Source of the DNA: Aliikangiella marina
GTDB taxonomy: Bacteria > Pseudomonadota > Gammaproteobacteria > Enterobacterales > Kangiellaceae
Assembly: GCF_007004765.1 (NCBI RefSeq)
Contig: NZ_VIKR01000003.1
Coordinates: 62,001 to 126,000, forward strand
Direction: 5' to 3'
DNA length: 64,000 nt
Shown: positions 1 through 64,000 of the stretch, piece after piece
Numbering within the stretch: position 1 is the stretch's first letter
Layout of the letters: each line of letters begins with the position of its first letter
Translations under genes and position numbers: made by a program
Notes under the pieces: model-generated
Told to the model about the DNA's origin: nothing
Seen by the model: only the letters and a program-made list of their open reading frames with translations
Databases searched by the model: none

Positions 1-187
1 CTATTTATGATGAACATTAGCTTTACCCAACATTTCGACTGTCAATCAATCAGTAATTAATTGATGAATTTTATGGTTGTTATAGTTAGATACGAGATGC
101 TTGTTATTCTCGTATTTTTATCGAATGAGCCAGTAAGCGGTGTTTGCCCATAGTGAGTTTTTCCATTGGGAGTTGGCCCACATCAAA

Positions 188-592
188 TTAGCTGGTGAGC
201 CATATATCTTTGGCCCATTGCCAAATATCTTCCCATTGCTCATCATCAATTATTTCACCACTTTGCCATAGCATGACCTCGCCTTCTGGGTTAATACAAT
301 AACACCCGGTTCCAATTGAACACACGGCAATTAAATCACGTGGCATTCCATCGGCCCAAGCCTGTGCGGTCACTTCTGGAAGATGTGTGTGTGCTTGTGG
401 ATCAGTGACTGTAACTGGCTCTAAAGAACCGATGACCAAGTTGGATACACTTGTAAGAAATTGCTTAAAATCACTCGGAATTGGTAGCAGAATTTCTTCT
501 TCTATTTCAACTAAGTCATCTTCATCGGGCAAGTCAATTTGAAATGCTTGAGGAATTGCAGCAGATTGTAAAACTTCGATAAGCTCTTCCAC
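188..592 (-). CDS. SMI1/KNR4 (SUKH)-type small protein
   Basis: This is a 134-residue acidic protein without signal peptide or membrane segment. The N-terminal part is rich in Glu/Asp and runs into PIPSDFKQFL, followed by a Trp-rich end (DEQWEDIWQWAKDIW). That layout resembles SMI1/KNR4 (SUKH) proteins, where an 'P.dy..FL' helix follows a strand. Members serve as immunity proteins or protein-interaction modules, but no toxin gene is next to this one. The start is GTG at 592, supported by an AAGGAA element about 8 nt upstream. It lies downstream of arsJ on the same strand with a gap of about 40 bp. Family assignment is by pattern only; function unknown. Confidence 0.6.
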   Translation of the reverse strand: MEELIEVLQSAAIPQAFQIDLPDEDDLVEIEEEILLPIPSDFKQFLTSVSNLVIGSLEPVTVTDPQAHTHLPEVTAQAWADGMPRDLIAVCSIGTGCYCINPEGEVMLWQSGEIIDDEQWEDIWQWAKDIWLTS

Positions 593-631
593 AGTATTTT
601 TCCTTGGTTCAATTAAGCATAAGAAGCGGAT

Positions 632-1813
632 TTATTTTAAACGGGTAGAGATAATAGCACAAAGCCCGATCATTAATGCGGAGCCGATAATACAGGCAAT
701 AAAGCCAAACCATTGATAGACTAAGCCGGATAATAAAGTACCGATGAGTCGACCAGCAGCGTTTGACATGTAGTAAAAGCCAACGTCAAGCGTCACTGCA
801 TCTTTAGTTGAGTAGGCTAGTATGAGATAGGAATGGATGGCTGAATTTATTGCAAAAATAATGGCAAAACTTAGCAGACCGCCGATAACAATAACCATCG
901 GGCTAATTGAGTAATAATGTGCGAAAATCATCAAAACTGGTGCAATGAAAAGTACACTGGCTGCCAGCGTTGCGGTGCGTCCGGATGGCGCATGATCGGG
1001 TCGCTTGAATCCAAAAATTCTTGGGGTCGAAGATTGGATAAACCCATACAAGATAATCCATGCTGCCATCAGTGTACCAACTTGGGTGTGTTGCCAACCT
1101 AGCGTTGATTGGAGAAAGACTGGTAGTGCAACAACAAACCAAATATCGCGCGCACCAAACAGGAAAAATCGAGCAGCAGATAAAAGATTGATTTGGCGAC
1201 TTTTAGAAAATAATTGTTTGAATTTTACGGTGTATTTTTTGGCTTGTAAGTCAGCGGGAAGAAGCACGAAGCAGACAACGGTGATGATCAACAAACCGAT
1301 CGCCAAAACGTAGAGCGCGTCTTGATAGCCAACGAGAGCCAGCAACAACCCACCTAAGAAAAAACCAATTCCTTTGAGCGTATTTTTTGAGCCCGTTAAA
1401 ATCGATACCCATTTGAACAACTGCCCCCGGGATTCTTTAGGCACAAGTAGTTTAAGACTACTCTTTGCGCTCATTTTATTGAGATCTTTTGCAATACCGC
1501 TTATAGCCTGTACTGCCATAACAAAAGGCACAGAAAGTAGATTCTCCATGCTAAGTAAATAGAGTGCTAGAATTTGCAAGGCTAGCCCGGAGAAAAGTGT
1601 TTTATTGAGTCCGAACCTCGCTGCTAGCCAGCCGCCAAACAAGTTAGTAACTACACCGAAGAATTCATAAAATAAAAACAGGAAAGCAATATCGATCGCA
1701 CTGTAGCCCAACTGATGGAAATACAGAACCACCAGCATCCTTAGTGCGCCGTCGGTTAGGGTAAACCCCCAGTAAGCGCCTGTCACGGTTGCGTAACTTT
1801 TTAAAGAAGTCAT
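632..1813 (-). CDS. arsJ: ArsJ-type organoarsenical efflux MFS transporter
   Basis: A major facilitator protein of about 393 residues with roughly twelve hydrophobic segments. The N-terminal stretch AYWGFTLTDGALRMLV is characteristic of ArsJ. Known role of the family: export of 1-arseno-3-phosphoglycerate, the unstable product made when GAPDH uses arsenate in place of phosphate, giving resistance to arsenate. The neighbours fit exactly: an ArsR-type repressor and a dedicated GAPDH lie upstream on the same strand, with 19 bp between the GAPDH stop and this start. I chose ATG at 1813 because the conserved family N-terminus begins there; a TTG at 1828 is also in frame. Neither start has a strong ribosome-binding site, so translation may be coupled to the GAPDH gene. 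Confidence 0.88.
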   Translation of the reverse strand: MTSLKSYATVTGAYWGFTLTDGALRMLVVLYFHQLGYSAIDIAFLFLFYEFFGVVTNLFGGWLAARFGLNKTLFSGLALQILALYLLSMENLLSVPFVMAVQAISGIAKDLNKMSAKSSLKLLVPKESRGQLFKWVSILTGSKNTLKGIGFFLGGLLLALVGYQDALYVLAIGLLIITVVCFVLLPADLQAKKYTVKFKQLFSKSRQINLLSAARFFLFGARDIWFVVALPVFLQSTLGWQHTQVGTLMAAWIILYGFIQSSTPRIFGFKRPDHAPSGRTATLAASVLFIAPVLMIFAHYYSISPMVIVIGGLLSFAIIFAINSAIHSYLILAYSTKDAVTLDVGFYYMSNAAGRLIGTLLSGLVYQWFGFIACIIGSALMIGLCAIISTRLK

Positions 1814-1832
1814 GTGTGATGCAGACAATTAA

Positions 1833-2840
1833 TTAAAAGTTTTTAGCAATCATTAACGCAATATCTTTCATTCGTTCCGCATAGTTGATTTCATTGTCAT
1901 ACCAAACGATTAGCTTAACCATGTCGCCGTCGGTTACTTGGGTAGATAATGCGTCAACTATTCCCGATCGTTTATCGTCTTTGTAATCGATCGATACTAA
2001 GGGGCGAGTTTCATAGCCTAGGATACCCTTTAACTCCCCATTGGCGGCAATTTCAAAGGCATCATTGATCGTTTCAATATCGACTGCGCGGCTGGTTTTA
2101 ACCACTAAGTCAACAATTGAAGCATTGACAACCGGTACCCTTACTGCCAATCCATTGAGTTTTCCTTCAAGTTCGGGGAAAATTTTCATGATTGCGGTGG
2201 TTGAACCAGAAGTCGTTGGAATCAAGGAGTCATAACAAGAGCGCGCGCGTCGCAAGTCTTTGTGGGCGCTATCGATGATGCGTTGCGTATTTGTCACATC
2301 ATGGATAGTTGTCATGGCGCCTTTCTCGATGCCAAAATTATCCAGTAAGACTTTAATTACAGGCGCCAAACAATTAGTCGTGCAGGAGGCGGCTGTTACC
2401 AAGTGATTTTCTTTCGGATTATACAGATGATGGTTAACACCATAGGCAATATTCAATGTGTCGCTATCTTTTACAGGACAAGCAACTAAGACTTTTTTAA
2501 CACCTTGTTCAAACACCGGCTCAAATAGTGCCGTTTTACGATAGCACCCGCTTGCTTCGATAAGTAAGTCTACCCCGCCCCAGTTCGTTTTCGCCATGTC
2601 GCTGTATTGCGTATGTTTGATGGGAGTGCCTTCGATAAGAATGGTGTTATCTTTGACCGCAATCTTATTGTGTTTGAATTTTCCGTGAACCGAATCGAAT
2701 TCTAATAGGTGGGCACTACACTCGGCGTCTCCGCTTGGTTCATTAATATGGACAATATCAAACTCTGGATTATCCCATATGGCTCTCAAGAAAAGGCGGC
2801 CCATTCTTCCGAAACCATTGATTGCGACGGTTAAAGGCAT
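1833..2840 (-). CDS. ArsJ-associated glyceraldehyde-3-phosphate dehydrogenase
   Basis: A full-length (335 aa) type I GAPDH. The N-terminal Rossmann motif is INGFGRMGR (about residues 7-15), the catalytic Cys is C153 in ASCTTNCLAP, and the partner His is about H180 in TTIHDVTN. In this gene context the enzyme is the arsenate-linked paralogue: it makes 1-arseno-3-phosphoglycerate from glyceraldehyde-3-phosphate and arsenate, for export by the adjacent ArsJ. The gene is second in the operon arsR-gapdh-arsJ. The ATG at 2840 is preceded by a good AGGAGA element. The context, not the sequence alone, distinguishes it from the glycolytic enzyme. Confidence 0.88.
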   Translation of the reverse strand: MPLTVAINGFGRMGRLFLRAIWDNPEFDIVHINEPSGDAECSAHLLEFDSVHGKFKHNKIAVKDNTILIEGTPIKHTQYSDMAKTNWGGVDLLIEASGCYRKTALFEPVFEQGVKKVLVACPVKDSDTLNIAYGVNHHLYNPKENHLVTAASCTTNCLAPVIKVLLDNFGIEKGAMTTIHDVTNTQRIIDSAHKDLRRARSCYDSLIPTTSGSTTAIMKIFPELEGKLNGLAVRVPVVNASIVDLVVKTSRAVDIETINDAFEIAANGELKGILGYETRPLVSIDYKDDKRSGIVDALSTQVTDGDMVKLIVWYDNEINYAERMKDIALMIAKNF

Positions 2841-2879
2841 AGTATTTCTCCTGTTGAAATAAAATAGAATCGATTACAG

Positions 2880-3224
2880 CTAGCAACAAGCGCGAACGCG
2901 TTCGGGCCTGTCACCCATCTTTTGTAACTTGGTTAGGTTGTTCGCCAAGAACGACTGGCTGCTATCCGCTGTCTCTTTAATCACTTGTTTAGCCCACTTG
3001 GGGAGGTTTGGATTGATTCGGTAAAAAACCCATTGTCCCTGGCGTCGGTCAACTAAAAGTCCATTTTTTTTTAGCTGTGCCAGATGTCGAGATATTTTGG
3101 GCTGAATTTCACCGAGTGCGTGGGTTAACTCGCACACACAAAGTTCAGCTTCGGTCTCAATTAATAAAAGACTGCGAAGCCTCGTATCATCAGCTAACGA
3201 CTTATAGAATACGACTGGATTCAT
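2880..3224 (-). CDS. arsR: ArsR-family arsenite-responsive repressor
   Basis: A 114-residue winged-helix protein. The metalloid-binding pair lies in ELCVCEL (C29 and C31 from the chosen start), the classical type I ArsR arrangement in the helix before the recognition helix; the recognition part is QPKISRHLAQLKKNGLL. A C-terminal ACC adds further thiols. It would repress its own operon (arsR-gapdh-arsJ) until arsenite binds. I chose ATG at 3224 (MNPVVFYK), with GGA about 7 nt upstream; TTG at 3236 would add four residues. Just upstream is a run of 16-bp repeats that I read as its operator. Confidence 0.88.
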   Translation of the reverse strand: MNPVVFYKSLADDTRLRSLLLIETEAELCVCELTHALGEIQPKISRHLAQLKKNGLLVDRRQGQWVFYRINPNLPKWAKQVIKETADSSQSFLANNLTKLQKMGDRPERVRACC

Positions 3225-3265
3225 TAGAGCATCCAAGGCTGGTTGACTGATTAGGTTTAATGATT

Positions 3266-3336
3266 ATATGCGAAATATTACATATACGAAACATCATATA
3301 TACGAAATTGCATATATATAAAATTGCGTATATGGT
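3266..3336. promoter_or_regulatory. Repeat operator of the arsenate operon
   Basis: Four 16-bp units follow each other head to tail at 3266, 3282, 3298 and 3314, each beginning ATAT(A/G)(C/T), with a fifth partial copy at 3330. Unit 3 reads ATATACGAAATTGCAT. The segment 3296-3336 also reads as an imperfect inverted repeat (CATATATACG against CGTATATGG). It lies 42 bp before the arsR start. ArsR proteins bind AT-rich dyads at such positions, so this is the likely operator; that several dimers bind side by side is inference. Confidence 0.65.
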
Positions 3337-3414
3337 AAGGACGATTCGTTTTAATGTAAATAAGTTTAGCCCGTCAACGATAACAAATTGGTGACAGGCG
3401 AATGAAAAAATTGA

Positions 3415-4104
3415 CTACTCGGGCTGTTTTTCTATTTCAGTCTGCTTATTGGATTGGCTGTCCTCGTTGCCTTGTTCTTGGTCATTTTGCACCTCGTTTA
3501 GGCCATACCAAGTTTTTAACAGGTCAACCATTTGCTCGAGTCCTATTTTGTGAGTTGCAGAAAAAATTTGACTGGTAATTTCAGTGGATATTCGAGCTAA
3601 ATGCTTGTTCACTGAGCTTAGCGCTGTTTTACGCGCCCCAGACTTTAATTTATCGGCTTTATTGAGAACAACATGAACGGGGATATCAGCGGACACAGCC
3701 CATGTGATCATCTGTTTATCGGTTTCTTTTAAAGGGTGTCGAATATCCATTATGACCACTAATCCTTGCAAACAGAGTCGTTCTTGCAGGTATTTGCTCA
3801 AGGTATGCTGCCACTGTTCTTTCACATCCTTAGAGACTCGGGCAAAACCATACCCAGGCAAATCGGTTAGGCGACTATGGTCATCTAAGCGGAAAAGATT
3901 AATCAATTGAGTTCGGCCCGGCGTTTTACTGGTTTTGGCCAGATTTTTTTGATCAGTAATTGCATTTAGCGCGGTCGACTTGCCAGCGTTGGAGCGACCG
4001 GCAAAGGCTACCTCAATCCCCTCGTCTGGTGGGAGCTGGGATAATTTGGCCGCACCCATTAAGTAGCGTGCGTTTCTAAACGGATTGTTCTGCTGATTAG
4101 TCAT
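3415..4104 (-). CDS. engB: Ribosome biogenesis GTP-binding protein EngB/YihA
   Basis: A TRAFAC-class small GTPase acting in assembly of the large ribosomal subunit. Motifs from the chosen start: G1 GRSNAGKS (about 36-43), the switch region TSKTPGRTQL, G3 DLPGYG (81-86), and G4 NKADKL. The start at 4104 (MTNQQNNPF) matches the E. coli YihA N-terminus; the longer frame begins with GTG at 4143 and has no better support. Length is 229 residues because of a polar C-terminal tail rich in Gln/Glu/Asn that goes beyond the usual end. It is divergent from the cytochrome c4 gene, a common gammaproteobacterial arrangement. Confidence 0.93.
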   Translation of the reverse strand: MTNQQNNPFRNARYLMGAAKLSQLPPDEGIEVAFAGRSNAGKSTALNAITDQKNLAKTSKTPGRTQLINLFRLDDHSRLTDLPGYGFARVSKDVKEQWQHTLSKYLQERLCLQGLVVIMDIRHPLKETDKQMITWAVSADIPVHVVLNKADKLKSGARKTALSSVNKHLARISTEITSQIFSATHKIGLEQMVDLLKTWYGLNEVQNDQEQGNEDSQSNKQTEIEKQPE

Positions 4105-4282
4105 GAGCTGTGGCTTTTTTAATTGGCTTTGCCTATAATTCACGTCATTCTGACGCGGAAGCCCTTAAGTATATGTTTTGCGCCTGACAACTCGCAAGGC
4201 CTAGATTTAAGAAAGAGTTAATAAAATACAGTTGGCTGTCGCCGTTATTTCATAAAATCTCAATACGAGTGAAGGTATTACA

Positions 4283-4879
4283 ATGAAAAGAACCATCGGT
4301 TTATTGCTATCACTTATGTTCGCTGCAACGGTATCAGCGGGTGATGCGACAAAGGGGAAAGAGAAGTCAGTTCAATGTGTTGCTTGTCACGCAGTTGACG
4401 GTAATAGTCCACTAGCAATGAATCCTAAACTAGCGGGTCAAAGTGCAAAGTACTTAGTGAAGCAGCTTCAAGAGTTCAAATCCGGTGTTCGTGAAAATGC
4501 GATTATGGCGCCTATGGCGGCGGCATTGAGTGACCAAGATATGGCCGACATCGCGGCGTTTTATGCGTCTCAAAAGATTCAATTTGCCGCAGTACCAGAC
4601 GAGTATATCGAGTTAGGCCAGCGTTTATACCGAGCTGGTGATGCTGACAGAGACATACCAGCATGTATGGCCTGTCATGGCCCATCAGGAAAAGGCATGG
4701 CGGCTGCCGGTTTCCCGGCCCTTGGTGGACAACACCCCGAATATACCAAAGCGCAATTAATGGCTTTTAGAAGCGGTGAGCGAAACAATGACGAAAATAA
4801 TGTAATGCGTGACATTGTGGCGAAAATGAGTGATGAGCAAATCGAAGCGTTGTCCTACTATATGGTTGGATTACACTAA
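4283..4879 (+). CDS. Dihaem cytochrome c4
   Basis: A periplasmic electron carrier of 198 residues. After a signal peptide ending near VSAG (about residue 20) there are two class I cytochrome c domains, with haem motifs CVACH (32-36) and CMACH (128-132), and Met-containing stretches (APMAAAL, NVMRDIVAKM) that suit axial ligands. The length and internal duplication are typical of cytochrome c4, which delivers electrons to terminal oxidases, often of the cbb3 type. It sits between engB and a DsbA-like gene, as in many gammaproteobacteria. A clear terminator follows. Confidence 0.93.
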   Translation: MKRTIGLLLSLMFAATVSAGDATKGKEKSVQCVACHAVDGNSPLAMNPKLAGQSAKYLVKQLQEFKSGVRENAIMAPMAAALSDQDMADIAAFYASQKIQFAAVPDEYIELGQRLYRAGDADRDIPACMACHGPSGKGMAAAGFPALGGQHPEYTKAQLMAFRSGERNNDENNVMRDIVAKMSDEQIEALSYYMVGLH

Positions 4880-4910
4880 ACGCTTCACAGACGAGTTCAT
4901 AAATTCTATA

Positions 4911-4938
4911 AAAAGCGACTTTTTAGTCGCTTTTTTGT
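4911..4938 (+). terminator. Intrinsic terminator after cytochrome c4
   Basis: AAAAGCGACT, loop TTTT, AGTCGCTTTTTT: a 10-bp stem followed by T residues, starting about 30 bp after the cytochrome stop codon. The flanking A and T runs could let it work in both directions, but only the plus strand has a gene that needs it. Confidence 0.85.
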
Positions 4939-5017
4939 TTTTTGTTCACTTTATTCATCCATGCTTACGCGTATAATCGAGCAAAAAACGGCTTGTAATA
5001 TTTTTAGGGTAGTATCA

Positions 5018-5674
5018 ATGGCTAAGCTTAAACTAACTGAGTTTGTGCTGCTTTTAGCGATTTTTAGTTGGGGGCTGTTGCCTTCCAAATCGTATGGGCA
5101 AGAGTCCAGCGCCACCTTTGTTGAAGGAATTGATTATTTCGCGGTGCAGTCGAGTCAGGCTGATGTCGAGGTTGATTTGACGGCGTTAGAAGCGGTTGCA
5201 GATATCGAAGTATTTTATTGGTATGGTTGTTATGCTTGCTGGCAAGTTGAGCGAAAGCTCTCCGATTACTTGGCCACGCGAACTCAACTGCGAGTTGTAC
5301 GAACACCCTTGGTAGCGCATACCCATTGGCGAGAGCAAGCTTATCTGCAGCCACTAATGGAGCAACTCGCCGATACCGTTGAGTTGCCGACGACATTGGA
5401 TATTTACCAAGCTTGTCTTGAGGATTGCAGTGTTTTTAACTCTTATGAGTCGGGCAGAGATTGGTTGTTTGCTCAAGCTAATGTGACAGAGCAGCCGTTA
5501 ATTGACGAAGCCGCAATCTGGGCGGCTGAAAAAAGTTACCGAAATCGTGCAGAATCTTTTTCGATTTCCCAAGTTCCGACTATTATTATTAATGAAGCCT
5601 TTGTTGTCACTGCCAATTCGGCGAAAAGTGCCGACAGAATGTTACAAATCATTGATTATTTATTGACCAGGTGA
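5018..5674 (+). CDS. DsbA-like thiol:disulfide oxidoreductase
   Basis: A periplasmic thioredoxin-fold protein of 218 residues. An N-terminal signal (KLTEFVLLLAIFSWGLLP) precedes the mature part; the active site is C71-Y-A-C74 in WYGCYACW, and the cis-proline loop is SQVPTIII near the C-terminus. DsbA enzymes oxidise cysteines of exported proteins and are reoxidised by DsbB, which is also encoded in this window (58173-58685). The dipeptide YA differs from the PH of E. coli DsbA, so the redox potential may differ. I chose ATG at 5018 because the signal peptide starts there; the longer frame to 4961 adds a charged, non-signal leader. Confidence 0.85.
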   Translation: MAKLKLTEFVLLLAIFSWGLLPSKSYGQESSATFVEGIDYFAVQSSQADVEVDLTALEAVADIEVFYWYGCYACWQVERKLSDYLATRTQLRVVRTPLVAHTHWREQAYLQPLMEQLADTVELPTTLDIYQACLEDCSVFNSYESGRDWLFAQANVTEQPLIDEAAIWAAEKSYRNRAESFSISQVPTIIINEAFVVTANSAKSADRMLQIIDYLLTR

Positions 5675-5684
5675 TGTTTGTTCT

Positions 5685-6521
5685 ATGTTCAGTCACTACA
5701 GCGAGAAACAAGAGATGCATAACCATAAAGAATCTCCGAAAAATCGCTTAAGACTGCTTAGTTACAATGTTCAAGTCGGAATCGGCAGTCACAGTTATCG
5801 CGATTACGTCACCCAAAGCTGGCGTCACATTCTTCCAGATTCAAGTCGTCAATCGAACTTAATGGAAGTGGCGCATTGGTTGTCTGGCTACGATATCGTT
5901 GCCTTACAAGAAGTTGATGCAGGTAGTATACGCACTCAATTTGTAAATCAAGTAGCCTTTCTCGCCCAAAAAGGCGGCTTTCCTCATTGGCATCATCAAC
6001 AAAATCGGTTTATTGGTAAGTTCGCAGCCCACTCCAATGGTCTTTTGGCTAAACATCCAGTCACTCATATTGTGCACCATCAACTACCAGGAAGAATCAA
6101 AGGTCGGGGAGCTTTGCAAGCAACGTTTGGACAAGGTGACCATCAGTTAATGGTCCTCTCGGTTCATCTCGCTTTAAGTCCGCAGGCGCGAAAAAAGCAG
6201 TTGCGCTATATTAGCGAGCTGTTAATTGATCACCCTTATTTCATCATCATGGGGGATATGAACTGCTCACAATCAACTGCAGCTGAAGAGTTTGCCAAGC
6301 ATGGCCTGGATGTGAAAGTCGGCAATAGCCTACACCCAACGTTTCCTCGCTGGAAACCTAAACATCATTTTGATCAAATTTGGGTCAGTGATAAGCTCAA
6401 TATTGTGAAATGCCAAGTGATGGATTTAGGGGTCTCGGATCACCTGCCTATCGCGATTGAGATTGAAATTCCCGAGGATCTTCATGGCATAAAATCGATA
6501 CCGCCTCGATTCATCAATTAA
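5685..6521 (+). CDS. Endonuclease/exonuclease/phosphatase-family protein
   Basis: A 278-residue EEP-fold hydrolase. Visible family motifs are LLSYNVQVG near residue 25, ALQEVDAGS (metal-binding Glu), MGDMNCSQ (Asp/Asn pair), and a final VSDHLPIAIEIE with the catalytic Asp-His. The substrate (DNA, phospholipid or phosphoester) cannot be deduced. There is no signal peptide, so it is probably cytoplasmic. It starts 10 bp after the dsbA-like gene, so the two are probably co-transcribed. An alternative start is the ATG at 5715. The same EEP gene next to cytochrome c4 and DsbA recurs in related bacteria, from memory. Confidence 0.82.
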   Translation: MFSHYSEKQEMHNHKESPKNRLRLLSYNVQVGIGSHSYRDYVTQSWRHILPDSSRQSNLMEVAHWLSGYDIVALQEVDAGSIRTQFVNQVAFLAQKGGFPHWHHQQNRFIGKFAAHSNGLLAKHPVTHIVHHQLPGRIKGRGALQATFGQGDHQLMVLSVHLALSPQARKKQLRYISELLIDHPYFIIMGDMNCSQSTAAEEFAKHGLDVKVGNSLHPTFPRWKPKHHFDQIWVSDKLNIVKCQVMDLGVSDHLPIAIEIEIPEDLHGIKSIPPRFIN

Positions 6522-6685
6522 TATAACGTGTAAAAACAGCGCTTGAAATATTTTGCTTTGCCGATTATTTTAAACGCTATAATTAAGAAAATGCGTAGTT
6601 AAATTAAGTCATTTGCTTTTCATCAATTGCCATTGCCGTAAGATACTGAATGAAAAGCCAATCTGTATAGGTAACTCTGAATTTT

Positions 6686-8296
6686 ATGGCCGACCCCAAT
6701 GTACAAGAAATCGAGAATATGCAAGCGGAGCTTAAACGCTGTATTTCTCGTGTTAGTTTTGTGGGGATGGGGCTATCCGATGAATTAGATTCAGCGCTTT
6801 CAGCGCTGAGGGTCGCGATTAAAAAAGATGAGGACACTGAGGTAATCAAAAGCCAAATTGACACCATCAGTAATGTGTTGGTTTCCATGGAGGATAAGCA
6901 AGAAGCTTCAAAAGTTGAAGTTGCCGGTATTACACAAGATATTAATGCGCTGATAGAAAATCGAAAATTACCGTTACCACTGAAGTCGGCTTTGCGAAAA
7001 AACGACCAGCCAAGTAGTGCTGATCAGGCGATAACTATTGCTCGCTCAATGATTGAAGTCATTTTTGATTATCTTGAGAAGCAGAGCGAGCGTAGCCAAA
7101 AAGATCAGGGTAATCAGGCTGAAGAAAATGCATCGTCAGAAGATAAACCGGGGCTATTGTCTCGTTTGTTTGGTCGTAAAAAAGAATCATCGGAGGTTAC
7201 TGAGCCGCCAGTAGAGAAGTTAACATCTGCTCAGAATTTTCAGTTACCAGATGAACTTCGCGAGTCGCTGCAACTGTTAGTCGATCAGCTTTCAGCTTTG
7301 GAAATTTATACCGAAGTTGCTTCCAAACTTACTGACCAAATCGGCGCGTTGTACTCCGTAGAACAACTGATAGAAATGCTTGAGCTTATTACTAATGCGT
7401 TTGTTGAAATTTCGACACGAGAGCATCAACAGCTCGAAAATTTTCTTAAATCGTTGAATAAGCGACTCGATCGCATGAGTGGCTTTGTCAGTCGCACCAT
7501 TGAATTTGGTAAACAAGTTTCCAGTGAAACTAAAGCATTAGACGAAAAACTTCAGGGAAATGTGTCAGAAATTAAGCAAAGCGTTGAGGCGTCTAATTCG
7601 CTAGGTAATGCAAAAGACGTATTAATCCAGAAAATTGATCAAATTGTCGAAACTGTAGGTCATTTCAGAGCAAACCAAGAGGCGAATCAAGAAAAGCTCA
7701 CTAAAGATATCGAAACGCTTCAAGAACAATTAATCGCAACGCAAGACGAATCAACTCGTTTACGAGATGAGCTAGCTGAGCAAAAAGCGAGAGCACAAAC
7801 TGACCCACTAACAAATTTACCGAACCGATATTATTATAATGAGCGGTTGACGCAAGAGTACAATCGTTGGCGGCGATATCGCGGGGCACTCACCATGGTC
7901 ATTGGTGATATTGATTATTTTAAAAAGATCAATGATGAATTTGGTCATGATGCTGGCGATCAAGTTTTAAAATCGGTTGCCCAGTATTTCATGTCAACAC
8001 TGAGAGAATCAGATTTTGTCGCAAGATTTGGTGGCGAAGAGTTTATTATTTTACTTCCGGAAACCTCCCTGGTTGATGCGACTAAAGCGATGAATAAGAT
8101 TCGTTTAGGGATAAAAGGTCTTGCGATTGAATATCGGGGAGATAAGATTCCTGTCGCTATGTCATTCGGTATCGCCGAATTTGAAAATCATGATACCGCT
8201 AAATCAGTATTTGACCGAGCAGACACAGCGCTGTATCGTGCGAAAGAAAAAGGACGAGATCAAGTTTGTTGTCAACGAGCCAAGACAAACAATTAA
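6686..8296 (+). CDS. Diguanylate cyclase with long coiled-coil N-terminus
   Basis: A 536-residue cytoplasmic protein. Residues 1 to about 365 are polar and largely helical with heptad character, ending in a coiled coil (ETLQEQLIATQDESTRLRDE). The C-terminal domain is a complete GGDEF domain: DPLTNLPNR, the GGEEF active site at 449-453, and an inhibitory-site RESD (440-443) five residues before it. It should make cyclic di-GMP from two GTP and be subject to product inhibition. No membrane segment or known sensor domain is visible, so the signal is unknown. The ribosome-binding site is weak. The next gene overlaps its end by 31 bp, suggesting translational coupling. Confidence 0.9.
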   Translation: MADPNVQEIENMQAELKRCISRVSFVGMGLSDELDSALSALRVAIKKDEDTEVIKSQIDTISNVLVSMEDKQEASKVEVAGITQDINALIENRKLPLPLKSALRKNDQPSSADQAITIARSMIEVIFDYLEKQSERSQKDQGNQAEENASSEDKPGLLSRLFGRKKESSEVTEPPVEKLTSAQNFQLPDELRESLQLLVDQLSALEIYTEVASKLTDQIGALYSVEQLIEMLELITNAFVEISTREHQQLENFLKSLNKRLDRMSGFVSRTIEFGKQVSSETKALDEKLQGNVSEIKQSVEASNSLGNAKDVLIQKIDQIVETVGHFRANQEANQEKLTKDIETLQEQLIATQDESTRLRDELAEQKARAQTDPLTNLPNRYYYNERLTQEYNRWRRYRGALTMVIGDIDYFKKINDEFGHDAGDQVLKSVAQYFMSTLRESDFVARFGGEEFIILLPETSLVDATKAMNKIRLGIKGLAIEYRGDKIPVAMSFGIAEFENHDTAKSVFDRADTALYRAKEKGRDQVCCQRAKTNN

Positions 8297-9450
8297 TAGC
8301 ACTTCCTCAAGATTCACATGACCAACAGTTATGGATCGAAATTAATCGCCTCGAGTCAAGACTTCGTCAAATTGCTCGCCAACCGATCACCGAGAACATT
8401 CAGTCAAGCGATGAATTAAAAGCGCTAGCTTTCGAATTCGTGTATCAACAGTGGTTTGATGGTATTCACGGTGGTTTCTATCATTTGATACATGAAGTCT
8501 GTCAGTTTAGCTGTTATCAAAATGCATTGATAGCGAGAGCTTTACTCAATGTCGATCGAGTTGTGTTAGATGGTCAACTTCGATTTGTCGGACTTAATAT
8601 CCTTAACAACTTAGTTATTCATCATTTTGATCCGAGTCGAGGACTATTTTTTGGTGATAGCATCTGTGGACTAAAAGATTCTCCCATATGCTATGCGGAA
8701 GAAGAAATTATAAAGATACTTGACGCAAATGAAATTAGGCTTTTTGGTGAGCTAACGGGAAATTTTTCTACTTTAATTGACGAAGAACGCTATTATATTT
8801 CTCGCTTTACACAACCACTTAAAGTTGCAGCCAGTCGTGCGCAAATTGAGTATAAGCATGCGCAAATTCTAGAGTCAGTAATACGTAATAAACTCAACAA
8901 CTATTCAATTACGCAACAGAAATTTTCTGAGTTACCAGTGAGTTTAATTGAACAAGCAGAGATATTGGTTGTTCTCACGCAAGCAATTATTTTTAGCGAT
9001 CTTGCACAGTTTCAAGAAACAGTCGATAAGTTAACTCATTATATTCAAGCGAAGGTTAAAACAAATAATGAGATAGAAACTAAAATTGCTTCGCTTTATT
9101 CACTGACTTACACCAACCAAATAAAGATAGACTATGCGCTTCTAAATAAAATCGCGAACGATCTAATGATCCTATTGGACAGCGTTGAATTACAAAATAA
9201 TATTCTCACCTTGAGCGAGCAATCAAAATATTACCTGCGCTGCTTGCGAGTAATATTCGCTACAATTTTTAATAAAAAAGACGATTACCAATTGCTTGTT
9301 GAAAAGCTTATCGAGCTGCAATTACCGCTCCATTCTTATCGATTAATGGAGCCTAAAATTATTATCATTGATGACAACCTTGCAGGTCACAGTACAAAAC
9401 AATCGATATCCTCGCGTTATGACTCAAGATTGATGGTTTTTCATATTTAG
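8266..9450 (+). CDS. YyaL-like (thioredoxin-less) helical-barrel protein, uncertain
   Basis: A 394-residue protein of unknown function. Its first half (FDGIHGGFYHLIHEV, QNALIARALLNV, HHFDPSRGLFFGDS, CYAEEEIIKILD) follows the order of motifs in the alpha/alpha-barrel part of YyaL/DUF255 proteins (GGF..., YDNALL..., GGFYS..., WT.EEI), but the N-terminal thioredoxin domain of that family is absent. The second half looks degenerate. No signal peptide is present. The only reasonable start is TTG at 8266, inside the last 31 bp of the diguanylate cyclase gene; no ATG or GTG occurs in frame for about 60 codons. The overlap argues for co-translation with the cyclase. The family link is my pattern reading and needs a profile search. 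Confidence 0.5.
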   Translation: MLSTSQDKQLIALPQDSHDQQLWIEINRLESRLRQIARQPITENIQSSDELKALAFEFVYQQWFDGIHGGFYHLIHEVCQFSCYQNALIARALLNVDRVVLDGQLRFVGLNILNNLVIHHFDPSRGLFFGDSICGLKDSPICYAEEEIIKILDANEIRLFGELTGNFSTLIDEERYYISRFTQPLKVAASRAQIEYKHAQILESVIRNKLNNYSITQQKFSELPVSLIEQAEILVVLTQAIIFSDLAQFQETVDKLTHYIQAKVKTNNEIETKIASLYSLTYTNQIKIDYALLNKIANDLMILLDSVELQNNILTLSEQSKYYLRCLRVIFATIFNKKDDYQLLVEKLIELQLPLHSYRLMEPKIIIIDDNLAGHSTKQSISSRYDSRLMVFHI

Positions 9451-9504
9451 TATTCTCAAGTAGGGACTCTCTAATCACCGAAACGTTTTAATTCGCTGAA
9501 AAAC

Positions 9505-9512
9505 TAGTACTA
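9505..9512. promoter_or_regulatory. TAGTACTA palindrome before the acyl-CoA synthetase gene
   Basis: An exact TAGTACTA lies 87 bp before the synthetase start codon (last base of motif to first base of ATG). The same palindrome stands at nearly the same distance before three other genes of the hydroxybutyrate/CoA group (12473, 28824, 35669). A plausible -10 element (TATGAT) is at 9547-9552. I read it as an activator or repressor site of a shared regulator, possibly the CrbR-like protein encoded at 12564. Confidence 0.5.
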
Positions 9513-9598
9513 AAGTTGAGTTGCTTAATGATGATAAATTATCCAGTATGATTGAGATTCTCTCGAATCATTAGCGTTTAATTTTGAGAAGCTATTTC

Positions 9599-11152
9599 AT
9601 GTCATTCTTTATTGATAACCACATAACCATCAGTCGCCTCATATCATGGCATGCAAGTTGGAGAGAGGCGGAACCGGCGATTATTTTTAATCATAAACAG
9701 ACCTCATGGTTGGAGTTACATTTACGTACCAATCAGTTGGCTAATGTCTTATTGGATAAGGGGCTCAATAAAGGACAGCGCGTTGTTATATTAATGGAAA
9801 ATTCGGCGTCGATGTTGATTGCAATGTTTGCTACCCTCAAAGCCGGTTTGAGCGTGGTACCAATTAATCTGAATATTTCCGACGAAACCTTGTTTGCCCA
9901 AGTCAATGACGCTAAAGCATCGGCAATTATCGCTTCGGAACAACAGGCACAACGGATAAACTCACAGCTCAATGCTTTTTCAACGTTACAAACTTTCTTA
10001 AAATTTAGCTCATCTGATGAACAAGATAATTGGCAATCCCTAAATAGTCTTCTGGTTAATGCGAGTATGGAGTCACCAAGTGTAACTATTAATAGGGATG
10101 ACGAATGTATTGTTATATATAGTTCAGGGACTACCGGTATTCCAAAAGGAATTGTTCATAATCATGGAGCAAGACTGGATTGGGCGTATGATTTGTCTAT
10201 TGCACTCAAATTTCATTCGGGTGCTACTACCATTTGTTCGCTTGGGCTTTATTCAAACATTAGCTGGGTTTCCATGCTCACGAGTTTGTTAACTGGCGGA
10301 AAGTTGATTATTCAAGAAAAGTTTTCTGCCGAGGAGTTCATTCAATTAGTTGACCGATACCAAGTAACGCACTGCGCTGGTGTACCGATTCAATATCAGC
10401 GTGTTTTTGATAATAAGCATTTTTCGCCGAAAAAGGTACGCTCTTTAACAATGCTAATGTGCTGCGGATCAGCGATGAGTGATAGTCTCAAGCGGCTAAT
10501 TGGTGAGCACTTGGAGTGCGATCTGATTGAGCTTTATGGTCTAACAGAGGGGGTCATCACGACCTTGGCGCCGGAATATCGCAAGAGAAAGCCAAACTCG
10601 GTCGGTAAGCCATTACCGGGTCTCGAATTAGCAATCTTAAGCGATGAAGACAAGATGCTCGATAATCATGAACCCGGAGAAATTATTTCTCGTGGACGAA
10701 CGATGATGGTTGGTTACCTTAATCGTGCCGACGCTGATAAAAGCGCAAGTTGGCAGGATATTCAAGGTAAGGTGTGGTTTAGGACAGGTGATATTGGAAA
10801 GATAGACAAAGATGGTTTTTTATATTTAGTTGATCGAAAGAAAGACATGATCATCTCCGGTGGACAAAACATTTATCCACAAGATCTCGAGAAAATTCTT
10901 TTACAACATAATGCGATCGATGAAGCGGCTGTAATCGGGGTAACCAGTGAAAAATGGGGAGAAACACCTTTGGCTTTAGTGGTGAGCAAAGTCAGTTTAG
11001 ACCTCAGTCTTTTGTGTGATTGGGCGAACAAACAATTGGGTAGACAACAGAAAATCGCTAAAGTTGAGCAGGTAACTAGCCTTCCTCGTAATCCAAATGG
11101 CAAACTAGAGAAGAAAAAAATACGAGATTCTTATGCGCATTATCAACTTTAG
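9599..11152 (+). CDS. Acyl-CoA synthetase (AMP-forming, class I adenylating)
   Basis: A 517-residue adenylate-forming enzyme that activates a carboxylic acid with ATP and CoA. All hallmark motifs are present: the P-loop YSSGTTGIPKG (about residues 177-187), YGLTEG, WFRTGDIGKIDKDG, the hinge DRKKDMIISGG, and the catalytic Lys in NPNGKLEKKK near the C-terminus. Chain length of the substrate cannot be read; a short or medium acid such as acetoacetate is suggested only by the neighbours (thiolase next, PHB locus further on). The ATG at 9599 follows GAGAAG at a spacing of about 8; the TTG at 9584 lacks this. The gene and the thiolase probably form one transcript (86-bp gap). Confidence 0.85.
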   Translation: MSFFIDNHITISRLISWHASWREAEPAIIFNHKQTSWLELHLRTNQLANVLLDKGLNKGQRVVILMENSASMLIAMFATLKAGLSVVPINLNISDETLFAQVNDAKASAIIASEQQAQRINSQLNAFSTLQTFLKFSSSDEQDNWQSLNSLLVNASMESPSVTINRDDECIVIYSSGTTGIPKGIVHNHGARLDWAYDLSIALKFHSGATTICSLGLYSNISWVSMLTSLLTGGKLIIQEKFSAEEFIQLVDRYQVTHCAGVPIQYQRVFDNKHFSPKKVRSLTMLMCCGSAMSDSLKRLIGEHLECDLIELYGLTEGVITTLAPEYRKRKPNSVGKPLPGLELAILSDEDKMLDNHEPGEIISRGRTMMVGYLNRADADKSASWQDIQGKVWFRTGDIGKIDKDGFLYLVDRKKDMIISGGQNIYPQDLEKILLQHNAIDEAAVIGVTSEKWGETPLALVVSKVSLDLSLLCDWANKQLGRQQKIAKVEQVTSLPRNPNGKLEKKKIRDSYAHYQL

Positions 11153-11238
11153 TAAAAGCAAGATTCAATGCCTTTTCGAGTCAAAGCTATGTTAAGTCAA
11201 AGTTATATCGAGTCAAAAAAAACAGCTGAGAAACCGTC

Positions 11239-12426
11239 ATGAATCATTCTGTCTATATTCGGAATAGTTACCACACCCCCTTCAAGATGCTTCCAGAAGA
11301 AACGCTGTATAGTTTGTATGCTAAAGCCTTGATTGAAGTCATTGAAACTAGTGAGTTTAGTATCGATGATGTTGATGCCGTTTTCGTTGCAAACTATAGT
11401 GGTGGGAGTTTTAATCAGCAGGAACATATAGCGCCTTATGCTGTGAACATAGGCCCTCGATTACGCGGTAAGCCGATGTATCGAGTTGAAGCGGCTTGTG
11501 CGTCCGGTGCAAGCGCAGTCGACTTAGCCAATATGGCCATTTATTCTGGAAAGATCGACACTGCGGTTGTGATTGGAATCGAGAAAATGACCCAGCTAGA
11601 CACGTCAGGCGTCACTTCAGCTCTAGCAAAAGCTTCTTATTTTCCGAGTGAGGGAGGCATGGGTTTTTCTTTCCCCGCCTTGTTCTCAGAATATGCGAAA
11701 GGGTGGCTAAAACACTATCAGTTTTCAAACGAACAGCTTCAATATTGGTTAGCATTAATCAGCAGCAAAGCTTATTCTCTTGGCGCGCAGAATCCACTCG
11801 CCCAACTTCGTACTGAAAGGACTGTTGAAGAGTTACTTGCTTTACCGGATAACAAAAATCCTGAAATTGCCTCGCCATTGAGACTCCATGATTGCTCACC
11901 CATTAGTGATGGTGCTGCGGCAATCATCCTTAGCCGTCACCAACCTATTGAAAAAAGGGTTAGGTTAGCCGATATTGAGACTTGTTGTGATTATTTAAAT
12001 ATTATTGAAAGCAAAAAGCCTAATCACCAGCTAGAGGTCGCTACTCAGGCAATAGACACTATTTTGTCGAGAAACAAACTCTCTATCAACAACATCCAAT
12101 TTGCTGAAATTCATGATTGTTTCACCATTTCTGAATTATTGATGTACAGCGCGCTGGGAATTGCTAAACCCGGCAGAGAATTCCAAGCCCTAGAAAGTGG
12201 TGATGTATTGCCCGGTGGAAAGTGTGTCGTGAATCCGTCAGGCGGGCTAAAATCAAAAGGACACCCCGTGGGGGCGACAGGCGTTTCGATGCATGTACTG
12301 GCTTATCGCCAACTGATCAACGAAGCCAGCGGCTATCAAGTCGAAAATGCGGAAAACGCAATAATTGTCAATTTGGGCGGTAGTGCAGCGACCAATGTCG
12401 TATCATTAATATCGCGAGAAGAATAA
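11239..12426 (+). CDS. SCP2-type thiolase (acyl-CoA acetyltransferase family)
   Basis: A 395-residue thiolase-fold enzyme. The acyl-accepting Cys is C87 in EAACASGAS; the second catalytic box is HDCF at 292-295, and GHP is at 341-343 in KSKGHPVGATG. The C-terminus reads VNLGGSAA and lacks the CxG cysteine of classical thiolases, which together with HDCF marks the SCP2/SCP-x subgroup. It would cleave (or form) a 3-ketoacyl-CoA, giving acetyl-CoA. It follows the acyl-CoA synthetase on the same strand, so the two could activate and split a keto acid. Substrate is inferred from context. Confidence 0.83.
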   Translation: MNHSVYIRNSYHTPFKMLPEETLYSLYAKALIEVIETSEFSIDDVDAVFVANYSGGSFNQQEHIAPYAVNIGPRLRGKPMYRVEAACASGASAVDLANMAIYSGKIDTAVVIGIEKMTQLDTSGVTSALAKASYFPSEGGMGFSFPALFSEYAKGWLKHYQFSNEQLQYWLALISSKAYSLGAQNPLAQLRTERTVEELLALPDNKNPEIASPLRLHDCSPISDGAAAIILSRHQPIEKRVRLADIETCCDYLNIIESKKPNHQLEVATQAIDTILSRNKLSINNIQFAEIHDCFTISELLMYSALGIAKPGREFQALESGDVLPGGKCVVNPSGGLKSKGHPVGATGVSMHVLAYRQLINEASGYQVENAENAIIVNLGGSAATNVVSLISREE

Positions 12427-12472
12427 TTATTTCAGACACTTAGCGTAAACAAACAATGAATAAGTAAAACAT

Positions 12473-12480
12473 TAGTACTA
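12473..12480. promoter_or_regulatory. TAGTACTA palindrome before the CrbR-like regulator gene
   Basis: An exact copy of TAGTACTA ends 84 bp before the ATG of the response regulator at 12564. It is the second of four intergenic copies at near-identical spacing. If the regulator binds it, this copy would give autoregulation. Confidence 0.5.
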
Positions 12481-12563
12481 AGGTCCTATAGCGAATCAAT
12501 GACAATTTGCGGTAAATAGGATTAAATAGTGATTAAACCCTAGCTGTTGGGCTAAGAGATATT

Positions 12564-13229
12564 ATGCAAACAAAAGTTATTGTCGCTGATGATCATCCCC
12601 TTTTTAGAGAAGCGATGAAACAGGTCCTTCCACAATTGATTGAGGATTGTCAGGTCATCGAGGCGGAAAGTTTTTATCAATTAGAACAATGCCTTGCCGA
12701 TAACCCCGATACTGACTTAGTTTTGATGGATTTACACATGCCTGGAAACAAAGGGTTTGTTGGACTTAATTTGATTAAATCTGAGTATCCAGCTGTCGCG
12801 GTGGTAATGGTTTCTGCAACCGAAACGGCACAGATTGTTCATCGAGCTTTTACATTTGGGGCTTCCGGGTACATTCCCAAATCATCGCCTTTTGATGTCA
12901 TAAAGACCGCTATCAGTAGCGTGATGTTGGGCGAAACCTGGATGCCTGAGGCGCTCGCAAGGGAAGTACAGATTGCCCAATCAGAACAAGATGATTTTGC
13001 TGAAAAAATCACTTCATTGACGCCGCAACAATTTAAAGTACTTACGATGATTGCGGATGGTCAGTTAAACAAACAAATCGCTTATGATCTCAATATTCAA
13101 GAAACCACCGTCAAACATCATGTTTCCTCGATCTTGAGAAAGTTGAATGTCATCAATCGAACCCAAGCTGGGGTGCTATTTAATCAACTTGAAGTTGAAG
13201 ATAGTGCTCAGCAGATTGCTGAAGGCTGA
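12564..13229 (+). CDS. NarL/LuxR-family response regulator, CrbR/ErdR-like
   Basis: A 221-residue two-component regulator. The receiver domain has the acidic pair D9-D10, the phospho-acceptor D56 in LVLMDLHMPG, and the conserved Lys in GYIPKSSP. The C-terminal LuxR-type helix-turn-helix spans about 150-210 (LTPQQFKVLTMIADG, NIQETTVKHHVSSILRKL). The receiver, especially ADDHPLFREA and FGASGYIPKSSP, resembles CrbR/ErdR, the partner of SLC5-domain hybrid kinases (CrbS/MxtR) that controls acetate and alcohol use. Such a kinase is encoded at 23898-27401. The pairing is inferred. A TAGTACTA palindrome lies in the promoter region. The ATG has AGAG about 7 nt upstream. Confidence 0.83.
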   Translation: MQTKVIVADDHPLFREAMKQVLPQLIEDCQVIEAESFYQLEQCLADNPDTDLVLMDLHMPGNKGFVGLNLIKSEYPAVAVVMVSATETAQIVHRAFTFGASGYIPKSSPFDVIKTAISSVMLGETWMPEALAREVQIAQSEQDDFAEKITSLTPQQFKVLTMIADGQLNKQIAYDLNIQETTVKHHVSSILRKLNVINRTQAGVLFNQLEVEDSAQQIAEG

Positions 13230-13266
13230 GTACTTGAACACCACGCACTGATTATCTTTAGAAACG

Positions 13267-15393
13267 CTACCCAAGGGCTTTAAGTAGCAATTTTTGATAG
13301 ACTTTTTCTTTGCTGTTTTGCGGGTTGTCTAGGTTCATTCGTTTTAAATGTGATTGGTATTTAGATTTTTTTCCTGTTGAGAAAATGGCAGACAGCAAAA
13401 ATTGATAGAACTTTATTTTATTCGATTGCAGCGCTTTCAGCTTTTTAAGACCTTTACCAATTTCTAGTTCTTCCTGAGTAAAATCATGACCTAATGGAAA
13501 AGGCTTAAACAGCCCTTGCGATTTAAAGGCTTTTAGAACTGGTAGATACCGTTGGGGATAGTTGTTTGTAAAACGTTTATCAAGTTGAAAGTTGTTAGGC
13601 AACTTATTGGCTTTTTTAGCTTGCGAAATAAGCATTGCTTGAAATCGAGAGTCCGCGATTTGGATCAAGGCTGACGCTACTTCCTCATCCGTTTTGCTGC
13701 GTAAATCAGCGATCCCATACTCTGTTATAACAATGTCGCGCAAGTGACGAGGAATGGTACAGTTAGCATAATTGAATACGATATTTGATTCTAATTTACC
13801 CTCGGCATTAGTGCGAAAACTGCGTAATTGTAATACTGAACGGGCGTCAGGAAGTTCATGCGCCATGGCGACAAAATTATATTGTCCACCAACGCCACTA
13901 ATTTGATTGTAGTCTTCGAGTGCGTCAGAGCAAGCTTGCCCATTGAGTGAGACTTTCATGCAAGTATTGATAAAACGCCCATTAACTCGTTGTAGTCTAT
14001 CAATTTCTTCGTGACCGTAGAGTTGATTAATTTGGGATATCTTTCTCATGCGGAATAGTTTGCGTTCTTCTACAGGTAAGTCTTTCAAAAAGTCGTAAAA
14101 AGACCGTGGTCCTAAGAAAAAACCGCCATGAGCAACCGCGCCATTTCTCAATCGTTCGCCAATCACTAAATTGCGATCAAGTTCATGAATATCATTACTC
14201 AGAATTTGATTATCTTGAGTAATGAGACGACCTTCTTGAAAGTTAATGCCTGAGCGAATGATGCCGTATTCTTTTAAAAATTCGACGTCTTCGATAGATA
14301 GTTTCTGTGAAATGGCTTTATGCTGTTGAAGTACATCGAAAATTGACTCATCAAATTCTTCGGATATTTCTCCCTCGTTGAGAAGTCGTTGCAGGATAAC
14401 TGAGTCGTAAACTTTTTTCTTAAGAATACCTTTTTGATACAAAGAGGCAAAGCTATCGACTAGCATTTCAGTCGACGCGAAAAGGCCAATATTAAATTCC
14501 TCGGTTTCACCACATTGCTCAATAACAGGAAATGAAAGTCGATCGATTTCAAGTTCTTTTAATACCTTTCGATAAAGGTCATTATTTTCCTGTCTTAATC
14601 CTAGCCCATATACGAGCGCATCGCCCAATGACCCGATACCAATTTGGATTTCTCCATTGTCCTTAATGAGCGAAGAAGCATGCAGTCCGATCATATAATC
14701 AACGTCGGGTATTGCCATTTTCGGTGGTGCGAAAACTGCGTAATCGAGTTCTCTGTTATCGACGAGTATGTCAAAGAAATTGAGTGGCACGATACTCTCG
14801 CCGTACATAAAGGGCAAGTCTTGATTAGTTTGTCCGATGGTGACAAATTCTCTACCGTTTGCCTTTAACAAATTAACAAGATCGATAGATATATCTGGAT
14901 TGCAACTTAAGCTTAAAACTGCTTCATCATCGATACTACCGTGACAAACTTGCTGACAAATAACATTGACACCCCGGTTAAACACATCTCTTGCAACATG
15001 GGTATAGTTAGATGAGAGGTAATTTTGTTGGCCATAAGCATTATCTTTAAATTGTCCGGCTTTGTAGTAAAACTCAATTATCTTGACGTTATCCGGTAAA
15101 CTTTGGTTTAAACGATCGTTTTCGAATGTCAAATTCGGATAATTTTTAAATACTCTTTGTAGAAATGGGCCCATAAACTGTTTTTCAATAAAGGACTTTG
15201 CCTTGGGAACTTGCAACGTAAGAGCGGTTAACAATGTAAAATTGATACTCGGGTCGTTTTTTGCTCTAAGGTATATCTCATTTAAAATATGATTAGCTTT
15301 ACCCGCCCCCAAAGGGGCTGCCATGATAATATTTTTTCCTACTGTCTGGATCAGTTTGTCAACGGCCGCTTTGGGGGAATCAAATTTATTCAT
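13267..15393 (-). CDS. Acetyl-CoA hydrolase/CoA-transferase family protein
   Basis: A 708-residue protein of the acetyl-CoA hydrolase / 4-hydroxybutyrate CoA-transferase family, which moves CoA between acids or hydrolyses acyl-CoA. The best family signature is ISGVGGQYNFVAMA in the C-terminal half, followed by DARSVLQLRSFR; GIGSLGDALVYGL lies in the middle. It is longer than the usual 430-500 residues, with an extended middle part and a basic C-terminal tail. I chose ATG at 15393 (MNKFDSPKAA), which has CAGAGAA about 7 nt upstream, over the upstream in-frame starts at 15456 and 15444. It converges on the response regulator gene. A role in making acetoacetyl-CoA or recycling acetate would fit the neighbours but is unproven. 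Confidence 0.8.
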   Translation of the reverse strand: MNKFDSPKAAVDKLIQTVGKNIIMAAPLGAGKANHILNEIYLRAKNDPSINFTLLTALTLQVPKAKSFIEKQFMGPFLQRVFKNYPNLTFENDRLNQSLPDNVKIIEFYYKAGQFKDNAYGQQNYLSSNYTHVARDVFNRGVNVICQQVCHGSIDDEAVLSLSCNPDISIDLVNLLKANGREFVTIGQTNQDLPFMYGESIVPLNFFDILVDNRELDYAVFAPPKMAIPDVDYMIGLHASSLIKDNGEIQIGIGSLGDALVYGLGLRQENNDLYRKVLKELEIDRLSFPVIEQCGETEEFNIGLFASTEMLVDSFASLYQKGILKKKVYDSVILQRLLNEGEISEEFDESIFDVLQQHKAISQKLSIEDVEFLKEYGIIRSGINFQEGRLITQDNQILSNDIHELDRNLVIGERLRNGAVAHGGFFLGPRSFYDFLKDLPVEERKLFRMRKISQINQLYGHEEIDRLQRVNGRFINTCMKVSLNGQACSDALEDYNQISGVGGQYNFVAMAHELPDARSVLQLRSFRTNAEGKLESNIVFNYANCTIPRHLRDIVITEYGIADLRSKTDEEVASALIQIADSRFQAMLISQAKKANKLPNNFQLDKRFTNNYPQRYLPVLKAFKSQGLFKPFPLGHDFTQEELEIGKGLKKLKALQSNKIKFYQFLLSAIFSTGKKSKYQSHLKRMNLDNPQNSKEKVYQKLLLKALG

Positions 15394-15768
15394 TATTATT
15401 CTCTGAGTCGATGTTAATTTTTGTTTCGCTGAAATCGATGTCATGACACCAAGCAAGACAGATTATTGATGATTATATAAATCTATCAAAGTTATTTTAA
15501 TTTTTACTTAGGTTGTTATTGATTCAAGTCAAAATAAGTCACTAACTAGCGCTATTTGGTTATTAAAACAAGTTAGCAAAATCATTTTTACTTGCAAACT
15601 CAACGATAATACTAGCAGTAAAAAAACTCGACACTCTGAGCCGAAATCGCGTTAATAAAAATGTAATTTTTCACACTGCGATAATTTGATATTGATCAAA
15701 TATACTCGTCATAAAACAGCTTTATGATCGCGCCGTAAATTAACCAACCCAATTCAAATAGGATAATT
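15394..15768. promoter_or_regulatory. Intergenic region with FNR/Anr-type box and promoter of the protease gene
   Basis: A 375-bp divergent gap. A perfect FNR consensus TTGAT-ATTG-ATCAA occupies 15686-15699. A -10-like TATGAT lies at 15723-15728, which puts the expected transcription start near 15735, about 42 bp from the centre of the box. This is the spacing of class II FNR-activated promoters. A palindrome TAGCGCTA stands at 15547-15554. The rest is AT-rich with no gene visible. Confidence 0.6.
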
Positions 15769-17922
15769 ATGCGACCGCTAAAAAATCTATTGCTGCTTTT
15801 GATTACATTTTCGACAGTTGCAATAAATGCCTCGAGTTTAAAAAACAATCAAATCGAGAATTCAACAATATCATCAACGCTAATCAATTATGAGGGGAAA
15901 AGTTATCAGGTAATTGATGATATGTGGGTCCCCGATGGGCCGCAGGCCTATAATTTTGATATGAATAAAGATAAGTGGAAGGATGGTAAGGTTTATTATG
16001 AGTTCGCCGAAGATGTCACTGCTGAAAACCGCGAGCGTTTTATTGATGCTTATCGAGTTTGGGAGTCTGTTGCTGAGTTAGAATTTATTGAGCGAACCGT
16101 CCAAGAGAATTACATTTATGTTCAAAACGATAATCGTAATTATGCAATCGTTGGCATGGTTGGTGGTAAGCAAATACTATCAATGGTTAGTTGGCATTCT
16201 AAATACATTATTGTTCATGAGATTGGTCATAGTTTAGGAATGTGGCATGAACATATGCGAAGCGATCGTGATGAGTATGTCACTATTCTAGAAGATAATA
16301 TTAATCCAAATCAGCGTTACAATTTCACCAAGCGCCAAACACTTAACTATAGTAGCTACGACTTTTTATCAATTATGCATTATGGACTTGGTGCTTATAG
16401 TACTAATGGTTCTCGAACTATCGAGCCACATCCGCAGTACTTTCCAATTGCCGAGTTCGCTGGTCAAAGAAATTTTATTAGCGGTGGTGATCAAATCGCT
16501 ATGGCGAGACGTTATGGCGCTAAAAAACTTAGCTTTTCAGACCAAAATTTTGAGTCATATCTATTAAATAACTTTGATGTAAATGGGGACGGGGCGATTG
16601 ACTCGATAGAGGCTGCTTCGGTTACAAATATTACTACGCCGGGTAATGGCACAATAACATCTATTGAGGGAATTCAACATTTTCGATATTTAAATTACCT
16701 CAATGTGTCCAACGAAAATTTAGAAAGCTTACCTGAATTACCCTCTCGACTAGATACTTTAATTGCCAAAAATAATTACTTCACTATTGCCGACTTCAAT
16801 TGGCACACACCGCCGTTGATAAGCTACATCGACGTATCAGAAAACTGGTTAGACATCTATCAATGTGAGAATTTAATCGACTTAAAGAATGCGTTAGGAG
16901 ATGGGCATTTAGTTTACTCCCCCGCCGCGGATGGAAGCATTATAATTTGTGACGAAACCACACAAAACCAATTACTCAATGGTCGAGTAAAAGAGGATTT
17001 GAGAAGCAAAGGAGTGAAAACGTTTTACATCGATGTACCTGCTAATCAAACGCAGTTGATAATACAGACAATTCGTTATCAAGGATTAGGTGGTGGCTTG
17101 ATGGATCTCTATGTCGCATTTGATCAAATACCCAATGAAACTAGCTTTGATTATGCCTCGGAAAATTCCGGAAATACTGAGTTTGTGGAAATTTCGAATC
17201 CAAGTGAAGGACGTTGGTATATTACTTTAGTACCTAATGATCGTTCGTTTGAAAATGTCTCTCTAACAGCAACTTATACTGAACAATCGATAGACTCCGG
17301 AAAACTCCAAAATGGTATTGCTAAATCGCAATTATCGGCCAATGAAAATGAAGTGCTGAATTACTATATTGACATACCACAAAATGCTCAAGCATTAAGC
17401 TTTCAAATTCAGGGCGGAGTCGGAGATGCCGATCTTTACGTTAAAGCGGGTAGTGAGCCCACCTTAACTAGTTTTGACTGTCGACCCTATAAAAATGGTA
17501 ATCAAGAATCTTGCTCCTTTAATGAACCAGAAACAACGCGATATTACGTCGCTATTATTGGCTATAAAGATTTTAGTGGGCTGAGTTTAGTCGCTAATTA
17601 TCAGGTCAATGAGCCGCCTCAAGGCGGATTTGCCTCAGTGGATAATCTACAGGGGATCGCGCAATCTTGGCAGTACTTCAATATTTCTATTCCGGCGGAT
17701 ATGTCCCTGTTGACGATTAATATTTCCGGTGGTTCAGGCGATGCCGACCTTTATGTAGACACTGAGACTCAGCCAAGCTTATACCAATATTCTTGTCGAC
17801 CCTATAAAAATGGGAATGCGGAAACGTGTTCCTTTGAGAATCCTAGAATGGGTAATTGGTACATCGGAATTCGCGGTTACACTGATTACAATGGAGTCAC
17901 ACTGAGTGTTGAATGGCAATGA
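15769..17922 (+). CDS. Secreted astacin-like zinc metalloprotease with EF-hand, LRR and PPC modules
   Basis: A 717-residue exported protein. After a signal peptide (LKNLLLLLITFSTVAINA) comes an M12A-type catalytic domain: HEIGHSLGMWHEH at 150-162 gives the three zinc His and the catalytic Glu, and SIMHYG (Met203) is the Met-turn. Then follow an EF-hand-like loop DVNGDGAIDSIEA (about 272), a short leucine-rich segment (LNYLNVSNENLESLPELP), and three pre-peptidase C-terminal (PPC) beta modules; the last two share DADLYV and CRPYKNGN. PPC modules usually aid secretion and are often removed. No propeptide of the usual astacin kind is obvious. The upstream FNR-type box suggests induction at low oxygen. 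Confidence 0.88.
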   Translation: MRPLKNLLLLLITFSTVAINASSLKNNQIENSTISSTLINYEGKSYQVIDDMWVPDGPQAYNFDMNKDKWKDGKVYYEFAEDVTAENRERFIDAYRVWESVAELEFIERTVQENYIYVQNDNRNYAIVGMVGGKQILSMVSWHSKYIIVHEIGHSLGMWHEHMRSDRDEYVTILEDNINPNQRYNFTKRQTLNYSSYDFLSIMHYGLGAYSTNGSRTIEPHPQYFPIAEFAGQRNFISGGDQIAMARRYGAKKLSFSDQNFESYLLNNFDVNGDGAIDSIEAASVTNITTPGNGTITSIEGIQHFRYLNYLNVSNENLESLPELPSRLDTLIAKNNYFTIADFNWHTPPLISYIDVSENWLDIYQCENLIDLKNALGDGHLVYSPAADGSIIICDETTQNQLLNGRVKEDLRSKGVKTFYIDVPANQTQLIIQTIRYQGLGGGLMDLYVAFDQIPNETSFDYASENSGNTEFVEISNPSEGRWYITLVPNDRSFENVSLTATYTEQSIDSGKLQNGIAKSQLSANENEVLNYYIDIPQNAQALSFQIQGGVGDADLYVKAGSEPTLTSFDCRPYKNGNQESCSFNEPETTRYYVAIIGYKDFSGLSLVANYQVNEPPQGGFASVDNLQGIAQSWQYFNISIPADMSLLTINISGGSGDADLYVDTETQPSLYQYSCRPYKNGNAETCSFENPRMGNWYIGIRGYTDYNGVTLSVEWQ

Positions 17923-17965
17923 TACACTTGATTGACTTGCGACCTTCGAGTCAATATTTATAATT

Positions 17966-18050
17966 ATTTGTCGGCAGTCTCTCATCATTTGGTGTTATTA
18001 GATACTTAGCTATCGTATAACAAAACTAAGAATTGCGGCTGCTGACAAAT
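17966..18050. repeat. Long-range inverted repeat between convergent genes
   Basis: ATTTGTCGGCAG at 17966-17977 and CTGCTGACAAAT at 18039-18050 are complementary at 11 of 12 positions with 61 bp between. They lie between the protease stop and the 3' end of the GGDEF-EAL gene. No T-run follows, so it is not a standard terminator. Confidence 0.35.
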
Positions 18051-18096
18051 GCCTTAATTGTGAAGTTTAAATCCTTCATCTCATTATTTAAAGAGA

Positions 18097-20322
18097 CTAG
18101 ACGGTTACTTTATATCTTTCTTCTAAATACTTATCGAAAGCAGCTTTAGGTAATGGTTTAGATAAATGATATCCTTGTCCATAATCACACTCGATTGATT
18201 TTAAGAGTGATTTTTGTTGTTCGGTTTCTATTCCTTCCGCAACGACGTCCAAGCCAAGCCGATGGGCCATAATGATTATGGCTTCGCAGAGCACCTTATC
18301 ATCCGAATCTTCAGCGATTTGGTTGACGAAAGACTTATCAATTTTTAAATAATCAATATCAAACTTCTTGAGATAAGCGAGGGATGAGTAGCCAGTTCCA
18401 AAGTCATCCAGTGCGACCTGAAATCCCTGATCTCGTAATTCAATGAGGTGTTCAGAGATGTTTTCTTGGCCTTCCATCAACATACTCTCAGTGATCTCAA
18501 TGCCTATCGCCCCTGGTGAAATATTGAGGTCTTGAAGGCGCTGATACCAATATTTTGTTTTCTTACTTTGAAACTGTAACGGAGACGTATTGACATTAAC
18601 TTGAAAGTCATCGTGAAACTTATCTCGCCAAATTTGTGCTTGTTTGGCAGCTTGGGTAAATATCCAGTCACCCAAATCAATGATCATTCGAGTTTCTTCA
18701 AGTAGGGGAATAAAAGAAATCGGACTAACCAATCCATTCTCTGGATGATTCCATCGAATGAGTGCTTCCGCCTTGTAAACTTCGCCGGTGCGCAGATCTT
18801 CAATGGGTTGATAGTAAATCTCGAATTGCTCGTCTTGTAAGGCGATACGAAGGTCGCGGATTAAGTTTGCTCTTTCTTGAGCATTATGTTGCATTGATGA
18901 GGTGAAGTAGTGAAACTTGTTGCGACCATCAGCTTTTGCTGCATACATTGCTTGGTCGGCATTTCTCAGCAATCCTCCAATGTCATTTGAGTCATCAGGG
19001 CAGATGGTTATTCCAATACTCGCAGATATAAAAGATTCTTCCTTCAGTTCAAAAGGTCTCTGTAATTTATCCAGTATCTTATTCGCAACCTTTTCAACAT
19101 TGCTTAAATCATTAATGCTTTTTAATATAACGACAAATTCGTCGCCACCAAGTCTCGCGATAGTATCGGTTTTTCTTAAACAGGAGGACACACGTTTTGC
19201 GGCTTCTACGAGTAAGTTGTCGCCTTGTTCATGACCCTGAGTATCATTAATGTCTTTAAATTCATCGAGATCAATCAATAGCAACGCAAATTTTTCATTC
19301 GTTCTTTTAGCGCGATTAATTTCTTGTTCCAAGCGATCATTAAACAATCTTCTATTGGGAAGCTCAGTGAGGAAATCGTAGTTTGCCTGTTTCCATATTT
19401 GTTGTTCCCTATCGGCCAGCTGTTTATTCAGTTTACGCAAATGATACTGACGATAAAAAACAAAGATTAGAATTGTTGCCGTAACTATGAAGAATTGAAT
19501 AATCCTTTGGTAGTCCTCGGTAATTTCATAACGAACGGTCAACCATGAGTTATCAATTCGCTGTTTGGTTTCTTTGGGAATTGCAGCGATCGTTTTATTT
19601 AAGATAGGAATGAGGGGATTTAAGTCCTTTCTAACGCCAAGCCCCAATTTTATTATCGACAGTTCATCAAATTGTCCATTAATTTTTAAGTTAGTAAATT
19701 GTCCCTCTTGGATAGCAAACCCGGCTAGGTTAAGGCCACTAAAATAACCAAACAACTCACCTGAACTAACCATTTGCAAACCTTTCATTCTCGAGTCAAC
19801 CTCGACTAGCTCGATATTAGGATAGCGGTTTTTTAATAAGTCTACGTAAGCGTAGCCTTTTAGCACGCCGAGCTTTTCGCTGACTAATTGCGAAAGTCTT
19901 GAAACAAAAAACTTTTCCTGAGTGGTCACTAAAACAAAAGGAATTTCAACATAAGTATCTGTGAAATTGAGATAGGTACTGCGCTGAGGGGTAAAAGCGA
20001 TTAGGCCGATGATATCGCAATTGTTTTGTTGGATGCTCGCGAGGGATTCCTCCCAGCTTTCGGTCTCGACTAATGAGATATCGATGGCCAGTTCGCGCGC
20101 GAATAAATTGATATATTCTGCACCGATACCAATATGCTTGCCATTAACAATGTCGTCCAGAGGCATTGCGTCTGGAGATGTGCAGAGTCTCAAATTATCA
20201 AATGTTGCTAAATAGCTTCGTTCACTCGCCGTAATCGTCAGGGCGGAGGTGTCAGGGCTTTCAGACGCATTGAGAGTTAAGCAACATAAACAGGTTATTA
20301 ACCCAACTACAATTCTATGCAT
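18097..20322 (-). CDS. Periplasmic-sensor GGDEF-EAL protein
   Basis: A membrane-bound cyclic di-GMP enzyme of about 741 residues. Order: signal peptide (MHRIVVGLITCLCCLTLNA), a solute-binding type 3 domain in the periplasm (about 25-270; GIGAEYINLFARELAI, VETESWEESL), one membrane helix near 276-295 (IIQFFIVTATILIFVFY), a GGDEF domain with intact GGDEF in ARLGGDEFVVIL, and an EAL domain with EALIRWNHP and DDFGTGYSSLAYLK. Both catalytic motifs look complete, so it could make or break cyclic di-GMP. The amino-acid-type binding domain suggests a small-molecule signal. ATG at 20322 was chosen over TTG at 20328; neither has a strong ribosome-binding site. Confidence 0.9.
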   Translation of the reverse strand: MHRIVVGLITCLCCLTLNASESPDTSALTITASERSYLATFDNLRLCTSPDAMPLDDIVNGKHIGIGAEYINLFARELAIDISLVETESWEESLASIQQNNCDIIGLIAFTPQRSTYLNFTDTYVEIPFVLVTTQEKFFVSRLSQLVSEKLGVLKGYAYVDLLKNRYPNIELVEVDSRMKGLQMVSSGELFGYFSGLNLAGFAIQEGQFTNLKINGQFDELSIIKLGLGVRKDLNPLIPILNKTIAAIPKETKQRIDNSWLTVRYEITEDYQRIIQFFIVTATILIFVFYRQYHLRKLNKQLADREQQIWKQANYDFLTELPNRRLFNDRLEQEINRAKRTNEKFALLLIDLDEFKDINDTQGHEQGDNLLVEAAKRVSSCLRKTDTIARLGGDEFVVILKSINDLSNVEKVANKILDKLQRPFELKEESFISASIGITICPDDSNDIGGLLRNADQAMYAAKADGRNKFHYFTSSMQHNAQERANLIRDLRIALQDEQFEIYYQPIEDLRTGEVYKAEALIRWNHPENGLVSPISFIPLLEETRMIIDLGDWIFTQAAKQAQIWRDKFHDDFQVNVNTSPLQFQSKKTKYWYQRLQDLNISPGAIGIEITESMLMEGQENISEHLIELRDQGFQVALDDFGTGYSSLAYLKKFDIDYLKIDKSFVNQIAEDSDDKVLCEAIIIMAHRLGLDVVAEGIETEQQKSLLKSIECDYGQGYHLSKPLPKAAFDKYLEERYKVTV

Positions 20323-20349
20323 AGTCAATAAATATCGAAAAAGCTCTTG

Positions 20350-20432
20350 AATAGTTTAGTCTATAAATTTGAATATGTTTGAAAGTTCGTTAGGTGTAGC
20401 AAGACTGTCTAATAGTTTGGTCTGCTAATTTG
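20350..20432. repeat. Imperfect 22-bp direct repeat upstream of the GGDEF-EAL gene
   Basis: AATAGTTT(A/G)GTCT followed by three variable bases and AATTTG occurs at 20350-20371 and again at 20411-20432, 18 of 22 positions equal and 61 bp apart start to start. Direct repeats in a divergent promoter region may bind a regulator; nothing identifies it. Confidence 0.4.
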
Positions 20433-20504
20433 TTCGCAAGAGGTCACACTGAGATATCAAATTATTGTTATTGAACCGTCAATAGTGAGAAGAATTGGAT
20501 AAAA

Positions 20505-20534
20505 TTGACAGCGCTGTCATTTTTGTTGTGTAAT
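20505..20534 (+). promoter_or_regulatory. LacI-type operator overlapping a sigma-70 promoter (first GH17 gene)
   Basis: The perfect 14-bp palindrome TGACAGCGCTGTCA (20506-20519) overlaps a consensus -35 TTGACA (20505-20510). A -10 TGTAAT follows at 20529-20534 after an 18-bp spacer. CG-centred palindromes of this kind are typical of LacI-family repressors. A nearly identical block lies at 21583-21612. The repressor gene is not in the window. Confidence 0.7.
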
Positions 20535-20639
20535 ATGGCCTGTCGGTTGTTAATCAAGCGGTTAACGGAATCATCAGTCGCCCCAAAAAACGTGGGCGTC
20601 GTTTGGAATGATAAAGGCTTTAGGGGTGAGAAAATCTAT

Positions 20640-21527
20640 ATGTCGAGTAAAGGTTATCAATATTTATCATTAGCAGGGATCGATATTGCGCAGCAGTCAG
20701 AGACTGAATTGCGTTCACTGGTTAGCTCTATTTTAGATAGGAGAATCCACGGAATTTCTTTTAGTCCTTACATTGCAGGACAGGCTCCCGGTACTGAGAT
20801 CAGCGCTGCGCAAATAGAGACCCGACTCGATATCATCGCCGATAAAGTCAGCTGGATCCGCTCTTTTTCCTGCACAGAAGGGAATGAGTTGATCCCGCAA
20901 ATAGCTAAATCAAGAGGTTTAAAAACGTTAGTTGGCGCATGGCTAGATGATGATTTAAACAACAATGAAAAAGAAATTGCTAACTTAATTAAAGTCGCAA
21001 AAGATGGCTATGTGGATATCGTGGCTGTCGGTAATGAGGTGCTATTGAGGGAAGATTTAAGCGAATCGCAGTTAATCGATTACCTTGAGCGGGTAAAAGC
21101 GGCGCTTCCAGAGCTAGAAGTTGGGTATGTCGACGCCTATTACGAATTTGAAGTTCATCCCAAGATTGCGCAAGCCTGTGACGTGATTCTTGCCAATTGC
21201 TACCCGTTTTGGGAAGGCTGCGCGTTAGATTATTCGATTTTGTATATGAAAGACATGTATCGCCGGGCCATCAAAGCTGGCGGAGGCAAAAAAGTCATCA
21301 TTACTGAAACCGGCTGGCCCAATCAAGGCCCTTCTGAGTTGGCTGCAGAGCCATCATTGGTCAATGCAATGAAGTATTTTGTGGGTACTTACCAATGGGC
21401 TGATGAAGAGGAAATTGAGGTGTTTTATTTCTCATCGTTCGATGAAGCGTGGAAAGTCGATAAGGAAGGTGGAGTTGGTGCTCATTGGGGATTATGGGAC
21501 CATCTGGGTAATCCTAAATTTGAATAA
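20640..21527 (+). CDS. GH17-family beta-1,3-glucan hydrolase, apparently cytoplasmic
   Basis: A 295-residue TIM-barrel glycoside hydrolase of family 17, whose members cut beta-1,3-glucans such as laminarin. The expected acid/base is E133 in VAVGNEVLL and the nucleophile E223 in ITETGWPNQG. No signal peptide is visible. I chose ATG at 20640, after AGGGGTGAG, because the frame upstream to 20505 runs through the promoter and operator. It is first in an apparent glucan island with a secreted ExoP-C-like protein and a second, exported GH17. A cytoplasmic enzyme would have to act on imported oligosaccharides. Substrate is known for the family, inferred here. Confidence 0.8.
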   Translation: MSSKGYQYLSLAGIDIAQQSETELRSLVSSILDRRIHGISFSPYIAGQAPGTEISAAQIETRLDIIADKVSWIRSFSCTEGNELIPQIAKSRGLKTLVGAWLDDDLNNNEKEIANLIKVAKDGYVDIVAVGNEVLLREDLSESQLIDYLERVKAALPELEVGYVDAYYEFEVHPKIAQACDVILANCYPFWEGCALDYSILYMKDMYRRAIKAGGGKKVIITETGWPNQGPSELAAEPSLVNAMKYFVGTYQWADEEEIEVFYFSSFDEAWKVDKEGGVGAHWGLWDHLGNPKFE

Positions 21528-21582
21528 GTAAAAGTGTTTTTAAGCGCCCACAACCAAGCGGGCAATCGGATTATTTTCAACA

Positions 21583-21612
21583 TTGACAGCGTTGTCATTG
21601 TTGGTGTGTAAT
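21583..21612 (+). promoter_or_regulatory. Second LacI-type operator/promoter (ExoP-C-like gene)
   Basis: TGACAGCGTTGTCA (21584-21597; one base pair off the perfect palindrome) overlaps -35 TTGACA (21583-21588), with -10 TGTAAT at 21607-21612 after an 18-bp spacer. Same layout, spacing and -10 as the block at 20505, and the surrounding sequence (GTGTAATGGGC) is also similar. It would start a transcript about 65 bp before the next gene. Confidence 0.68.
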
Positions 21613-21684
21613 GGGCTAGCTTGATGGCGCATGCAACCAAATCTAACTAATCGTGGGGCAAAGGCAATGAGAGAAGGTTTTGTC

Positions 21685-22314
21685 ATGAAAAAAATAAACT
21701 CGAGTTTTCAATCATTCTTAACGGTTTTGACTTTGCTATTGGTTTGCAGTAACTCGAGAGCGGCAGAGGCTCAAGCAACCAAATTGACCTTGATGTCAGG
21801 CGATGCAGTATCGCCTTACATGCTTATGGTCGGTGACAAGGGAAATTGGAATCTCGCTGTCCAAGGTAATCAGTTTCAGTCGCAAAATGGTGTAGTAGCC
21901 GTTGCCAGCGACCCAGAAACACAAATTAAGACTTTCGACTTTAAAGGGAAAGGTGAGGGGCAAGCTTATTTGCAAACGAATCAACCTTATGACTTGTCAA
22001 GTTTTGGGGAGCAGAATGCGGCTTTGGTTTTATTAATGAAAGTGAATAAGAAACCGAGCAAGGCAGTGCTACTAAGGATGGCTTGTGGATATCCTTGCCA
22101 AGGAGAAGTTGATATCAGCAAGCTCCTTAAAAAGATCCCTGAAGACACCTGGGGAAAACTATCTTTTTCAATGAGCTGTTTTACTGAACGAGGATTGAAT
22201 ATCAAAAATGTGATGAGTCCTATGGCATTATCAACTTCGGGTAAATTCTCAATCACAATCGCCGAAGCTTCACTGGTAGCGGGTATTGGAGATAAGGCGA
22301 CTTTCAAGTGTTAA
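21685..22314 (+). CDS. Exported free-standing ExoP C-terminal-type (galactose-binding-like) domain protein
   Basis: A 209-residue protein with a signal peptide (FLTVLTLLLVCSNSRA). The mature part looks like the C-terminal beta-sandwich of ExoP-type GH3 beta-glucosidases (Exop_C): TLMSGDAVSPYMLMVGD, QAYLQTNQPYDLS, MACGYPCQGEVDIS, SMSCFTERG and ALSTSGKFS are in the order I remember for that domain. Here it stands alone, without the GH3 catalytic part. A role in binding glucan in the periplasm or at the surface is inferred from its place between two GH17 genes. ATG at 21685 follows GAGAAGG at good spacing; the frame extends upstream to 21631 without support. Confidence 0.7.
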   Translation: MKKINSSFQSFLTVLTLLLVCSNSRAAEAQATKLTLMSGDAVSPYMLMVGDKGNWNLAVQGNQFQSQNGVVAVASDPETQIKTFDFKGKGEGQAYLQTNQPYDLSSFGEQNAALVLLMKVNKKPSKAVLLRMACGYPCQGEVDISKLLKKIPEDTWGKLSFSMSCFTERGLNIKNVMSPMALSTSGKFSITIAEASLVAGIGDKATFKC

Positions 22315-22422
22315 GCGCTGTCGGTTTTTTATTATCTCGTTGTAACTGAAATTCAACTGAGCAATCCAATGCCCTGTTTCGAGGCGATACACTTAATCAG
22401 TTAACTTGTTAACGCTAAAATC

Positions 22423-23427
22423 ATGAAAATTCTTTTTAAAATATTGTTTATAGGAACCTTAATGACAGCAAATGCAGTAATCGCTGATCCTGTTTTTCAA
22501 CAAAGTCCTTCGGCCTTAATGGAAGGTGAGTACATGGCAATCGCCTATTCTGGATTTAGAGAAGGACAGCATCCAGATCGTGGAGAAGGCGCCAATAATC
22601 CGACGCCAGCACAAATACTGGAAGACTTGAAAATTTTAGTGAAACATAATTTTAATCTGATCAGAATGTATGACTCGGGTGAAAACACTGAGACAACATT
22701 AGCATTGATCAAAAAGCATAATTTACCGATAAAGGTTTTGCTTGGAATGTGGCTGAAAGCAGAGATCAGTAATCATGAGGGATGTCCTTGGCTCCACGAA
22801 CCGATCCCACAAGCTGAGCTCGATTTAAATAAACTGGCTAATCAAGCCGAAGTTCAGCGTGGCATTAAGTTAGCCAACCAATACAAAGAGACTGTTGTTG
22901 CGATTAATGTTGGAAATGAAGCGTTGGTTGAGTGGAACGACCACATGGTGACATTAGATGCGATGATTCGCTATGTTCGTGAAGTAAAAGCAATGACTTC
23001 GCACCCGGTGAGTACAGCGGACAATTATGATTGGTGGCGTAAACACGGTGCACCTTTAGCTAAGGAAGTCGATTTTTTGGGTGTCCATAGTTATCCGGTA
23101 TGGGAAAACAAACCAATAGAATCCGGTTTATCTTACACAGTTGATAATCTTTTAAGCGTCCAGCAAGCGCTTCCCAACAAACCCATTGTAGTTCTCGAAG
23201 CCGGGTGGGCTACAACGGCGACTGAATTCCCAGAGCAAGCAAACACTCAAAATCAAGTTCGTTATTATCAAGATATGATGGCATTAGCTAAGCAGTCGAA
23301 TACGACCATTTTCTTTTTTGAAGCGTTTGATGAACCTTGGAAGGGTGATGAAAACAATCCGAACGGGGCAGAAAAACACTGGGGGTTGTTTTATGTTGAT
23401 CGAAAGCCCAAACCTGTGATGGAATAG
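22423..23427 (+). CDS. Exported GH17-family beta-1,3-glucan hydrolase
   Basis: A 334-residue protein with a signal peptide (ILFKILFIGTLMTANAVIA). GH17 features: RMYDSGEN in an early strand, E166 in NVGNEALVEW (acid/base) and E259 in VLEAGWATT (nucleophile), with FEAFDEPWK near the end, as in bacterial GH17 enzymes. It likely acts on laminarin-type beta-1,3-glucan in the periplasm or outside. It lies 108 bp after the ExoP-C-like gene, without an operator of its own, so it may share that transcript. No glucan transporter or GH3 is next to it. Confidence 0.85.
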   Translation: MKILFKILFIGTLMTANAVIADPVFQQSPSALMEGEYMAIAYSGFREGQHPDRGEGANNPTPAQILEDLKILVKHNFNLIRMYDSGENTETTLALIKKHNLPIKVLLGMWLKAEISNHEGCPWLHEPIPQAELDLNKLANQAEVQRGIKLANQYKETVVAINVGNEALVEWNDHMVTLDAMIRYVREVKAMTSHPVSTADNYDWWRKHGAPLAKEVDFLGVHSYPVWENKPIESGLSYTVDNLLSVQQALPNKPIVVLEAGWATTATEFPEQANTQNQVRYYQDMMALAKQSNTTIFFFEAFDEPWKGDENNPNGAEKHWGLFYVDRKPKPVME

Positions 23428-23459
23428 CAGTACCTATTCTTCGTTTTCAATAGCGTTTA

Positions 23460-23879
23460 ATGAGCCAATCTATCTTGTTGGAGGGTGGCTGCTTATGTGG
23501 TTATATTCGTTACCGAGCCACCGCACTCCCCTTCGCTACCGAATATTGTCACTGTCGAATGTGTCAAAAAACTTCTGGTGCACCTGCGACAACCTGGATG
23601 GACTTTAAAGTCGATCAGCTTAAGTGGCTGTCACAAAGACCTACCGAATTTGAATCGTCAAAGTTTGTCAGGCGAGGATTTTGTCCTCAATGCGGTTCAT
23701 CAATAAGCTTTCGAGATGTACGTCACGCTGATTACTTAACCGTAACGATTAATTCTCTAGATTCTCCTCAGTTAATTGAACCAACTCGCCATATTTATAC
23801 TGAAGATCAAATGAGTTGGCTGACAATTAGTGATGGGCACCCAAGGTTTAAAAAAGGCCCTCATCAAAACGAGGAATGA
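23460..23879 (+). CDS. GFA/CENP-V-type zinc protein
   Basis: A 139-residue member of the GFA (Mss4-like) family. Zinc ligands are visible as CLCG near the N-terminus, CHCRMC (about residues 30-35) and CPQCG (about 75-79). Family members were named for glutathione-dependent formaldehyde activation, but most have no proven activity. It is cytoplasmic. It follows the GH17 gene by 33 bp and could be co-transcribed, and it converges on the hybrid kinase gene. No functional link with the glucan genes is evident. Confidence 0.82.
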   Translation: MSQSILLEGGCLCGYIRYRATALPFATEYCHCRMCQKTSGAPATTWMDFKVDQLKWLSQRPTEFESSKFVRRGFCPQCGSSISFRDVRHADYLTVTINSLDSPQLIEPTRHIYTEDQMSWLTISDGHPRFKKGPHQNEE

Positions 23880-23897
23880 AGGTTGCAAAAATTACTT

Positions 23898-25601
23898 TTA
23901 GGCTTTGAGTAGACGGTTGAGTAAAGTTCTCAATGACAAAGGCTTAATAGGTTTGTGCAAAATGTAGAGACCATTTTCTTGAGTTTCTTGTTTGACACTA
24001 TCAGTTTGATCGGCGGTAATAATCACGGCTGGGATCTCTCGTTTAGCGTTAGCTCTTAGGTGTTTTATTACTTCGACACCAGTTGAGTTTTCGAGGTGAT
24101 AGTCTGCAAGAATAAGGGCGATATTATCGACGGTAAAGTCAGGATCTGAATCGAAGTTACCATCAGTACTCGTTTTGATATTGGTATATCCCCAGTTAGA
24201 TAAAAGTGATTCCATCCCCTCGATTATCGTTTGTTCGTTATCAATACAAATAATGAGCCGATTACTATTTGATTCTGTGCTTGTTGTTTGCGGAAGCAAT
24301 ACGGTTTGAGGTAACTCACAGACTTCAAGGCTGTCGGCTATAGGTACACTAATCGAAAAGTTTGCACCTTGATTGAGCGAAGATTTTAACGTAAGCGGAA
24401 GTTTTAATATATTAAGAATCCGGGTCACAATTGCCAGTCCCAAACCATGCCCTTCTACAACTTGTTTGTCTGAGTCAACTTGTACAAACTCTTTGAATAT
24501 TTCATCTTGTTGATCTTTTGCAATTCCTTTACCTGTATCGATGACATGAATATTTAGGCGTGGACCATTGCGCCGTACGCCGAATAAAATCGCTCGAGAT
24601 TGTGAATGATTGATCGCATTACTCAATAGATTTTGTAATACACGTCTAAGCATAGTTCGATCGGTTTTTATAAATTTACTGCAGTAGACAGTTTTTAGTT
24701 TGATCGCCTTATCATTTGCAAGTACAGAAAACTCCTGCGAAAGTTGCTGCATCAGCTCATTCACCGAAAAAGTTGTCACAGAGGGCGCGATATTGCCAGA
24801 ATCGAGTTTTGAAATATCAATCAAATCTTTGAGTAGTTGTTCGGCAGAGTGTAATGCTTGTTGAATTTTTAAGGTGAGTTGCTTATTTGATTCATCAGCG
24901 ACCTTTTCAAACAGAGTTGCGCTAAAAAGACTCGCTGCGTTGAGCGGTTGAAGAACGTCGTGACTGGCAGCCGCTAAAAAGCGAGTTTTACTTTGGTTGG
25001 CTGACTCAGCCATAGACTTTGCCTCAAGCAACCTTTTATTAAGCGCTTCAAGCTCCTCTGTTCTCAGGCTCACTCGTTCTTCAAGTTCTAGATTAATTTT
25101 TTCAAGCTCTCTTTGTTGCTCTCTAAATTGTGTGATATCAATAAATGAAGTAACGAATCCGCCGCCGGGAATGGGGTTTCCGCGCATCTCGAGGACAATC
25201 CCGTCTGCTAACTGTCTTTCATAGACATGAGGACTGCCTTTACGCATAAAGTCTAACCGTTTTGTAATCGCGTTATTAATGTCAGAAAATTTAACTTTGC
25301 CTTGCTCGGCATTAAACCGGATTAAATCTTCAATAGGCCGACCTACTCTTAACAGTCCCTCCGGATAATTAAAGAGTTTTCTATATTGACTATTCCAGGC
25401 GACAAGCTTTTGTTCTTTATCAACAACACTAATTCCATGACTAACATTTTCAATGGCTGATTGAAGCAGTTCACGATTAAATAGCAAAACATCCGCTGCT
25501 TCATCAATCATATTAGCCACATCCTCAAATGAAACCGGCTTATTACTTTCAAGTGATTCAAAAACAAGTCTGGTTGAAGTTGCACCGATAATTGCCTGCA
25601 A
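23898..25601 (-). CDS. Hybrid histidine kinase part of a CrbS-like sensor (separated by an in-frame TAG)
   Basis: A reading frame of 567 residues: a PAS segment (SAIENVSHGISVVDKEQKLVAW), a coiled coil (LEKINLELEERVSLRTEELE), a histidine kinase core with the H-box AAASHDVLQPLN, N-box NLLSNAINHS, DTGKGIAKDQ and GHGLGLAIV, and a C-terminal receiver with the phospho-acceptor Asp in ILADYHLENSTG and Lys in LHKPIKP. It is in the same frame as the SLC5-like ORF just upstream, parted only by TAG (25605-25607). In relatives (CrbS/MxtR type) both halves form one protein of about 1150 residues. A TTG at 25601 with GAG before it could allow re-initiation. Status (split, readthrough or pseudogene) is open. 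Confidence 0.8.
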   Translation of the reverse strand: MQAIIGATSTRLVFESLESNKPVSFEDVANMIDEAADVLLFNRELLQSAIENVSHGISVVDKEQKLVAWNSQYRKLFNYPEGLLRVGRPIEDLIRFNAEQGKVKFSDINNAITKRLDFMRKGSPHVYERQLADGIVLEMRGNPIPGGGFVTSFIDITQFREQQRELEKINLELEERVSLRTEELEALNKRLLEAKSMAESANQSKTRFLAAASHDVLQPLNAASLFSATLFEKVADESNKQLTLKIQQALHSAEQLLKDLIDISKLDSGNIAPSVTTFSVNELMQQLSQEFSVLANDKAIKLKTVYCSKFIKTDRTMLRRVLQNLLSNAINHSQSRAILFGVRRNGPRLNIHVIDTGKGIAKDQQDEIFKEFVQVDSDKQVVEGHGLGLAIVTRILNILKLPLTLKSSLNQGANFSISVPIADSLEVCELPQTVLLPQTTSTESNSNRLIICIDNEQTIIEGMESLLSNWGYTNIKTSTDGNFDSDPDFTVDNIALILADYHLENSTGVEVIKHLRANAKREIPAVIITADQTDSVKQETQENGLYILHKPIKPLSLRTLLNRLLKA

Positions 25602-25604
25602 AAG

Positions 25605-25607
25605 CTA
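25605..25607 (-). other. In-frame amber codon inside the CrbS-like sensor gene
   Basis: Reading the minus strand, codons run GCA TAT ACC GAG TAG CTT TTG CAG GCA. The TAG joins two frames that are collinear with one hybrid kinase, at the junction where homologues read roughly YTE-R-LLAGAIGAASAR. A single base change from a sense codon (for example CAG, AAG or TGG) would explain it. Confidence 0.75.
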
Positions 25608-27401
25608 CTCGGTATATGCGGACAGCTGTTGAATATCCGCTTTTCTGATATCAGTAAGATTATATCGATGTCTGAACTTCTCGAATGCTTTAAACGCTGG
25701 CTCTTTCCCCATAAATCTCTCTGCCAGCAAAATGAGATCATCGATATTAAGGTTGGCATCTTGCGCTGATAGCGATTGACGATTTTCCGGGTTAGTTGAG
25801 AAAAACTGACTCGTATGCATCCGTTGTTTAATAGTCGCAGAGCCTCGCATCGAAAACAAAACCAAGAATCCTAGATTAACGGTTAAGCTCCAAATAACGC
25901 CATGGGTCAAAGTGTCGAAACCGTATAACCAAAATAATTCGGTGGGTCGCAGAAAACTTAAATGGAATAAACCTTTTTCGAGTAGCGAACTTCCAATTAG
26001 TCCAGCCGAAGCAAGGGCTGGAATTAACAATGTGAAACACCAAACGGTGAAACCACCAATAATTCCTGCTAGTACTGAGGTCGGCGTGCATCTTTTCCAA
26101 TAAGCCGTTGCAATGAGTGCGGGAGCAAGTTGCGCCACAAGTGCCATGGAGAGAAGTCCTGTTGCAGACAACTGTTCCGTAATGGCGATTGAGCGATAGT
26201 AAAAATACGCGAGCATTAAAATCACGACTATCAAGAGTCGACGAACCCATAAAAGGCGTTTCCCGAGATCGTTTTTGTCGCTCAATTTAACTGAAAAATA
26301 TTTCACGATAAACGGCACAATAATCTCGTTACCAATCATCGTACTCGAAACTATAGCGGCGACAATAATCATACTAGTGGCGGCGGATATTCCGCCAATG
26401 AAGACAAAGCCTGCAACTAACGCGTTGTTTTCAGAGAGCGGAAGCAATAGAGAGTAGTTTTCTGCGGCAATGTCTTGCTCTCCAAAGTAAATTTTTCCGG
26501 CCAGAAAAATCGGTAAAATAAAAAAATTAATGAGCAACAAATAGCTAGGAAAGATCCAGCGGCTTTTGATCAATTCTTTGGGTGAACGATTTTCAACTAC
26601 TAAAACATGGAACTGTCTGGGTAAACACAATATTGCAAAAACGCCAAGTAACGCTTGAGTAAGATAAATAAATGCGGGTTGTCGTTGTTGAAGTAATTCT
26701 TGTGTTGCTGGTACTGATTGAGCTTGAGCAAATAAATCATTCAGGCCATCGAAGATGAAGTAAACCGAAAAAAAGCCAACCACTAAAAAAGCCGTCAGTT
26801 TTACTATTGATTCGAATGCTACTGCAAGCATAATTCCATTATTATGTTCTGTTGCATCGATCTTGCGAGTACCAAATAGAATGGTAAAAGCTGCCACAAA
26901 CAACGCGACATATAGCGCGGTATCTTGCCAAACATTGAGTGATGGTTCGATTGTGGGATTGTGAGTACCAGTGACTACTAGGTAGCTATTGACGATAGAC
27001 TGAAGTTGCAGCGCAATATACGGAATAACCGCGATAGTACAGATGGTAACAACAATACCGCCGATTAAATGAGAACCGCCAAAGCGACCCGCGATAAAGT
27101 CGGCGATAGAGGTGACTTGATTTTGTTTGGCAATGCGAACAATTCGGGTGACGATTGGCCATGCAAAAATAAATAACAAAATGCTGCCGAAGTAAGTGGG
27201 CGCAATCACCCAGCCAGTGGACTCGGTTTGGGCAACGGTCCCATACATAGCCCAAGACGTACAGTATATCGCTAAAGATAAGCTAAAAATCCAAGGTCTA
27301 GCTTTATTCGTATTTAAATAACGTTCACCAAATTCAGCAATAACGAACAGTAGCAGTAAGTAACCAAGTGTAATCGAAATGATCAACCAGTTTTCTATCA
27401 A
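25605..27401 (-). CDS. SLC5-like sensor part of a CrbS-like hybrid kinase (ends at in-frame TAG)
   Basis: A 598-residue polytopic protein of sodium:solute symporter (SLC5) type with about 13 membrane segments. Clear signs are CTSWAMYGTVAQTESTGW, TSIADFIAGRFG and LCLPRQFHVLVVENR. The C-terminal cytoplasmic tail (TDIRKADIQQLSAYTE) is the linker that in CrbS/MxtR/CbrA-like proteins leads into the PAS and kinase domains, here interrupted by TAG. The gene starts with TTG at 27401, backed by AGGAG at a spacing of 6. It follows the GntP permease gene by 51 bp and is probably its operon partner. Such domains are thought to sense, and in part transport, short-chain acids or amino acids. Confidence 0.82.
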   Translation of the reverse strand: MIENWLIISITLGYLLLLFVIAEFGERYLNTNKARPWIFSLSLAIYCTSWAMYGTVAQTESTGWVIAPTYFGSILLFIFAWPIVTRIVRIAKQNQVTSIADFIAGRFGGSHLIGGIVVTICTIAVIPYIALQLQSIVNSYLVVTGTHNPTIEPSLNVWQDTALYVALFVAAFTILFGTRKIDATEHNNGIMLAVAFESIVKLTAFLVVGFFSVYFIFDGLNDLFAQAQSVPATQELLQQRQPAFIYLTQALLGVFAILCLPRQFHVLVVENRSPKELIKSRWIFPSYLLLINFFILPIFLAGKIYFGEQDIAAENYSLLLPLSENNALVAGFVFIGGISAATSMIIVAAIVSSTMIGNEIIVPFIVKYFSVKLSDKNDLGKRLLWVRRLLIVVILMLAYFYYRSIAITEQLSATGLLSMALVAQLAPALIATAYWKRCTPTSVLAGIIGGFTVWCFTLLIPALASAGLIGSSLLEKGLFHLSFLRPTELFWLYGFDTLTHGVIWSLTVNLGFLVLFSMRGSATIKQRMHTSQFFSTNPENRQSLSAQDANLNIDDLILLAERFMGKEPAFKAFEKFRHRYNLTDIRKADIQQLSAYTE

Positions 27402-27452
27402 CTGCTACTCCTAGAGAAATCAATTTATTTTTATATGTGTTGATATAAATGA

Positions 27453-28760
27453 CTAAAGCAAAAATAGTCCAATAGCGATTATAACACCCACTAAAGGAAC
27501 AACAACCGTGAGCGCAGCTAGCGGATTGTAAGCCGCTTGATGAGTTTCTCCGCAAATTGCTCTGATGGTTGTCACCACATAGCCGTTGTGTGGCAAAGAG
27601 TCTAGCGCTCCGGAAGAAATTGCGACGATGCGGTGGAGTTCTTCGGGATCGACTCCGGCATCAATGTAGTGAGGCGCAAGAACCGGTAATGCAATGGCTT
27701 GCCCACCTGATGCCGATCCCGTTAAGCCTGCGATAACAGAAACCGCAATAGCGGCACTGATTAACTCATTCCCAGGAATGCTTGTCATTAAGGTGACTGC
27801 ATCAGAGAATGCAGGCGTTACTTTTGCTACTGCGCCAAATCCGACTACGGCGGCAGTATTACCGATCGCAATTAGTGCTCCCGTTGTTCCAAGGTTGATT
27901 GCGTTACCGAGGTTGCGAATATAGCGATGATTAATTAGCCAGCAAGTTATTACGCCACCCAGCAAAGCCACGACCAACGCATATTGTCTCAACGATTCGT
28001 GGAGAAAAAAACTGGTTAGTAGGACAACGGCGAGCGGAATCAGCGACAAGGCTGGAGAAGGCATAGCACTGGTTCGCTGTTGTGGATCGCCTTCACGTAC
28101 TTCAAAGCTTTCACCGTTTGCAACTGCCTTATTAATCATTTTACGTAGCCACCAAAAGCCGAAAGTGGCCATAAAAACCGCAACTACTAGCGAAACTTCC
28201 CAGCCGGCATAAGGGGTTGTATTTAAGTATTTAATCGGGATCCAATTCTGAATTTCAGGCGATCCTGCAGAAGTCATTGTGAAAGTCACAGAGCCAAACG
28301 CAAGGGTTGCCGGAATAAACCTTCTTGGCAGGTTCGCTTGCTTGAATAGACTAATTGCCATAGGGTAAACGCCAAAAGCGACGACGAAAACACTGACGCC
28401 GCCGTAGGTTAAAATTGCGCAAGCGGCGACGATCGCCAAAACGGCATGTTTCATGCCGAGTTTGTTTACAACCCATGCCGAAATACTATCTGCACTGCCA
28501 CTGTCCTCCATTAGTTTGCCAAACAACGAACCTAATAAGAACATCAGAAACCATGCTTGAACAAATCCAGCAAACCCCGACATATAACTATTAACCAGAT
28601 CTGCTTGTGCCGTTCCTTCACTAACAAACAAAGGTATTTGACTCGTCAACGCGACAATTAAGGCACAAAGCGGGCCGGCAATCATTAAATTCATTCCACG
28701 TATGGTGAGAAAAATTAATAAGCTTAAGCCACCAATTAGCCCTAACATGCTCAAGGTCAT
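27453..28760 (-). CDS. GntP-family permease, candidate 3-hydroxybutyrate transporter
   Basis: A 435-residue inner-membrane protein with about 12 hydrophobic segments. The stretch FGSVTFTMTSAGSPEIQNWIP and the later GLTGSASGGQAIALPVLAP are typical of the GntP/citrate-transporter-like group, whose members carry gluconate or short-chain hydroxy acids, including 3-hydroxybutyrate. Context points to hydroxybutyrate: divergent from a TonB-dependent receptor, next to a PHB depolymerase, and upstream of a CrbS-like sensor on the same strand. The start ATG at 28760 lies 64 bp from a TAGTACTA palindrome. Substrate is inferred. Confidence 0.8.
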   Translation of the reverse strand: MTLSMLGLIGGLSLLIFLTIRGMNLMIAGPLCALIVALTSQIPLFVSEGTAQADLVNSYMSGFAGFVQAWFLMFLLGSLFGKLMEDSGSADSISAWVVNKLGMKHAVLAIVAACAILTYGGVSVFVVAFGVYPMAISLFKQANLPRRFIPATLAFGSVTFTMTSAGSPEIQNWIPIKYLNTTPYAGWEVSLVVAVFMATFGFWWLRKMINKAVANGESFEVREGDPQQRTSAMPSPALSLIPLAVVLLTSFFLHESLRQYALVVALLGGVITCWLINHRYIRNLGNAINLGTTGALIAIGNTAAVVGFGAVAKVTPAFSDAVTLMTSIPGNELISAAIAVSVIAGLTGSASGGQAIALPVLAPHYIDAGVDPEELHRIVAISSGALDSLPHNGYVVTTIRAICGETHQAAYNPLAALTVVVPLVGVIIAIGLFLL

Positions 28761-28823
28761 ACAACTGTCCTTATTTTATTTCTGATGGAACAGCATGATG
28801 GCGTAAGTTGTCTTAATCTCCCA

Positions 28824-28831
28824 TAGTACTA
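28824..28831. promoter_or_regulatory. TAGTACTA palindrome between permease and TonB-receptor genes
   Basis: An exact TAGTACTA in the divergent region, 64 bp from the permease start and 86 bp from the receptor start. The same asymmetry (65 and 87 bp) is seen at 35669 between the dehydrogenase and oligomer hydrolase genes, which argues that the motif has a fixed place in the promoters. Confidence 0.55.
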
Positions 28832-28916
28832 TCGTACAGCATACGACCAATAAGTTTTGTTGTAAGGTAATTTGAAAACCCATATTATCAAACGCGAAAT
28901 GAGAGGGAGAGGTTGA

Positions 28917-31178
28917 ATGAACGCAACGACTAATAATAGATTTAAAAAGAAAAGTCTTGCACTGTTAATAAGCGTGGCACTTGGTTTAAGCGGGCAACTA
29001 GCCGCTGCTGAAGAAGTTAATGCTGAAGATCAAGAGAATGCAGAAGAAGGTGTCCCTACCTTGATTATCACTGCGCGAAAAACTGAAGAGAATATCCAAC
29101 GAGTTCCAGTCTCTGTTTCCGCTATAACCTCTGAACAAATATTTGAGACTGGCATTGATGATGTAACTGACGTTCAATTCCACACCCCTAATAGTACCTT
29201 GCAGGTTAGCCGAGCAACAAACTCAACCTTAACGGCATACATTCGTGGGGTTGGTCAGCAAGACCCCCTATGGGGATTCGAGCCGGGTGTTGGTATCTAT
29301 ATTGATGATGTTTACATTGCTAGACCCCAGGGTGCGGTAATGGATATCCTCGACATTGACCGTTTAGAAGTTTTAAGAGGTCCTCAAGGAACGCTCTATG
29401 GTAAAAACACCATTGGTGGTGCAGTGAAATATGTCACTAGAGAAATGTCTGGTGATGGCGAATTTTCGATTGATGCCACGATCGGTTCGTTTAATCAGCG
29501 TGATGCGAAAATCGCGGCACAAATTCCGATTGTGGAAGATCAATTTTATTTTGGTTTAGCTTATGCTTCGTTGCAGCGTGATGGATTTGGTAATTTCATT
29601 AATACCGGCGATGAAAATTACAACAAAGATTTAACCGCAATGAGAGCTTCATTTGAATATAGGCCGAGCGATAGTTTATTTTTTCGCTTGGCCCATGACA
29701 ATACGCAAGATGACAGCAATGCCCGGGGTGGTTATCGATTAACGCCGAGCTTGGTTACTGCTCAGCAGCCTTACGCAGATATCTATGACTCTGACACAAG
29801 TTTACCGGTATTTAATGACGTTGAAACCGGTGGTACTTCATTTACGATAGATTATGAAATTAACGATCAAACAAGTATTAAATACGTTTGGGCGGAAAGA
29901 GAGGGTGACACATACACCAACATCGATTTTGATGCCACCGCGGTTAATACTTTTGATGTGCCAGCAGTTTACGATGATGAGCAAACCACCCATGAAATTC
30001 AGGTGAATTACAGTGCCGAAAATTGGCGTGCGGTTTTTGGTTATTATGATTATCAAGGAGAAGCATGCGGAGCGTTTGATGTCATACTTGGGCTTGCCGG
30101 GATTACCTTAGAAAATGGTGGTTGTGTTGATACCGAAAGTAGCTCGTTTTATGGCCAAGCAAACATTGAATTAGCTGATAAATGGTCGATGACTATTGGC
30201 GGTCGTTACACAAAAGATGAAAAAACAGCCGATGTCTACCGCTTTGTCTTTTTGGGTTCAGTTTTTCCAGAAGATAATGAGACGCCGATTGCTGTTCAGT
30301 CGGACTTTAATGGGAGCGAAGACTGGAGTGAATTTACGCCACGTATTGGCTTTGAATATCAAGCTGAAGACGACTTAATGTACTATTTTTCGTATGCGGA
30401 AGGATTTAAATCCGGTGGCTTTGATATGCGAGCGAACGAATCAGTAAATCCTTTGGCTAACGAGCCCTTCGATCCGGAGTTGGTCAGCACTTATGAATTT
30501 GGTTTTAAAAGCGATTGGTTCGACAATAATTTTAGACTTAACGGCGCGCTTTTTTACACCGATTACGAAGATATGCAAGTAACCGTTCAGCGAGCGGTGG
30601 GTCAAAATGATTTCGCCACACAAGTTGTCAATGCGGGCGAGTCTGAAATTAAAGGTATGGAATTAGAAGGACTTGCATACATCAACGATAATTTTAACTT
30701 AAATTTCGCCATCGGTTATATCGATGCAGAGTTTGTAAGAGTAGACTTCTTTGATCCTAACCTAGGACAAACGGTCGATGTCTCGGACCAATGGGTGATT
30801 TCAAATACGCCAGAATTGAGTGCCAATGTTGGAGCAAATTATACGATTGAGTCTTCGATGGGTGATTTTAGTATTAATGCCAATTGGGCCTATCGTTCGA
30901 AAACGAATATTTTTGAGATTCCTTCGACTCTCGATATGGGAAGCTACAGTTTGTTCAATATTGGTGTCAATTGGTACCATCCAGAAGGCCAATGGAAAGC
31001 CGGACTTCATGTCAAAAATGCCTTTGATGAGGAATATCGTGTCGCTGGCTATAACTTCCCTGCGGTGTTTGACAATCAAGGAAATTTAGTAGCCCCGGGC
31101 CTAGGCGGTGAAGATACCGTGACAGGTTTTTATGGCGACCCACAAACAATCGCACTCACTATCGGATACGAGTTATAA
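28917..31178 (+). CDS. TonB-dependent outer-membrane receptor
   Basis: A 753-residue receptor. Signal peptide (SLALLISVALGLSGQLAAA), TonB box-like PTLIITARK, then a plug domain (RVPVSVSAITSEQI, YIRGVGQQDP, VEVLRGPQGTLYGKNTIGGAVKYVTR-type motif with EVLRGPQGTLYG) and a 22-strand barrel ending in QTIALTIGYEL. It would import a substrate across the outer membrane using energy from TonB. The neighbours suggest 3-hydroxybutyrate oligomers from PHB rather than iron: it stands between a GntP permease and a PHB depolymerase, and the promoter holds the shared TAGTACTA. Strong ribosome-binding site (GAGAGGGAGAGG). Substrate is inference. Confidence 0.88.
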   Translation: MNATTNNRFKKKSLALLISVALGLSGQLAAAEEVNAEDQENAEEGVPTLIITARKTEENIQRVPVSVSAITSEQIFETGIDDVTDVQFHTPNSTLQVSRATNSTLTAYIRGVGQQDPLWGFEPGVGIYIDDVYIARPQGAVMDILDIDRLEVLRGPQGTLYGKNTIGGAVKYVTREMSGDGEFSIDATIGSFNQRDAKIAAQIPIVEDQFYFGLAYASLQRDGFGNFINTGDENYNKDLTAMRASFEYRPSDSLFFRLAHDNTQDDSNARGGYRLTPSLVTAQQPYADIYDSDTSLPVFNDVETGGTSFTIDYEINDQTSIKYVWAEREGDTYTNIDFDATAVNTFDVPAVYDDEQTTHEIQVNYSAENWRAVFGYYDYQGEACGAFDVILGLAGITLENGGCVDTESSSFYGQANIELADKWSMTIGGRYTKDEKTADVYRFVFLGSVFPEDNETPIAVQSDFNGSEDWSEFTPRIGFEYQAEDDLMYYFSYAEGFKSGGFDMRANESVNPLANEPFDPELVSTYEFGFKSDWFDNNFRLNGALFYTDYEDMQVTVQRAVGQNDFATQVVNAGESEIKGMELEGLAYINDNFNLNFAIGYIDAEFVRVDFFDPNLGQTVDVSDQWVISNTPELSANVGANYTIESSMGDFSINANWAYRSKTNIFEIPSTLDMGSYSLFNIGVNWYHPEGQWKAGLHVKNAFDEEYRVAGYNFPAVFDNQGNLVAPGLGGEDTVTGFYGDPQTIALTIGYEL

Positions 31179-31268
31179 AGAGATACCTCGATAGGATAAA
31201 GTTGTTAGCTGCTAGTTATTGCCGTGATCGATAGGTTGCGGCTTTTTTAATTTTAGAAGGAAGTGTCA

Positions 31269-32252
31269 ATGTTTTATTGGCTTAGGTTTATATTAATCGT
31301 ATTTTTACTAAGTAATTGTTCAAAAAGTACTGATCAATTTCCGTCGCTCAATCTTGATCGTTCTTCTGTGACTGTATCGGGTATTTCTTCTGGCGGTTAT
31401 ATGGCTCACCAATATCATTTGGCCTACGGGAGTCAAGTCAGTGGAGCCGCTTTATTCGCCTCAGGTCCTTTTGGTTGCGCGCAAGGCGACTTAAATATTG
31501 CTTTGGCAGATTGTGTAGATAGTCAGCAGCCACCTTTTGTTGATGATTTATTCGCGCACCTTAATCGTCTAGTCGAAGCTGAGCAGATCGACGCTTTAGA
31601 CAATTTAAGTGAGGATAAAGTTTGGATCTTTCACGGTCAGGCTGATCAACGAGTCAGCCGCCAGGTAACTGAAACGCAAGCCGCACTATATCGAAAGCTG
31701 CAGGTGCAAGTCGCTACCGAATTTACCGTTAATGCAGGTCACGGTATTCCAACAACCGATTACGGTGTTCCTTGTAATAATAGTGAGTCTCCTCATATCA
31801 ACCATTGCCAGTACGATGGTGCTGGTGAAGCGCTACAAGTGCTTTATGGAGAATTGGCCGCTAAGACAAAAGCTACGGGTAAAATTATCCCGTTTTCTCA
31901 AGCTAAGTTTTTAACGAATCAATCGAATACTTTGGCTGAGACCGGTTACGCTTACGTGCCCTCCATCTGTTTATCCGGTGAACAATGCCGAATTCATATT
32001 AGTTTTCACGGTTGTTCGCAAAATGAAGAATCGGTAGGCAGAGAGTATATTGAGCATAGTGGATTCAATAGTTGGGCTGAGAGTAATCGTTTGGTTATTA
32101 TTTACCCACAAACTAAGTCAAGTTTTGTGCCATTGAACCCAAAGGCTTGTTGGGACTGGTGGGGATACACCGGACCGGACTATCAAACTAAAAATGGCCA
32201 ACAGATAACGCATATTCACGCCATTATTAAAGGATTGGGTCACTCGTTTTAA
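31269..32252 (+). CDS. PHB depolymerase-like lipoprotein
   Basis: A 327-residue alpha/beta hydrolase resembling poly(3-hydroxybutyrate) depolymerases. The lipobox is LLSNC (Cys17), so it is probably anchored to a membrane. The nucleophile lies in GISSGG (Ser40), an Asp candidate in IFHGQADQRVS, and a His candidate in VNAGHGIPTTDYG; ICLSGEQCRIHISFHGCSQ and NPKACWDWWGYTG are typical of the family. It would cut PHB chains into oligomers. It follows the TonB receptor by about 90 bp and may share its transcript. ATG at 31269 follows AGAAGGA at 8 nt; a GTG at 31263 is too close to that site. Confidence 0.86.
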   Translation: MFYWLRFILIVFLLSNCSKSTDQFPSLNLDRSSVTVSGISSGGYMAHQYHLAYGSQVSGAALFASGPFGCAQGDLNIALADCVDSQQPPFVDDLFAHLNRLVEAEQIDALDNLSEDKVWIFHGQADQRVSRQVTETQAALYRKLQVQVATEFTVNAGHGIPTTDYGVPCNNSESPHINHCQYDGAGEALQVLYGELAAKTKATGKIIPFSQAKFLTNQSNTLAETGYAYVPSICLSGEQCRIHISFHGCSQNEESVGREYIEHSGFNSWAESNRLVIIYPQTKSSFVPLNPKACWDWWGYTGPDYQTKNGQQITHIHAIIKGLGHSF

Positions 32253-32312
32253 GTTACCCTCTCTTATTTGTCGGTGGTTGTAGGCAATCTTTAACGAGCA
32301 AGTCCTTCTGGG

Positions 32313-32924
32313 TTATTCTACTCGGGTTCCTTGTATTTTATAAATCGTTTGCCAGATTTTTTTATCCTTGGTGTTTGCATGAGTCTCTCTTTCCATCATC
32401 CATGAGAAACTATTTTGGTTAATATCAAAGAATGTGATTCTAGTATTAGCGCCTTGGTAATGACCTAACATAATGATTTTTCCATCCTGTTCTATTGCCT
32501 TGAAGGATTCGACTTTTTGACCTGTATTAGCAATCCAAGCCATATGCCACCGTTTTTCTTTTTGATTGTAAATCCGGATATTAGTACCAAACTGTCGACC
32601 TTGAGCTGGAGCTGGTTTGCTCATAGAAGGGGAAATCCAATCATCTTGGATTGCTGTTCCATTCAGGATGGGGTAAAAATGCCAATCAGCGCCACCCGCG
32701 GGTTGCCATTCGCCTTTGGCGTTTAAAGAATAGTCGTCAATGCTCCACTGACCGATTAAGCCGCTAAATAATCCGAGTGCTTGAGTGTTTTTTGCGTAGA
32801 TAACACCTGATATTAATCCGTTGAAGAGCAGACAAAACAATAAAAGCAGTTTGGTATTTGGCTGAGTTATCTTTGAGTTTCTTCGTGGGCTAAACGTAAG
32901 GAAGTTAATCATAGTCATGTCCAT
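32313..32924 (-). CDS. Exported calycin-like (DUF1579-type) protein, function unknown
   Basis: About 203 residues from the ATG at 32924; the frame continues upstream to 33146 but crosses the divergent Lrp promoter, so I reject the longer form. A hydrophobic segment (KLLLLFCLLFNGLISGVIYA) after a basic stretch looks like a signal peptide or anchor. The mature part (LIGQWSIDDY, YPILNGTAIQDDWIS, WHMAWIANTGQKVESF, ITFFDINQNSFSWMMER) alternates Trp-rich beta strands as in DUF1579/lipocalin-like proteins, which may bind small lipophilic ligands. It sits in the PHB locus beside the Lrp-type regulator. Internal ATGs at 32918 and 32912 are possible starts. Confidence 0.6.
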   Translation of the reverse strand: MDMTMINFLTFSPRRNSKITQPNTKLLLLFCLLFNGLISGVIYAKNTQALGLFSGLIGQWSIDDYSLNAKGEWQPAGGADWHFYPILNGTAIQDDWISPSMSKPAPAQGRQFGTNIRIYNQKEKRWHMAWIANTGQKVESFKAIEQDGKIIMLGHYQGANTRITFFDINQNSFSWMMERETHANTKDKKIWQTIYKIQGTRVE

Positions 32925-33096
32925 GGTATTGATTTGGTGTGTGAAGGAATAAATTGAATGCGTCGTTTCGGCACTATTGAAGCTGATCAAGTATTCATAA
33001 TAAGATGCTAAGTCGTCGAAGAACCAGATTATTTTGACACTAATTTGAAGAAATAAACGACAGTTTGATGTGAAAAATACGGAGTAATGCGAGAAA

Positions 33097-33567
33097 ATGT
33101 CAAAATCAGTATTAACCGGTTTAGATTGGCAGATCTTGGAGTTCATACAACATGACGGACGTATCTCAATTTCTGAAATAGCCGCTCAACTTAATCGATC
33201 CCGCAGTAATATCTCTGAGCATATCGACAAGCTCCAATCAGAAGGGATTATTCAAGGTTTTCATGCCAAGATTAACGCTGAGAAGCTCGGCTTTGGTATC
33301 AAAGCATTTGTTCGTTTGAGTGCGGGCTCCCTTAAACATCGAGAAATTGTTAATTCGATCATCAAACTGCCCGAAGTTTTAGAATGCCATGTTTTAACTG
33401 GTTCGGAGTTAGTTATCATTCAGCTAGTAGCGAAAGATATGAGTCACTTAAGAAGTGTTGTCGATGGTTTTACTCAATATGGTTCGACTCAAACTGATAT
33501 AGTTTTTGCTACTGTCAAAGATGGCATTCAGATAAATAAAAACCTAAGAAGTCTACTACAAGATTAG
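33097..33567 (+). CDS. Lrp/AsnC-family transcriptional regulator
   Basis: A 156-residue regulator: N-terminal helix-turn-helix (LDWQILEFIQHDGRISISEI, SRSNISEHIDKLQSEGII) and a C-terminal RAM domain (IKAFVRLSAG, VLECHVLTGSELVIIQ). Members sense amino acids or related acids and work as dimers to octamers. It is divergent from the calycin-like gene and converges on the oligomer hydrolase gene, so it could be a local regulator of the PHB locus; its ligand cannot be read. Confidence 0.88.
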   Translation: MSKSVLTGLDWQILEFIQHDGRISISEIAAQLNRSRSNISEHIDKLQSEGIIQGFHAKINAEKLGFGIKAFVRLSAGSLKHREIVNSIIKLPEVLECHVLTGSELVIIQLVAKDMSHLRSVVDGFTQYGSTQTDIVFATVKDGIQINKNLRSLLQD

Positions 33568-33602
33568 CTGACGATTGCACGAAAATCTCCTTACAGAAAA
33601 GC

Positions 33603-35582
33603 TCAGGGAATGATCAAGATATTCTTATCTAGCTTGATTGGCAAGCGAGGATTCATAGAAATGCCGGGTAAGTGTCTCAAGGTTAGCTTTTCCGGTGTGT
33701 TATTAGTTACTGATCTAATTGATGTCGCGACAACCTGGCTTGGCGGCAGTGTCTTACCTTTTTGTAAATGAGCTAGCATCAATTCGAGTGATTGCTCGAA
33801 GTAATGGTGAAGCGGTACGTAATGTTTTGCAAACGCAGGAAATGATAGAAACGAGTCAAAGTGCTGCGCGTTAGTAATCTCATAATATTTCAGTTTATCA
33901 GTATCATGTTTTCCTGATAGCAAAAGGTTTGCATAGTAGGGACGTGATGAATGATTTGGTGCAATCAAATTATCGTTCTGTCCATGAATGATAATGGTTG
34001 GAACATTGTGCAAGTTTTGAGTGGCGATAACTTCCTTAATGCCATTTTGAACTCTGTCTGTTTTGACTATATCGTAAAAGCACTTTGCACGCTCATAGTT
34101 ATCCAGCTGATTCGTGTGGCCAATTTCTATCGATGCTGTTCGTGGAATGCCGCTACTTTTAGCGAATAATAATTGTCGTTCTTGTAAGGAAAGAAAACGG
34201 GGTTTAACTAGCTTGTCAAAAGCTGTAAAGTAATTGCCGCAGATCTTGTCTTCAATCTTAAACCGACCTAATTGATTAACATAAGTCGTTGCGAGTGACG
34301 GTCCAATTTGAATCGTATACATTAAGCTGGATAGAACTTGATTATTGTGGTTGATACCATTCCGCTTAAGATACTCAAGCGAAGAATGAGCCAGCTTTTG
34401 ATAGCTATCTCCGACGATAAAGCCGTCAGCTTTTAGTTTGTCGCACCAATCCTGTAAAATTTTTGTGCGTGATTCATCGTCTTGCTGTGAACCCGAACTA
34501 TTGAGTTTTTCTGACAGCAAGCTGCAGGGTTCGAGCAAATATTGAGTCATGAAATACTCGATCCCGGGTAAGCTGTGGTTTTCGATAAGTTCAGATTGCT
34601 GGAGGATGGCTAAGCGAGAATTTTTTTGTGGATAAATATTGGGTTCTGAAACGACCAATCCATCAAACAGTTCAGTCTCATCGTATTCAACCCCGCGGAT
34701 TGAAGCCACTCCACCATTTGAAATACTCGCGGCAATAATAGTGGTGTTCTGTCGCGTAAACGAAATACGTTTTTGTTTAAAATGTTGGTTAAGTTGATAA
34801 AGCGCAAACTCTCCTGCCTTGTAAACGAATTCACCAAATTTTCTTTCGATATTATCGCCCGAGTATGCTTGTTTAGTCGCGATGGCGGTTGGGAATTGTT
34901 TTAGGAAGGATTTTGTATTTTGATTTTTTTTGGGTAGATAGCTTAATAAGCCCTGGTTTTTGTGCCGATAATTACCTTGGATATCATACCCTGATTGTTG
35001 GTCATAAAAATAGAACCCCGTTCCTGTGCCCTTATCGGTATAGGCAACGGCACAACGATTAGTTAGGGCCCAAGTGCCAACGGTACCAACCGCACCATAA
35101 ATTCCTCGAGACCCTGACGTAGCGGCAACAATAATACAGTTTTTATTAAGATCAAAATTATCAGGAATTTGTAAAGCTAGTGTGGCTTCGGGAGTTCCAC
35201 TGGGTGTTATGGCATAGGTTAGGTATTCATGCCCCGGTATCGATGGTTGAGTTTTATTGGGCCCAAAAAATTTACCGTATCCTCCTGACTCTGTGGTATC
35301 AAGCAATGCAATAAAATTATTGAAGTAAGCGATCTTCCTTAAAGTTTTCGGATCGGACTGGTTACTCGTAGTGGGTAGTTTTCGTTGGGTTAATTGTGTA
35401 TGACTCCAACCAGCTGTGAGTAAATCGTCGTCTTTACCATCGTAATAGTGATGAATAATTTTGGGCCCGATATAATCGAGTGGCAAGCTATCATTTTCTA
35501 GCGTACTCGATTCAATTGAAAAAGATCCCATTAAAAACATTAACAGCAGTAGAGTCTTCGATAGGTTTGCACTAGCAACCAT
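33603..35582 (-). CDS. Exported 3-hydroxybutyrate oligomer hydrolase
   Basis: A 659-residue member of the D-(-)-3-hydroxybutyrate oligomer hydrolase family, which splits soluble 3HB oligomers into monomers. Signal peptide: NLSKTLLLLMFLMGSFS. Family features are GPKIIHHYYDGKDDDLLTAG at the mature N-terminus, SGSRGIYGAVG, the nucleophile in ASISNGGVASIRG, and IIHGQNDNLIAP with a later NAQHFDSF that can supply Asp and His. It is expected in the periplasm or outside. ATG at 35582 has GAAGGA about 8 nt upstream, better than the ATG at 35609. Its promoter region, shared with the divergent dehydrogenase gene, has the TAGTACTA palindrome 87 bp from the start. Confidence 0.88.
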   Translation of the reverse strand: MVASANLSKTLLLLMFLMGSFSIESSTLENDSLPLDYIGPKIIHHYYDGKDDDLLTAGWSHTQLTQRKLPTTSNQSDPKTLRKIAYFNNFIALLDTTESGGYGKFFGPNKTQPSIPGHEYLTYAITPSGTPEATLALQIPDNFDLNKNCIIVAATSGSRGIYGAVGTVGTWALTNRCAVAYTDKGTGTGFYFYDQQSGYDIQGNYRHKNQGLLSYLPKKNQNTKSFLKQFPTAIATKQAYSGDNIERKFGEFVYKAGEFALYQLNQHFKQKRISFTRQNTTIIAASISNGGVASIRGVEYDETELFDGLVVSEPNIYPQKNSRLAILQQSELIENHSLPGIEYFMTQYLLEPCSLLSEKLNSSGSQQDDESRTKILQDWCDKLKADGFIVGDSYQKLAHSSLEYLKRNGINHNNQVLSSLMYTIQIGPSLATTYVNQLGRFKIEDKICGNYFTAFDKLVKPRFLSLQERQLLFAKSSGIPRTASIEIGHTNQLDNYERAKCFYDIVKTDRVQNGIKEVIATQNLHNVPTIIIHGQNDNLIAPNHSSRPYYANLLLSGKHDTDKLKYYEITNAQHFDSFLSFPAFAKHYVPLHHYFEQSLELMLAHLQKGKTLPPSQVVATSIRSVTNNTPEKLTLRHLPGISMNPRLPIKLDKNILIIP

Positions 35583-35660
35583 ATAACTATCCTTCAACTG
35601 AAACCACATTGATTAACGCTAAGCATATCAGTGCGCGCTAAAAAATCCTATGTCTCGGTA

Positions 35661-35676
35661 TAGCACTATAGTACTA
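35661..35676. promoter_or_regulatory. Tandem TAGCACTA-TAGTACTA between oligomer hydrolase and dehydrogenase genes
   Basis: Two abutting 8-mers: TAGCACTA (35661-35668) and the exact TAGTACTA (35669-35676). Distances to the start codons are 87 bp (hydrolase, minus strand) and 65 bp (dehydrogenase, plus strand), matching the 86 and 64 bp at the permease/receptor promoter. Likely binding site of a shared regulator. Confidence 0.55.
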
Positions 35677-35740
35677 GGTTCTTGATTCGAGTATTTTGCT
35701 AGAGTGATAACCTCGTACAATCAAAAATATTAAACTAATC

Positions 35741-36496
35741 ATGAGAGTTTTAGTCACCGGTGCTGCAAGTGGTATAGGTCGAGGAGTCGCTGAGTTTCTT
35801 GCGAGCAGGGGGCATCACATTATTGTTACGGATATCAATTTCACACATGCAGAAGTGGTGGCAAAAGTAATTGGCGATAAAGGCCAGTCTGCAGAAGCGT
35901 TTGCGTTAAATGTAACTTCTCAAGCGGAAGTGAACCGTGTTGCTGAACGTCTCAATGGTCGTATTGATGTTTTGATAAATAACGCTGGCGTGCAGCATGT
36001 TGAGTCACTCGAAAACTTTCCAATGGATAAATGGGAATTTTTGACTCAAGTGATGTTGGTTGGGGTTGCGAGGTTGACTCAGGCTTTTTTGCAAGGCATG
36101 AAAGACAACGATTATGGACGCATAATCAATATCGGATCGATTCATGCACTAGTCGCCTCTCCCTACAAAACCGCCTATATTGCCGCGAAACATGGTTTGC
36201 TGGGATTTTCCAAATCATTAGCATTAGAAATTGCCGACAGCAACATAACGGTTAACACGCTCTGTCCAGCATATGTAAAAACACCATTGGTTGAACAGCA
36301 AATTGCTTCTCAAGCGAAAGAGCACGGCATAACTGAAGAGGAAGTTATTAATAACATTATGCTTGAGCCCATGCCCAAGAAGTCGTTTATTGAAATCGAA
36401 GAGCTAGCGGGCACTTGTGAGTTTCTGCTTAGTGACTATGCGAAAAACATTACTGCCCAAGCGATAGCGCTCGATGGCGGATGGACCGCGAGATAA
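35741..36496 (+). CDS. bdhA: 3-hydroxybutyrate dehydrogenase (SDR family)
   Basis: A 251-residue short-chain dehydrogenase converting (R)-3-hydroxybutyrate to acetoacetate with NAD. The cofactor loop is TGAASGIG (6-13), NNAG is at 80-83, and the catalytic set is S133 (IGSIHALVASP), Y146 and K150 (AYIAAKHG). The SIHALVASPYKTAYIAAK region is close to known BDH enzymes, and the C-terminal ITAQAIALDGGWTAR is typical. It completes the PHB degradation set of this locus in the cytoplasm. It is divergent from the oligomer hydrolase gene, and the TAGTACTA palindrome lies 65 bp upstream. No clear ribosome-binding site. Confidence 0.9.
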   Translation: MRVLVTGAASGIGRGVAEFLASRGHHIIVTDINFTHAEVVAKVIGDKGQSAEAFALNVTSQAEVNRVAERLNGRIDVLINNAGVQHVESLENFPMDKWEFLTQVMLVGVARLTQAFLQGMKDNDYGRIINIGSIHALVASPYKTAYIAAKHGLLGFSKSLALEIADSNITVNTLCPAYVKTPLVEQQIASQAKEHGITEEEVINNIMLEPMPKKSFIEIEELAGTCEFLLSDYAKNITAQAIALDGGWTAR

Positions 36497-36550
36497 GCTG
36501 CCTGGTTCCCGGCTGTTAATTCTTAAGGTATTATTCTCAGCCTTGAGTGT

Positions 36551-37105
36551 CTACTTTTGTTGTTGCCACTCTTCTCTGAGTATTGCCAAAATAAGATCGT
36601 CGCACCATTGTCCTTTAAACCAAACGGCTTTTTTCAAGTGTCCTTCAAAACGAAATCCACACCGTTCAATTAATTTTCTTGAGGCATGATTTTGCGGATC
36701 GATAGAAACATGAATTCGGTGCAAATTGTGCGTCGTAAACAGATAGTCGACTAATCCTCTGGTGGCTTCCTGAGCGAAGCCGAGCTTTTGATATTGTGTG
36801 TCAATCGCAATGCCGAGTTCCGCTTGCTGTTCATGTTCAGTTTCAATACAAAAGGCGACGTCCCCGACAATAATTCCCTGATAGTCGAGCACGACTTGAT
36901 ACCAGTGACCGGCTGCAGCAATCGCTCGTTCATTCATTGACTCCGCATATGCTTTTACTTCATCGGCTGATTGTGGCGTCCAGCCTTGAAAAATCATGAC
37001 ATCGGGCTGGTTTCTGTAGCGGTAAACCTCAGGCGCATCTTTTACTTCCATGGCTCGCATTGTGAGACGTTCTGTCTTTGCGATAATAACGGGGTAGTCA
37101 GGCAT
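36551..37105 (-). CDS. GNAT acetyltransferase, RimJ/RimL-like
   Basis: A 184-residue GCN5-related N-acetyltransferase. TERLTMRAMEVKDAPEVYRY is the usual N-terminus of the RimJ/RimL-type group, the acetyl-CoA binding strand-loop is LGIAIDTQYQKLGFAQEAT, and HVSIDPQNHASRKLIERCGFRFEGHLKKAVW is the standard C-terminal motif. Substrate may be a ribosomal protein N-terminus or a small amine; it cannot be told from sequence. It is convergent with the dehydrogenase gene. Confidence 0.85.
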   Translation of the reverse strand: MPDYPVIIAKTERLTMRAMEVKDAPEVYRYRNQPDVMIFQGWTPQSADEVKAYAESMNERAIAAAGHWYQVVLDYQGIIVGDVAFCIETEHEQQAELGIAIDTQYQKLGFAQEATRGLVDYLFTTHNLHRIHVSIDPQNHASRKLIERCGFRFEGHLKKAVWFKGQWCDDLILAILREEWQQQK

Positions 37106-37207
37106 TTTCGTTCTAGGTGCTTATTGTTTTGCTTAGTTTACCCTTGAGAGGGCTTTTTTAAAACAGTATCCTTGAAAGCTAAGTGGTGCAATCGGATCGA
37201 AAATAAT

Positions 37208-38527
37208 ATGAAAGCTAATCCTTTACTCTCTTTGTTGGTTTATTTTTTTATTGTAATTAACGGTAGCCTTGCGCTGCCGCTGATGGCTGGCGATTATCAA
37301 AAAGAATTAAATCAAATGATCGATGATGTCGAGAGCAAAGTAATTAAGTGGCGTCGCCACATTCATCAAAACCCTGAACTATCGAACCGAGAATTTAAAA
37401 CTGCGAAGTATATTGAACAACATTTACGCCGTTTAGGACTCGAGGTACAAACTGGGGTTGCTCATACCGGTGTGGTTGCTCTTCTTAAGGGGAGCCGGCC
37501 AGGTAAGGTCGTTGCTTTGAGAGCGGATATGGACGCCTTACCGGTTACCGAAAGAGTCGATTTGCCCTTTGCTTCAAAAGTAAAATCTAATTACGCGGGA
37601 CAAGAAGTTGGTGTAATGCATGCGTGTGGTCATGATACTCACGTTGCGATTTTGATGGGCGTTGCTGAAGTTTTATCGAAACAAAAAGACAACATTAGAG
37701 GTACCGTCAAATTTATCTTTCAGCCTGCCGAAGAAGGACCACCAGAAGGTGAAGAAGGAGGGGCTGAGTTGATGGTGAAAGAAGGTGTATTACAGTCTCC
37801 GGATGTTGACGCTATCTTCGGGCTCCACATTGCCTCTCAAATGCCGGTCGGGGTGATTGGTTACCGGCCGGGTGGAATTATGGCCAGTGTTGATGACTTT
37901 CGTATCAAGGTAAAAGGTCAGCAAACCCACGGCTCTGCGCCATGGAATGGTGTTGATCCCATCGTTGTATCAAGTCAAATCATCAATAGTTTGCAAACGA
38001 TAGTTTCCCGACAACTAAAATTGACCAAACAGGCCGCTGTAGTCACCGTAGGAAGCATTCATGGCGGGGTGCGCTCTAATATTATTCCGGAAGAAGTTGA
38101 AATGATCGGAACCATTCGGGCGCTTGATAATGAAATGCGTCAGCAGATCCATACTAAGATTCGTAAGATAGCTAACGGTGTTGCGGAAAGCATGGGGGCG
38201 AGTGTTGAGGTTGAAATTCCGATGTCGGTACATTATCCGGTGACTTACAATACGCCAAAATTAGTCGAACAAATGCTGCCAACTTTAAAAGCACAAGCGG
38301 GTGAAAGCCGGGTCATTTTGATTGATGCAATTACCGGCGCTGAGGACTTTTCCTATTTTGCTCAAGAGGTTCCTGGCTTCTATTTTTTCTTAGGAGGCAA
38401 ACCCCTCAATGTTCCTGAAAACGAAGCACCCGCGCACCACACGCCAGACTTCTATATTGACGAAACCGGAATGAAACTTGGTGTTTCAACACTGACTAAT
38501 ATGGCAATTGACTATTTGAACAACTAA
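37208..38527 (+). CDS. Exported M20-family amidohydrolase
   Basis: A 439-residue metal-dependent hydrolase of the M20D (hippurate hydrolase / N-acyl-amino-acid amidohydrolase) group. A signal peptide (LLSLLVYFFIVINGSLALPL) precedes the domain. Motifs: WRRHIHQNPELSNREF, ALRADMDALPVTE, the metal-binding MHACGHDTH, QPAEEGPPEGEEGG with the catalytic Glu, and GLHIASQMPVG, with a dimerisation lid in the middle. It would cleave acyl or peptide amides in the periplasm. ATG at 37208 begins the signal peptide; TTG at 37172 adds an unlikely leader. It stands alone, divergent from the acetyltransferase. Confidence 0.86.
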   Translation: MKANPLLSLLVYFFIVINGSLALPLMAGDYQKELNQMIDDVESKVIKWRRHIHQNPELSNREFKTAKYIEQHLRRLGLEVQTGVAHTGVVALLKGSRPGKVVALRADMDALPVTERVDLPFASKVKSNYAGQEVGVMHACGHDTHVAILMGVAEVLSKQKDNIRGTVKFIFQPAEEGPPEGEEGGAELMVKEGVLQSPDVDAIFGLHIASQMPVGVIGYRPGGIMASVDDFRIKVKGQQTHGSAPWNGVDPIVVSSQIINSLQTIVSRQLKLTKQAAVVTVGSIHGGVRSNIIPEEVEMIGTIRALDNEMRQQIHTKIRKIANGVAESMGASVEVEIPMSVHYPVTYNTPKLVEQMLPTLKAQAGESRVILIDAITGAEDFSYFAQEVPGFYFFLGGKPLNVPENEAPAHHTPDFYIDETGMKLGVSTLTNMAIDYLNN

Positions 38528-38614
38528 TCTTAGAGCAGAACGTGACATCACGGCCATCGATTTTAATGATTCGGCTAACTTAAATGTGATTGAGCCAATT
38601 AAGGATTGTGTTAG

Positions 38615-39157
38615 ATGATAGATAAGGGCGGTTTTAATCTAGAACAGGCGATAGAAGCGTTCTGGCAAAGTTCAGTCGCTTTTTATAGTTTACCTGAAGT
38701 GAGCGAGTACTTGCTAAATCTGCAAGACACTCAAGATAAGAATGTTAACGAATTATTGTTCGCTCTCTGGGTCACGCATAGGTTTGGCATTGAGTTGTCT
38801 GCCAATATTGTTGAAGCCGCACAGAGTCGAACACGTCGAACCAAAAAGTGGGTTGATAATATTCGCAATACTCGATTTGAATTGGAAGCTCAGTGGGATA
38901 AACCTTATCCTGAAAAGATCCATAGCACGCGAGAAGCATTAAAAGAAACTGAGTTAAAAATAGAAAAATTACACCAACAAAAGTTGGCAGAAGAAGTACT
39001 TACTCACGCCGAATTCTCGTTACTAAATACCAGTTCACTGTCACCCGAAAAACTTTTCCTATCCAATTTAGTTCAGCTATGTGGCGCACCTCAGTCGGAT
39101 TCCGATTACTTACAACTCGTTATGTTGTGGGTAAGCGCTTCAGGAGACACGGCTTAA
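38615..39157 (+). CDS. TIGR02444-family conserved protein
   Basis: A 180-residue soluble helical protein. AFWQSSVAFYSLPEVSEYLLNLQD and NELLFALWVTHRFGIELS are the signature stretches of the TIGR02444 (DUF2390) family, found in gammaproteobacteria and without known function. AAGGA lies about 9 nt before the ATG. Its last four bases overlap the 3' end of the convergent ACT-domain gene. Confidence 0.8.
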   Translation: MIDKGGFNLEQAIEAFWQSSVAFYSLPEVSEYLLNLQDTQDKNVNELLFALWVTHRFGIELSANIVEAAQSRTRRTKKWVDNIRNTRFELEAQWDKPYPEKIHSTREALKETELKIEKLHQQKLAEEVLTHAEFSLLNTSSLSPEKLFLSNLVQLCGAPQSDSDYLQLVMLWVSASGDTA

Positions 39158-39567
39158 GCGTCGCGACATTCGTCGACTAGCTCCTCGAGTAACAACAGTG
39201 CTTTTTCAGCATCATTGGCTGGTACGAATATGTGATCATGGTAGAAAGCGGCAACAACATTTGCACTAATCATATTGTCTGCCAAGCGAGTGGAGACCGC
39301 TGCAGTTAATCCGACCGCTTCGAGACTCGAGTGCACTTGGAGTGTGATTCTGCGGTAGTCAGCATCAAAGTTGATATTCAGCTGTTCAGCTGACCCTTTA
39401 GCGAGTATTACTGTCGTTCCCTCATGCTCTTGAAATGTTGCGAGTGGCTTGTGAGGGAAAACCTGTGCAATTTGATCGGTGGCGACACAAGCAAAAATAT
39501 AGATCTCAGGATCGAGGCTGGGGGACATATTCTTCAACAATTTCGCTAAGTCGAGTTCTCCTGTCAT
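39154..39567 (-). CDS. ACT-domain protein
   Basis: A 137-residue protein of the small ACT_3-like group: GELDLAKLLKNMSPSLDPE, FACVATDQIAQVFP, and a C-terminal half ITLQVHSSLEAVGLTAAVSTRLADNMISANVVAAFYHDHIF-type ACT fold (key part SLEAVGLTAAVS). ACT domains bind amino acids; the function of this stand-alone group is unknown. No partner enzyme is fused or adjacent. Confidence 0.8.
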   Translation of the reverse strand: MTGELDLAKLLKNMSPSLDPEIYIFACVATDQIAQVFPHKPLATFQEHEGTTVILAKGSAEQLNINFDADYRRITLQVHSSLEAVGLTAAVSTRLADNMISANVVAAFYHDHIFVPANDAEKALLLLEELVDECRDA

Positions 39568-39650
39568 CCTAGCAAGTCTCTATTAGTTGATTGATGGCCT
39601 TCGATATTAACAACACTTCGCTTATCACGAAATTATTTTCTCGCCTCTTA

Positions 39651-39682
39651 TTGACCCTAAAGTAAGCTATAGGGTTTATACT
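39651..39682 (+). promoter_or_regulatory. MerR-type promoter/operator of the zntR operon
   Basis: -35 TTGACC at 39651-39656 and -10 TATACT at 39677-39682 are separated by 20 bp, the over-long spacer typical of MerR-family promoters. Between them lies a 22-bp imperfect dyad (39654-39675) with arms ACCCTA and TAGGGT, 8 of 11 pairs matching. The expected transcript starts near 39689, 29 bp before zntR, so the regulator probably controls itself and the permease. Confidence 0.72.
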
Positions 39683-39717
39683 CAACTTAATCTCAATCAA
39701 TCGCTGAACAAGTTGAT

Positions 39718-40167
39718 ATGTCTGAAAATTCCGCCGTTTTTAAAATTGGAGAGCTAGCCAAAAAAGTTGGCTCGACTGTCGAAACCTTGCGTTTCTATGA
39801 GACTAAAGGTTTACTCCAATCACATTCACGCTCTGCCGCGGGATACCGATTGTATAATGATAGCCATCTCACCCAATTGAGTTTTATTCTCCAAGCCAAA
39901 AAAGTCGGTTTTTCACTGAAAGAGATTAAGTATTTGCTGGGCTTAAATTTAGCGAAAGAGGCCCATACCTGTGAAGAGGTTAAGACTTATACGGGAGAAA
40001 AAATCGCCGAAATCGACGCCAAGATTCGCGATCTTCAATCTATTCGAGGCAGTTTGCATCAGATGTATGAAGCGTGTTGCGGAGGCACTGAAAAAGCCAC
40101 CCATTGCAGTATTTTACATACTTTAGCGGCTTCTGATCTTTCGACTGAACTTGGAGCGAGACAATGA
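39718..40167 (+). CDS. zntR: ZntR-like MerR-family metal regulator
   Basis: A 149-residue MerR-type regulator: FKIGELAKKVGSTVETLRFYETKGLL is the winged-helix N-terminus, followed by a dimerisation helix. Metal ligands match the ZntR pattern: C85 (HTCEE), C120-C121 (EACCGG) and C130 (THCSIL). Such proteins twist an over-spaced promoter when zinc (or cadmium/lead) binds; a 20-bp-spacer promoter is present just upstream. It overlaps the permease gene by four bases (ATGA), so the two are coupled. CadR is the nearest alternative, but the CC pair argues for ZntR. Confidence 0.82.
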   Translation: MSENSAVFKIGELAKKVGSTVETLRFYETKGLLQSHSRSAAGYRLYNDSHLTQLSFILQAKKVGFSLKEIKYLLGLNLAKEAHTCEEVKTYTGEKIAEIDAKIRDLQSIRGSLHQMYEACCGGTEKATHCSILHTLAASDLSTELGARQ

Positions 40168-41249
40168 CCACCTTGTTGACTAATTTCGTCGCGCTTTTTA
40201 TCGAGTCTGCGCCATGGTTACTCCTCGGTTTAATGATTGCAGGTTTGATGAAATGGTTGGTTCCAATGGCGTTACTCAACAAACAGTTAGGCCAAAGTAA
40301 TTTAACATCGGTAGTTAAAGCTGCATTTATCGGCGCACCGCTACCCTTATGCTCTTGTGGGGTTATTCCTGCTGCTATTGGCTTGCGTCGATCAGGTGCC
40401 TCGAAATCAGCCAGTGTCTCATTTCTGGTGGCCACACCGGAAACCGGTGTCGATTCAGTTTCGGTTTCTTATGCGCTACTCGGTCCGTTCATGGCGATCA
40501 TTCGTCCGGTGGCTGCGATAATGAGTGCTATATACGCGGGGTTACTGGTCATGTTTGTTACTCGAAATGAAAAACAACAGCCAGGTCCGTCATCACACGC
40601 TACTTCATGTTGTCAATCAGAGCGAAGCTGCAGTAGCGACAAGTCAGAGACGCCGAGCCTAACGCAAAGAATTGTTAACTCACTGTCGTTCGCATCGGGT
40701 AAGTTGCTAATGGATATAACACGCTGGTTGTTGATTGGTCTGGTTTTGGCAGCGGCTATTCGCACTTGGGTGCCAATGGACTTTTTGGTTAACTGGGGAG
40801 ACGGCTTGTTAGCGATGATAGTCATGGCCTTAATCGGAATTCCCATGTACATCTGTGCGACAGCATCGACACCAATAGCCGCTGGTTTTCTTGCTGCAGG
40901 CGTTAGTCCCGGTGCAATCTTGGTTTTTATGTTGGCGGGACCTGCAACTAACTTATCCACTATGGGGATGATTCGCCAAGAAATGGGAAACTCGGTGCTT
41001 ACTGCTTATTTAATCAGTATATTGAGCGCGAGTATTGGGTTTGGATATCTGGTGAATTGGGCGATCGCTCACTTTGGTTTTGAAGTTTACAGCGCGGTTG
41101 CACATAGTCACGCGATGAATGAGTCAATCTTGCATCAAATGTCGGCGATCTTGCTGGCTTGTTTGATGCTTAGAAATATATTTAAGCATCATTGGTCAAA
41201 TATCCGAGAATTTTTACGGAAAAGCGATAATTCTCCCAAAGCTTCGTGA
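40164..41249 (+). CDS. SO_0444/YraQ-type metal efflux permease
   Basis: A 361-residue inner-membrane protein with about 8-10 hydrophobic segments. The PLCSCGVIPAAIGLRRSGAS stretch and VATPETGVDSVSVSYALLGP belong to the YraQ/ArsP-like permease superfamily, in the subgroup called SO_0444 Cu/Zn efflux transporters. A central loop is rich in Cys and His (SSHATSCCQSERSCSSDKS), a likely metal-binding segment. Coupling with the ZntR-like gene supports export of zinc or a similar ion. Confidence 0.83.
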   Translation: MTTLLTNFVALFIESAPWLLLGLMIAGLMKWLVPMALLNKQLGQSNLTSVVKAAFIGAPLPLCSCGVIPAAIGLRRSGASKSASVSFLVATPETGVDSVSVSYALLGPFMAIIRPVAAIMSAIYAGLLVMFVTRNEKQQPGPSSHATSCCQSERSCSSDKSETPSLTQRIVNSLSFASGKLLMDITRWLLIGLVLAAAIRTWVPMDFLVNWGDGLLAMIVMALIGIPMYICATASTPIAAGFLAAGVSPGAILVFMLAGPATNLSTMGMIRQEMGNSVLTAYLISILSASIGFGYLVNWAIAHFGFEVYSAVAHSHAMNESILHQMSAILLACLMLRNIFKHHWSNIREFLRKSDNSPKAS

Positions 41250-41522
41250 AATTACGTACCAATTGATTACGAATATTCATCAATCATGCAATAACAATAA
41301 CTCAATTGTAAATCTTGAATAATAAAAATTGCCGCCAAATATCGCGATAATGCGATTAAAATCGGCTAAATTCTTATAAACAGGCCTAATTGAGCAAATG
41401 TCCCCAACGTTATGCTTAAAAACGTCGTCCAATGGTCAAACCTTTCATTTCTTGCTAGTTTGACGAAATTAGCGTATTTTGGCGTCATTAATTACAAATA
41501 CAGATTGGAAACTATTATTCCT

Positions 41523-41960
41523 ATGGCTGTTCTAGTGCTCAACGGTCCTAATTTGAACCTGTTAGGGACAAGAGAACCGGAAATCTACGGCGCTGATACT
41601 TTGGCAGACATCGCTGATCGGGTGACTGAGCAATTTGAGAAAGCTGCGGTAGCGGTGGATTTTTTTCAATCCAATGCGGAGCATGAGCTGGTTGATAAAA
41701 TTCAGGCGGCGGCGAAAGATGGCGTCGAGTTTATCATCATCAACCCGGCAGCGTTTACCCACACCAGTGTCGCCATTCGTGACGCGCTTGCTGCAGTAGG
41801 GATACCGTTTATTGAAATCCATCTTTCCAATCCGCACAGCCGAGAACCTTTCCGTCAACACTCTTATTTTTCGGATTTGGCTGTTGGCGTAATTTGTGGG
41901 TTTGGCTCAGATAGTTATTCAATTGCAGCAGATCAGGTTATCAAGCGGCTCAAAAAATGA
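41523..41960 (+). CDS. aroQ: Type II 3-dehydroquinate dehydratase
   Basis: A 145-residue enzyme of the shikimate pathway converting 3-dehydroquinate to 3-dehydroshikimate. Family motifs are [19 protein letters not shown] at the N-terminus (with the catalytic Tyr), [44 protein letters not shown] with the catalytic His, and [11 protein letters not shown]. The ATG at 41523 is the conserved start; the frame upstream to 41412 is an artefact. As in many gammaproteobacteria it lies just before accB and accC. Confidence 0.95.
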
Positions 41961-42075
41961 CTTGATGAGACGTGATTATTAGGAAGGCATATTAATCAGT
42001 GTTAGCAGAACATGTGCGCTGACTAAACAGTTTTAAGTTTTAGCATATTTTAACAATCTTCAAGGTGTATTCATT

Positions 42076-42537
42076 ATGGATATTCGAAAAGTAAAAAAAT
42101 TAATCGAATTACTCGAAGAATCTGGTGTAGCGGAAATAGAAATTAAAGAAGGTGAAGAGTCAGTGCGAATCAGTCGTGCGACTGCACCTGTTGCTTCTAC
42201 GCCAGTGCATTACGCTGCGGCTCCAGCGCCAACTCCTGCCGCGGCTCCAGCGGCAGCGGAAGCGGGAAGCGAAGTTACTGCGCCAGCTGCTGCTGAGGTT
42301 TCCGGTCATCAAGTTAAATCACCGATGGTAGGCACCTTCTACCGTTCGCCATCTCCTGGTGCAAAATCATTTGCTGAAGTAGGCGATCAAGTGAAAGTTG
42401 GTGACACATTGTGCATCGTTGAAGCGATGAAAATGATGAATCAAATCGAGGCCGATGCGGCAGGAACAATTAAAGCGATATTAATTGAAGATGGCGAACC
42501 TGTAGAGTTTGATGAGCCACTATTTATTATTGAATAA
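42076..42537 (+). CDS. accB: Biotin carboxyl carrier protein of acetyl-CoA carboxylase
   Basis: A 153-residue carrier. The N-terminal dimerisation part ([22 protein letters not shown]) is followed by an Ala/Pro-rich linker (about 37-75) and the biotinyl domain, with biotin attached to K119 in EAMKMMNQ. It carries CO2 from biotin carboxylase to the carboxyltransferase in fatty-acid synthesis. It precedes accC by about 96 bp, as usual. Confidence 0.96.
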
Positions 42538-42633
42538 CACTGCTCGCCAATGAGAAATATCAGAGTAATGCGCTGATATTGTCGCGAGTTGAACAGCGAA
42601 AAGCTGAATAGATCAAATTTTCTGGAAAGTAAA

Positions 42634-43974
42634 ATGCTTGATAAAGTTGTGATTGCCAATCGTGGAGAAATAGCCCTGAGAATTCTCAGAGCATGCCGCG
42701 AGTTGGGTATTAAGACCGTGGCGGTTCACTCCACGGCAGACGAAAATCTGATGCATGTAAAGCTAGCTGATGAGTCAGTTTGTATCGGGCCAGCTTCACC
42801 CTTGGAAAGTTACCTTAACATCCCAGCAATTATTGCTGCGGCAGAAGTGACTGATGCAGTAGCTATCCATCCGGGCTATGGTTTTCTTGCAGAGAACGCG
42901 GATTTTGCCGAGCAAGTAGAGCGCAGTGGCTTTACTTTTATTGGCCCGGTCGCAGATAGTATTCGTCTAATGGGCGATAAAGTTTCGGCAATAACTGCGA
43001 TGAAACGAGCGGGGGTTCCTTGTGTTCCTGGTTCAGATGGTCCACTAGGCGATGATGAGAAAGAAAATTTAGCCATTGCTAAGCGCATTGCCTATCCAGT
43101 TATTATTAAAGCGTCTGGCGGTGGCGGTGGTCGCGGTATGCGTGTAGTCCGAAGCGAAGATGAGTTAATTGAATCGATCGCGATGACTAAGGCTGAAGCG
43201 AAAGCCGCGTTTAACAACGATATGGTTTATATGGAGAAGTTCCTTGAAACTCCTCGCCATGTCGAAATCCAAGTGATGGCGGATAATCATGGCAATGCGA
43301 TTTACCTCGGGGAGCGCGATTGCTCAATGCAAAGACGTCATCAGAAAGTCGTCGAAGAAGCGCCTGCGCCAGGTATTACCGAAGAAAAGCGCCGATTCAT
43401 AGGCGAGCGTTGTGTCCAGGCCTGTAAAGAAATCGGCTATCGTGGCGCTGGTACCTTTGAGTTTCTTTACGAAAAAGGTGAGTTTTATTTTATCGAGATG
43501 AACACGCGAGTCCAGGTAGAACACCCCGTCTCGGAAATGGTCTCTGGGGTCGACATCATAAAAGAGCAGTTGCGTGTTGCGGAAGGACAGCCTCTTTCCT
43601 TTAAGCAGGAAGATATTAAATTGCGTGGGCATTCGATTGAGTGCCGAATCAATGCTGAAGATCCTGAAAGCTTTATTCCCTCTCCAGGTACAATAACCCG
43701 CTACCATGCGCCGGGAGGCCCGGGGGTTCGCTGGGATTCACACATCTATTCAGGTTACAAAGTACCGCCTTACTACGATTCAATGATTGGCAAATTGATT
43801 ACCTACGGAGAGACTCGTGAAGTCGCTATGGCGAGAATGCAAATGGCATTAGACGAAGTTATCATCGACGGAATCAAGACCAATATCGCGCTCCAGCGAA
43901 AAATTATGGCTGACGAAAACTTCCAAAAAGGTGGAACAAACATCCACTATCTTGAGAAAAAGCTCGGCCTATAG
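42634..43974 (+). CDS. accC: Biotin carboxylase of acetyl-CoA carboxylase
   Basis: A 446-residue ATP-grasp enzyme that carboxylates biotin on AccB. Motifs: [20 protein letters not shown] at the N-terminus, the Gly-rich ATP loop [33 protein letters not shown], and [18 protein letters not shown] near the active site. The ATG at 42634 follows GGAAAG at good spacing; the ORF upstream to 42589 is not conserved. No prmA follows as it commonly does in this group; the next gene is on the other strand. Confidence 0.96.
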
Positions 43975-43991
43975 ACCTGTCTATCAGACCC

Positions 43992-44021
43992 AAAAAAATG
44001 CCCGCTAATTTTCGGCGGGCA
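43992..44021 (-). terminator. Intrinsic terminator oriented to the minus strand
   Basis: TGCCCGC, loop of about 9 nt, GCGGGCA at 43999-44021, with seven A residues before it on the plus strand, i.e. a T-run on the minus strand. It would stop transcripts from the DUF4124 gene (ends 44244) before they run into accC. On the plus strand no T-run follows. Confidence 0.7.
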
Positions 44022-44243
44022 AATCAGGGGTTGAAAAAATAGAGCAACTTAATGCCTAACAAGTGAAAGCAGAAGCCGCGTGCTTCTGTCTAACTTGTAT
44101 CTATCATAGTGTATAGCTTGAAAAAGTTCTGAGAACGAATTAACAGAACTGAAGAGAAACAGCAAAAAACTTCTTATTTATCAACTCGTTATGAGATTAA
44201 TTTAGGCCGGAGAGCAGTTTCTCACAAGCCATAAACGACGGGA

Positions 44244-44816
44244 TTAATTTCCACCTTTGCGGTTTTTGCGAATATTGGGATTAATCATGTTGAGTAAGTT
44301 GAAGTTACTCGTCTCGCTTTTGTGGAGCTGTTTACCTTTAGTATTTAGAATGACAAAGTAAGCCGAATGCTCACCGTAGGCCTGCTCATCGACCGTCACG
44401 GTGAGTGCTTTGGGATCTCGACTAACTGGTCGACCGTCCAGAAAAAAGCGGATTGTATGGTTTTCTGACAATGGCGGAGACAGTTGTGCACTCAATGTTA
44501 TTGCGCCAGCATTGTTTCTCACAACGCTATTGTTAAGTGGTTCGCTTAACCTTGCCACCGAATAGCCGCCTTGAAAGTCGTCTGGATCGGCTGAAATATC
44601 AAGAGACTCTAATCCGGTTATTTGGACTGGAGGTGTGTCCATTTTTATGGTGGGGACTTCTTTGATTTCGAGTTCTTCCGCACCTTTGTGAGGTTCATCC
44701 GAGTAGTGAACATTACCGTTCTCATCTACCCATTTGTAAAGTTTCTTTTTCTCGCCTGCTGATATAGATAACGAAGCAGCGAGTAGTGCAACAATGGTCA
44801 AAATTCGTTTCGACAT
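44244..44816 (-). CDS. Exported DUF4124-domain protein
   Basis: A 190-residue protein. A signal peptide (LTIVALLAASLSISA) leads to the DUF4124 motif KLYKWVDENGNVHYSDEPHKG (about 25-45), then a region that resembles a beta-sandwich (ARLSEPLNNSVVRNNAGAITLSA, IRFFLDGRPVSRD, GEHSAYFVILNTKGK). DUF4124 proteins are envelope proteins of unknown role; in many gammaproteobacteria one lies near glnA, which here is about 3 kb upstream on the same strand. Ribosome-binding site GGGAA. Confidence 0.82.
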   Translation of the reverse strand: MSKRILTIVALLAASLSISAGEKKKLYKWVDENGNVHYSDEPHKGAEELEIKEVPTIKMDTPPVQITGLESLDISADPDDFQGGYSVARLSEPLNNSVVRNNAGAITLSAQLSPPLSENHTIRFFLDGRPVSRDPKALTVTVDEQAYGEHSAYFVILNTKGKQLHKSETSNFNLLNMINPNIRKNRKGGN

Positions 44817-45356
44817 GATTTATTCCCAAGTCAGCGGTTTAAATAACTTATCAAAATCTAAACCACTTGCCAATTTTCATCGCCAAGTATAGTGGTAGTT
44901 ACTCTTGATAAAACATCAATTTCAATTTCGTGCAAAGTCGCTGATATATCCAATCTTTAACTCAACGGTCCTTTTAATGGATGCTTTTTAGCCAGACCGA
45001 CTCATTAATCGAGCCTGTATCGGGTTAACATACCGCGATAACATATAGACATGCAGATGAATTGAAAAGTTTCAACTGTTCGGTCTTACAGAGTTAATAG
45101 TAAATATCTTAGTGCTTTTTGAGACATTCGACATTGTTAATCGGGTTTGAGTCACTCAAAATGTCGCCCATCGGAATATCTGCTAAACGCAATCGTATAG
45201 TAGCTGGCGTAAAAATTATTTTTGCCAGTAATCTATCAGATTAATACACATATTGTTGCATATTCACGATATTTATTAACTGATAGCGATATATAATCCG
45301 AGCGCGTTTGTAAAAACGAACGCGGCACTAAAATAAATTTTTAAGGGAGTTACACA
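44817..45356 (+). promoter_or_regulatory. 540-bp intergenic region with promoter and 5' hairpin of the barrel-protein gene
   Basis: A consensus -10 TATAAT stands at 45292-45297; no good -35 is placed 16-18 bp upstream. Immediately downstream, CGCGTT (45303-45308) and AACGCG (45319-45324) form a stem at the expected 5' end of the mRNA, like the stabilising hairpins of some outer-membrane protein messages. The remaining 470 bp is AT-rich and holds no ORF or RNA that I can recognise. Confidence 0.5.
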
Positions 45357-45851
45357 ATGAAATTAAAATTAGCCGCTTTGGTTGTTGCTGCAACCATGTC
45401 TTCATCAGTTCTTGCTGATAGCTACTTTGGTGTTAACTATGTTGACGCAAAAGTTGACTTTGGATTTGCTGATGCTTCTCCAAGTGCTGTGATGATGAAA
45501 TACGGTAGCTACATGGGCGAAAACTTCTCTCTAGAAGGTCGTTTAGCTTTCGGTTTGTCAGATGACACTACTTTCGGCGTAGACATTGAAGTTGATCAAA
45601 TGTTAGGTTTGTATGGTGTGTATAATTTTCAACCGGATGGTGACTTTAACCCATACGTAATGATCGGATACACTGACGGTGAAATTTCTGCTGATGGCGT
45701 TTCAGGTTCTGAGAGCGACTTCAGTTTCGGACTTGGTGCGGACATTGCGGTAGGCGAAACGTCAGCAATCAACTTGGAATATGCAACGTTCTTAGATAAA
45801 GACGGTGTAGAAATTTCAGGAATCAGCGCTGGTTTTACTTGGAATTTCTAA
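45357..45851 (+). CDS. Small outer-membrane beta-barrel protein
   Basis: A 164-residue exported protein. Signal peptide KLAALVVAATMSSSVLA, then alternating strands (YFGVNYVDAKVDFGF, NFSLEGRLAFGLSD, LGLYGVYNFQPDG, PYVMIGYTDGEIS, SFGLGADIAVGE) and a final aromatic residue (GFTWNF), as expected of an 8-strand OmpA-like or opacity-type barrel. Strong ribosome-binding site (AAGGGAG), consensus -10 and a tight terminator suggest high expression. No ligand known. Confidence 0.85.
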   Translation: MKLKLAALVVAATMSSSVLADSYFGVNYVDAKVDFGFADASPSAVMMKYGSYMGENFSLEGRLAFGLSDDTTFGVDIEVDQMLGLYGVYNFQPDGDFNPYVMIGYTDGEISADGVSGSESDFSFGLGADIAVGETSAINLEYATFLDKDGVEISGISAGFTWNF

Positions 45852-45874
45852 GTTTTACTTAATATTCCAGTGTA

Positions 45875-45905
45875 AAAAAAAGCAGCGTAACCGCTGCTTT
45901 TTTTA
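45875..45905. terminator. Bidirectional terminator
   Basis: AGCAGCG (45881-45887), loop TAAC, CGCTGCT (45892-45898), with A residues before and T residues after. It serves the barrel-protein gene and, on the other strand, the end of the DNA alkylation repair gene, which stops at 45903. Confidence 0.88.
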
Positions 45906-46601
45906 TGAAAATTTCTTTTTCAATTGCTCACTCGTCAGATGTTTTAAAACATCTAAAGGCTCGCACTTTCGTTCGCCATCGCTATACTTAATCGGCCCCA
46001 CTCGACGAGAAATTTCAATCGCTTCTTTATTCAGTACTTTGCTGCGTTTACCGATGCCAATCAAAGCGCCGCCTTGACTTAATCTAACCCAGTTCTCTTC
46101 ATTATCAATGGTTTTATTGATGTGTGATAACCACTTTAGAAAAAAGTCATCGTTAAGAGATTTATTTTTTTTGTTTTTACTCAATTCATACAGCAAGCCA
46201 TAGCCACAGCGGCGTCTCGTTTCATCATTGCTTTTCAACCAGTCTTCTGCAACTTCTTTCACCATTGGAGATTTGGCTAGCGTCGCATCGCAGGAGCTAA
46301 ACACATGACATAGCATACCGGCGTTTAGATTCTCTACTTGGTCTTCAATTTGTTCTCTTGTTAAGCTTTTTGGCTCATCGATTAATAACGAAATAACTTT
46401 TGCATCATAGTAATTTGATTGCCATAGCGATTTTGCTAGCGCGTGATCTCTGCCAATTTGTTTCGCGATTTTGCGTAGTTGGGTGAGTCCAATTCCATAA
46501 CTCAATAAACCGCCATTGGACGACCCCATTGATTGCCAGCGCTTTAAACCGCGTTCATTTTGATTGGCCTGTAGCAAAGCCATGACTTCTATTTTATTCA
46601 T
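45903..46601 (-). CDS. DNA alkylation repair (AlkD-like) HEAT-repeat protein
   Basis: A 232-residue helical protein of the AlkD/DNA alkylation repair family, DNA glycosylases for N3- or N7-alkylpurines built of HEAT-like repeats. Visible stretches are GLKRWQSMGS, YGIGLTQLRKIAKQIG, LAKSLWQSNYYDAKVISLLIDEP, WLKSNDETRRRCGYGLLYEL, and the C-terminal ENWVRLSQGGALIGIGKRS. Many family members lack the catalytic residues of AlkD, so activity is uncertain. Single gene on the minus strand. Confidence 0.8.
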   Translation of the reverse strand: MNKIEVMALLQANQNERGLKRWQSMGSSNGGLLSYGIGLTQLRKIAKQIGRDHALAKSLWQSNYYDAKVISLLIDEPKSLTREQIEDQVENLNAGMLCHVFSSCDATLAKSPMVKEVAEDWLKSNDETRRRCGYGLLYELSKNKKNKSLNDDFFLKWLSHINKTIDNEENWVRLSQGGALIGIGKRSKVLNKEAIEISRRVGPIKYSDGERKCEPLDVLKHLTSEQLKKKFS

Positions 46602-46655
46602 TGTTGATTGCCCTTTGATTGGATTTATCTCAATAAACTAATCCGTTTAAGAAAA

Positions 46656-47075
46656 TTAGGGTTTTTTATTATGTTTTTCTTTTATGTTCTGCCAGCTAGT
46701 GCTCCAAGGTGAAAGTAACCAAGCTTTCAGTAATCCCCAAAAAGAGAGTTGGTTGTCGTCTCTTGATAATTTACGGTCTTTTATTTTTGTTTCAATTGGG
46801 GAGGTGTTCTCAACCTGCGGGACCTGGTCCGGCTTTTCCGCTACTGGTTGCCTGTCGGTGTTATCGTCATTAGTCGATGATGCAGGCTTTGAGCTATTGG
46901 ATTCGAGATTCAAATAGTCTGGTTCATTTGTCTCTACTGTAATGACTTCAAAACAGTGAGGAATTTCAGTGATCAGTCCACCGTCATCTAGATGACTCAA
47001 GTTAGCTCTCATGGCCTGTTTAACGGATACTAATTCATTTTTCATCGAATCCGGTAGCGCTTCAGAATTTAACAA
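46656..47075 (-). CDS. Hypothetical protein, downstream half of an ORF pair split by TAA
   Basis: I do not recognise it. The 139-residue frame begins with a helical part (KNELVSVKQAMRANL), then an acidic, low-complexity centre (ESNSSKPASSTNDDNTD) and ends in a Trp-rich stretch (SFWGLLKAWLLSPWSTSW) that may bind the membrane. The frame is open back to the TAA at 47130-47132 and is the same frame as the ORF upstream, without an ATG or GTG at its head; TTG at 47075 has no ribosome-binding site. The codons right after the TAA still encode a helix (CVQQVKQEINDIIS), as though one coding region had been interrupted. Confidence 0.45.
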   Translation of the reverse strand: MLNSEALPDSMKNELVSVKQAMRANLSHLDDGGLITEIPHCFEVITVETNEPDYLNLESNSSKPASSTNDDNTDRQPVAEKPDQVPQVENTSPIETKIKDRKLSRDDNQLSFWGLLKAWLLSPWSTSWQNIKEKHNKKP

Positions 47076-47129
47076 AGCATTGGTTTCACTGATAATGTCA
47101 TTGATCTCTTGCTTGACTTGCTGGACACA

Positions 47130-47645
47130 TTAACTTTCTTTTTGCTTTAATTTTTCAATTTGTTCAGAAATCGACTCTTGGGAAACAGGAAGTTTAAATG
47201 GATGAATTGCTACACCTCGTTTTTGTAGCAATATTCGAAAAGCTAAAGCGGTTTGAGTTCTGCGTTTAAAATTGATGATCGCATCGGAGAACTTTGCAAC
47301 ATCGATATCTTCTATTTGATTATCTCGCAGTTGATTGACATCTAGCGATGTTAATTTGATGATGTGATTAAATGTCTTTTGAGTAATTGATTCTACAGCT
47401 TCGAGTTTCTGAAGAACTTCAGAAACTGATACCGTTTGCATTCGCTGCTCAATTTGATCAAAAAAAGCATTAACTTTGGCAGAGAAGATTTGTGAGGGTT
47501 TTGCTGCCAGCGCTAAGTCGTTGAGCGCTGATTGTTGGTGATGAATCCCCGCCGCGATTTCGATCAAACTCTCCAACGCTTGCCGTTTACTGGCGATATT
47601 TTGAAATTTCGCGGCAGCGCTAGAGGAGGTGTCGATCGTTGGCAT
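47130..47645 (-). CDS. Hypothetical helical protein, upstream half of an ORF pair split by TAA
   Basis: A 171-residue protein I do not recognise. It is helical and soluble throughout (KFQNIASKRQALESLIEIAAG, VNAFFDQIEQRMQTVSVSEVLQKLEAVE, FKRRTQTALAFRILLQKRG). Its end EQIEKLKQKES runs to TAA, after which the frame stays open for a further 157 codons. Together the two halves would give about 328 residues. It lies after glnA on the same strand, beyond the glnA terminator. Confidence 0.55.
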   Translation of the reverse strand: MPTIDTSSSAAAKFQNIASKRQALESLIEIAAGIHHQQSALNDLALAAKPSQIFSAKVNAFFDQIEQRMQTVSVSEVLQKLEAVESITQKTFNHIIKLTSLDVNQLRDNQIEDIDVAKFSDAIINFKRRTQTALAFRILLQKRGVAIHPFKLPVSQESISEQIEKLKQKES

Positions 47646-47767
47646 GTCGGCTCACACTTTTTTAGTCTCTCATAAGTTTAGCTGAATTTATTCGCTTGTA
47701 CCGCCTCTGACAGCAGTTTATTGCGCAGCGCATAGCGAAATGCTCATTTTATTGGTGCGTCATCAAT

Positions 47768-47792
47768 AAAAAACCCGGCAATAGCCGGGTTT
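47768..47792 (-). terminator. Intrinsic terminator of glnA
   Basis: AACCCGGC (47772-47779), loop AATA, GCCGGGTT (47784-47791). On the minus strand the stem is followed by a T-run (six A residues on the plus strand). It lies 25 bp after the glnA stop. Confidence 0.88.
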
Positions 47793-47815
47793 CTTGAGTT
47801 TATAACAATCTGATT

Positions 47816-49225
47816 TTATAGACTGTAATACATATCAAACTCAGCAGGATGAGTTGTCATGTTCAAGTAAGTGACTTCTTCACGTTTCAACTCGAGGAAC
47901 GAATCAATATAGTCATCGCTGAAAACACCACCAGCAGTCAAGAAAGCTCTGTCAGCATCGAGTGCGTTTAGTGCTTCTTCTAATGAACTAGCGACTTGTG
48001 GGATTTCGGCAGCTTCTTCAGCAGGGAGATCATACAAGTCTTTGTCCATTGCATCACCTGGATGAATTTTATTTTGGATACCGTCGATACCAGCCATCAA
48101 CATTGCAGTGAAAGCTAAGTATGGATTTGCCATAGGATCTGGGAAACGAACTTCAATGCGGCGCGCTTTTTCGCTTGGTACATGTGGAATTCGGATAGAA
48201 GCAGAGCGGTTTTTAGCTGAGTAAGCCAGCATAACCGGCGCTTCAAACCCTGGAACCAAACGCTTGTATGAGTTGGTTGACGGGTTAGCTAATGCATTGA
48301 TGGCTTTAGCATGCTTGATAATTCCACCGATGTAGTAAATCGCTTCTTCTGAAAGGCCACCGTATTTGTTACCCGCAAAGATGTTAACGCCATCTTTTGC
48401 TAAAGATTGGTGACAGTGCATACCAGAACCATTGTCGCCAACTACGGGTTTTGGCATAAAGGTCGCTGTTTTCCCGTAAGCGTGTGCAACATTGTGAACC
48501 ACGTACTTAAGAATTTGTACTTCGTCAGCTTTATTAACTAATGTGTTGAACTTAGTTGCGATTTCGTTTTGATTCGCGGTAGCCACTTCATGGTGATGAG
48601 CTTCAGTTTTAATGCCCATTTCCTCAAGAACTAAACACATTTGTGAGCGGATATCTTGTGAAGAATCAACAGGTGGTACTGGGAAGTATCCGCCTTTAAC
48701 GCGAGGTCTGTGACCCATGTTACCATCATCATAGTTTTTCTCAGAGTTCCACGCCGCTTCGTTAGAGTCAATTTGGTAAGAAGCACCGCGCATGTCAACG
48801 CTGTATTTTACATCGTCAAATAGGAAGAACTCAGGCTCAGGACCAAAGAAACAGGTATCGGCGATTCCAGTTGATTTTAAGTAGGCTTCCGCGCGCTTAG
48901 CGACAGAGCGAGGATCACGATCGTAACCTTGCATGGTTGCTGGCTCTAAAATATCACAACGCAAGTTTAAAGTGGCATCTTCACAAAACGGGTCAAGGAC
49001 TGCTGTTTCTGCGTCTGGCATTAACACCATGTCAGACTCATTTATGCCTTTCCAACCAGAGATTGAAGAGCCATCGAACATTTTACCTTCTTCCATGAAA
49101 TCTTCATCGATACAGTGAGAAGGTAAGGTTACGTGTTGCTCTTTACCTTTTGTGTCGGTAAATCTTAGGTCGACAAAAGCAATGTCGTTTTCTTCAATCA
49201 TCTTGAAGACGTCTTTTTTAGCCAT
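47816..49225 (-). CDS. glnA: Type I glutamine synthetase
   Basis: A 469-residue enzyme making glutamine from glutamate, ammonia and ATP, the centre of nitrogen assimilation. Motifs: [76 protein letters not shown] and the adenylylation loop with Tyr in [10 protein letters not shown], so control by GlnE is expected. The ATG at 49225 has GAGGAAC about 6 nt upstream; the longer frame to 49261 is not needed. A sigma-54 promoter and an NtrC site lie upstream. No ntrB-ntrC pair follows. Confidence 0.96.
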
Positions 49226-49295
49226 GGTGTGTTCCTCAAAAATTGTTATTACAAAAAGCAATAAGTGGATAATAGATATTGTTTGGCGTGCTTAC

Positions 49296-49312
49296 TGCAA
49301 TCGGGATGCCAA
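49296..49312 (-). promoter_or_regulatory. Sigma-54 promoter of glnA
   Basis: On the minus strand TTGGCATCCCGATTGCA reads as a -24/-12 element: GG and GC are 10 bp apart, as the sigma-54 consensus TGGCAC-N5-TTGC requires. The start of transcription would be near 49286, giving a leader of about 60 nt. Confidence 0.8.
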
Positions 49313-49404
49313 CTTTCAAAATCCCCAAAATCGTGCAACCAAAGGAAATTATAGCCTTAATTCATGAAAAAACAGCTACAAATTGGTGCATGTTAAAGAT
49401 TGAT

Positions 49405-49421
49405 TGCACCAAAAGCGTGCA
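49405..49421. promoter_or_regulatory. NtrC enhancer site of glnA
   Basis: TGCACC-AAAAG-CGTGCA matches the NtrC dyad TGCACC-N5-GGTGCA at 11 of 12 arm positions. Its centre is about 127 bp upstream of the predicted sigma-54 start, a usual enhancer distance. A further half-site, GGTGCA, is at 49385-49390. Confidence 0.78.
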
Positions 49422-49575
49422 TTAATTATTTGTCGCTATTTTGCATTAAAAAAACTAATGTGAAAGGTCAATTTATTTCGATTGTCCTTAAAGCCTATCC
49501 CTGTAGACTCGCCGGCCCTATACGTGGTTTAGCAAAGAAATCACGGGGGTTAAATTAGTTTGCTGGGAGAACGCT

Positions 49576-50583
49576 ATGGGTATTAAAAATAATAGTTTTG
49601 CTATTAGCCAAGTTATTGCTGCTGTAGTGATTTGGGCCGCCTCATTTATTGCCATGAAAATTGCAGTCGCCGAGTTGGGTGCATTTCCAACGGTTTTTTT
49701 AAGAATGCTATTAGCAGTTGCAGTGCTGATGTTTTTTTTACCAAAGGTTAAACGAGAAACCCAAAATTATCAGAAAGGCGATGGTTGGTTGTTGCTCGGG
49801 TTGGTGTTAGCTGAGCCTTGCCTCTATTTTGTGTTTGAAGGATTGGCATTGACATACACCAGTGCATCGGAAGCTGGAATGATTACCGCCTTACACCCGT
49901 TTATGGTGACCGTGTGTGCATTCTATTTTTTAAAAGAATCGATTAATCGACGCATGGTGGTTGGCGGCCTTATGGCAGTTGCAGGTGCGATATTATTGTC
50001 GTTGACCGGAGAGTCTGGAGAATCTGGCAGCAATCATATGCTCGGTAATGGCTTAGAGTTTATCGCTATTTGCTTTGCTACCGCATACAGTCTGCTCGCA
50101 AGAAAGCTTGCGAGCCGATATTCCCCGGTGTTTTTGACGACATTACAAGCCGTATTTGGCTGTTTATTTTTCTTACCGTTGGCGTTTATGTTTAACCCAG
50201 GTATGCCGGAGTCAATATCGACAGAAGTAATTTTTTCAATTCTATTTCTGGCTTGGGGCGTCAATGTGATTGCTTTTATTTTGTATAACGCATCACTCAA
50301 ATCAATGCCGGCCAGCCAAGTCGGGATGTGGATGAATTTATTGCCTTTGGCGACCTTATTTTTTGGTTGGTTGTTGCTGGGAGAGACGCTCACCGATTGG
50401 CAGTATGTTGCCGTGGTATTGGTTATAAGTGGTGTCATTTACAGTCAATTAAAACCAAAGCCAAAAACGGTATTTATCGAACAATCGGTGATTGAGCCGT
50501 CCATGGTCGACGACTGGCTGGTGGCGCAAAAGTCTGAGCAAGCGATCGCTCAAACCGAGGACTCAAAGCTTAAAGCCGGTTAA
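49576..50583 (+). CDS. EamA/DMT-family transporter
   Basis: A 335-residue membrane protein with ten hydrophobic segments in two EamA repeats (AAVVIWAASFIAMKIAV; FLAWGVNVIAFILYNASLKSMPAS; LGETLTDWQYVAVVLVISGV). DMT transporters export amino acids, nucleotides or other metabolites; the substrate cannot be read. The C-terminal tail is polar. GGGAG precedes the ATG. A TTGTCC / TAGACT pair (16-bp spacing) upstream may be the promoter. It is divergent from glnA. Confidence 0.85.
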   Translation: MGIKNNSFAISQVIAAVVIWAASFIAMKIAVAELGAFPTVFLRMLLAVAVLMFFLPKVKRETQNYQKGDGWLLLGLVLAEPCLYFVFEGLALTYTSASEAGMITALHPFMVTVCAFYFLKESINRRMVVGGLMAVAGAILLSLTGESGESGSNHMLGNGLEFIAICFATAYSLLARKLASRYSPVFLTTLQAVFGCLFFLPLAFMFNPGMPESISTEVIFSILFLAWGVNVIAFILYNASLKSMPASQVGMWMNLLPLATLFFGWLLLGETLTDWQYVAVVLVISGVIYSQLKPKPKTVFIEQSVIEPSMVDDWLVAQKSEQAIAQTEDSKLKAG

Positions 50584-50588
50584 GCCAT

Positions 50589-50918
50589 TCAGTCTAACTT
50601 GGCGAGTTCGGCCTTAAGTTTACCAGTGGCTGCGAGGTAAAGCATTTTATAGTCGCCAATAAATGACCACCAAGGATGTTTGAAGGTTGCTGGACGGTTG
50701 TTTTCGATAAAGAAATGGCCAATCCAAGCGGGACCATAGCCAAATACAAGTGCGAGAGGGATCCAGGCCCACATTTGTTGCCAAATAAAATAAATGAGAA
50801 GGGCATTAGCACCAACCGTACCGACATAATGGAGGACTCTGCAAGATTTTTCGCGGTGTTCACCGAGGTAAAATGGCCAAAAATCATTAAATGAACTAAA
50901 TTGGTGCGTTCGAGTCAT
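50589..50918 (-). CDS. DUF962/Mpo1-like membrane protein
   Basis: A 109-residue protein with two to three hydrophobic helices. Family features are SFNDFWPFYLGEHREKSCRVLHYVGT at the N-terminus and IGHFFIENNRPATFKHPWWS. The His residues in LHYVGT, GHFF and FKHP correspond to the iron site of yeast Mpo1, a dioxygenase acting on 2-hydroxy fatty acids; the bacterial role is unknown. It is convergent with the DMT transporter gene, 5 bp away. Confidence 0.82.
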   Translation of the reverse strand: MTRTHQFSSFNDFWPFYLGEHREKSCRVLHYVGTVGANALLIYFIWQQMWAWIPLALVFGYGPAWIGHFFIENNRPATFKHPWWSFIGDYKMLYLAATGKLKAELAKLD

Positions 50919-50941
50919 TTTTTGAAACCTTGGAAAATTAA

Positions 50942-50962
50942 AAGCCCCTTTAAAAGGGGCTT
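50942..50962 (-). terminator. Intrinsic terminator of the FKBP gene
   Basis: AAGCCCCTT (50942-50950) and AAGGGGCTT (50954-50962) form a tight hairpin just after the FKBP-type isomerase stop at 50970; on the minus strand TTTTAATTTT follows. Confidence 0.8.
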
Positions 50963-50969
50963 GATTGAA

Positions 50970-51749
50970 CTATTCTTTAGCTGAGGGAGTGGCTTCCTTC
51001 GGTTGTACAATCTCTAGCAACTCAACGTCGAAAACTAAAATTGAATTACCTGGAATACGGGAATTACCGCGAGGGCCATATCCAAGCTCTGGTGGAATAA
51101 CAAACTGATATTTACTGCCGACAGGCATTAGTTTGACACCCTCGAGCCAGCCTTGAATGACACCACCGGTCAGAGAAAATTCGAATGGTTGGTCTCTCTC
51201 AACTGAACTATCAAAGACACTGTCATCAATTAAGCGGCCAGTGTAATGAACTTTGACTTTATCCGTTGCAGCGGGTACCGCTGCACCTTCAGCAGCTTCA
51301 GTGAGAACTTTGTAGCGCAAACCAGATTCTGTTTTGGTGTAACCTTCAGCATCTTTCTTTGCCATAAATGCAGTGTTTTCTTCATCGCGCTTTGCTGCTT
51401 CTTCTTGCATTTTCTGCTGTTGTGCGAATTGAAGTTTTTGCTGGAAAATCATGACTTGCTGGCGAATTTCCTCTTCCTGCAATGCACTTTGCCCTTTAAG
51501 TGCCTCGCTAAAACCTCTTAGTAAAGCTTCGTCACTCATGGTTACGGCTTTATATTCACCGCTAATACGCTTAACCGTGTTTGCCATATCGGCGCCAAGA
51601 GCGTATGCCATTTTGTCAACGTCAGACACTAAGGCTGTTTTTTCTTGTGTTTGCTCGGCTTCTGCTTTTTTTTCCGTCTGAGCAGCGTCTTGCTGCTGAC
51701 AGCCTGCTAGCAAAAGTCCTACTGCTAGTGCTGCAATTTTATATTTCAC
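50970..51749 (-). CDS. fkpA: FkpA-type peptidyl-prolyl isomerase lipoprotein
   Basis: A 259-residue envelope foldase. Lipobox LLAGC with Cys17, then a helical dimerisation domain ([18 protein letters not shown] ... [32 protein letters not shown]-type, key part QQQKMQEEA) and a C-terminal FKBP domain ([59 protein letters not shown]). It should catalyse prolyl isomerisation in the periplasm. FkpA of E. coli is soluble; this one appears lipid-anchored. The GTG start at 51749 is backed by GAGGAA. Confidence 0.88.
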
Positions 51750-51885
51750 GTGAATTCCTCTTGTTTAATTATTAGTGGTGTCGATTGAAGATGTTACGTC
51801 GACGGTTCCCCAAAGTGAAAAACGCAGTCTATACTCTTAGGGACTAAATGAGAAGCCCGTGACAGGGGACATATAAGGTTATTGC

Positions 51886-52881
51886 ATGGTAAAAAACCAT
51901 ATTTTTAAGATATTGTGGATTAGTGTCAGTTTTTTTATCTTGAGTGGCTGTTTTGAGGGTGAGAAGTCAGTCGCAGAATGGCCGCATGCTGCGGTAGCTG
52001 TGCTAGATGCAGATATCTCAAGAGATGGAAAATTAGCTTTAATTTCATCAGTAAATTTTGGTGCTGCACTGTGGGATCTGGAAAACAATCAGCTAAAGTT
52101 TCAGTGGAAACACAGTGATGACCCGCAAAGAGGCATTACTGCACTTCGCTTGTCTCCCGACGGTAAAAGAGCCATTACCGCAGATGAAGACACTTTCATC
52201 ATTTGGAATACCAACACTGGCAAGGCTTATGGATATTGGCAGGCACCTGCTGAAATCAGAGCTGTTGCGATTTCCGATCTCGGGCGGTATGTATTGCTTG
52301 GCCTTGCTGATGGAAGAGCAATACATATGGATATGAATACTGGTCGGCGTCTGGAGTTTACCGGTCACCGCGATGAAGCGGTAGCGAGTGTCGATATGTC
52401 GGCAAATGGTGTGTGGGCATTTACGGGTGGAAATGACTATCGGGCGATTCTTTGGAACTCAAAAACCGGCCAGCCACGTCATCTTTTTGAGCACGCAACC
52501 CGAGTAGTGAAGTTAAAACTTGACCCGAGCGGTACTCAGGCTTTCACCGCGGGAACTGTTGGTAATGCATTCGTTTGGGACCTGACGACCGGTGAGCAAA
52601 AAGTTAAGCTGAACCTTAAGAAAAAAGAGTATGTACTCAGTGCTGCGAACTTTTCGAGTGATGGTACCCAAGTCGTGACTGGTGCACCGGGTAGAGATAT
52701 TAGTTTGTGGAATGTTTCCGACGGTAAAAGAGTCAAGCAATGGCGAGTGCGAACCAGAGACAGAGGAAGACCCTCTGGGGCGATTGTTTATGCAGTTGCA
52801 TTTACCGAAAATGACCAGTTTATCCTCAGCGAAAGTTCGGCGGGATTTGGTGAAAAGTGGCAAGTGAATACGACTCGTTAA
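51886..52881 (+). CDS. WD40-repeat lipoprotein
   Basis: A 331-residue protein with lipobox LSGC (Cys about 22) and a beta-propeller of WD40-like repeats: LWDLENNQLKFQW, IWNTNTGKAYGYW, ILWNSKTGQPRHLF, VWDLTTGEQKVKL, LWNVSDGKRVKQW, each preceded by an 'S.DG..' or similar turn. It should lie at a membrane facing the periplasm and act as a binding scaffold; the partner is unknown. It is divergent from the FKBP gene and is followed by an ECF-type sigma factor operon after a terminator. Confidence 0.88.
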   Translation: MVKNHIFKILWISVSFFILSGCFEGEKSVAEWPHAAVAVLDADISRDGKLALISSVNFGAALWDLENNQLKFQWKHSDDPQRGITALRLSPDGKRAITADEDTFIIWNTNTGKAYGYWQAPAEIRAVAISDLGRYVLLGLADGRAIHMDMNTGRRLEFTGHRDEAVASVDMSANGVWAFTGGNDYRAILWNSKTGQPRHLFEHATRVVKLKLDPSGTQAFTAGTVGNAFVWDLTTGEQKVKLNLKKKEYVLSAANFSSDGTQVVTGAPGRDISLWNVSDGKRVKQWRVRTRDRGRPSGAIVYAVAFTENDQFILSESSAGFGEKWQVNTTR

Positions 52882-53007
52882 GTCGATGAAATACTTGAAC
52901 CTTGATTTGAGTCTGGTATGCTTGCGCATAAGGTCTTAAGACCTGATCTGTCCTAGTAAATTGTTTTTTCTTTTATTCAGAGTAAAATCAATTTGCGCAT
53001 AAAAAGT

Positions 53008-53030
53008 GTGCGGCTTGCCGCACCTTTTTT
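53008..53030 (+). terminator. Intrinsic terminator after the WD40 gene
   Basis: GTGCGGC (53008-53014), loop TT, GCCGCAC (53017-53023), then CTTTTTT. It lies about 125 bp after the WD40 stop and before the sigma-factor gene. No gene is seen in between. Confidence 0.85.
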
Positions 53031-53124
53031 ATTTCACCGAATAACGCTTGTTGTTCTGGATGCGCCATCCAACGAATAATTAGTTAATCAATCAGTTATC
53101 AATAAATAAATTTGGAGTGACGGT

Positions 53125-53727
53125 TTGCCTGAATCTGAACAGATAATAATTGAGCGATTGTTAGCCGGCGATGAAACGACATTTGAGTCAATTTTTTCGC
53201 AACATTATGCTTTGATGTTTTCGGTTGCGCAATCAATCGCTGGTACTGCGATTGCTGATGAGATCATTCAGGAGGCTTGGATTTCTGCATTGAGAGCATT
53301 GCCCAAGTTCGAAGGTCGCTCATCGCTAAAAAGCTGGTTAATGCGTATCGTCGCCAATGAGGCGAAAACCCGGCGTCGCAAAGAGTCCCGTTCCGTTTCT
53401 TTAGAGTCGATGCAAGATAACTGGTCGACAGATCCTCGTTTTGATGGTGTTTCGCATTGGAAGGATCCAAGCTCGCAATGGCATGGTGACACTCCCGAAG
53501 ATCTACTTTCTGCCAGTGAACTGCGCGATTGTATTGGAAAAAATATAGAAAAATTGCCTGAAAATCAAAAGGTTGCAATGAACCTTAGAGACACTGGCGG
53601 GTTGTCAATGGATGAAATTTGTAACATATTAAATGTCACCCAGTCTAACTTGAGAGTATTGCTACATCGTGGTCGAGACAAGGTTTTACAAGTGATTGAT
53701 CATTTTGAAAGAACTGGAGAGTGTTGA
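53125..53727 (+). CDS. ECF-type RNA polymerase sigma factor
   Basis: A 200-residue sigma-70 family factor with only regions 2 and 4: FESIFSQHYALMFSVAQSIAG and EIIQEAWISALRALPKFEGRSSLKSWLMRIVANEAKTRRR-type region 2 (key part SLKSWLMRIVANEA), and LPENQKVAMNLRDTGGLSMDEICNILNVTQSNLRVLLHRGRDK-type region 4 (key part QSNLRVLLHRGR). It redirects RNA polymerase to stress genes. The TTG start has GGAG 7 nt upstream. It overlaps the next, putative anti-sigma gene by one base (TGATG). Confidence 0.88.
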   Translation: MPESEQIIIERLLAGDETTFESIFSQHYALMFSVAQSIAGTAIADEIIQEAWISALRALPKFEGRSSLKSWLMRIVANEAKTRRRKESRSVSLESMQDNWSTDPRFDGVSHWKDPSSQWHGDTPEDLLSASELRDCIGKNIEKLPENQKVAMNLRDTGGLSMDEICNILNVTQSNLRVLLHRGRDKVLQVIDHFERTGEC

Positions 53728-53993
53728 TGTTAATACCGTCATGTAAAGAAGTTGCGGAACAGCTTTCCGAAAATATGGATAAGCCGGTAACCGGTATACG
53801 CGGGCTGCGATTGAAATTGCACCTTTGGGTTTGCCGAAACTGCCGTCGTTACCATGATCAGATGGAATTAACCTCCAAAACTATCGCTTTGATGGGGTCG
53901 AACAAGCAGCCTAGTGAAGCCGTAAAAAAAGATATGATGGAGCGATTTAGGGATGCGAAAACGGATTCCGGCAAGGAGTCCGCTGCAGACTAA
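53727..53993 (+). CDS. Small zinc-finger anti-sigma factor
   Basis: An 88-residue soluble protein translationally coupled (TGATG) to the sigma-factor gene. SCKEVAEQLSENMDK at the start and HLWVCRNCRRY provide the His-x3-Cys-x2-Cys pattern of ZAS-type zinc anti-sigma factors, plus an N-terminal Cys. It has no membrane segment, so release may be by oxidation of the zinc site as in RsrA rather than by proteolysis. Target is inferred from the operon. ATG at 53727 was chosen with GGAGAG upstream. Confidence 0.8.
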   Translation: MLIPSCKEVAEQLSENMDKPVTGIRGLRLKLHLWVCRNCRRYHDQMELTSKTIALMGSNKQPSEAVKKDMMERFRDAKTDSGKESAAD

Positions 53994-54055
53994 CTGATAA
54001 TTTGATGGGCAAAGTAGGTCTGCCGACAAATGAGCGAGGCGATTTGAGGCTGAGG

Positions 54056-54445
54056 TTATAAGCTCTCTTGGACATCGTCTTGATTACTTTCTTGGCTTGC
54101 TTCTTCTGTCTGAGCCGGTGTGCTTCCCTTCCTCAAGTTCTCAGGGATTTCATAATCACCCTCTGCGGCGACGAGTTTATCTTCTTCAAAAGTTAATACT
54201 AAGCGCTTTTTGATGGTTTCACCGATAGACGAGCGCCGATAGCTATATAAATAAGTCCAGGTACTATCTGCAAAGCCGTCATCAATGACGGGAGTCCCCA
54301 AGACGAACAAAACTTGGTTTTTACTCAAGTTTGGACGCAAATCATTGATATCTTTTTGATCGAGAATATTACCTTGTTGAATATCTAAACGATAAACGCA
54401 AGCGCTTAGCAAAAATACGAATATAAGCGAAAGGTGTTTTAACAT
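54056..54445 (-). CDS. bamE: Outer-membrane assembly lipoprotein BamE (SmpA/OmlA)
   Basis: A 129-residue lipoprotein. Signal and lipobox LLSACVY (Cys16); the BamE fold is shown by QGNILDQKDINDLRPNLSKNQVLFVLGTP-type start (key part LRPNLSKNQVLFVLGTP) and STWTYLYSYRR. It belongs to the BAM complex that inserts beta-barrels into the outer membrane. It is divergent from fur, an arrangement common in gammaproteobacteria. The C-terminal tail is longer and acidic. Confidence 0.92.
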   Translation of the reverse strand: MLKHLSLIFVFLLSACVYRLDIQQGNILDQKDINDLRPNLSKNQVLFVLGTPVIDDGFADSTWTYLYSYRRSSIGETIKKRLVLTFEEDKLVAAEGDYEIPENLRKGSTPAQTEEASQESNQDDVQESL

Positions 54446-54559
54446 CAGTTTACCTAAATAATTTATTACACTTCTCGACTCTAGCGAGTTGTCTCGGGAG
54501 TCGACGATTTAGAACCGGCTATTCTATATGATTTCGTGCAAAATGCCTTAAAAAAAGAA

Positions 54560-54565
54560 TATAAT
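54560..54565 (+). promoter_or_regulatory. -10 element before fur
   Basis: A consensus TATAAT lies 78 bp before the fur start. No good -35 is visible at 16-18 bp; the region between bamE and fur is AT-rich and contains no clear Fur box that I can defend. Confidence 0.4.
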
Positions 54566-54642
54566 ACGTCCATATAGTCATTTTTTTACCGAAATAATTC
54601 CCTTGTCAGTGGAATTTTTTTGTTTTTATTCAGGAGTGTTGC

Positions 54643-55047
54643 TTGAACAACCAACAATTAAAAGACGCAGGGCTTAAAGTCACCTTACCGCGATTGAAGA
54701 TTCTCAACATCTTGGAGAATGCGGAGCAAAAACACCTTAGTGCAGAAGACGTCTACAAGTTGTTGCTTGAGGCGGGCGAAGACGTCGGTTTGGCTACCGT
54801 TTACCGAGTATTGACTCAGTTTGAGTCTGCCGGGCTGGTAAGTCGTCACAACTTTGAAGATGGTCATGCCGTATTTGAATTAAGCAGTGATGAGCATCAT
54901 GACCATATGGTTTGTGTGGATAGCGGCCAAGTCATCGAATTCGTCAGTAAAGCGATCGAAGAACTACAAAGGGAAATTGCTGAACAGCATGGCTATGAGT
55001 TGATTGATCATAGCTTGGTTTTATATGTTAAAAAGAAACCTTCATAG
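54643..55047 (+). CDS. fur: Ferric uptake regulator Fur
   Basis: A 134-residue iron-dependent repressor. N-terminal winged helix (LKVTLPRLKILNILE, LSAEDVYKLL, VGLATVYRVLTQFESAGLV) and C-terminal metal and dimer domain with the HHDHM motif. The following CxxC of E. coli Fur is reduced to CVDS here, like the single-Cys Fur of Pseudomonas. The start is TTG at 54643 with GGAG 6 nt upstream. Divergent from bamE, and closed by a strong terminator. Confidence 0.94.
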   Translation: MNNQQLKDAGLKVTLPRLKILNILENAEQKHLSAEDVYKLLLEAGEDVGLATVYRVLTQFESAGLVSRHNFEDGHAVFELSSDEHHDHMVCVDSGQVIEFVSKAIEELQREIAEQHGYELIDHSLVLYVKKKPS

Positions 55048-55097
55048 GCAGTGGCCAGATTAGTCACCCATATAGCGCGACCCTTAAAGTAACTCAC

Positions 55098-55130
55098 AAA
55101 AAAGCCGATCGATTGATCGGCTTTTTCTTT
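55098..55130 (+). terminator. Intrinsic terminator of fur
   Basis: AAAGCCGATC (55101-55110), loop GATT, GATCGGCTTT (55115-55124) with further T residues, 53 bp after the fur stop. Confidence 0.9.
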
Positions 55131-55164
55131 GGTTGGATTGATGTCAGCAATCAGCGTTGGGGGA

Positions 55165-55461
55165 TTAGCTCATCAACTGGCTGCTTTCGAGTACCGTTAC
55201 TGACTCATCTGATTCAAGTAAAGGCCGCATCTCGGTTAACACTTTTGCTCTTTCATCAGATGATTGCCATTTATTCCAGGCTTCAAGATTTTCCCAGCTT
55301 GAAATGATGACAGCATGATTGGCGTTTGCGTTTTCTTGCAGTAATTCGCCAGCAATAAATCCCTCCACTGCAGTCGCTTGTTTTCTCGCGCGGCGAATCA
55401 TGTCTAAATAATCATGAAAACAGCCTTCTTTGATATGTCTTTCGATGATTACACGTATCAT
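55165..55461 (-). CDS. ABM-domain (antibiotic biosynthesis monooxygenase-like) protein
   Basis: A 98-residue protein with the dimeric ferredoxin-like ABM fold: MIRVIIERHIKEGC at the start, AVEGFIAGELLQ and VIISSWENLEAWNKWQSSDE in the middle. Family members include quinol monooxygenase YgiN and haem-degrading enzymes; the actual activity here is unknown. AAGGAA lies upstream of the ATG. Confidence 0.82.
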   Translation of the reverse strand: MIRVIIERHIKEGCFHDYLDMIRRARKQATAVEGFIAGELLQENANANHAVIISSWENLEAWNKWQSSDERAKVLTEMRPLLESDESVTVLESSQLMS

Positions 55462-55555
55462 TATCTGTAATTCCTTAGCGGATAGTTATAGCGGCATACA
55501 CATTGGAGTATGCCGGAGTAATGGGGTGCTTAATATGATGAAGCGCTATTTAAGT

Positions 55556-56008
55556 CTAGTGTTTAGTTCGCAATGTATCAATTAAATTGTCTTCGAGCTC
55601 GACTCGTTTGGCGATAGCTTCTCCAAGCAAAGACAAGTCGTTAGCAAGCTGCTGGAGGGCAGACTCTTCTGCGAATCTTGAGTATTTATCATTAAAGTTG
55701 ACCACTATGTCAGTCGTCGCCGAAATTTCGGGCAAAAGCTTTTCAAGTAGCGTGATACCTTCCTCACCATTGACTTCGCAAGCAGATACGATTTTTTCAT
55801 AGACTTCGAAGTGCCCTGCTGAGACATAATCGATTAACAAACCGCAGAATTGGCTAATTTGTTCTTCATTGGGTAAATAGCTGTTGTCGCGCTTTCCGGA
55901 AAGACGAAAATATTGAATAAGTAACTGATTCCTTTCATTTAACCAGTTGTTGACAGCCTCATCTGAGGTATCTAATAAGGCTCCAAGCGGGGTATTACTT
56001 TCTGACAT
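55556..56008 (-). CDS. rsd: Regulator of sigma D (Rsd/AlgQ)
   Basis: A 150-residue helical protein that binds the primary sigma factor. Family stretches: NNWLNERNQLLIQYFRLSG, ISQFCGLLIDYVSAGHFEVYEKI. In E. coli Rsd reduces sigma-70 activity in stationary phase; AlgQ in Pseudomonas is the orthologue. AAGGAG precedes the ATG. It stands alone, divergent from the PAS kinase. Confidence 0.88.
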   Translation of the reverse strand: MSESNTPLGALLDTSDEAVNNWLNERNQLLIQYFRLSGKRDNSYLPNEEQISQFCGLLIDYVSAGHFEVYEKIVSACEVNGEEGITLLEKLLPEISATTDIVVNFNDKYSRFAEESALQQLANDLSLLGEAIAKRVELEDNLIDTLRTKH

Positions 56009-56199
56009 TCGTGTCAGTCTCCTTTTTTAATGCTAGGATTTTAATTAGGTTTTACCACAATAAAGGCCGGCTGCAAAATTTTTTTGAATTTTGCAAAACT
56101 GCTCGGACTTTTATATAAATCAATTGGTTAATTTGAGTTCGTTTTTTTAATGCATTCAAATAATAACACCAAATCATCTGAGTTAAACAAGGAACTTTG

Positions 56200-58152
56200 A
56201 TGGAAAGCCAAAATAAGCGCTTAAAAAAGCCGTTTCAATTTGCACGCTACTGGACCATTCGTGGCTTTACTGCGTCCTTGCTTGTTATTGCTGCATTGTT
56301 ACCGGTAATCAGCGCTCTGAGTATCAACTTTTGGTTAGATGGCGAATATAACTGGCGTGAAGCGGCGCTAGAGTTGGGCGTTGCCTGTTTAACCCTGGCT
56401 TTAATTGCCTATCCAGCCTTTCATCTGCTGAACTGGGAATCTGTGCAGGCGCAGCGATGGGATGAAACTCAACAGGACTTTAGGTTGTTGATTGACCAAG
56501 TTGTCGACATGGTATTTTTGGTGGCGTTAGATGGTCGCATTGTGGAAGTCAATCAGAGAGCATGCGAATCATTAGGCTATACAAAAGAAGAGCTCAAAAG
56601 TCTCTCAGTGCTTGATCTTGATATTGACTGTTATCTGCATCGCCATCCTAAGCTGGTCAAAACCATGCAAAATGGTGGCAACGTGATTTATGAAACTCAT
56701 TATCGTTGCAAGGGAGGCAAGCGTATGCCTGTGGAATGTCGCGCTAGGATGGCTAATTGGTTGGAGGAACCTCACTATATTGAGTTTATTTCCGACATCA
56801 CCTTGCGGAGAGATTTTGAAAAAGAAATCGACAAGTCTAAAGAGGCGCTGGAGAAAACCCGTAACTTGCTAGAGATGCGTATTGCAGAACACTCTTCTGA
56901 AATCAAGAAGCAAAAACAAAGTCGAGAAATGGCGGAGCGCTATGCAGACTCAATGCAAAATTATCTAGAGAAACTGATCGACTCAATGCCTTCAGGAATT
57001 ATCGCTGTAGATGAAAAATATCGGGTCATGCAATGGAACATTGAAGCGGAAAAGATGACCAATATCGAAGCAAAAATGGCTATTGGTGAAAAGCTATCCA
57101 AACTATTTCCGGCACTCGATCTGGAAATTCAAAATGCGGCAGCTAAACAAGATTTGCTGGGACAAAACCTGAACTTCCGTTTTAAAACTAAGATTCATCA
57201 CCAGCGAAGGACTTTGGATGTGATGATTTATCCGATTTTTACCTTAAGAGAAGAAGAGCAAGGGGTTGTTATTCGTATCGATGATATTACCGATCAGCTT
57301 AAAATTGACGAGACTCTCGTGCAAACAGAAAAGATGCTCTCATTAGGTGGACTCGCGGCTGGGATGGCTCATGAAATCAATAATCCGCTGGGTGCTATTA
57401 TGCAAAGCACCCAGAACATCAAAAGGCGTTTATCTTCTGAACTACCCAGAAACTTGCAAGTCGCTGACCAAACAGGGGTTGAATTCAACAGTCTGGCCGC
57501 ATACCTCGATAAGCAGCGGATTAACGAATTTTTGGATGGTATTTTAACTTCGGGTGAGCGAGCTGCACATATTGTTGGTGATATGCTGAGTTTTGCGAGG
57601 CCGGCGAATCAAGCATCGAGTGAGATTAGTATTCAAGACGCCCTCGATACAGCCGTAAGGTTGTCAGCCAAAGACTATAACCAAAAGAAGAAATTTGATT
57701 TTCGTAAAATCGAAATCCGCAAAACTTTTTCACCGGATATTGGTAGAGTCAGCGCACAGAAGAATCAATTGGAGCAAGTCTTTCTTAACTTACTGATCAA
57801 TGCGGCACAAGCGTTGGCATCAGTAGAAAGGGAAGGTTTTTTTCCATTGATCGAATTAATTGTTCGCCGAGAGGGACAAAGAGCTTGTATCGAGGTTATC
57901 GATAATGGCCCGGGTATGGATGAACAAACCCGTAAGCGAGTGTTCGAACCTTTTTTCACGACCAAAGATGAAAAAACCGGTACGGGCCTAGGTTTATCAG
58001 TCTCTTATTTTATTATCTGCGAACAGCTTGGTGGTCAAATGACGGTCGAGTCTCAGCTTGGGAAAGGCTGTCGTTTTACCATACTATTGCCATTACTGCA
58101 TGAAAGCATCGATACCACTTCACATGACGAGCAAATCGAGTTACCGCTATAG
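56200..58152 (+). CDS. Membrane-bound PAS sensor histidine kinase
   Basis: A 650-residue kinase. Two membrane helices (about 22-45 and 55-75), a PAS domain (FRLLIDQVVDMVFLVALDGRIVEVN), a coiled coil, a second PAS (LIDSMPSGIIAVDEKYRVMQWN), then the kinase core: GLAAGMAHEINNPLGAI (H-box), NLLINAAQA (N-box), DNGPGMDEQTRKRVFEPFFTTK and TGTGLGLSV. The core is of NtrB/DctB-like class. No response regulator is adjacent; candidate partners in the window are the solitary OmpR or others elsewhere. ATG at 56200 with AAGGAA upstream. Confidence 0.9.
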   Translation: MESQNKRLKKPFQFARYWTIRGFTASLLVIAALLPVISALSINFWLDGEYNWREAALELGVACLTLALIAYPAFHLLNWESVQAQRWDETQQDFRLLIDQVVDMVFLVALDGRIVEVNQRACESLGYTKEELKSLSVLDLDIDCYLHRHPKLVKTMQNGGNVIYETHYRCKGGKRMPVECRARMANWLEEPHYIEFISDITLRRDFEKEIDKSKEALEKTRNLLEMRIAEHSSEIKKQKQSREMAERYADSMQNYLEKLIDSMPSGIIAVDEKYRVMQWNIEAEKMTNIEAKMAIGEKLSKLFPALDLEIQNAAAKQDLLGQNLNFRFKTKIHHQRRTLDVMIYPIFTLREEEQGVVIRIDDITDQLKIDETLVQTEKMLSLGGLAAGMAHEINNPLGAIMQSTQNIKRRLSSELPRNLQVADQTGVEFNSLAAYLDKQRINEFLDGILTSGERAAHIVGDMLSFARPANQASSEISIQDALDTAVRLSAKDYNQKKKFDFRKIEIRKTFSPDIGRVSAQKNQLEQVFLNLLINAAQALASVEREGFFPLIELIVRREGQRACIEVIDNGPGMDEQTRKRVFEPFFTTKDEKTGTGLGLSVSYFIICEQLGGQMTVESQLGKGCRFTILLPLLHESIDTTSHDEQIELPL

Positions 58153-58172
58153 TAGCAAGCGCCGATTGTTGA

Positions 58173-58685
58173 CTAAATAGTGACCTTGGTTTGCCTGAAA
58201 TGGTTATACAGACTGAATAACATCAAACCACCGACGCCAATGAAAAACAACAATACCCAGCCCGGCATTGATATGCCCATTAAAGACCATGATACTTTGG
58301 CACATTCGCCATCACCGGCGAGGACGGCACCAATCACTTCACTGACTGGAAGCATCTCCATCAAGTAGTCGAGTGCAGGACCGCAAGCTGGCACTTCGCC
58401 TTCAGGTAAGTTTTGCAACCAGATATGACGTCCGGAAACGACGCCACCTAAAATTGCGCTAAGCAGACCTAAGCTAGCATAAACCGGGCGGGCAATACTG
58501 CCAGGTAACGGATTGTGAATTCCGCGAATTAAAAACCATATACCAACGGCTAAAACGCCAATTCGTTGAAATATACATAAGGGGCAGGGATCCATTCCTT
58601 CTACGTATTGAAAGTAATAGGCTGCGACCAACAGTTGGTGACATACAAAAGCCATAAACAAATTGAAGCCACGGGTTTCAAACAT
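58173..58685 (-). CDS. dsbB: Disulfide bond formation protein DsbB
   Basis: A 170-residue inner-membrane protein with four membrane helices that passes electrons from DsbA to quinone. The first Cys pair is C34-P-L-C37 in DPCPLCIFQR; the second pair lies in the second periplasmic loop (PACGPALDY ... GECAKVSW). All four essential cysteines are therefore present. AGGA lies before the ATG. Partner DsbA-like protein is encoded at 5018-5674. Confidence 0.93.
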   Translation of the reverse strand: MFETRGFNLFMAFVCHQLLVAAYYFQYVEGMDPCPLCIFQRIGVLAVGIWFLIRGIHNPLPGSIARPVYASLGLLSAILGGVVSGRHIWLQNLPEGEVPACGPALDYLMEMLPVSEVIGAVLAGDGECAKVSWSLMGISMPGWVLLFFIGVGGLMLFSLYNHFRQTKVTI

Positions 58686-58817
58686 CTTGGGGTCCTAGTA
58701 ATTGGTTTTGATACGCTGGCAAGCCTAGCAGAATTTATAGACACAAAAAAGCAGAGGAAATTCCGCATTGGGAAATATTGTTCAAGAGGCGTTAATTTTG
58801 AGCGTAAAATTCAGGCA

Positions 58818-58843
58818 ATAAAAAAGCCTCTAAATTGAGGCTT
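58818..58843 (-). terminator. Intrinsic terminator of tex
   Basis: AAGCCTC (58824-58830), loop TAAATT, GAGGCTT (58837-58843); the minus strand continues into a run of T residues. It lies about 140 bp after the tex stop and before dsbB. Confidence 0.8.
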
Positions 58844-58984
58844 GTAAAAGTTTCCAGTCTGCAGGTCCCATTAAATGGGCTTCTTGTATTCGCTAGCGAT
58901 GCGTATTTATATCAAACTGATATGGGGCTTGCAACATAAATTTACAAAAAGCCCCAATTTTTTATCTCAACTAGTGATGTAGGA

Positions 58985-61297
58985 CTACTTTTTTCCTTTG
59001 AGTGCATCAGCTAACGCCATACCAAATGCAGAATTAGACGGCTTTTGAGGTTTGCTCGGGCGGTTTCTCGCTGTTTGTCGCTGGGGACGATCGCTACTAG
59101 AAGGACCCTTAGCCGCGGACTCGGGATTGGGACCGACCATCGATAAACTAATTCGTTTACGTTTGATATCAATATCAGTGACATGAACTTTGACGATATC
59201 ACCGGTTTTAACAACTTCTCTCGGATTTGAAATAAATCGATCGCTCATCACCGAGATGTGAACTAAGCCATCTTGATGGACACCGATATCGACAAATGCA
59301 CCAAAGTCAGTGACATTGGTTACGCTCCCCTCTAGCGCCATACCCGGACTGAGGTCAGCAATCTTCTCAACACCTTCCTTAAACTTGGCTGCTTTGAAAT
59401 CTCCGCGTGGATCGCGTCCTGGTTTTTCCAATTCAGAAAGAATGTCATTAATGGTCGGTAAACCGAATTTCTCTTCGACAAAGTCAGTGGCTTTTAGCTG
59501 AGCGAGCTCGGTTTTGTTACCCATGACGCCATCGATGCTCGAGTCGAGCTTGGCGAGCATTTTTTCGACGATTTGATAAGTTTCGGGGTGTACCCCTGAG
59601 CGATCCAAGGCATTGTCGCCATCAGTAATCCGTAAGAAGCCTGCGGCTTGTTCGAAGGCTTTAGGACCGAGGCGCTCAACTTGGGTAAGCTGCTTGCGAT
59701 TGGCGAAGCGTCCATTAGACTCTCGATAACGAATGATATTCTGGGCGAGCGTTTTATTCAGTCCGGATACATAGGTCAATAATGGCGCAGAAGCGGTATT
59801 CAGGTCAACACCGACGGAATTAACACAGTCTTCAACCACGCTCGCGAGCGACTTGCTTAATTGGCTTTGGCTGACATCATGTTGATATTGGCCAACACCA
59901 ATTGCTTTGGGTTCAATTTTTACCAGTTCCGCAAGCGGATCTTGCAAACGTCTGGCGATTGAAACCGCGCCGCGATAGCTTACGTCCAAATCCGGGAACT
60001 CTTCAGAAGCCAGCTTTGATGCTGAATAAACGGAGGCGCCAGCTTCATTCACGACGATTTTTTGCAATCCTAAATCGCTGTGTTTTTTCATGACTTCTGC
60101 AACGAGTTTGTCTGTTTCTCGAGAAGCGGTTCCGTTGCCAATACTCACCAATTTAACTTTGTGTAATTGGCACATCGTTGCCAGTTTAGCAATTGACTGA
60201 TCCCACTGATTTTGCGGTGCATGTGGGAAAATCGTGGATTGGGTCAGTAATTTACCCGTATCATCCACAACCACTGCTTTAACGCCGGTTCTCAGGCCCG
60301 GATCCAAGCCCATAGTCGCGTATTTACCTGCGGGTGCAGCCATAAGCAAGTCCCTTAAATTAGAAGCAAAAACGCCAATTGCTTGTGATTCAGCTTCTTC
60401 CCTTAATTTACCGAGTAGCTCTGTTTCAAAGAAGTTGTGAAGCTTAACTCTCCAAGTCCAAAGCACAACGGTATCAAGCCACGCATCAGCTGGACGACCT
60501 TGCTGGCTAATATTTGCGTGTTTTGCGATCAAGTATTGGGCATGGTTGGTTGCTTTGTCATCTTTAAGAATATTGGCATCGACGACCAACTCGAGTGATA
60601 AAACACCCTCGTTGCGGCCTCGGAAAAGTGCGAGTGCGCGATGTGAAGGGATTTTGTCGAGTTTTTCCGAGTATTCAAAATAATCACTGAACTTATGGCC
60701 AGAATCTTCTTTACCACTGACTACGGTCGAACGTACGTGGGCGTTTTCTTGTAAATAACTGCGAATCGCAGAGAGTAAAACCGCATCTTCAGCAAATTTT
60801 TCCATCAGAATTTGTTTGGCACCATCCAACGCCGCTTTGCTGTCATTAATTGCTTTATCGGCATTTAAAAACTCATTTGCAATGGTTTCTGGGGTCAAGC
60901 TTGGGTCTTCGAGAAGCTTTAATGCAAGAGGCTCTAGTCCTGCTTCTCTGGCGATCTGCGCTTTAGTTCGTCGCTTCGGCTTGTAGGGCAAGTAAAGATC
61001 TTCAAGTTCGCTTTTCGTCTCTGCATTTTCAATGCTCGTCTTGAGTTCAGGAGTCAGTTTTTCTTGTTCTTCGATACTTTTTAAAATGACCTGCCGTCTA
61101 TCTTCTAACTCGCGCAAGTATCCCAGCCTTTCTTCCAGGTCACGTAATTGGGAGTCATCGAGACCACCCGTGACTTCTTTTCGGTATCGGGCAATAAAAG
61201 GTACGGTTGCACCCTCATCGAGTAGGCTTATTGCAGCACTTACCTGCTGTTGTTTGACAGAAAGTTCTTGGGCAATTTGGTCGGCAATATTGAGCAT
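58985..61297 (-). CDS. tex: Tex-family RNA-binding protein
   Basis: A 770-residue nucleic-acid binding protein. Order: N-terminal helical Tex domain ([30 protein letters not shown]), YqgF/RNase H-like core ([17 protein letters not shown]), helix-hairpin-helix region ([22 protein letters not shown]), and a C-terminal S1 domain ([26 protein letters not shown]) with a basic tail. Tex proteins influence transcription and RNA metabolism. AGGAA precedes the ATG. It is divergent from ompR. Confidence 0.94.
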
Positions 61298-61802
61298 ATG
61301 TGTTCCTAAAAAGCTGCTAAATAAATAATTTCTTGCTAGAGAGTCTGGCTATGTTGGCTTGTAAATTTGGTTAGGCTTGCATTCGGCTGCATTGAGCAAC
61401 ATAGTTTCAAACCAACTTATAAGCGGTTAAATATTGTGGTCCTTGAGGTTTGGATTGGTATTACCTGTACAAACAAATATTGTTTATTTGTAACGCCGGT
61501 TTTATGACCAGGTTGCTAGTCAAGTTAACGGACTGGCGATTATAAACAAATCATCAAGATTTTCAGTATTAAATCGCTATAAAATTCGAGAAAAATATTC
61601 TTAAGTGAACGATATCTCACTATAGAAAGTACGCTATAACTGGCTTATAGGTTATACTCTGTAACAATTGGTGCTTAAAAAGTCTTTGCCATTCAAATGG
61701 TTAATCGGTCAGAATAATCTAGACTGAGCGTGAAACTTGGCCAAAGCATGGCAAATTAGTCGCTAGTCGAAGAAAAAATGAACAGGCGTAGAGGGGATAC
61801 GG
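61298..61802. other. 505-bp intergenic region between tex and ompR
   Basis: No gene visible. It contains an inverted repeat ACAAACAAA-TATTG-TTTATTTGT (61469-61491, 8 of 9 arm pairs) without a T-run, which could be a regulator site, and a -10-like TATACT at 61653-61658. Otherwise AT-rich with repeated CTATA-like words (61630-61660). Confidence 0.35.
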
Positions 61803-62522
61803 ATGAGTGAAGAAACGCAAAAAATACTCGTAGTTGATGATGACTTGCGTTTGCGCAGTTTATTAGAACGGTACTTTAAAGAACAAGGGTTCATCGTTAA
61901 AGCTGCGGCCGATTCAGAGCAAATGGATCGATTTCTTGAAAGGGAAAACTATCATTTGATGGTATTGGACTTAATGCTTCCTGGTGAAGATGGGCTATCT
62001 ATTTGTCGTCGCTTACGGAGCGATGAAAACAGTATTCCAATTATCATGCTCACCGCAAAAGGAGATGATGTCGATCGTATCATCGGACTTGAGTTGGGGG
62101 CGGATGATTATTTAGCCAAACCGTTTAATCCACGTGAACTATTGGCTCGAGTTAAGGCTGTTTTAAGACGCAAAACAACCGAGCTTCCAGGTGCGCCAAG
62201 TGGTGAGGAAAAGGTCATTGAGTTTGGTCAGTTTAAGCTCAATTTAGCAACCCGAGAAATGACCAAAAACGGCGAACAGCTTACCTTAACCAGTGGAGAG
62301 TTCGCCGTGTTGAAATCTTTGGTGACCAATCCACGGCAACCATTGTCGAGAGACAAATTAATGAATCTTGCGCGCGGACGCGATTACAGTGCTTTAGAGC
62401 GCAGTATTGATGTCCAAGTATCACGATTGAGACGCATGATAGAGGACGACCCAGCTAAACCTCGTTATCTCCAAACGGTTTGGGGTATCGGCTATGTGTT
62501 TGTTCCAGACAGTGATGATTAA
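61803..62522 (+). CDS. ompR: Response regulator OmpR
   Basis: A 239-residue winged-helix response regulator. Receiver with the acidic pair in VVDDD, phospho-acceptor Asp in MVLDLMLPGEDG and Lys in DDYLAKPFNP; the DNA-binding part contains LTSGEFAVLKSLVTNPRQPLSRDKL, RGRDYSALERSIDVQVSRLRR and TVWGIGYVFVPD. These are OmpR-specific stretches. It controls envelope genes under osmotic or acid stress. Normally envZ follows at once; here a terminator ends the transcript 25 bp after the stop. GAGGGG precedes the ATG. Confidence 0.93.
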   Translation: MSEETQKILVVDDDLRLRSLLERYFKEQGFIVKAAADSEQMDRFLERENYHLMVLDLMLPGEDGLSICRRLRSDENSIPIIMLTAKGDDVDRIIGLELGADDYLAKPFNPRELLARVKAVLRRKTTELPGAPSGEEKVIEFGQFKLNLATREMTKNGEQLTLTSGEFAVLKSLVTNPRQPLSRDKLMNLARGRDYSALERSIDVQVSRLRRMIEDDPAKPRYLQTVWGIGYVFVPDSDD

Positions 62523-62547
62523 CCGAGAGTTAGCCTATAGAAGAACT

Positions 62548-62573
62548 AAAAAGCCCGCGAATGCGGGCTTTTT
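62548..62573. terminator. Terminator after ompR
   Basis: AAGCCCGC (62551-62558), loop GAAT, GCGGGCTT (62563-62570), with T residues after and A residues before; usable on both strands (ompR and the small minus-strand gene ending at 62612). Confidence 0.9.
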
Positions 62574-62611
62574 CATGTTTTTAAGCTGATTGTGATTCTT
62601 GGTTTGAGCGA

Positions 62612-62848
62612 TTAAGCTGTGATAAAAAATCCTATCGAAAAAATGATGCTAATCCCAACCACCAAGCGAGTCATTAATACAGCTTTGTTTTGTTGTTGAT
62701 TGAGCGACTGTTTAAATCTCGAATACTCGTCGTTGACCGGTGAGCTACAATGATGGCAATGGGTTTGCTCTTCATTGATGGTGTTGTGACAGTGATAACA
62801 CTGTGCTTCTTGTTTCATGAATCGATCGACAAAACTAACTGCTTGCAT
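62612..62848 (-). CDS. Small zinc-ribbon membrane protein
   Basis: A 78-residue protein I cannot assign. Two CxxC-type pairs (CYHCHNT and CHHCSSP) form a probable zinc ribbon near residues 17-37; a single membrane helix ends the protein (LMTRLVVGISIIFSIGFFIT). It would sit with the ribbon in the cytoplasm. GAGGTAGG before the ATG supports translation. Confidence 0.6.
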   Translation of the reverse strand: MQAVSFVDRFMKQEAQCYHCHNTINEEQTHCHHCSSPVNDEYSRFKQSLNQQQNKAVLMTRLVVGISIIFSIGFFITA

Positions 62849-63017
62849 AACGCCTACCTCTTGTTAATGGCCCATGCTCATTTTTGATATTTCATGGACT
62901 TATCCCGTCGATTAAGTATAAGGAAAGTTGATTGTTTTCTGTACAGCTAAAGTGCCAAACTGCGCACAGTCTGGAACGAAATCATTAAAGTTTTTCCGGT
63001 GAGCAAGTTTTGGACGT

Positions 63018-63449
63018 TTAAACCTCTTCTTCTTCCCCGTCGATAATGAAACCAATTCGGCGCTTGGGGGTTTCTTTTTCGACCTTTTTCACAAAGCAGA
63101 GTAATTGGACGGTTGATTGATGTGCCAGCAACATACAAGGGCTGCCATTCATATTGCCTTCGATTCGAATGCCATGAAAGCTTTCTTGCGCAAGTCTTTC
63201 AACATTTATTTGGATGCCACCGTACATAACCGCTAAAATTGCTGGCTCTTCGTCTTCTGGCAGTTGCTCGCGCCATTGAATAATCGTATCTGCGAGTCGC
63301 CGCATTAACATTCCCGCCGACTGGTATTCATTGGCTTCGCGCAGCCCCGGATCTTTTTTAGGAACGTGCAGCATAGGCAAAGGACGTTGTTGCACCACAT
63401 GTTTTTTCAGGATTTGTTGAGTATTCTCATATTCGGTATCGATTGCCAT
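63018..63449 (-). CDS. Conserved hypothetical soluble protein
   Basis: A 143-residue protein I do not recognise. It has no signal or membrane segment. The centre (PAILAVMYGGIQINVERLAQESFHGIRIEG) looks like alternating strands, followed by PCMLLAHQSTVQLLCFVKKV and an acidic end (GEEEEV). GAGGAG about 8 nt before the ATG is a good ribosome-binding site. The gene lies between the zinc-ribbon protein and the isomerase-like gene on the same strand. Confidence 0.6.
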   Translation of the reverse strand: MAIDTEYENTQQILKKHVVQQRPLPMLHVPKKDPGLREANEYQSAGMLMRRLADTIIQWREQLPEDEEPAILAVMYGGIQINVERLAQESFHGIRIEGNMNGSPCMLLAHQSTVQLLCFVKKVEKETPKRRIGFIIDGEEEEV

Positions 63450-63543
63450 GAGCCAAACTCCTCGTTGATTAAAATGTTAACTGAATCGGATTTAACAGCA
63501 TCCTAGCGTGTTCCTCTCGAAATGAGAAACTCGCCGCACCAAG

Positions 63544-64000
63544 CTACCTTTTACGTTGGATACCTTCGGGGAGATTTTTGAGTCGTTGCATCTCAGGAGA
63601 CTCGAAAAATTGTTTGCTCTGTAGGTAATCCAACAACATGTCAAACGCATCAAGTCCCCAAAACATCATTTTATTGGTATCTTGAGTGACAAAACTTGGT
63701 ACACCAAAGACTTGCTCGGCGGCCGCTTGTTCAGTGTTTGTTCGGAGTCGCTCCTTAACATTGGTATTTGCTGCTGCTGATTGAATGTTCTTGAGCGGGA
63801 GGTTTGCTGCTAAATAACTTTCAGCTTCGCGAGAATTAAGATCCATACCTTCCTGCCAAATAACATTAAAAATTGTTTCGATAGCACTGGGGTCGTTTTC
63901 ACAGGCGATGGCGAGGCGCAGTCCGAGTAGCGAATTAAAGGGATGGTTGGGTGGCATCTTGAAGGAAATATTCAGTTGATGAGCTCGCCAATGACAGTGT
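63544..64000 (-). CDS. 2-hydroxychromene-2-carboxylate isomerase/DsbA-family protein, 5' end outside the window
   Basis: C-terminal part of a thioredoxin-fold (HCCA isomerase, kappa-class GST-like) protein. The frame stays open from 63957 up to the window edge (ending in HWRAHQLNISFKMPPNHP), so the start lies beyond 64000. Family stretches are FKMPPNHPFNSLLGLRLAIA and EQVFGVPSFVTQDTNKMMFWGLDAFDML. The family isomerises hydroxychromene carboxylates in aromatic degradation, or acts as glutathione-dependent oxidoreductase; no aromatic pathway genes are next to it. Confidence 0.82.
   Translation of the reverse strand, partial: HCHWRAHQLNISFKMPPNHPFNSLLGLRLAIACENDPSAIETIFNVIWQEGMDLNSREAESYLAANLPLKNIQSAAANTNVKERLRTNTEQAAAEQVFGVPSFVTQDTNKMMFWGLDAFDMLLDYLQSKQFFESPEMQRLKNLPEGIQRKR

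Follow-up and report, generated by a model that had tools for sequence, protein, structure and literature searches.

Hydroxybutyrate is the monomer from which a natural bioplastic is made, and a window of 64,000 nucleotides from Aliikangiella marina (the whole stretch of DNA analysed here) carries a short palindrome before several genes for its use, which raises the question of what this palindrome is and which protein reads it. The 8-mer TAGTACTA occurs in five exact copies, at 9505, 12473, 16398, 28824 and 35669, and 100 shuffles of the window gave a mean of 0.47 and a maximum of 3. The sequence-only reading had proposed it as the operator of a hydroxybutyrate/CoA regulon, and its positions and distances to starts are all as given there: the edge of the 8-mer lies 87 bp from the ATG at 9599, 84 bp from the start at 12564 and 86 bp from that at 28917, and 87, 64 and 65 bp from those at 35582, 28760 and 35741, respectively. 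Four of the five copies are intergenic, and the one extra copy that had been placed in a coding region (16398) does lie in one, the ORF 15769-17922. Counting across the genome (5,336,331 bases) upheld an excess in the window (5 in 64 kb, Poisson P 9e-5) and an intergenic bias there (4/5 copies versus 3/36 elsewhere, Fisher P 0.0016), but the genome as a whole has no excess, with 41 copies versus 118 of the backward control 8-mer. Of the 36 copies elsewhere in the genome, 33 overlap a mechanical ORF (60 aa or longer) and three are free (L024, L033 and L045), so the 8-mer as such is mostly scattered through coding sequence; this scatter and the score of -3.1 bits at 16398 rule it out as the regulatory unit. 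It is not the operator itself, but one half-site, with two bases of the spacer, of an inverted repeat 16 bp long. In a literature search with the 8-mer as text, none of the papers listed was relevant by title.

The full repeat, TAGTAC-N4-GTACTA, is found at 28824-28839, 35661-35676 and 12473-12488, the 8-mer copy at 35669 being the mirror half of the second of these. A matrix built from other genomes (36 non-window sites, 13 distinct) ranked 35661, 28824 and 12473 first to third in the window and placed the copy at 16398 at rank 666. The first candidate operator, TAGCACTATAGTACTA (35661..35676), lies between the oligomer hydrolase and dehydrogenase genes; the second, TAGTACTATCGTACAG (28824..28839), lies between the permease and TonB genes and keeps its position in relatives; and the third, TAGTACTAAGGTCCTA (12473..12488), precedes crbR2 in putative autoregulation. 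A weak candidate operator, TAGTACTAAAGTTGAG (9505..9520, forward strand), stands before the synthetase gene at rank 6 with 9.4 bits; its left half is good and its second half poor, and no orthologous promoter counterpart was found elsewhere. The repeat patterns are not over-represented genome-wide (11 matches versus 17 and, strand-wise, 10 versus 34 in backward controls), and the 16-mer with one mismatch occurs at five places in the genome, two in the window and three inside ORFs. The patterns are special only in their placement.

That placement is in a 3-hydroxybutyrate (3HB)/PHB utilisation cluster, in which PHB depolymerase, oligomer hydrolase and 3HB dehydrogenase are all present. The genes encode a GntP-type permease, probably for 3HB (27453..28760, reverse strand; Pfam PF02447; 64-80% identity in clusters), a TonB-dependent receptor (28917..31178, forward), a type 2 short-chain PHA (PHB) depolymerase (31263..32252, forward; NCBIfam NF050059, above cut-off), a 3HB-oligomer hydrolase (33603..35582, reverse; Pfam PF10605, E 7e-147) and a 3HB dehydrogenase (35741..36496, forward; TIGR01963, above cut-off). 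An Lrp-type gene is also present in the window, at 33097. The weakest regulon member is an AMP-binding acyl-CoA synthetase with a possible role in acetoacetate activation (9599..11152, forward), with a thiolase-family gene downstream (11239..12426, forward). The proposed binder, CrbR2, is a NarL/LuxR-type response regulator (12564..13229, forward; Pfam Response_reg and GerE), a CrbR paralogue within this conserved cluster.

Conservation was examined in 80 named permease loci, the best 80 of 578 from a permease alignment. All 17 loci that encode CrbR2 or CrbS2 no further than 10 kb away have the repeat upstream of the permease, with 9-10 of its 10 core bases, and none of the 62 loci without them has it (7 core bases at 42 loci, 6 at 19 and 8 at one); since the loci are related, these counts, like Fisher tests and the offset counts given below, overstate independence. 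Among the named loci that have the repeat, CrbR2 or CrbS2 is alongside in 17 of 18, the eighteenth being a 9.6-kb contig. The 39 cluster loci compared (772,129 bases) contain 37 sites of at least 15 bits, every one of them at a permease/TonB, hydrolase/dehydrogenase or crbR2 promoter, and 8 of these 37 come from promoter classes outside the matrix training. The hydrolase/dehydrogenase site reaches at least 15 bits in L152, L154, L156, L158 and L160, none of which was in matrix training, and the crbR2-promoter site has a counterpart in L155, L157 and L163; a site of at least 12 bits is absent from 12 of 16 crbR-like promoters and from 7 of 13 dehydrogenase promoters. The oligomer hydrolase as query on genome contigs found no related loci, but the permease alignment did. 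Hence the orthologous-promoter conservation on which the regulon had been staked is borne out, the full repeat being kept in relatives before permease/TonB and hydrolase/dehydrogenase, and a hydroxybutyrate regulon read by a CrbR-like protein is well supported by these promoters, except that the synthetase site at 9505 is weak. The overlap of the 8-mer with ORFs (33/36 outside copies) and the missing genome-wide excess might suggest a palindrome arisen by chance, or a structural element that nothing binds; this reading is contradicted by the full repeat, which is conserved and keeps its place in different genera, and has practically no probability. An Lrp-type or other factor had been offered as a possible binder; for the Lrp-type protein encoded within the window, the one other regulator traced there, no homologue was detected at E <= 1e-5 in any of the 38 cluster loci compared, whereas CrbR2 or CrbS2 accompanies the site almost throughout, which leaves the Lrp alternative weak and a different binder extremely unlikely.

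The spacing of the repeat bears on how it might act. A -10-like hexamer lies 24 bp from the operator end in the TonB direction (TAAGGT, 28863..28868, forward), the permease direction (CATCAT, 28795..28800, reverse) and the dehydrogenase direction (TAGAGT, 35700..35705, forward). In relatives, 32 of 34 loci have TAnnnT at an offset of exactly 24 bp on the TonB side, and on the permease side the 24-bp offset has xAnnnT in 27 of 34 and TAnnnT in none of 34; the next best offsets in the scan were 15 and 12. The fixed spacing to start codons that had been noted is right within the window but is not conserved, as the distance from operator to start codon varies among relatives, while that from operator to -10 is constant at 24 bp. 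On the hydrolase side of 35661, the genome of the window has no -10 at +24 (CGCGCA), and the same position reads TAGACT in L158 and TAAACT in L160; the hydrolase had been counted as a target, and the site does adjoin its gene, but the -10 at the conserved distance is here on the dehydrogenase side only. Sequence does not show the direction of regulation, and CrbR2 could bind as a repressor or mainly to regulate itself. We consider this very unlikely: the operator overlaps neither the -10 nor the start site, it stops 23 bp short of the TonB-side -10 in 32 of 34 loci, near the activating position of the published ACTU site (-52 to -36; PMC5715377, in its account of that site), and the promoter of crbR2 itself has no site in most relatives.

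We then compared CrbR2 with the canonical regulator. Its best NCBIfam match is ErdR (242.8 bits, under the cut-off of 390); it has a receiver and a LuxR-type HTH, and it places in a separate branch of the CrbR/ErdR tree (SH-aLRT 94 in a quick tree with no bootstrap). For two members of this branch (L081 and L099), no neighbouring cluster was seen. The recognition helix is ETTVKHHVSS, not the canonical EAT[IV]KAH, and one helix position, which from the alignment we take to be the NarL base-contact position, is Q/K/H/N in CrbR2-type proteins versus A in 19/19 A-type canonical ones. A second, canonical CrbR (CrbR1) and CrbS are encoded separately in the same genome, where acs and an actP-like gene have TTAGAC-N4-GTCTAA-type boxes. 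According to the sections of Sepulveda and Lupas 2017 (PMC5715377) on CrbS/CrbR (MxtR/ErdR), that system shares with ours a NarL-type regulator with an SLC5-HK-receiver kinase (in this strain split by the stop codon described below), a CoA-pathway target set and an inverted repeat whose ACs and GTs are separated by N4, ahead of a sigma-70-like -10, and CrbR needs an inverted repeat of this kind experimentally. The window repeat fits this form (inverted, AC-N4-GT core, before a sigma-70-like -10); it is a sister or diverged form of the ACTU site described there, so that the earlier view of the motif was incomplete in missing a published relative. The systems differ in half-site (TAGTAC versus GAC-type) and in targets (3HB/PHB genes versus acs/actP; PMC5715377, same sections) as well as in the helix residue. 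The published P. fluorescens ACTU matrix did not separate window sites from background (12.7 at 12473, 10.4 at 9505, 5.0 at 28824 and 5.6 at 35676 on the reverse strand, with unrelated places up to 15.2) and was replaced by the orthologue-built matrix. A genome scan with the ACTU consensus TANKACYWANGTC gave 21 versus 15 control matches, among which the crbR2 site alone was intergenic at the right distance.

This likeness makes CrbR1, alone or with CrbR2, the nearest competitor as reader of the sites, which would then be low-end ACTU: CrbR1 is in the genome, the N4 spacing is identical and published ACTU sites can have TAC on the left, as TACTACCATCGTCGAAT of P. fluorescens acs does. However, GAC-N4-GTC is found in 9 of 11 acs-type promoters and TAC-N4-GTA in the 3HB promoters, three canonical boxes score -0.8 to -4.2 bits with the 3HB matrix, and four gammaproteobacterial permease loci without CrbR2 within 10 kb (L262, L274, L277 and L290, sorted by CrbR2 and not by CrbR1) have no site. 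We regard reading by CrbR1 as unlikely.

Computation shows the operator and how it is conserved, its presence together with CrbR2/CrbS2, its -10 spacing and the different canonical boxes, and we hold it highly probable that a CrbS/R-type system has been re-aimed at 3HB genes via its own operator, TAGTAC-N4-GTACTA, read by CrbR2. We propose, from the sequences, that a phosphorylated CrbR2 dimer would bind the repeat with one subunit per half-site and, by analogy with CrbR, would activate transcription from a position immediately before that of RNA polymerase. The single operator between the divergent permease and TonB genes, with a -10 at 24 bp on either side, would serve both directions. The regulon would comprise the permease followed by the kinase gene, the TonB receptor and the oligomer hydrolase/dehydrogenase, crbR2 itself probably being a member in this genome and the synthetase-thiolase pair a possible local addition. 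The inducer is presumably 3HB or an oligomer. CrbR2 and its operator very probably diverged from the CrbS/R acetate system, with ACTU-type boxes staying at acs and crbS1/actP-like, and the CrbR2 circuit is probably insulated from canonical CrbR. A broader reading, which we favour with less confidence, is that of an overlooked 3HB/PHB sensory branch made up of an SLC5-type kinase and a CrbR paralogue, in which GAC-N4-GTC became TAC-N4-GTA along with one helix residue (A to Q/K/H/N), each cell holds two insulated circuits, acetate and hydroxybutyrate, and one symmetric site drives outer- and inner-membrane import and the sensor at once.

The earlier view was also incomplete in missing a stop codon in the sensor kinase gene. 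CrbS2 has the domain order and frame of a CrbS SLC5/STAC kinase, but an in-frame TAG (25605-25607) splits off the SLC5-like N-terminal part (25605..27401, reverse strand) from the C-terminal part with PAS, HisKA, HATPase and receiver (23898..25601, reverse, same frame). The N-terminal part has no Pfam match, and it is assigned to SLC5 by its likeness to the genome's other CrbS-like gene (37% identity). No stop crosses the same junction in 29/29 other CrbS-like genes compared. The in-frame TAG in the kinase gene makes signalling through CrbS2 uncertain in this strain.

The catabolism of short-chain fatty acids or 3HB is also controlled by AtoS/AtoC in E. coli and HbcR in Pseudomonas, which are activators of the sigma-54 type and bear no relation to a NarL/LuxR-type regulator acting at a sigma-70-like promoter. 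In the RpuS/RpuR pyruvate system, too, an SLC5/STAC kinase, of the same family but another branch, is paired with a regulator that controls a gene for nutrient uptake; as outlined in the relevant part of PMC9100948, it is alphaproteobacterial and regulates a pyruvate symporter, and a term search of the text gave no mention of hydroxybutyrate. The literature searched neither ties a CrbR-type regulator to hydroxybutyrate nor describes a regulator for hydroxybutyrate/PHB use in these marine genera. If our proposal is true, marine bacteria of several genera (Alteromonas, Pseudoalteromonas, Glaciecola, Salinimonas and Pleionea among them) would have a named regulator, operator and target set for hydroxybutyrate/PHB use, and ACTU would become a family of related sites, not a single acetate signal. 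It would also offer a natural case in which paralogous response regulators acquired operators of their own, with both circuits in a single genome and set apart by a few changed bases and one candidate residue, which is directly testable by swaps in E. coli.

An exact-pattern search across the order gave at least 100 matches in 394 genomes (83 genomes with matches listed). Of the first 29 non-own matches inspected, 17 lie between permease and TonB genes, 1 before TonB alone, 8 in ORFs and 3 elsewhere; a further 16, picked by hand, comprise 1 before TonB, 12 in ORFs and 3 others, and other matches were covered where they fell within the clusters analysed (G008, G009, G013, G022 and G038). Recurrent exact-pattern matches of one family (L333 and L335) lie within coding sequence.

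Our data suggest that the window encodes a variant of the known CrbS/R type of circuit, one that has an operator of its own and whose target set serves 3-hydroxybutyrate (3HB) use. The 8-mer TAGTACTA, which the sequence-only reading had proposed as the regulon's hallmark, was confirmed at the start-codon distances reported there; it occurs five times in the window and 41 times in the whole genome. The window is over-rich in it relative to the genome (Poisson P 9e-5), and four of its five copies are intergenic, versus 3/36 outside (P 0.0016); however, 33 of the 36 outside copies overlap ORFs (at least 60 aa), and the 8-mer alone was rejected as a regulon marker. Two pairs of copies with identical flanks (loci L048/L049 and L055/L056, each pair on one contig, C5 and C6) lie in duplicated coding genes. 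The true unit is best described as TAGTAC-N4-GTACTA, with TAGTACTA representing a single half-site plus two spacer bases, because intergenic regions of relatives carry TAGTACTATGGTACAGC, TAGTACTATAGTACAGT and similar sequences. These were found at the permease/TonB and hydrolase/dehydrogenase intergenic regions of ten genomes (G008, G017, G213, G009, G022, G080, G037, G201, G396 and G140) in which the regulator CrbR2, the sensor kinase CrbS2, the permease and the TonB receptor are clustered, out of 16 picked by CrbR2-like or hydrolase matches (20 loci).

Conservation at orthologous promoters was scored at 80 named loci, the best 80 of 578 from a permease alignment, by matching TAGTAC-N4-GTAC to the 300 bp upstream of each permease gene. 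Among these 80, 17 loci score 10/10 and one 9/10, all 18 being gammaproteobacterial with TonB adjoining the permease. The remaining 62 belong mainly to Bacillaceae and their kin and include four gammaproteobacteria; of these, 19 score 6/10, 42 score 7/10 and one scores 8/10. CrbR2 lies at most 10 kb from the permease in 16 of the 18; the other two are L239, which has CrbS2, and L285, a 9.6-kb contig. The Fisher value for these best 80 of 578 loci (1e-17; 17 versus 62, omitting L285 and counting a 34%-identical Bacillus regulator, L268, as non-CrbR2) overstates independence because of common ancestry. The repeat is kept before the permease in all 17 gammaproteobacterial loci of this set with CrbR2 or CrbS2 within 10 kb, which supports the regulon idea.

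A symmetric matrix was built from 36 sites (13 distinct) of permease loci and order-wide loci, with none from the window's genome, and its first three ranks in the window are 35661 (20.0 bits), 28824 (19.6 bits) and 12473 (17.7 bits). The fourth, 31809-31824 (CAGTACGATGGTGCTG; 17.4 bits), lies within the PHB depolymerase coding sequence and is a false positive or unexplained; the synthetase site at 9505 ranks sixth (9.4 bits) and the copy at 16398 ranks 666. Across 39 cluster loci, 37 sites reach at least 15 bits, all at permease/TonB, hydrolase/dehydrogenase or crbR2 promoters, a result that is partly circular for the permease/TonB class and not for the eight sites of the other two classes; a few of the 37 were scored as intra-ORF because mechanical starts run long. 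Promoter rows reach 12 bits in 6/13 cases for the dehydrogenase, 6/8 for the hydrolase, 4/16 for crbR-like genes and 10/13 for TonB, where two rows below 12 bits (L151, L169) are different TonB genes chosen by the script. Two loci (L263, 9871-9916; L266, 9830-9860) carry two or three overlapping operator-like repeats within one promoter. Since the 16-mer with one mismatch occurs at only five places in the genome (two in the window, three inside ORFs) and the 14-mer pattern with one mismatch gives 11 matches versus 17 for the control, we infer that the regulon of this genome is small and local.

On the TonB side, TAnnnT starts exactly at +24 from the operator end in 32/34 regions (15 regions at the next best offset), and on the permease side xAnnnT does so in 27/34 (12 at the next best offset). 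The window's +24 hexamers are TAAGGT (TonB), TAGAGT (dehydrogenase), CATCAT (permease), CAGTAT (synthetase), GTAAAT (crbR2) and CGCGCA (hydrolase); the last argues against the hydrolase promoter placement first suggested for this genome, and relatives have TAGACT (L158) and TAAACT (L160) on that side. The hexamers on both sides fit a single symmetric operator that would serve two divergent promoters. The fixed start-codon spacing, near-identical in the window (84-87 bp), is a local feature because this distance varies among relatives.

The depolymerase (NF050059), oligomer hydrolase (PF10605, E 7e-147), 3HB dehydrogenase (TIGR01963), GntP-type permease and TonB receptor make up a predicted route that would convert polymer or oligomer to acetoacetate. 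A hydroxybutyrate permease fits because, in bacilli among the best 80 of 578 permease loci, the next gene after the permease usually encodes a short-chain dehydrogenase that shares 36-43% identity with that of the window. The last steps of the path could fall to the synthetase and thiolase, but neither belongs to the cluster in relatives (two weak synthetase matches, 25% and 23%, and zero thiolase matches). Adjoining crbR2, 13267-15456 encodes a large acetyl-CoA hydrolase/transferase-type protein in which only the C-terminal Pfam domain matches, and its upstream region lacks a good operator site; in Pseudomonas, an acyl-CoA hydrolase gene is among the CrbR targets (PMC5715377).

We consider it highly probable that TAGTAC-N4-GTACTA is the operator and CrbR2 its putative binder. 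In a quick tree of 71 rows, CrbR2-type proteins form one branch of 47 (SH-aLRT 94). At one recognition-helix position, 34 of these 47 have Q, seven K, four H and two N; 19 canonical rows have A there and two other rows S. The position aligns to V of ESTVKVHV in NarL, a residue that presumably contacts bases. An Lrp-type factor, the other binder proposed, is disfavoured, as the window's Lrp-type protein has zero homologues in 38 cluster loci. Two further CrbR2-branch proteins with H (L081 of genome G018, L099 of G008) are sisters of the window's CrbR2, and the stretches surrounding them (L164, L307) yielded none of the 3HB cluster genes used as queries.

CrbR2 (12564-13229) is closest to the ErdR family (242.8 bits, below the cut-off of 390). 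The same genome has a second regulator, 45% identical to CrbR2, overlapping an acs gene at C1:479634, and a second CrbS-like kinase at C1:503383-505080 (37% identity across the SLC5-like part), divergent from a neighbour whose product, by our own reading, starts like an acetate symporter. Separate acetate and hydroxybutyrate circuits in one cell are, on balance, the reading we favour. In CrbS2, an in-frame TAG (25605-25607) separates the SLC5-like part from the PAS part, giving two same-frame ORFs; none of the 29 other CrbS-like genes compared has a stop there, and the TAG may be a real mutation, an assembly error or a split gene.

The published CrbR site, ACTU (PMC5715377), is an imperfect inverted repeat of 17 bp that spans -52 to -36 in the acs promoter of P. 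fluorescens; mutating this repeat abolished CrbR-dependent activation. The window sites (TAGTACTAAAGTTGAGT, TAGTACTAAGGTCCTAT, TAGTACTATCGTACAGC; minus strand, TAGTACTATAGTGCTAT) share its AC-N4-GT core. ACTU-type boxes in the window's genome read TTAGAC-TAAA-GTCTAA at the acs promoter and ATAGAC-TAAA-GTCGAA in the crbS1/actP-like intergenic region, and the GAC-N4-GTC core is complete in 9/11 acs-type promoters of relatives, the remaining two having 5/6 bases. By eye, canonical acs promoters of the window's genus and near kin (L028, 5752-5774; L297, L299, L303, L306) show TAnnnT about 35 bp past the box, roughly one helical turn more than the 24-bp spacing at 3HB promoters.
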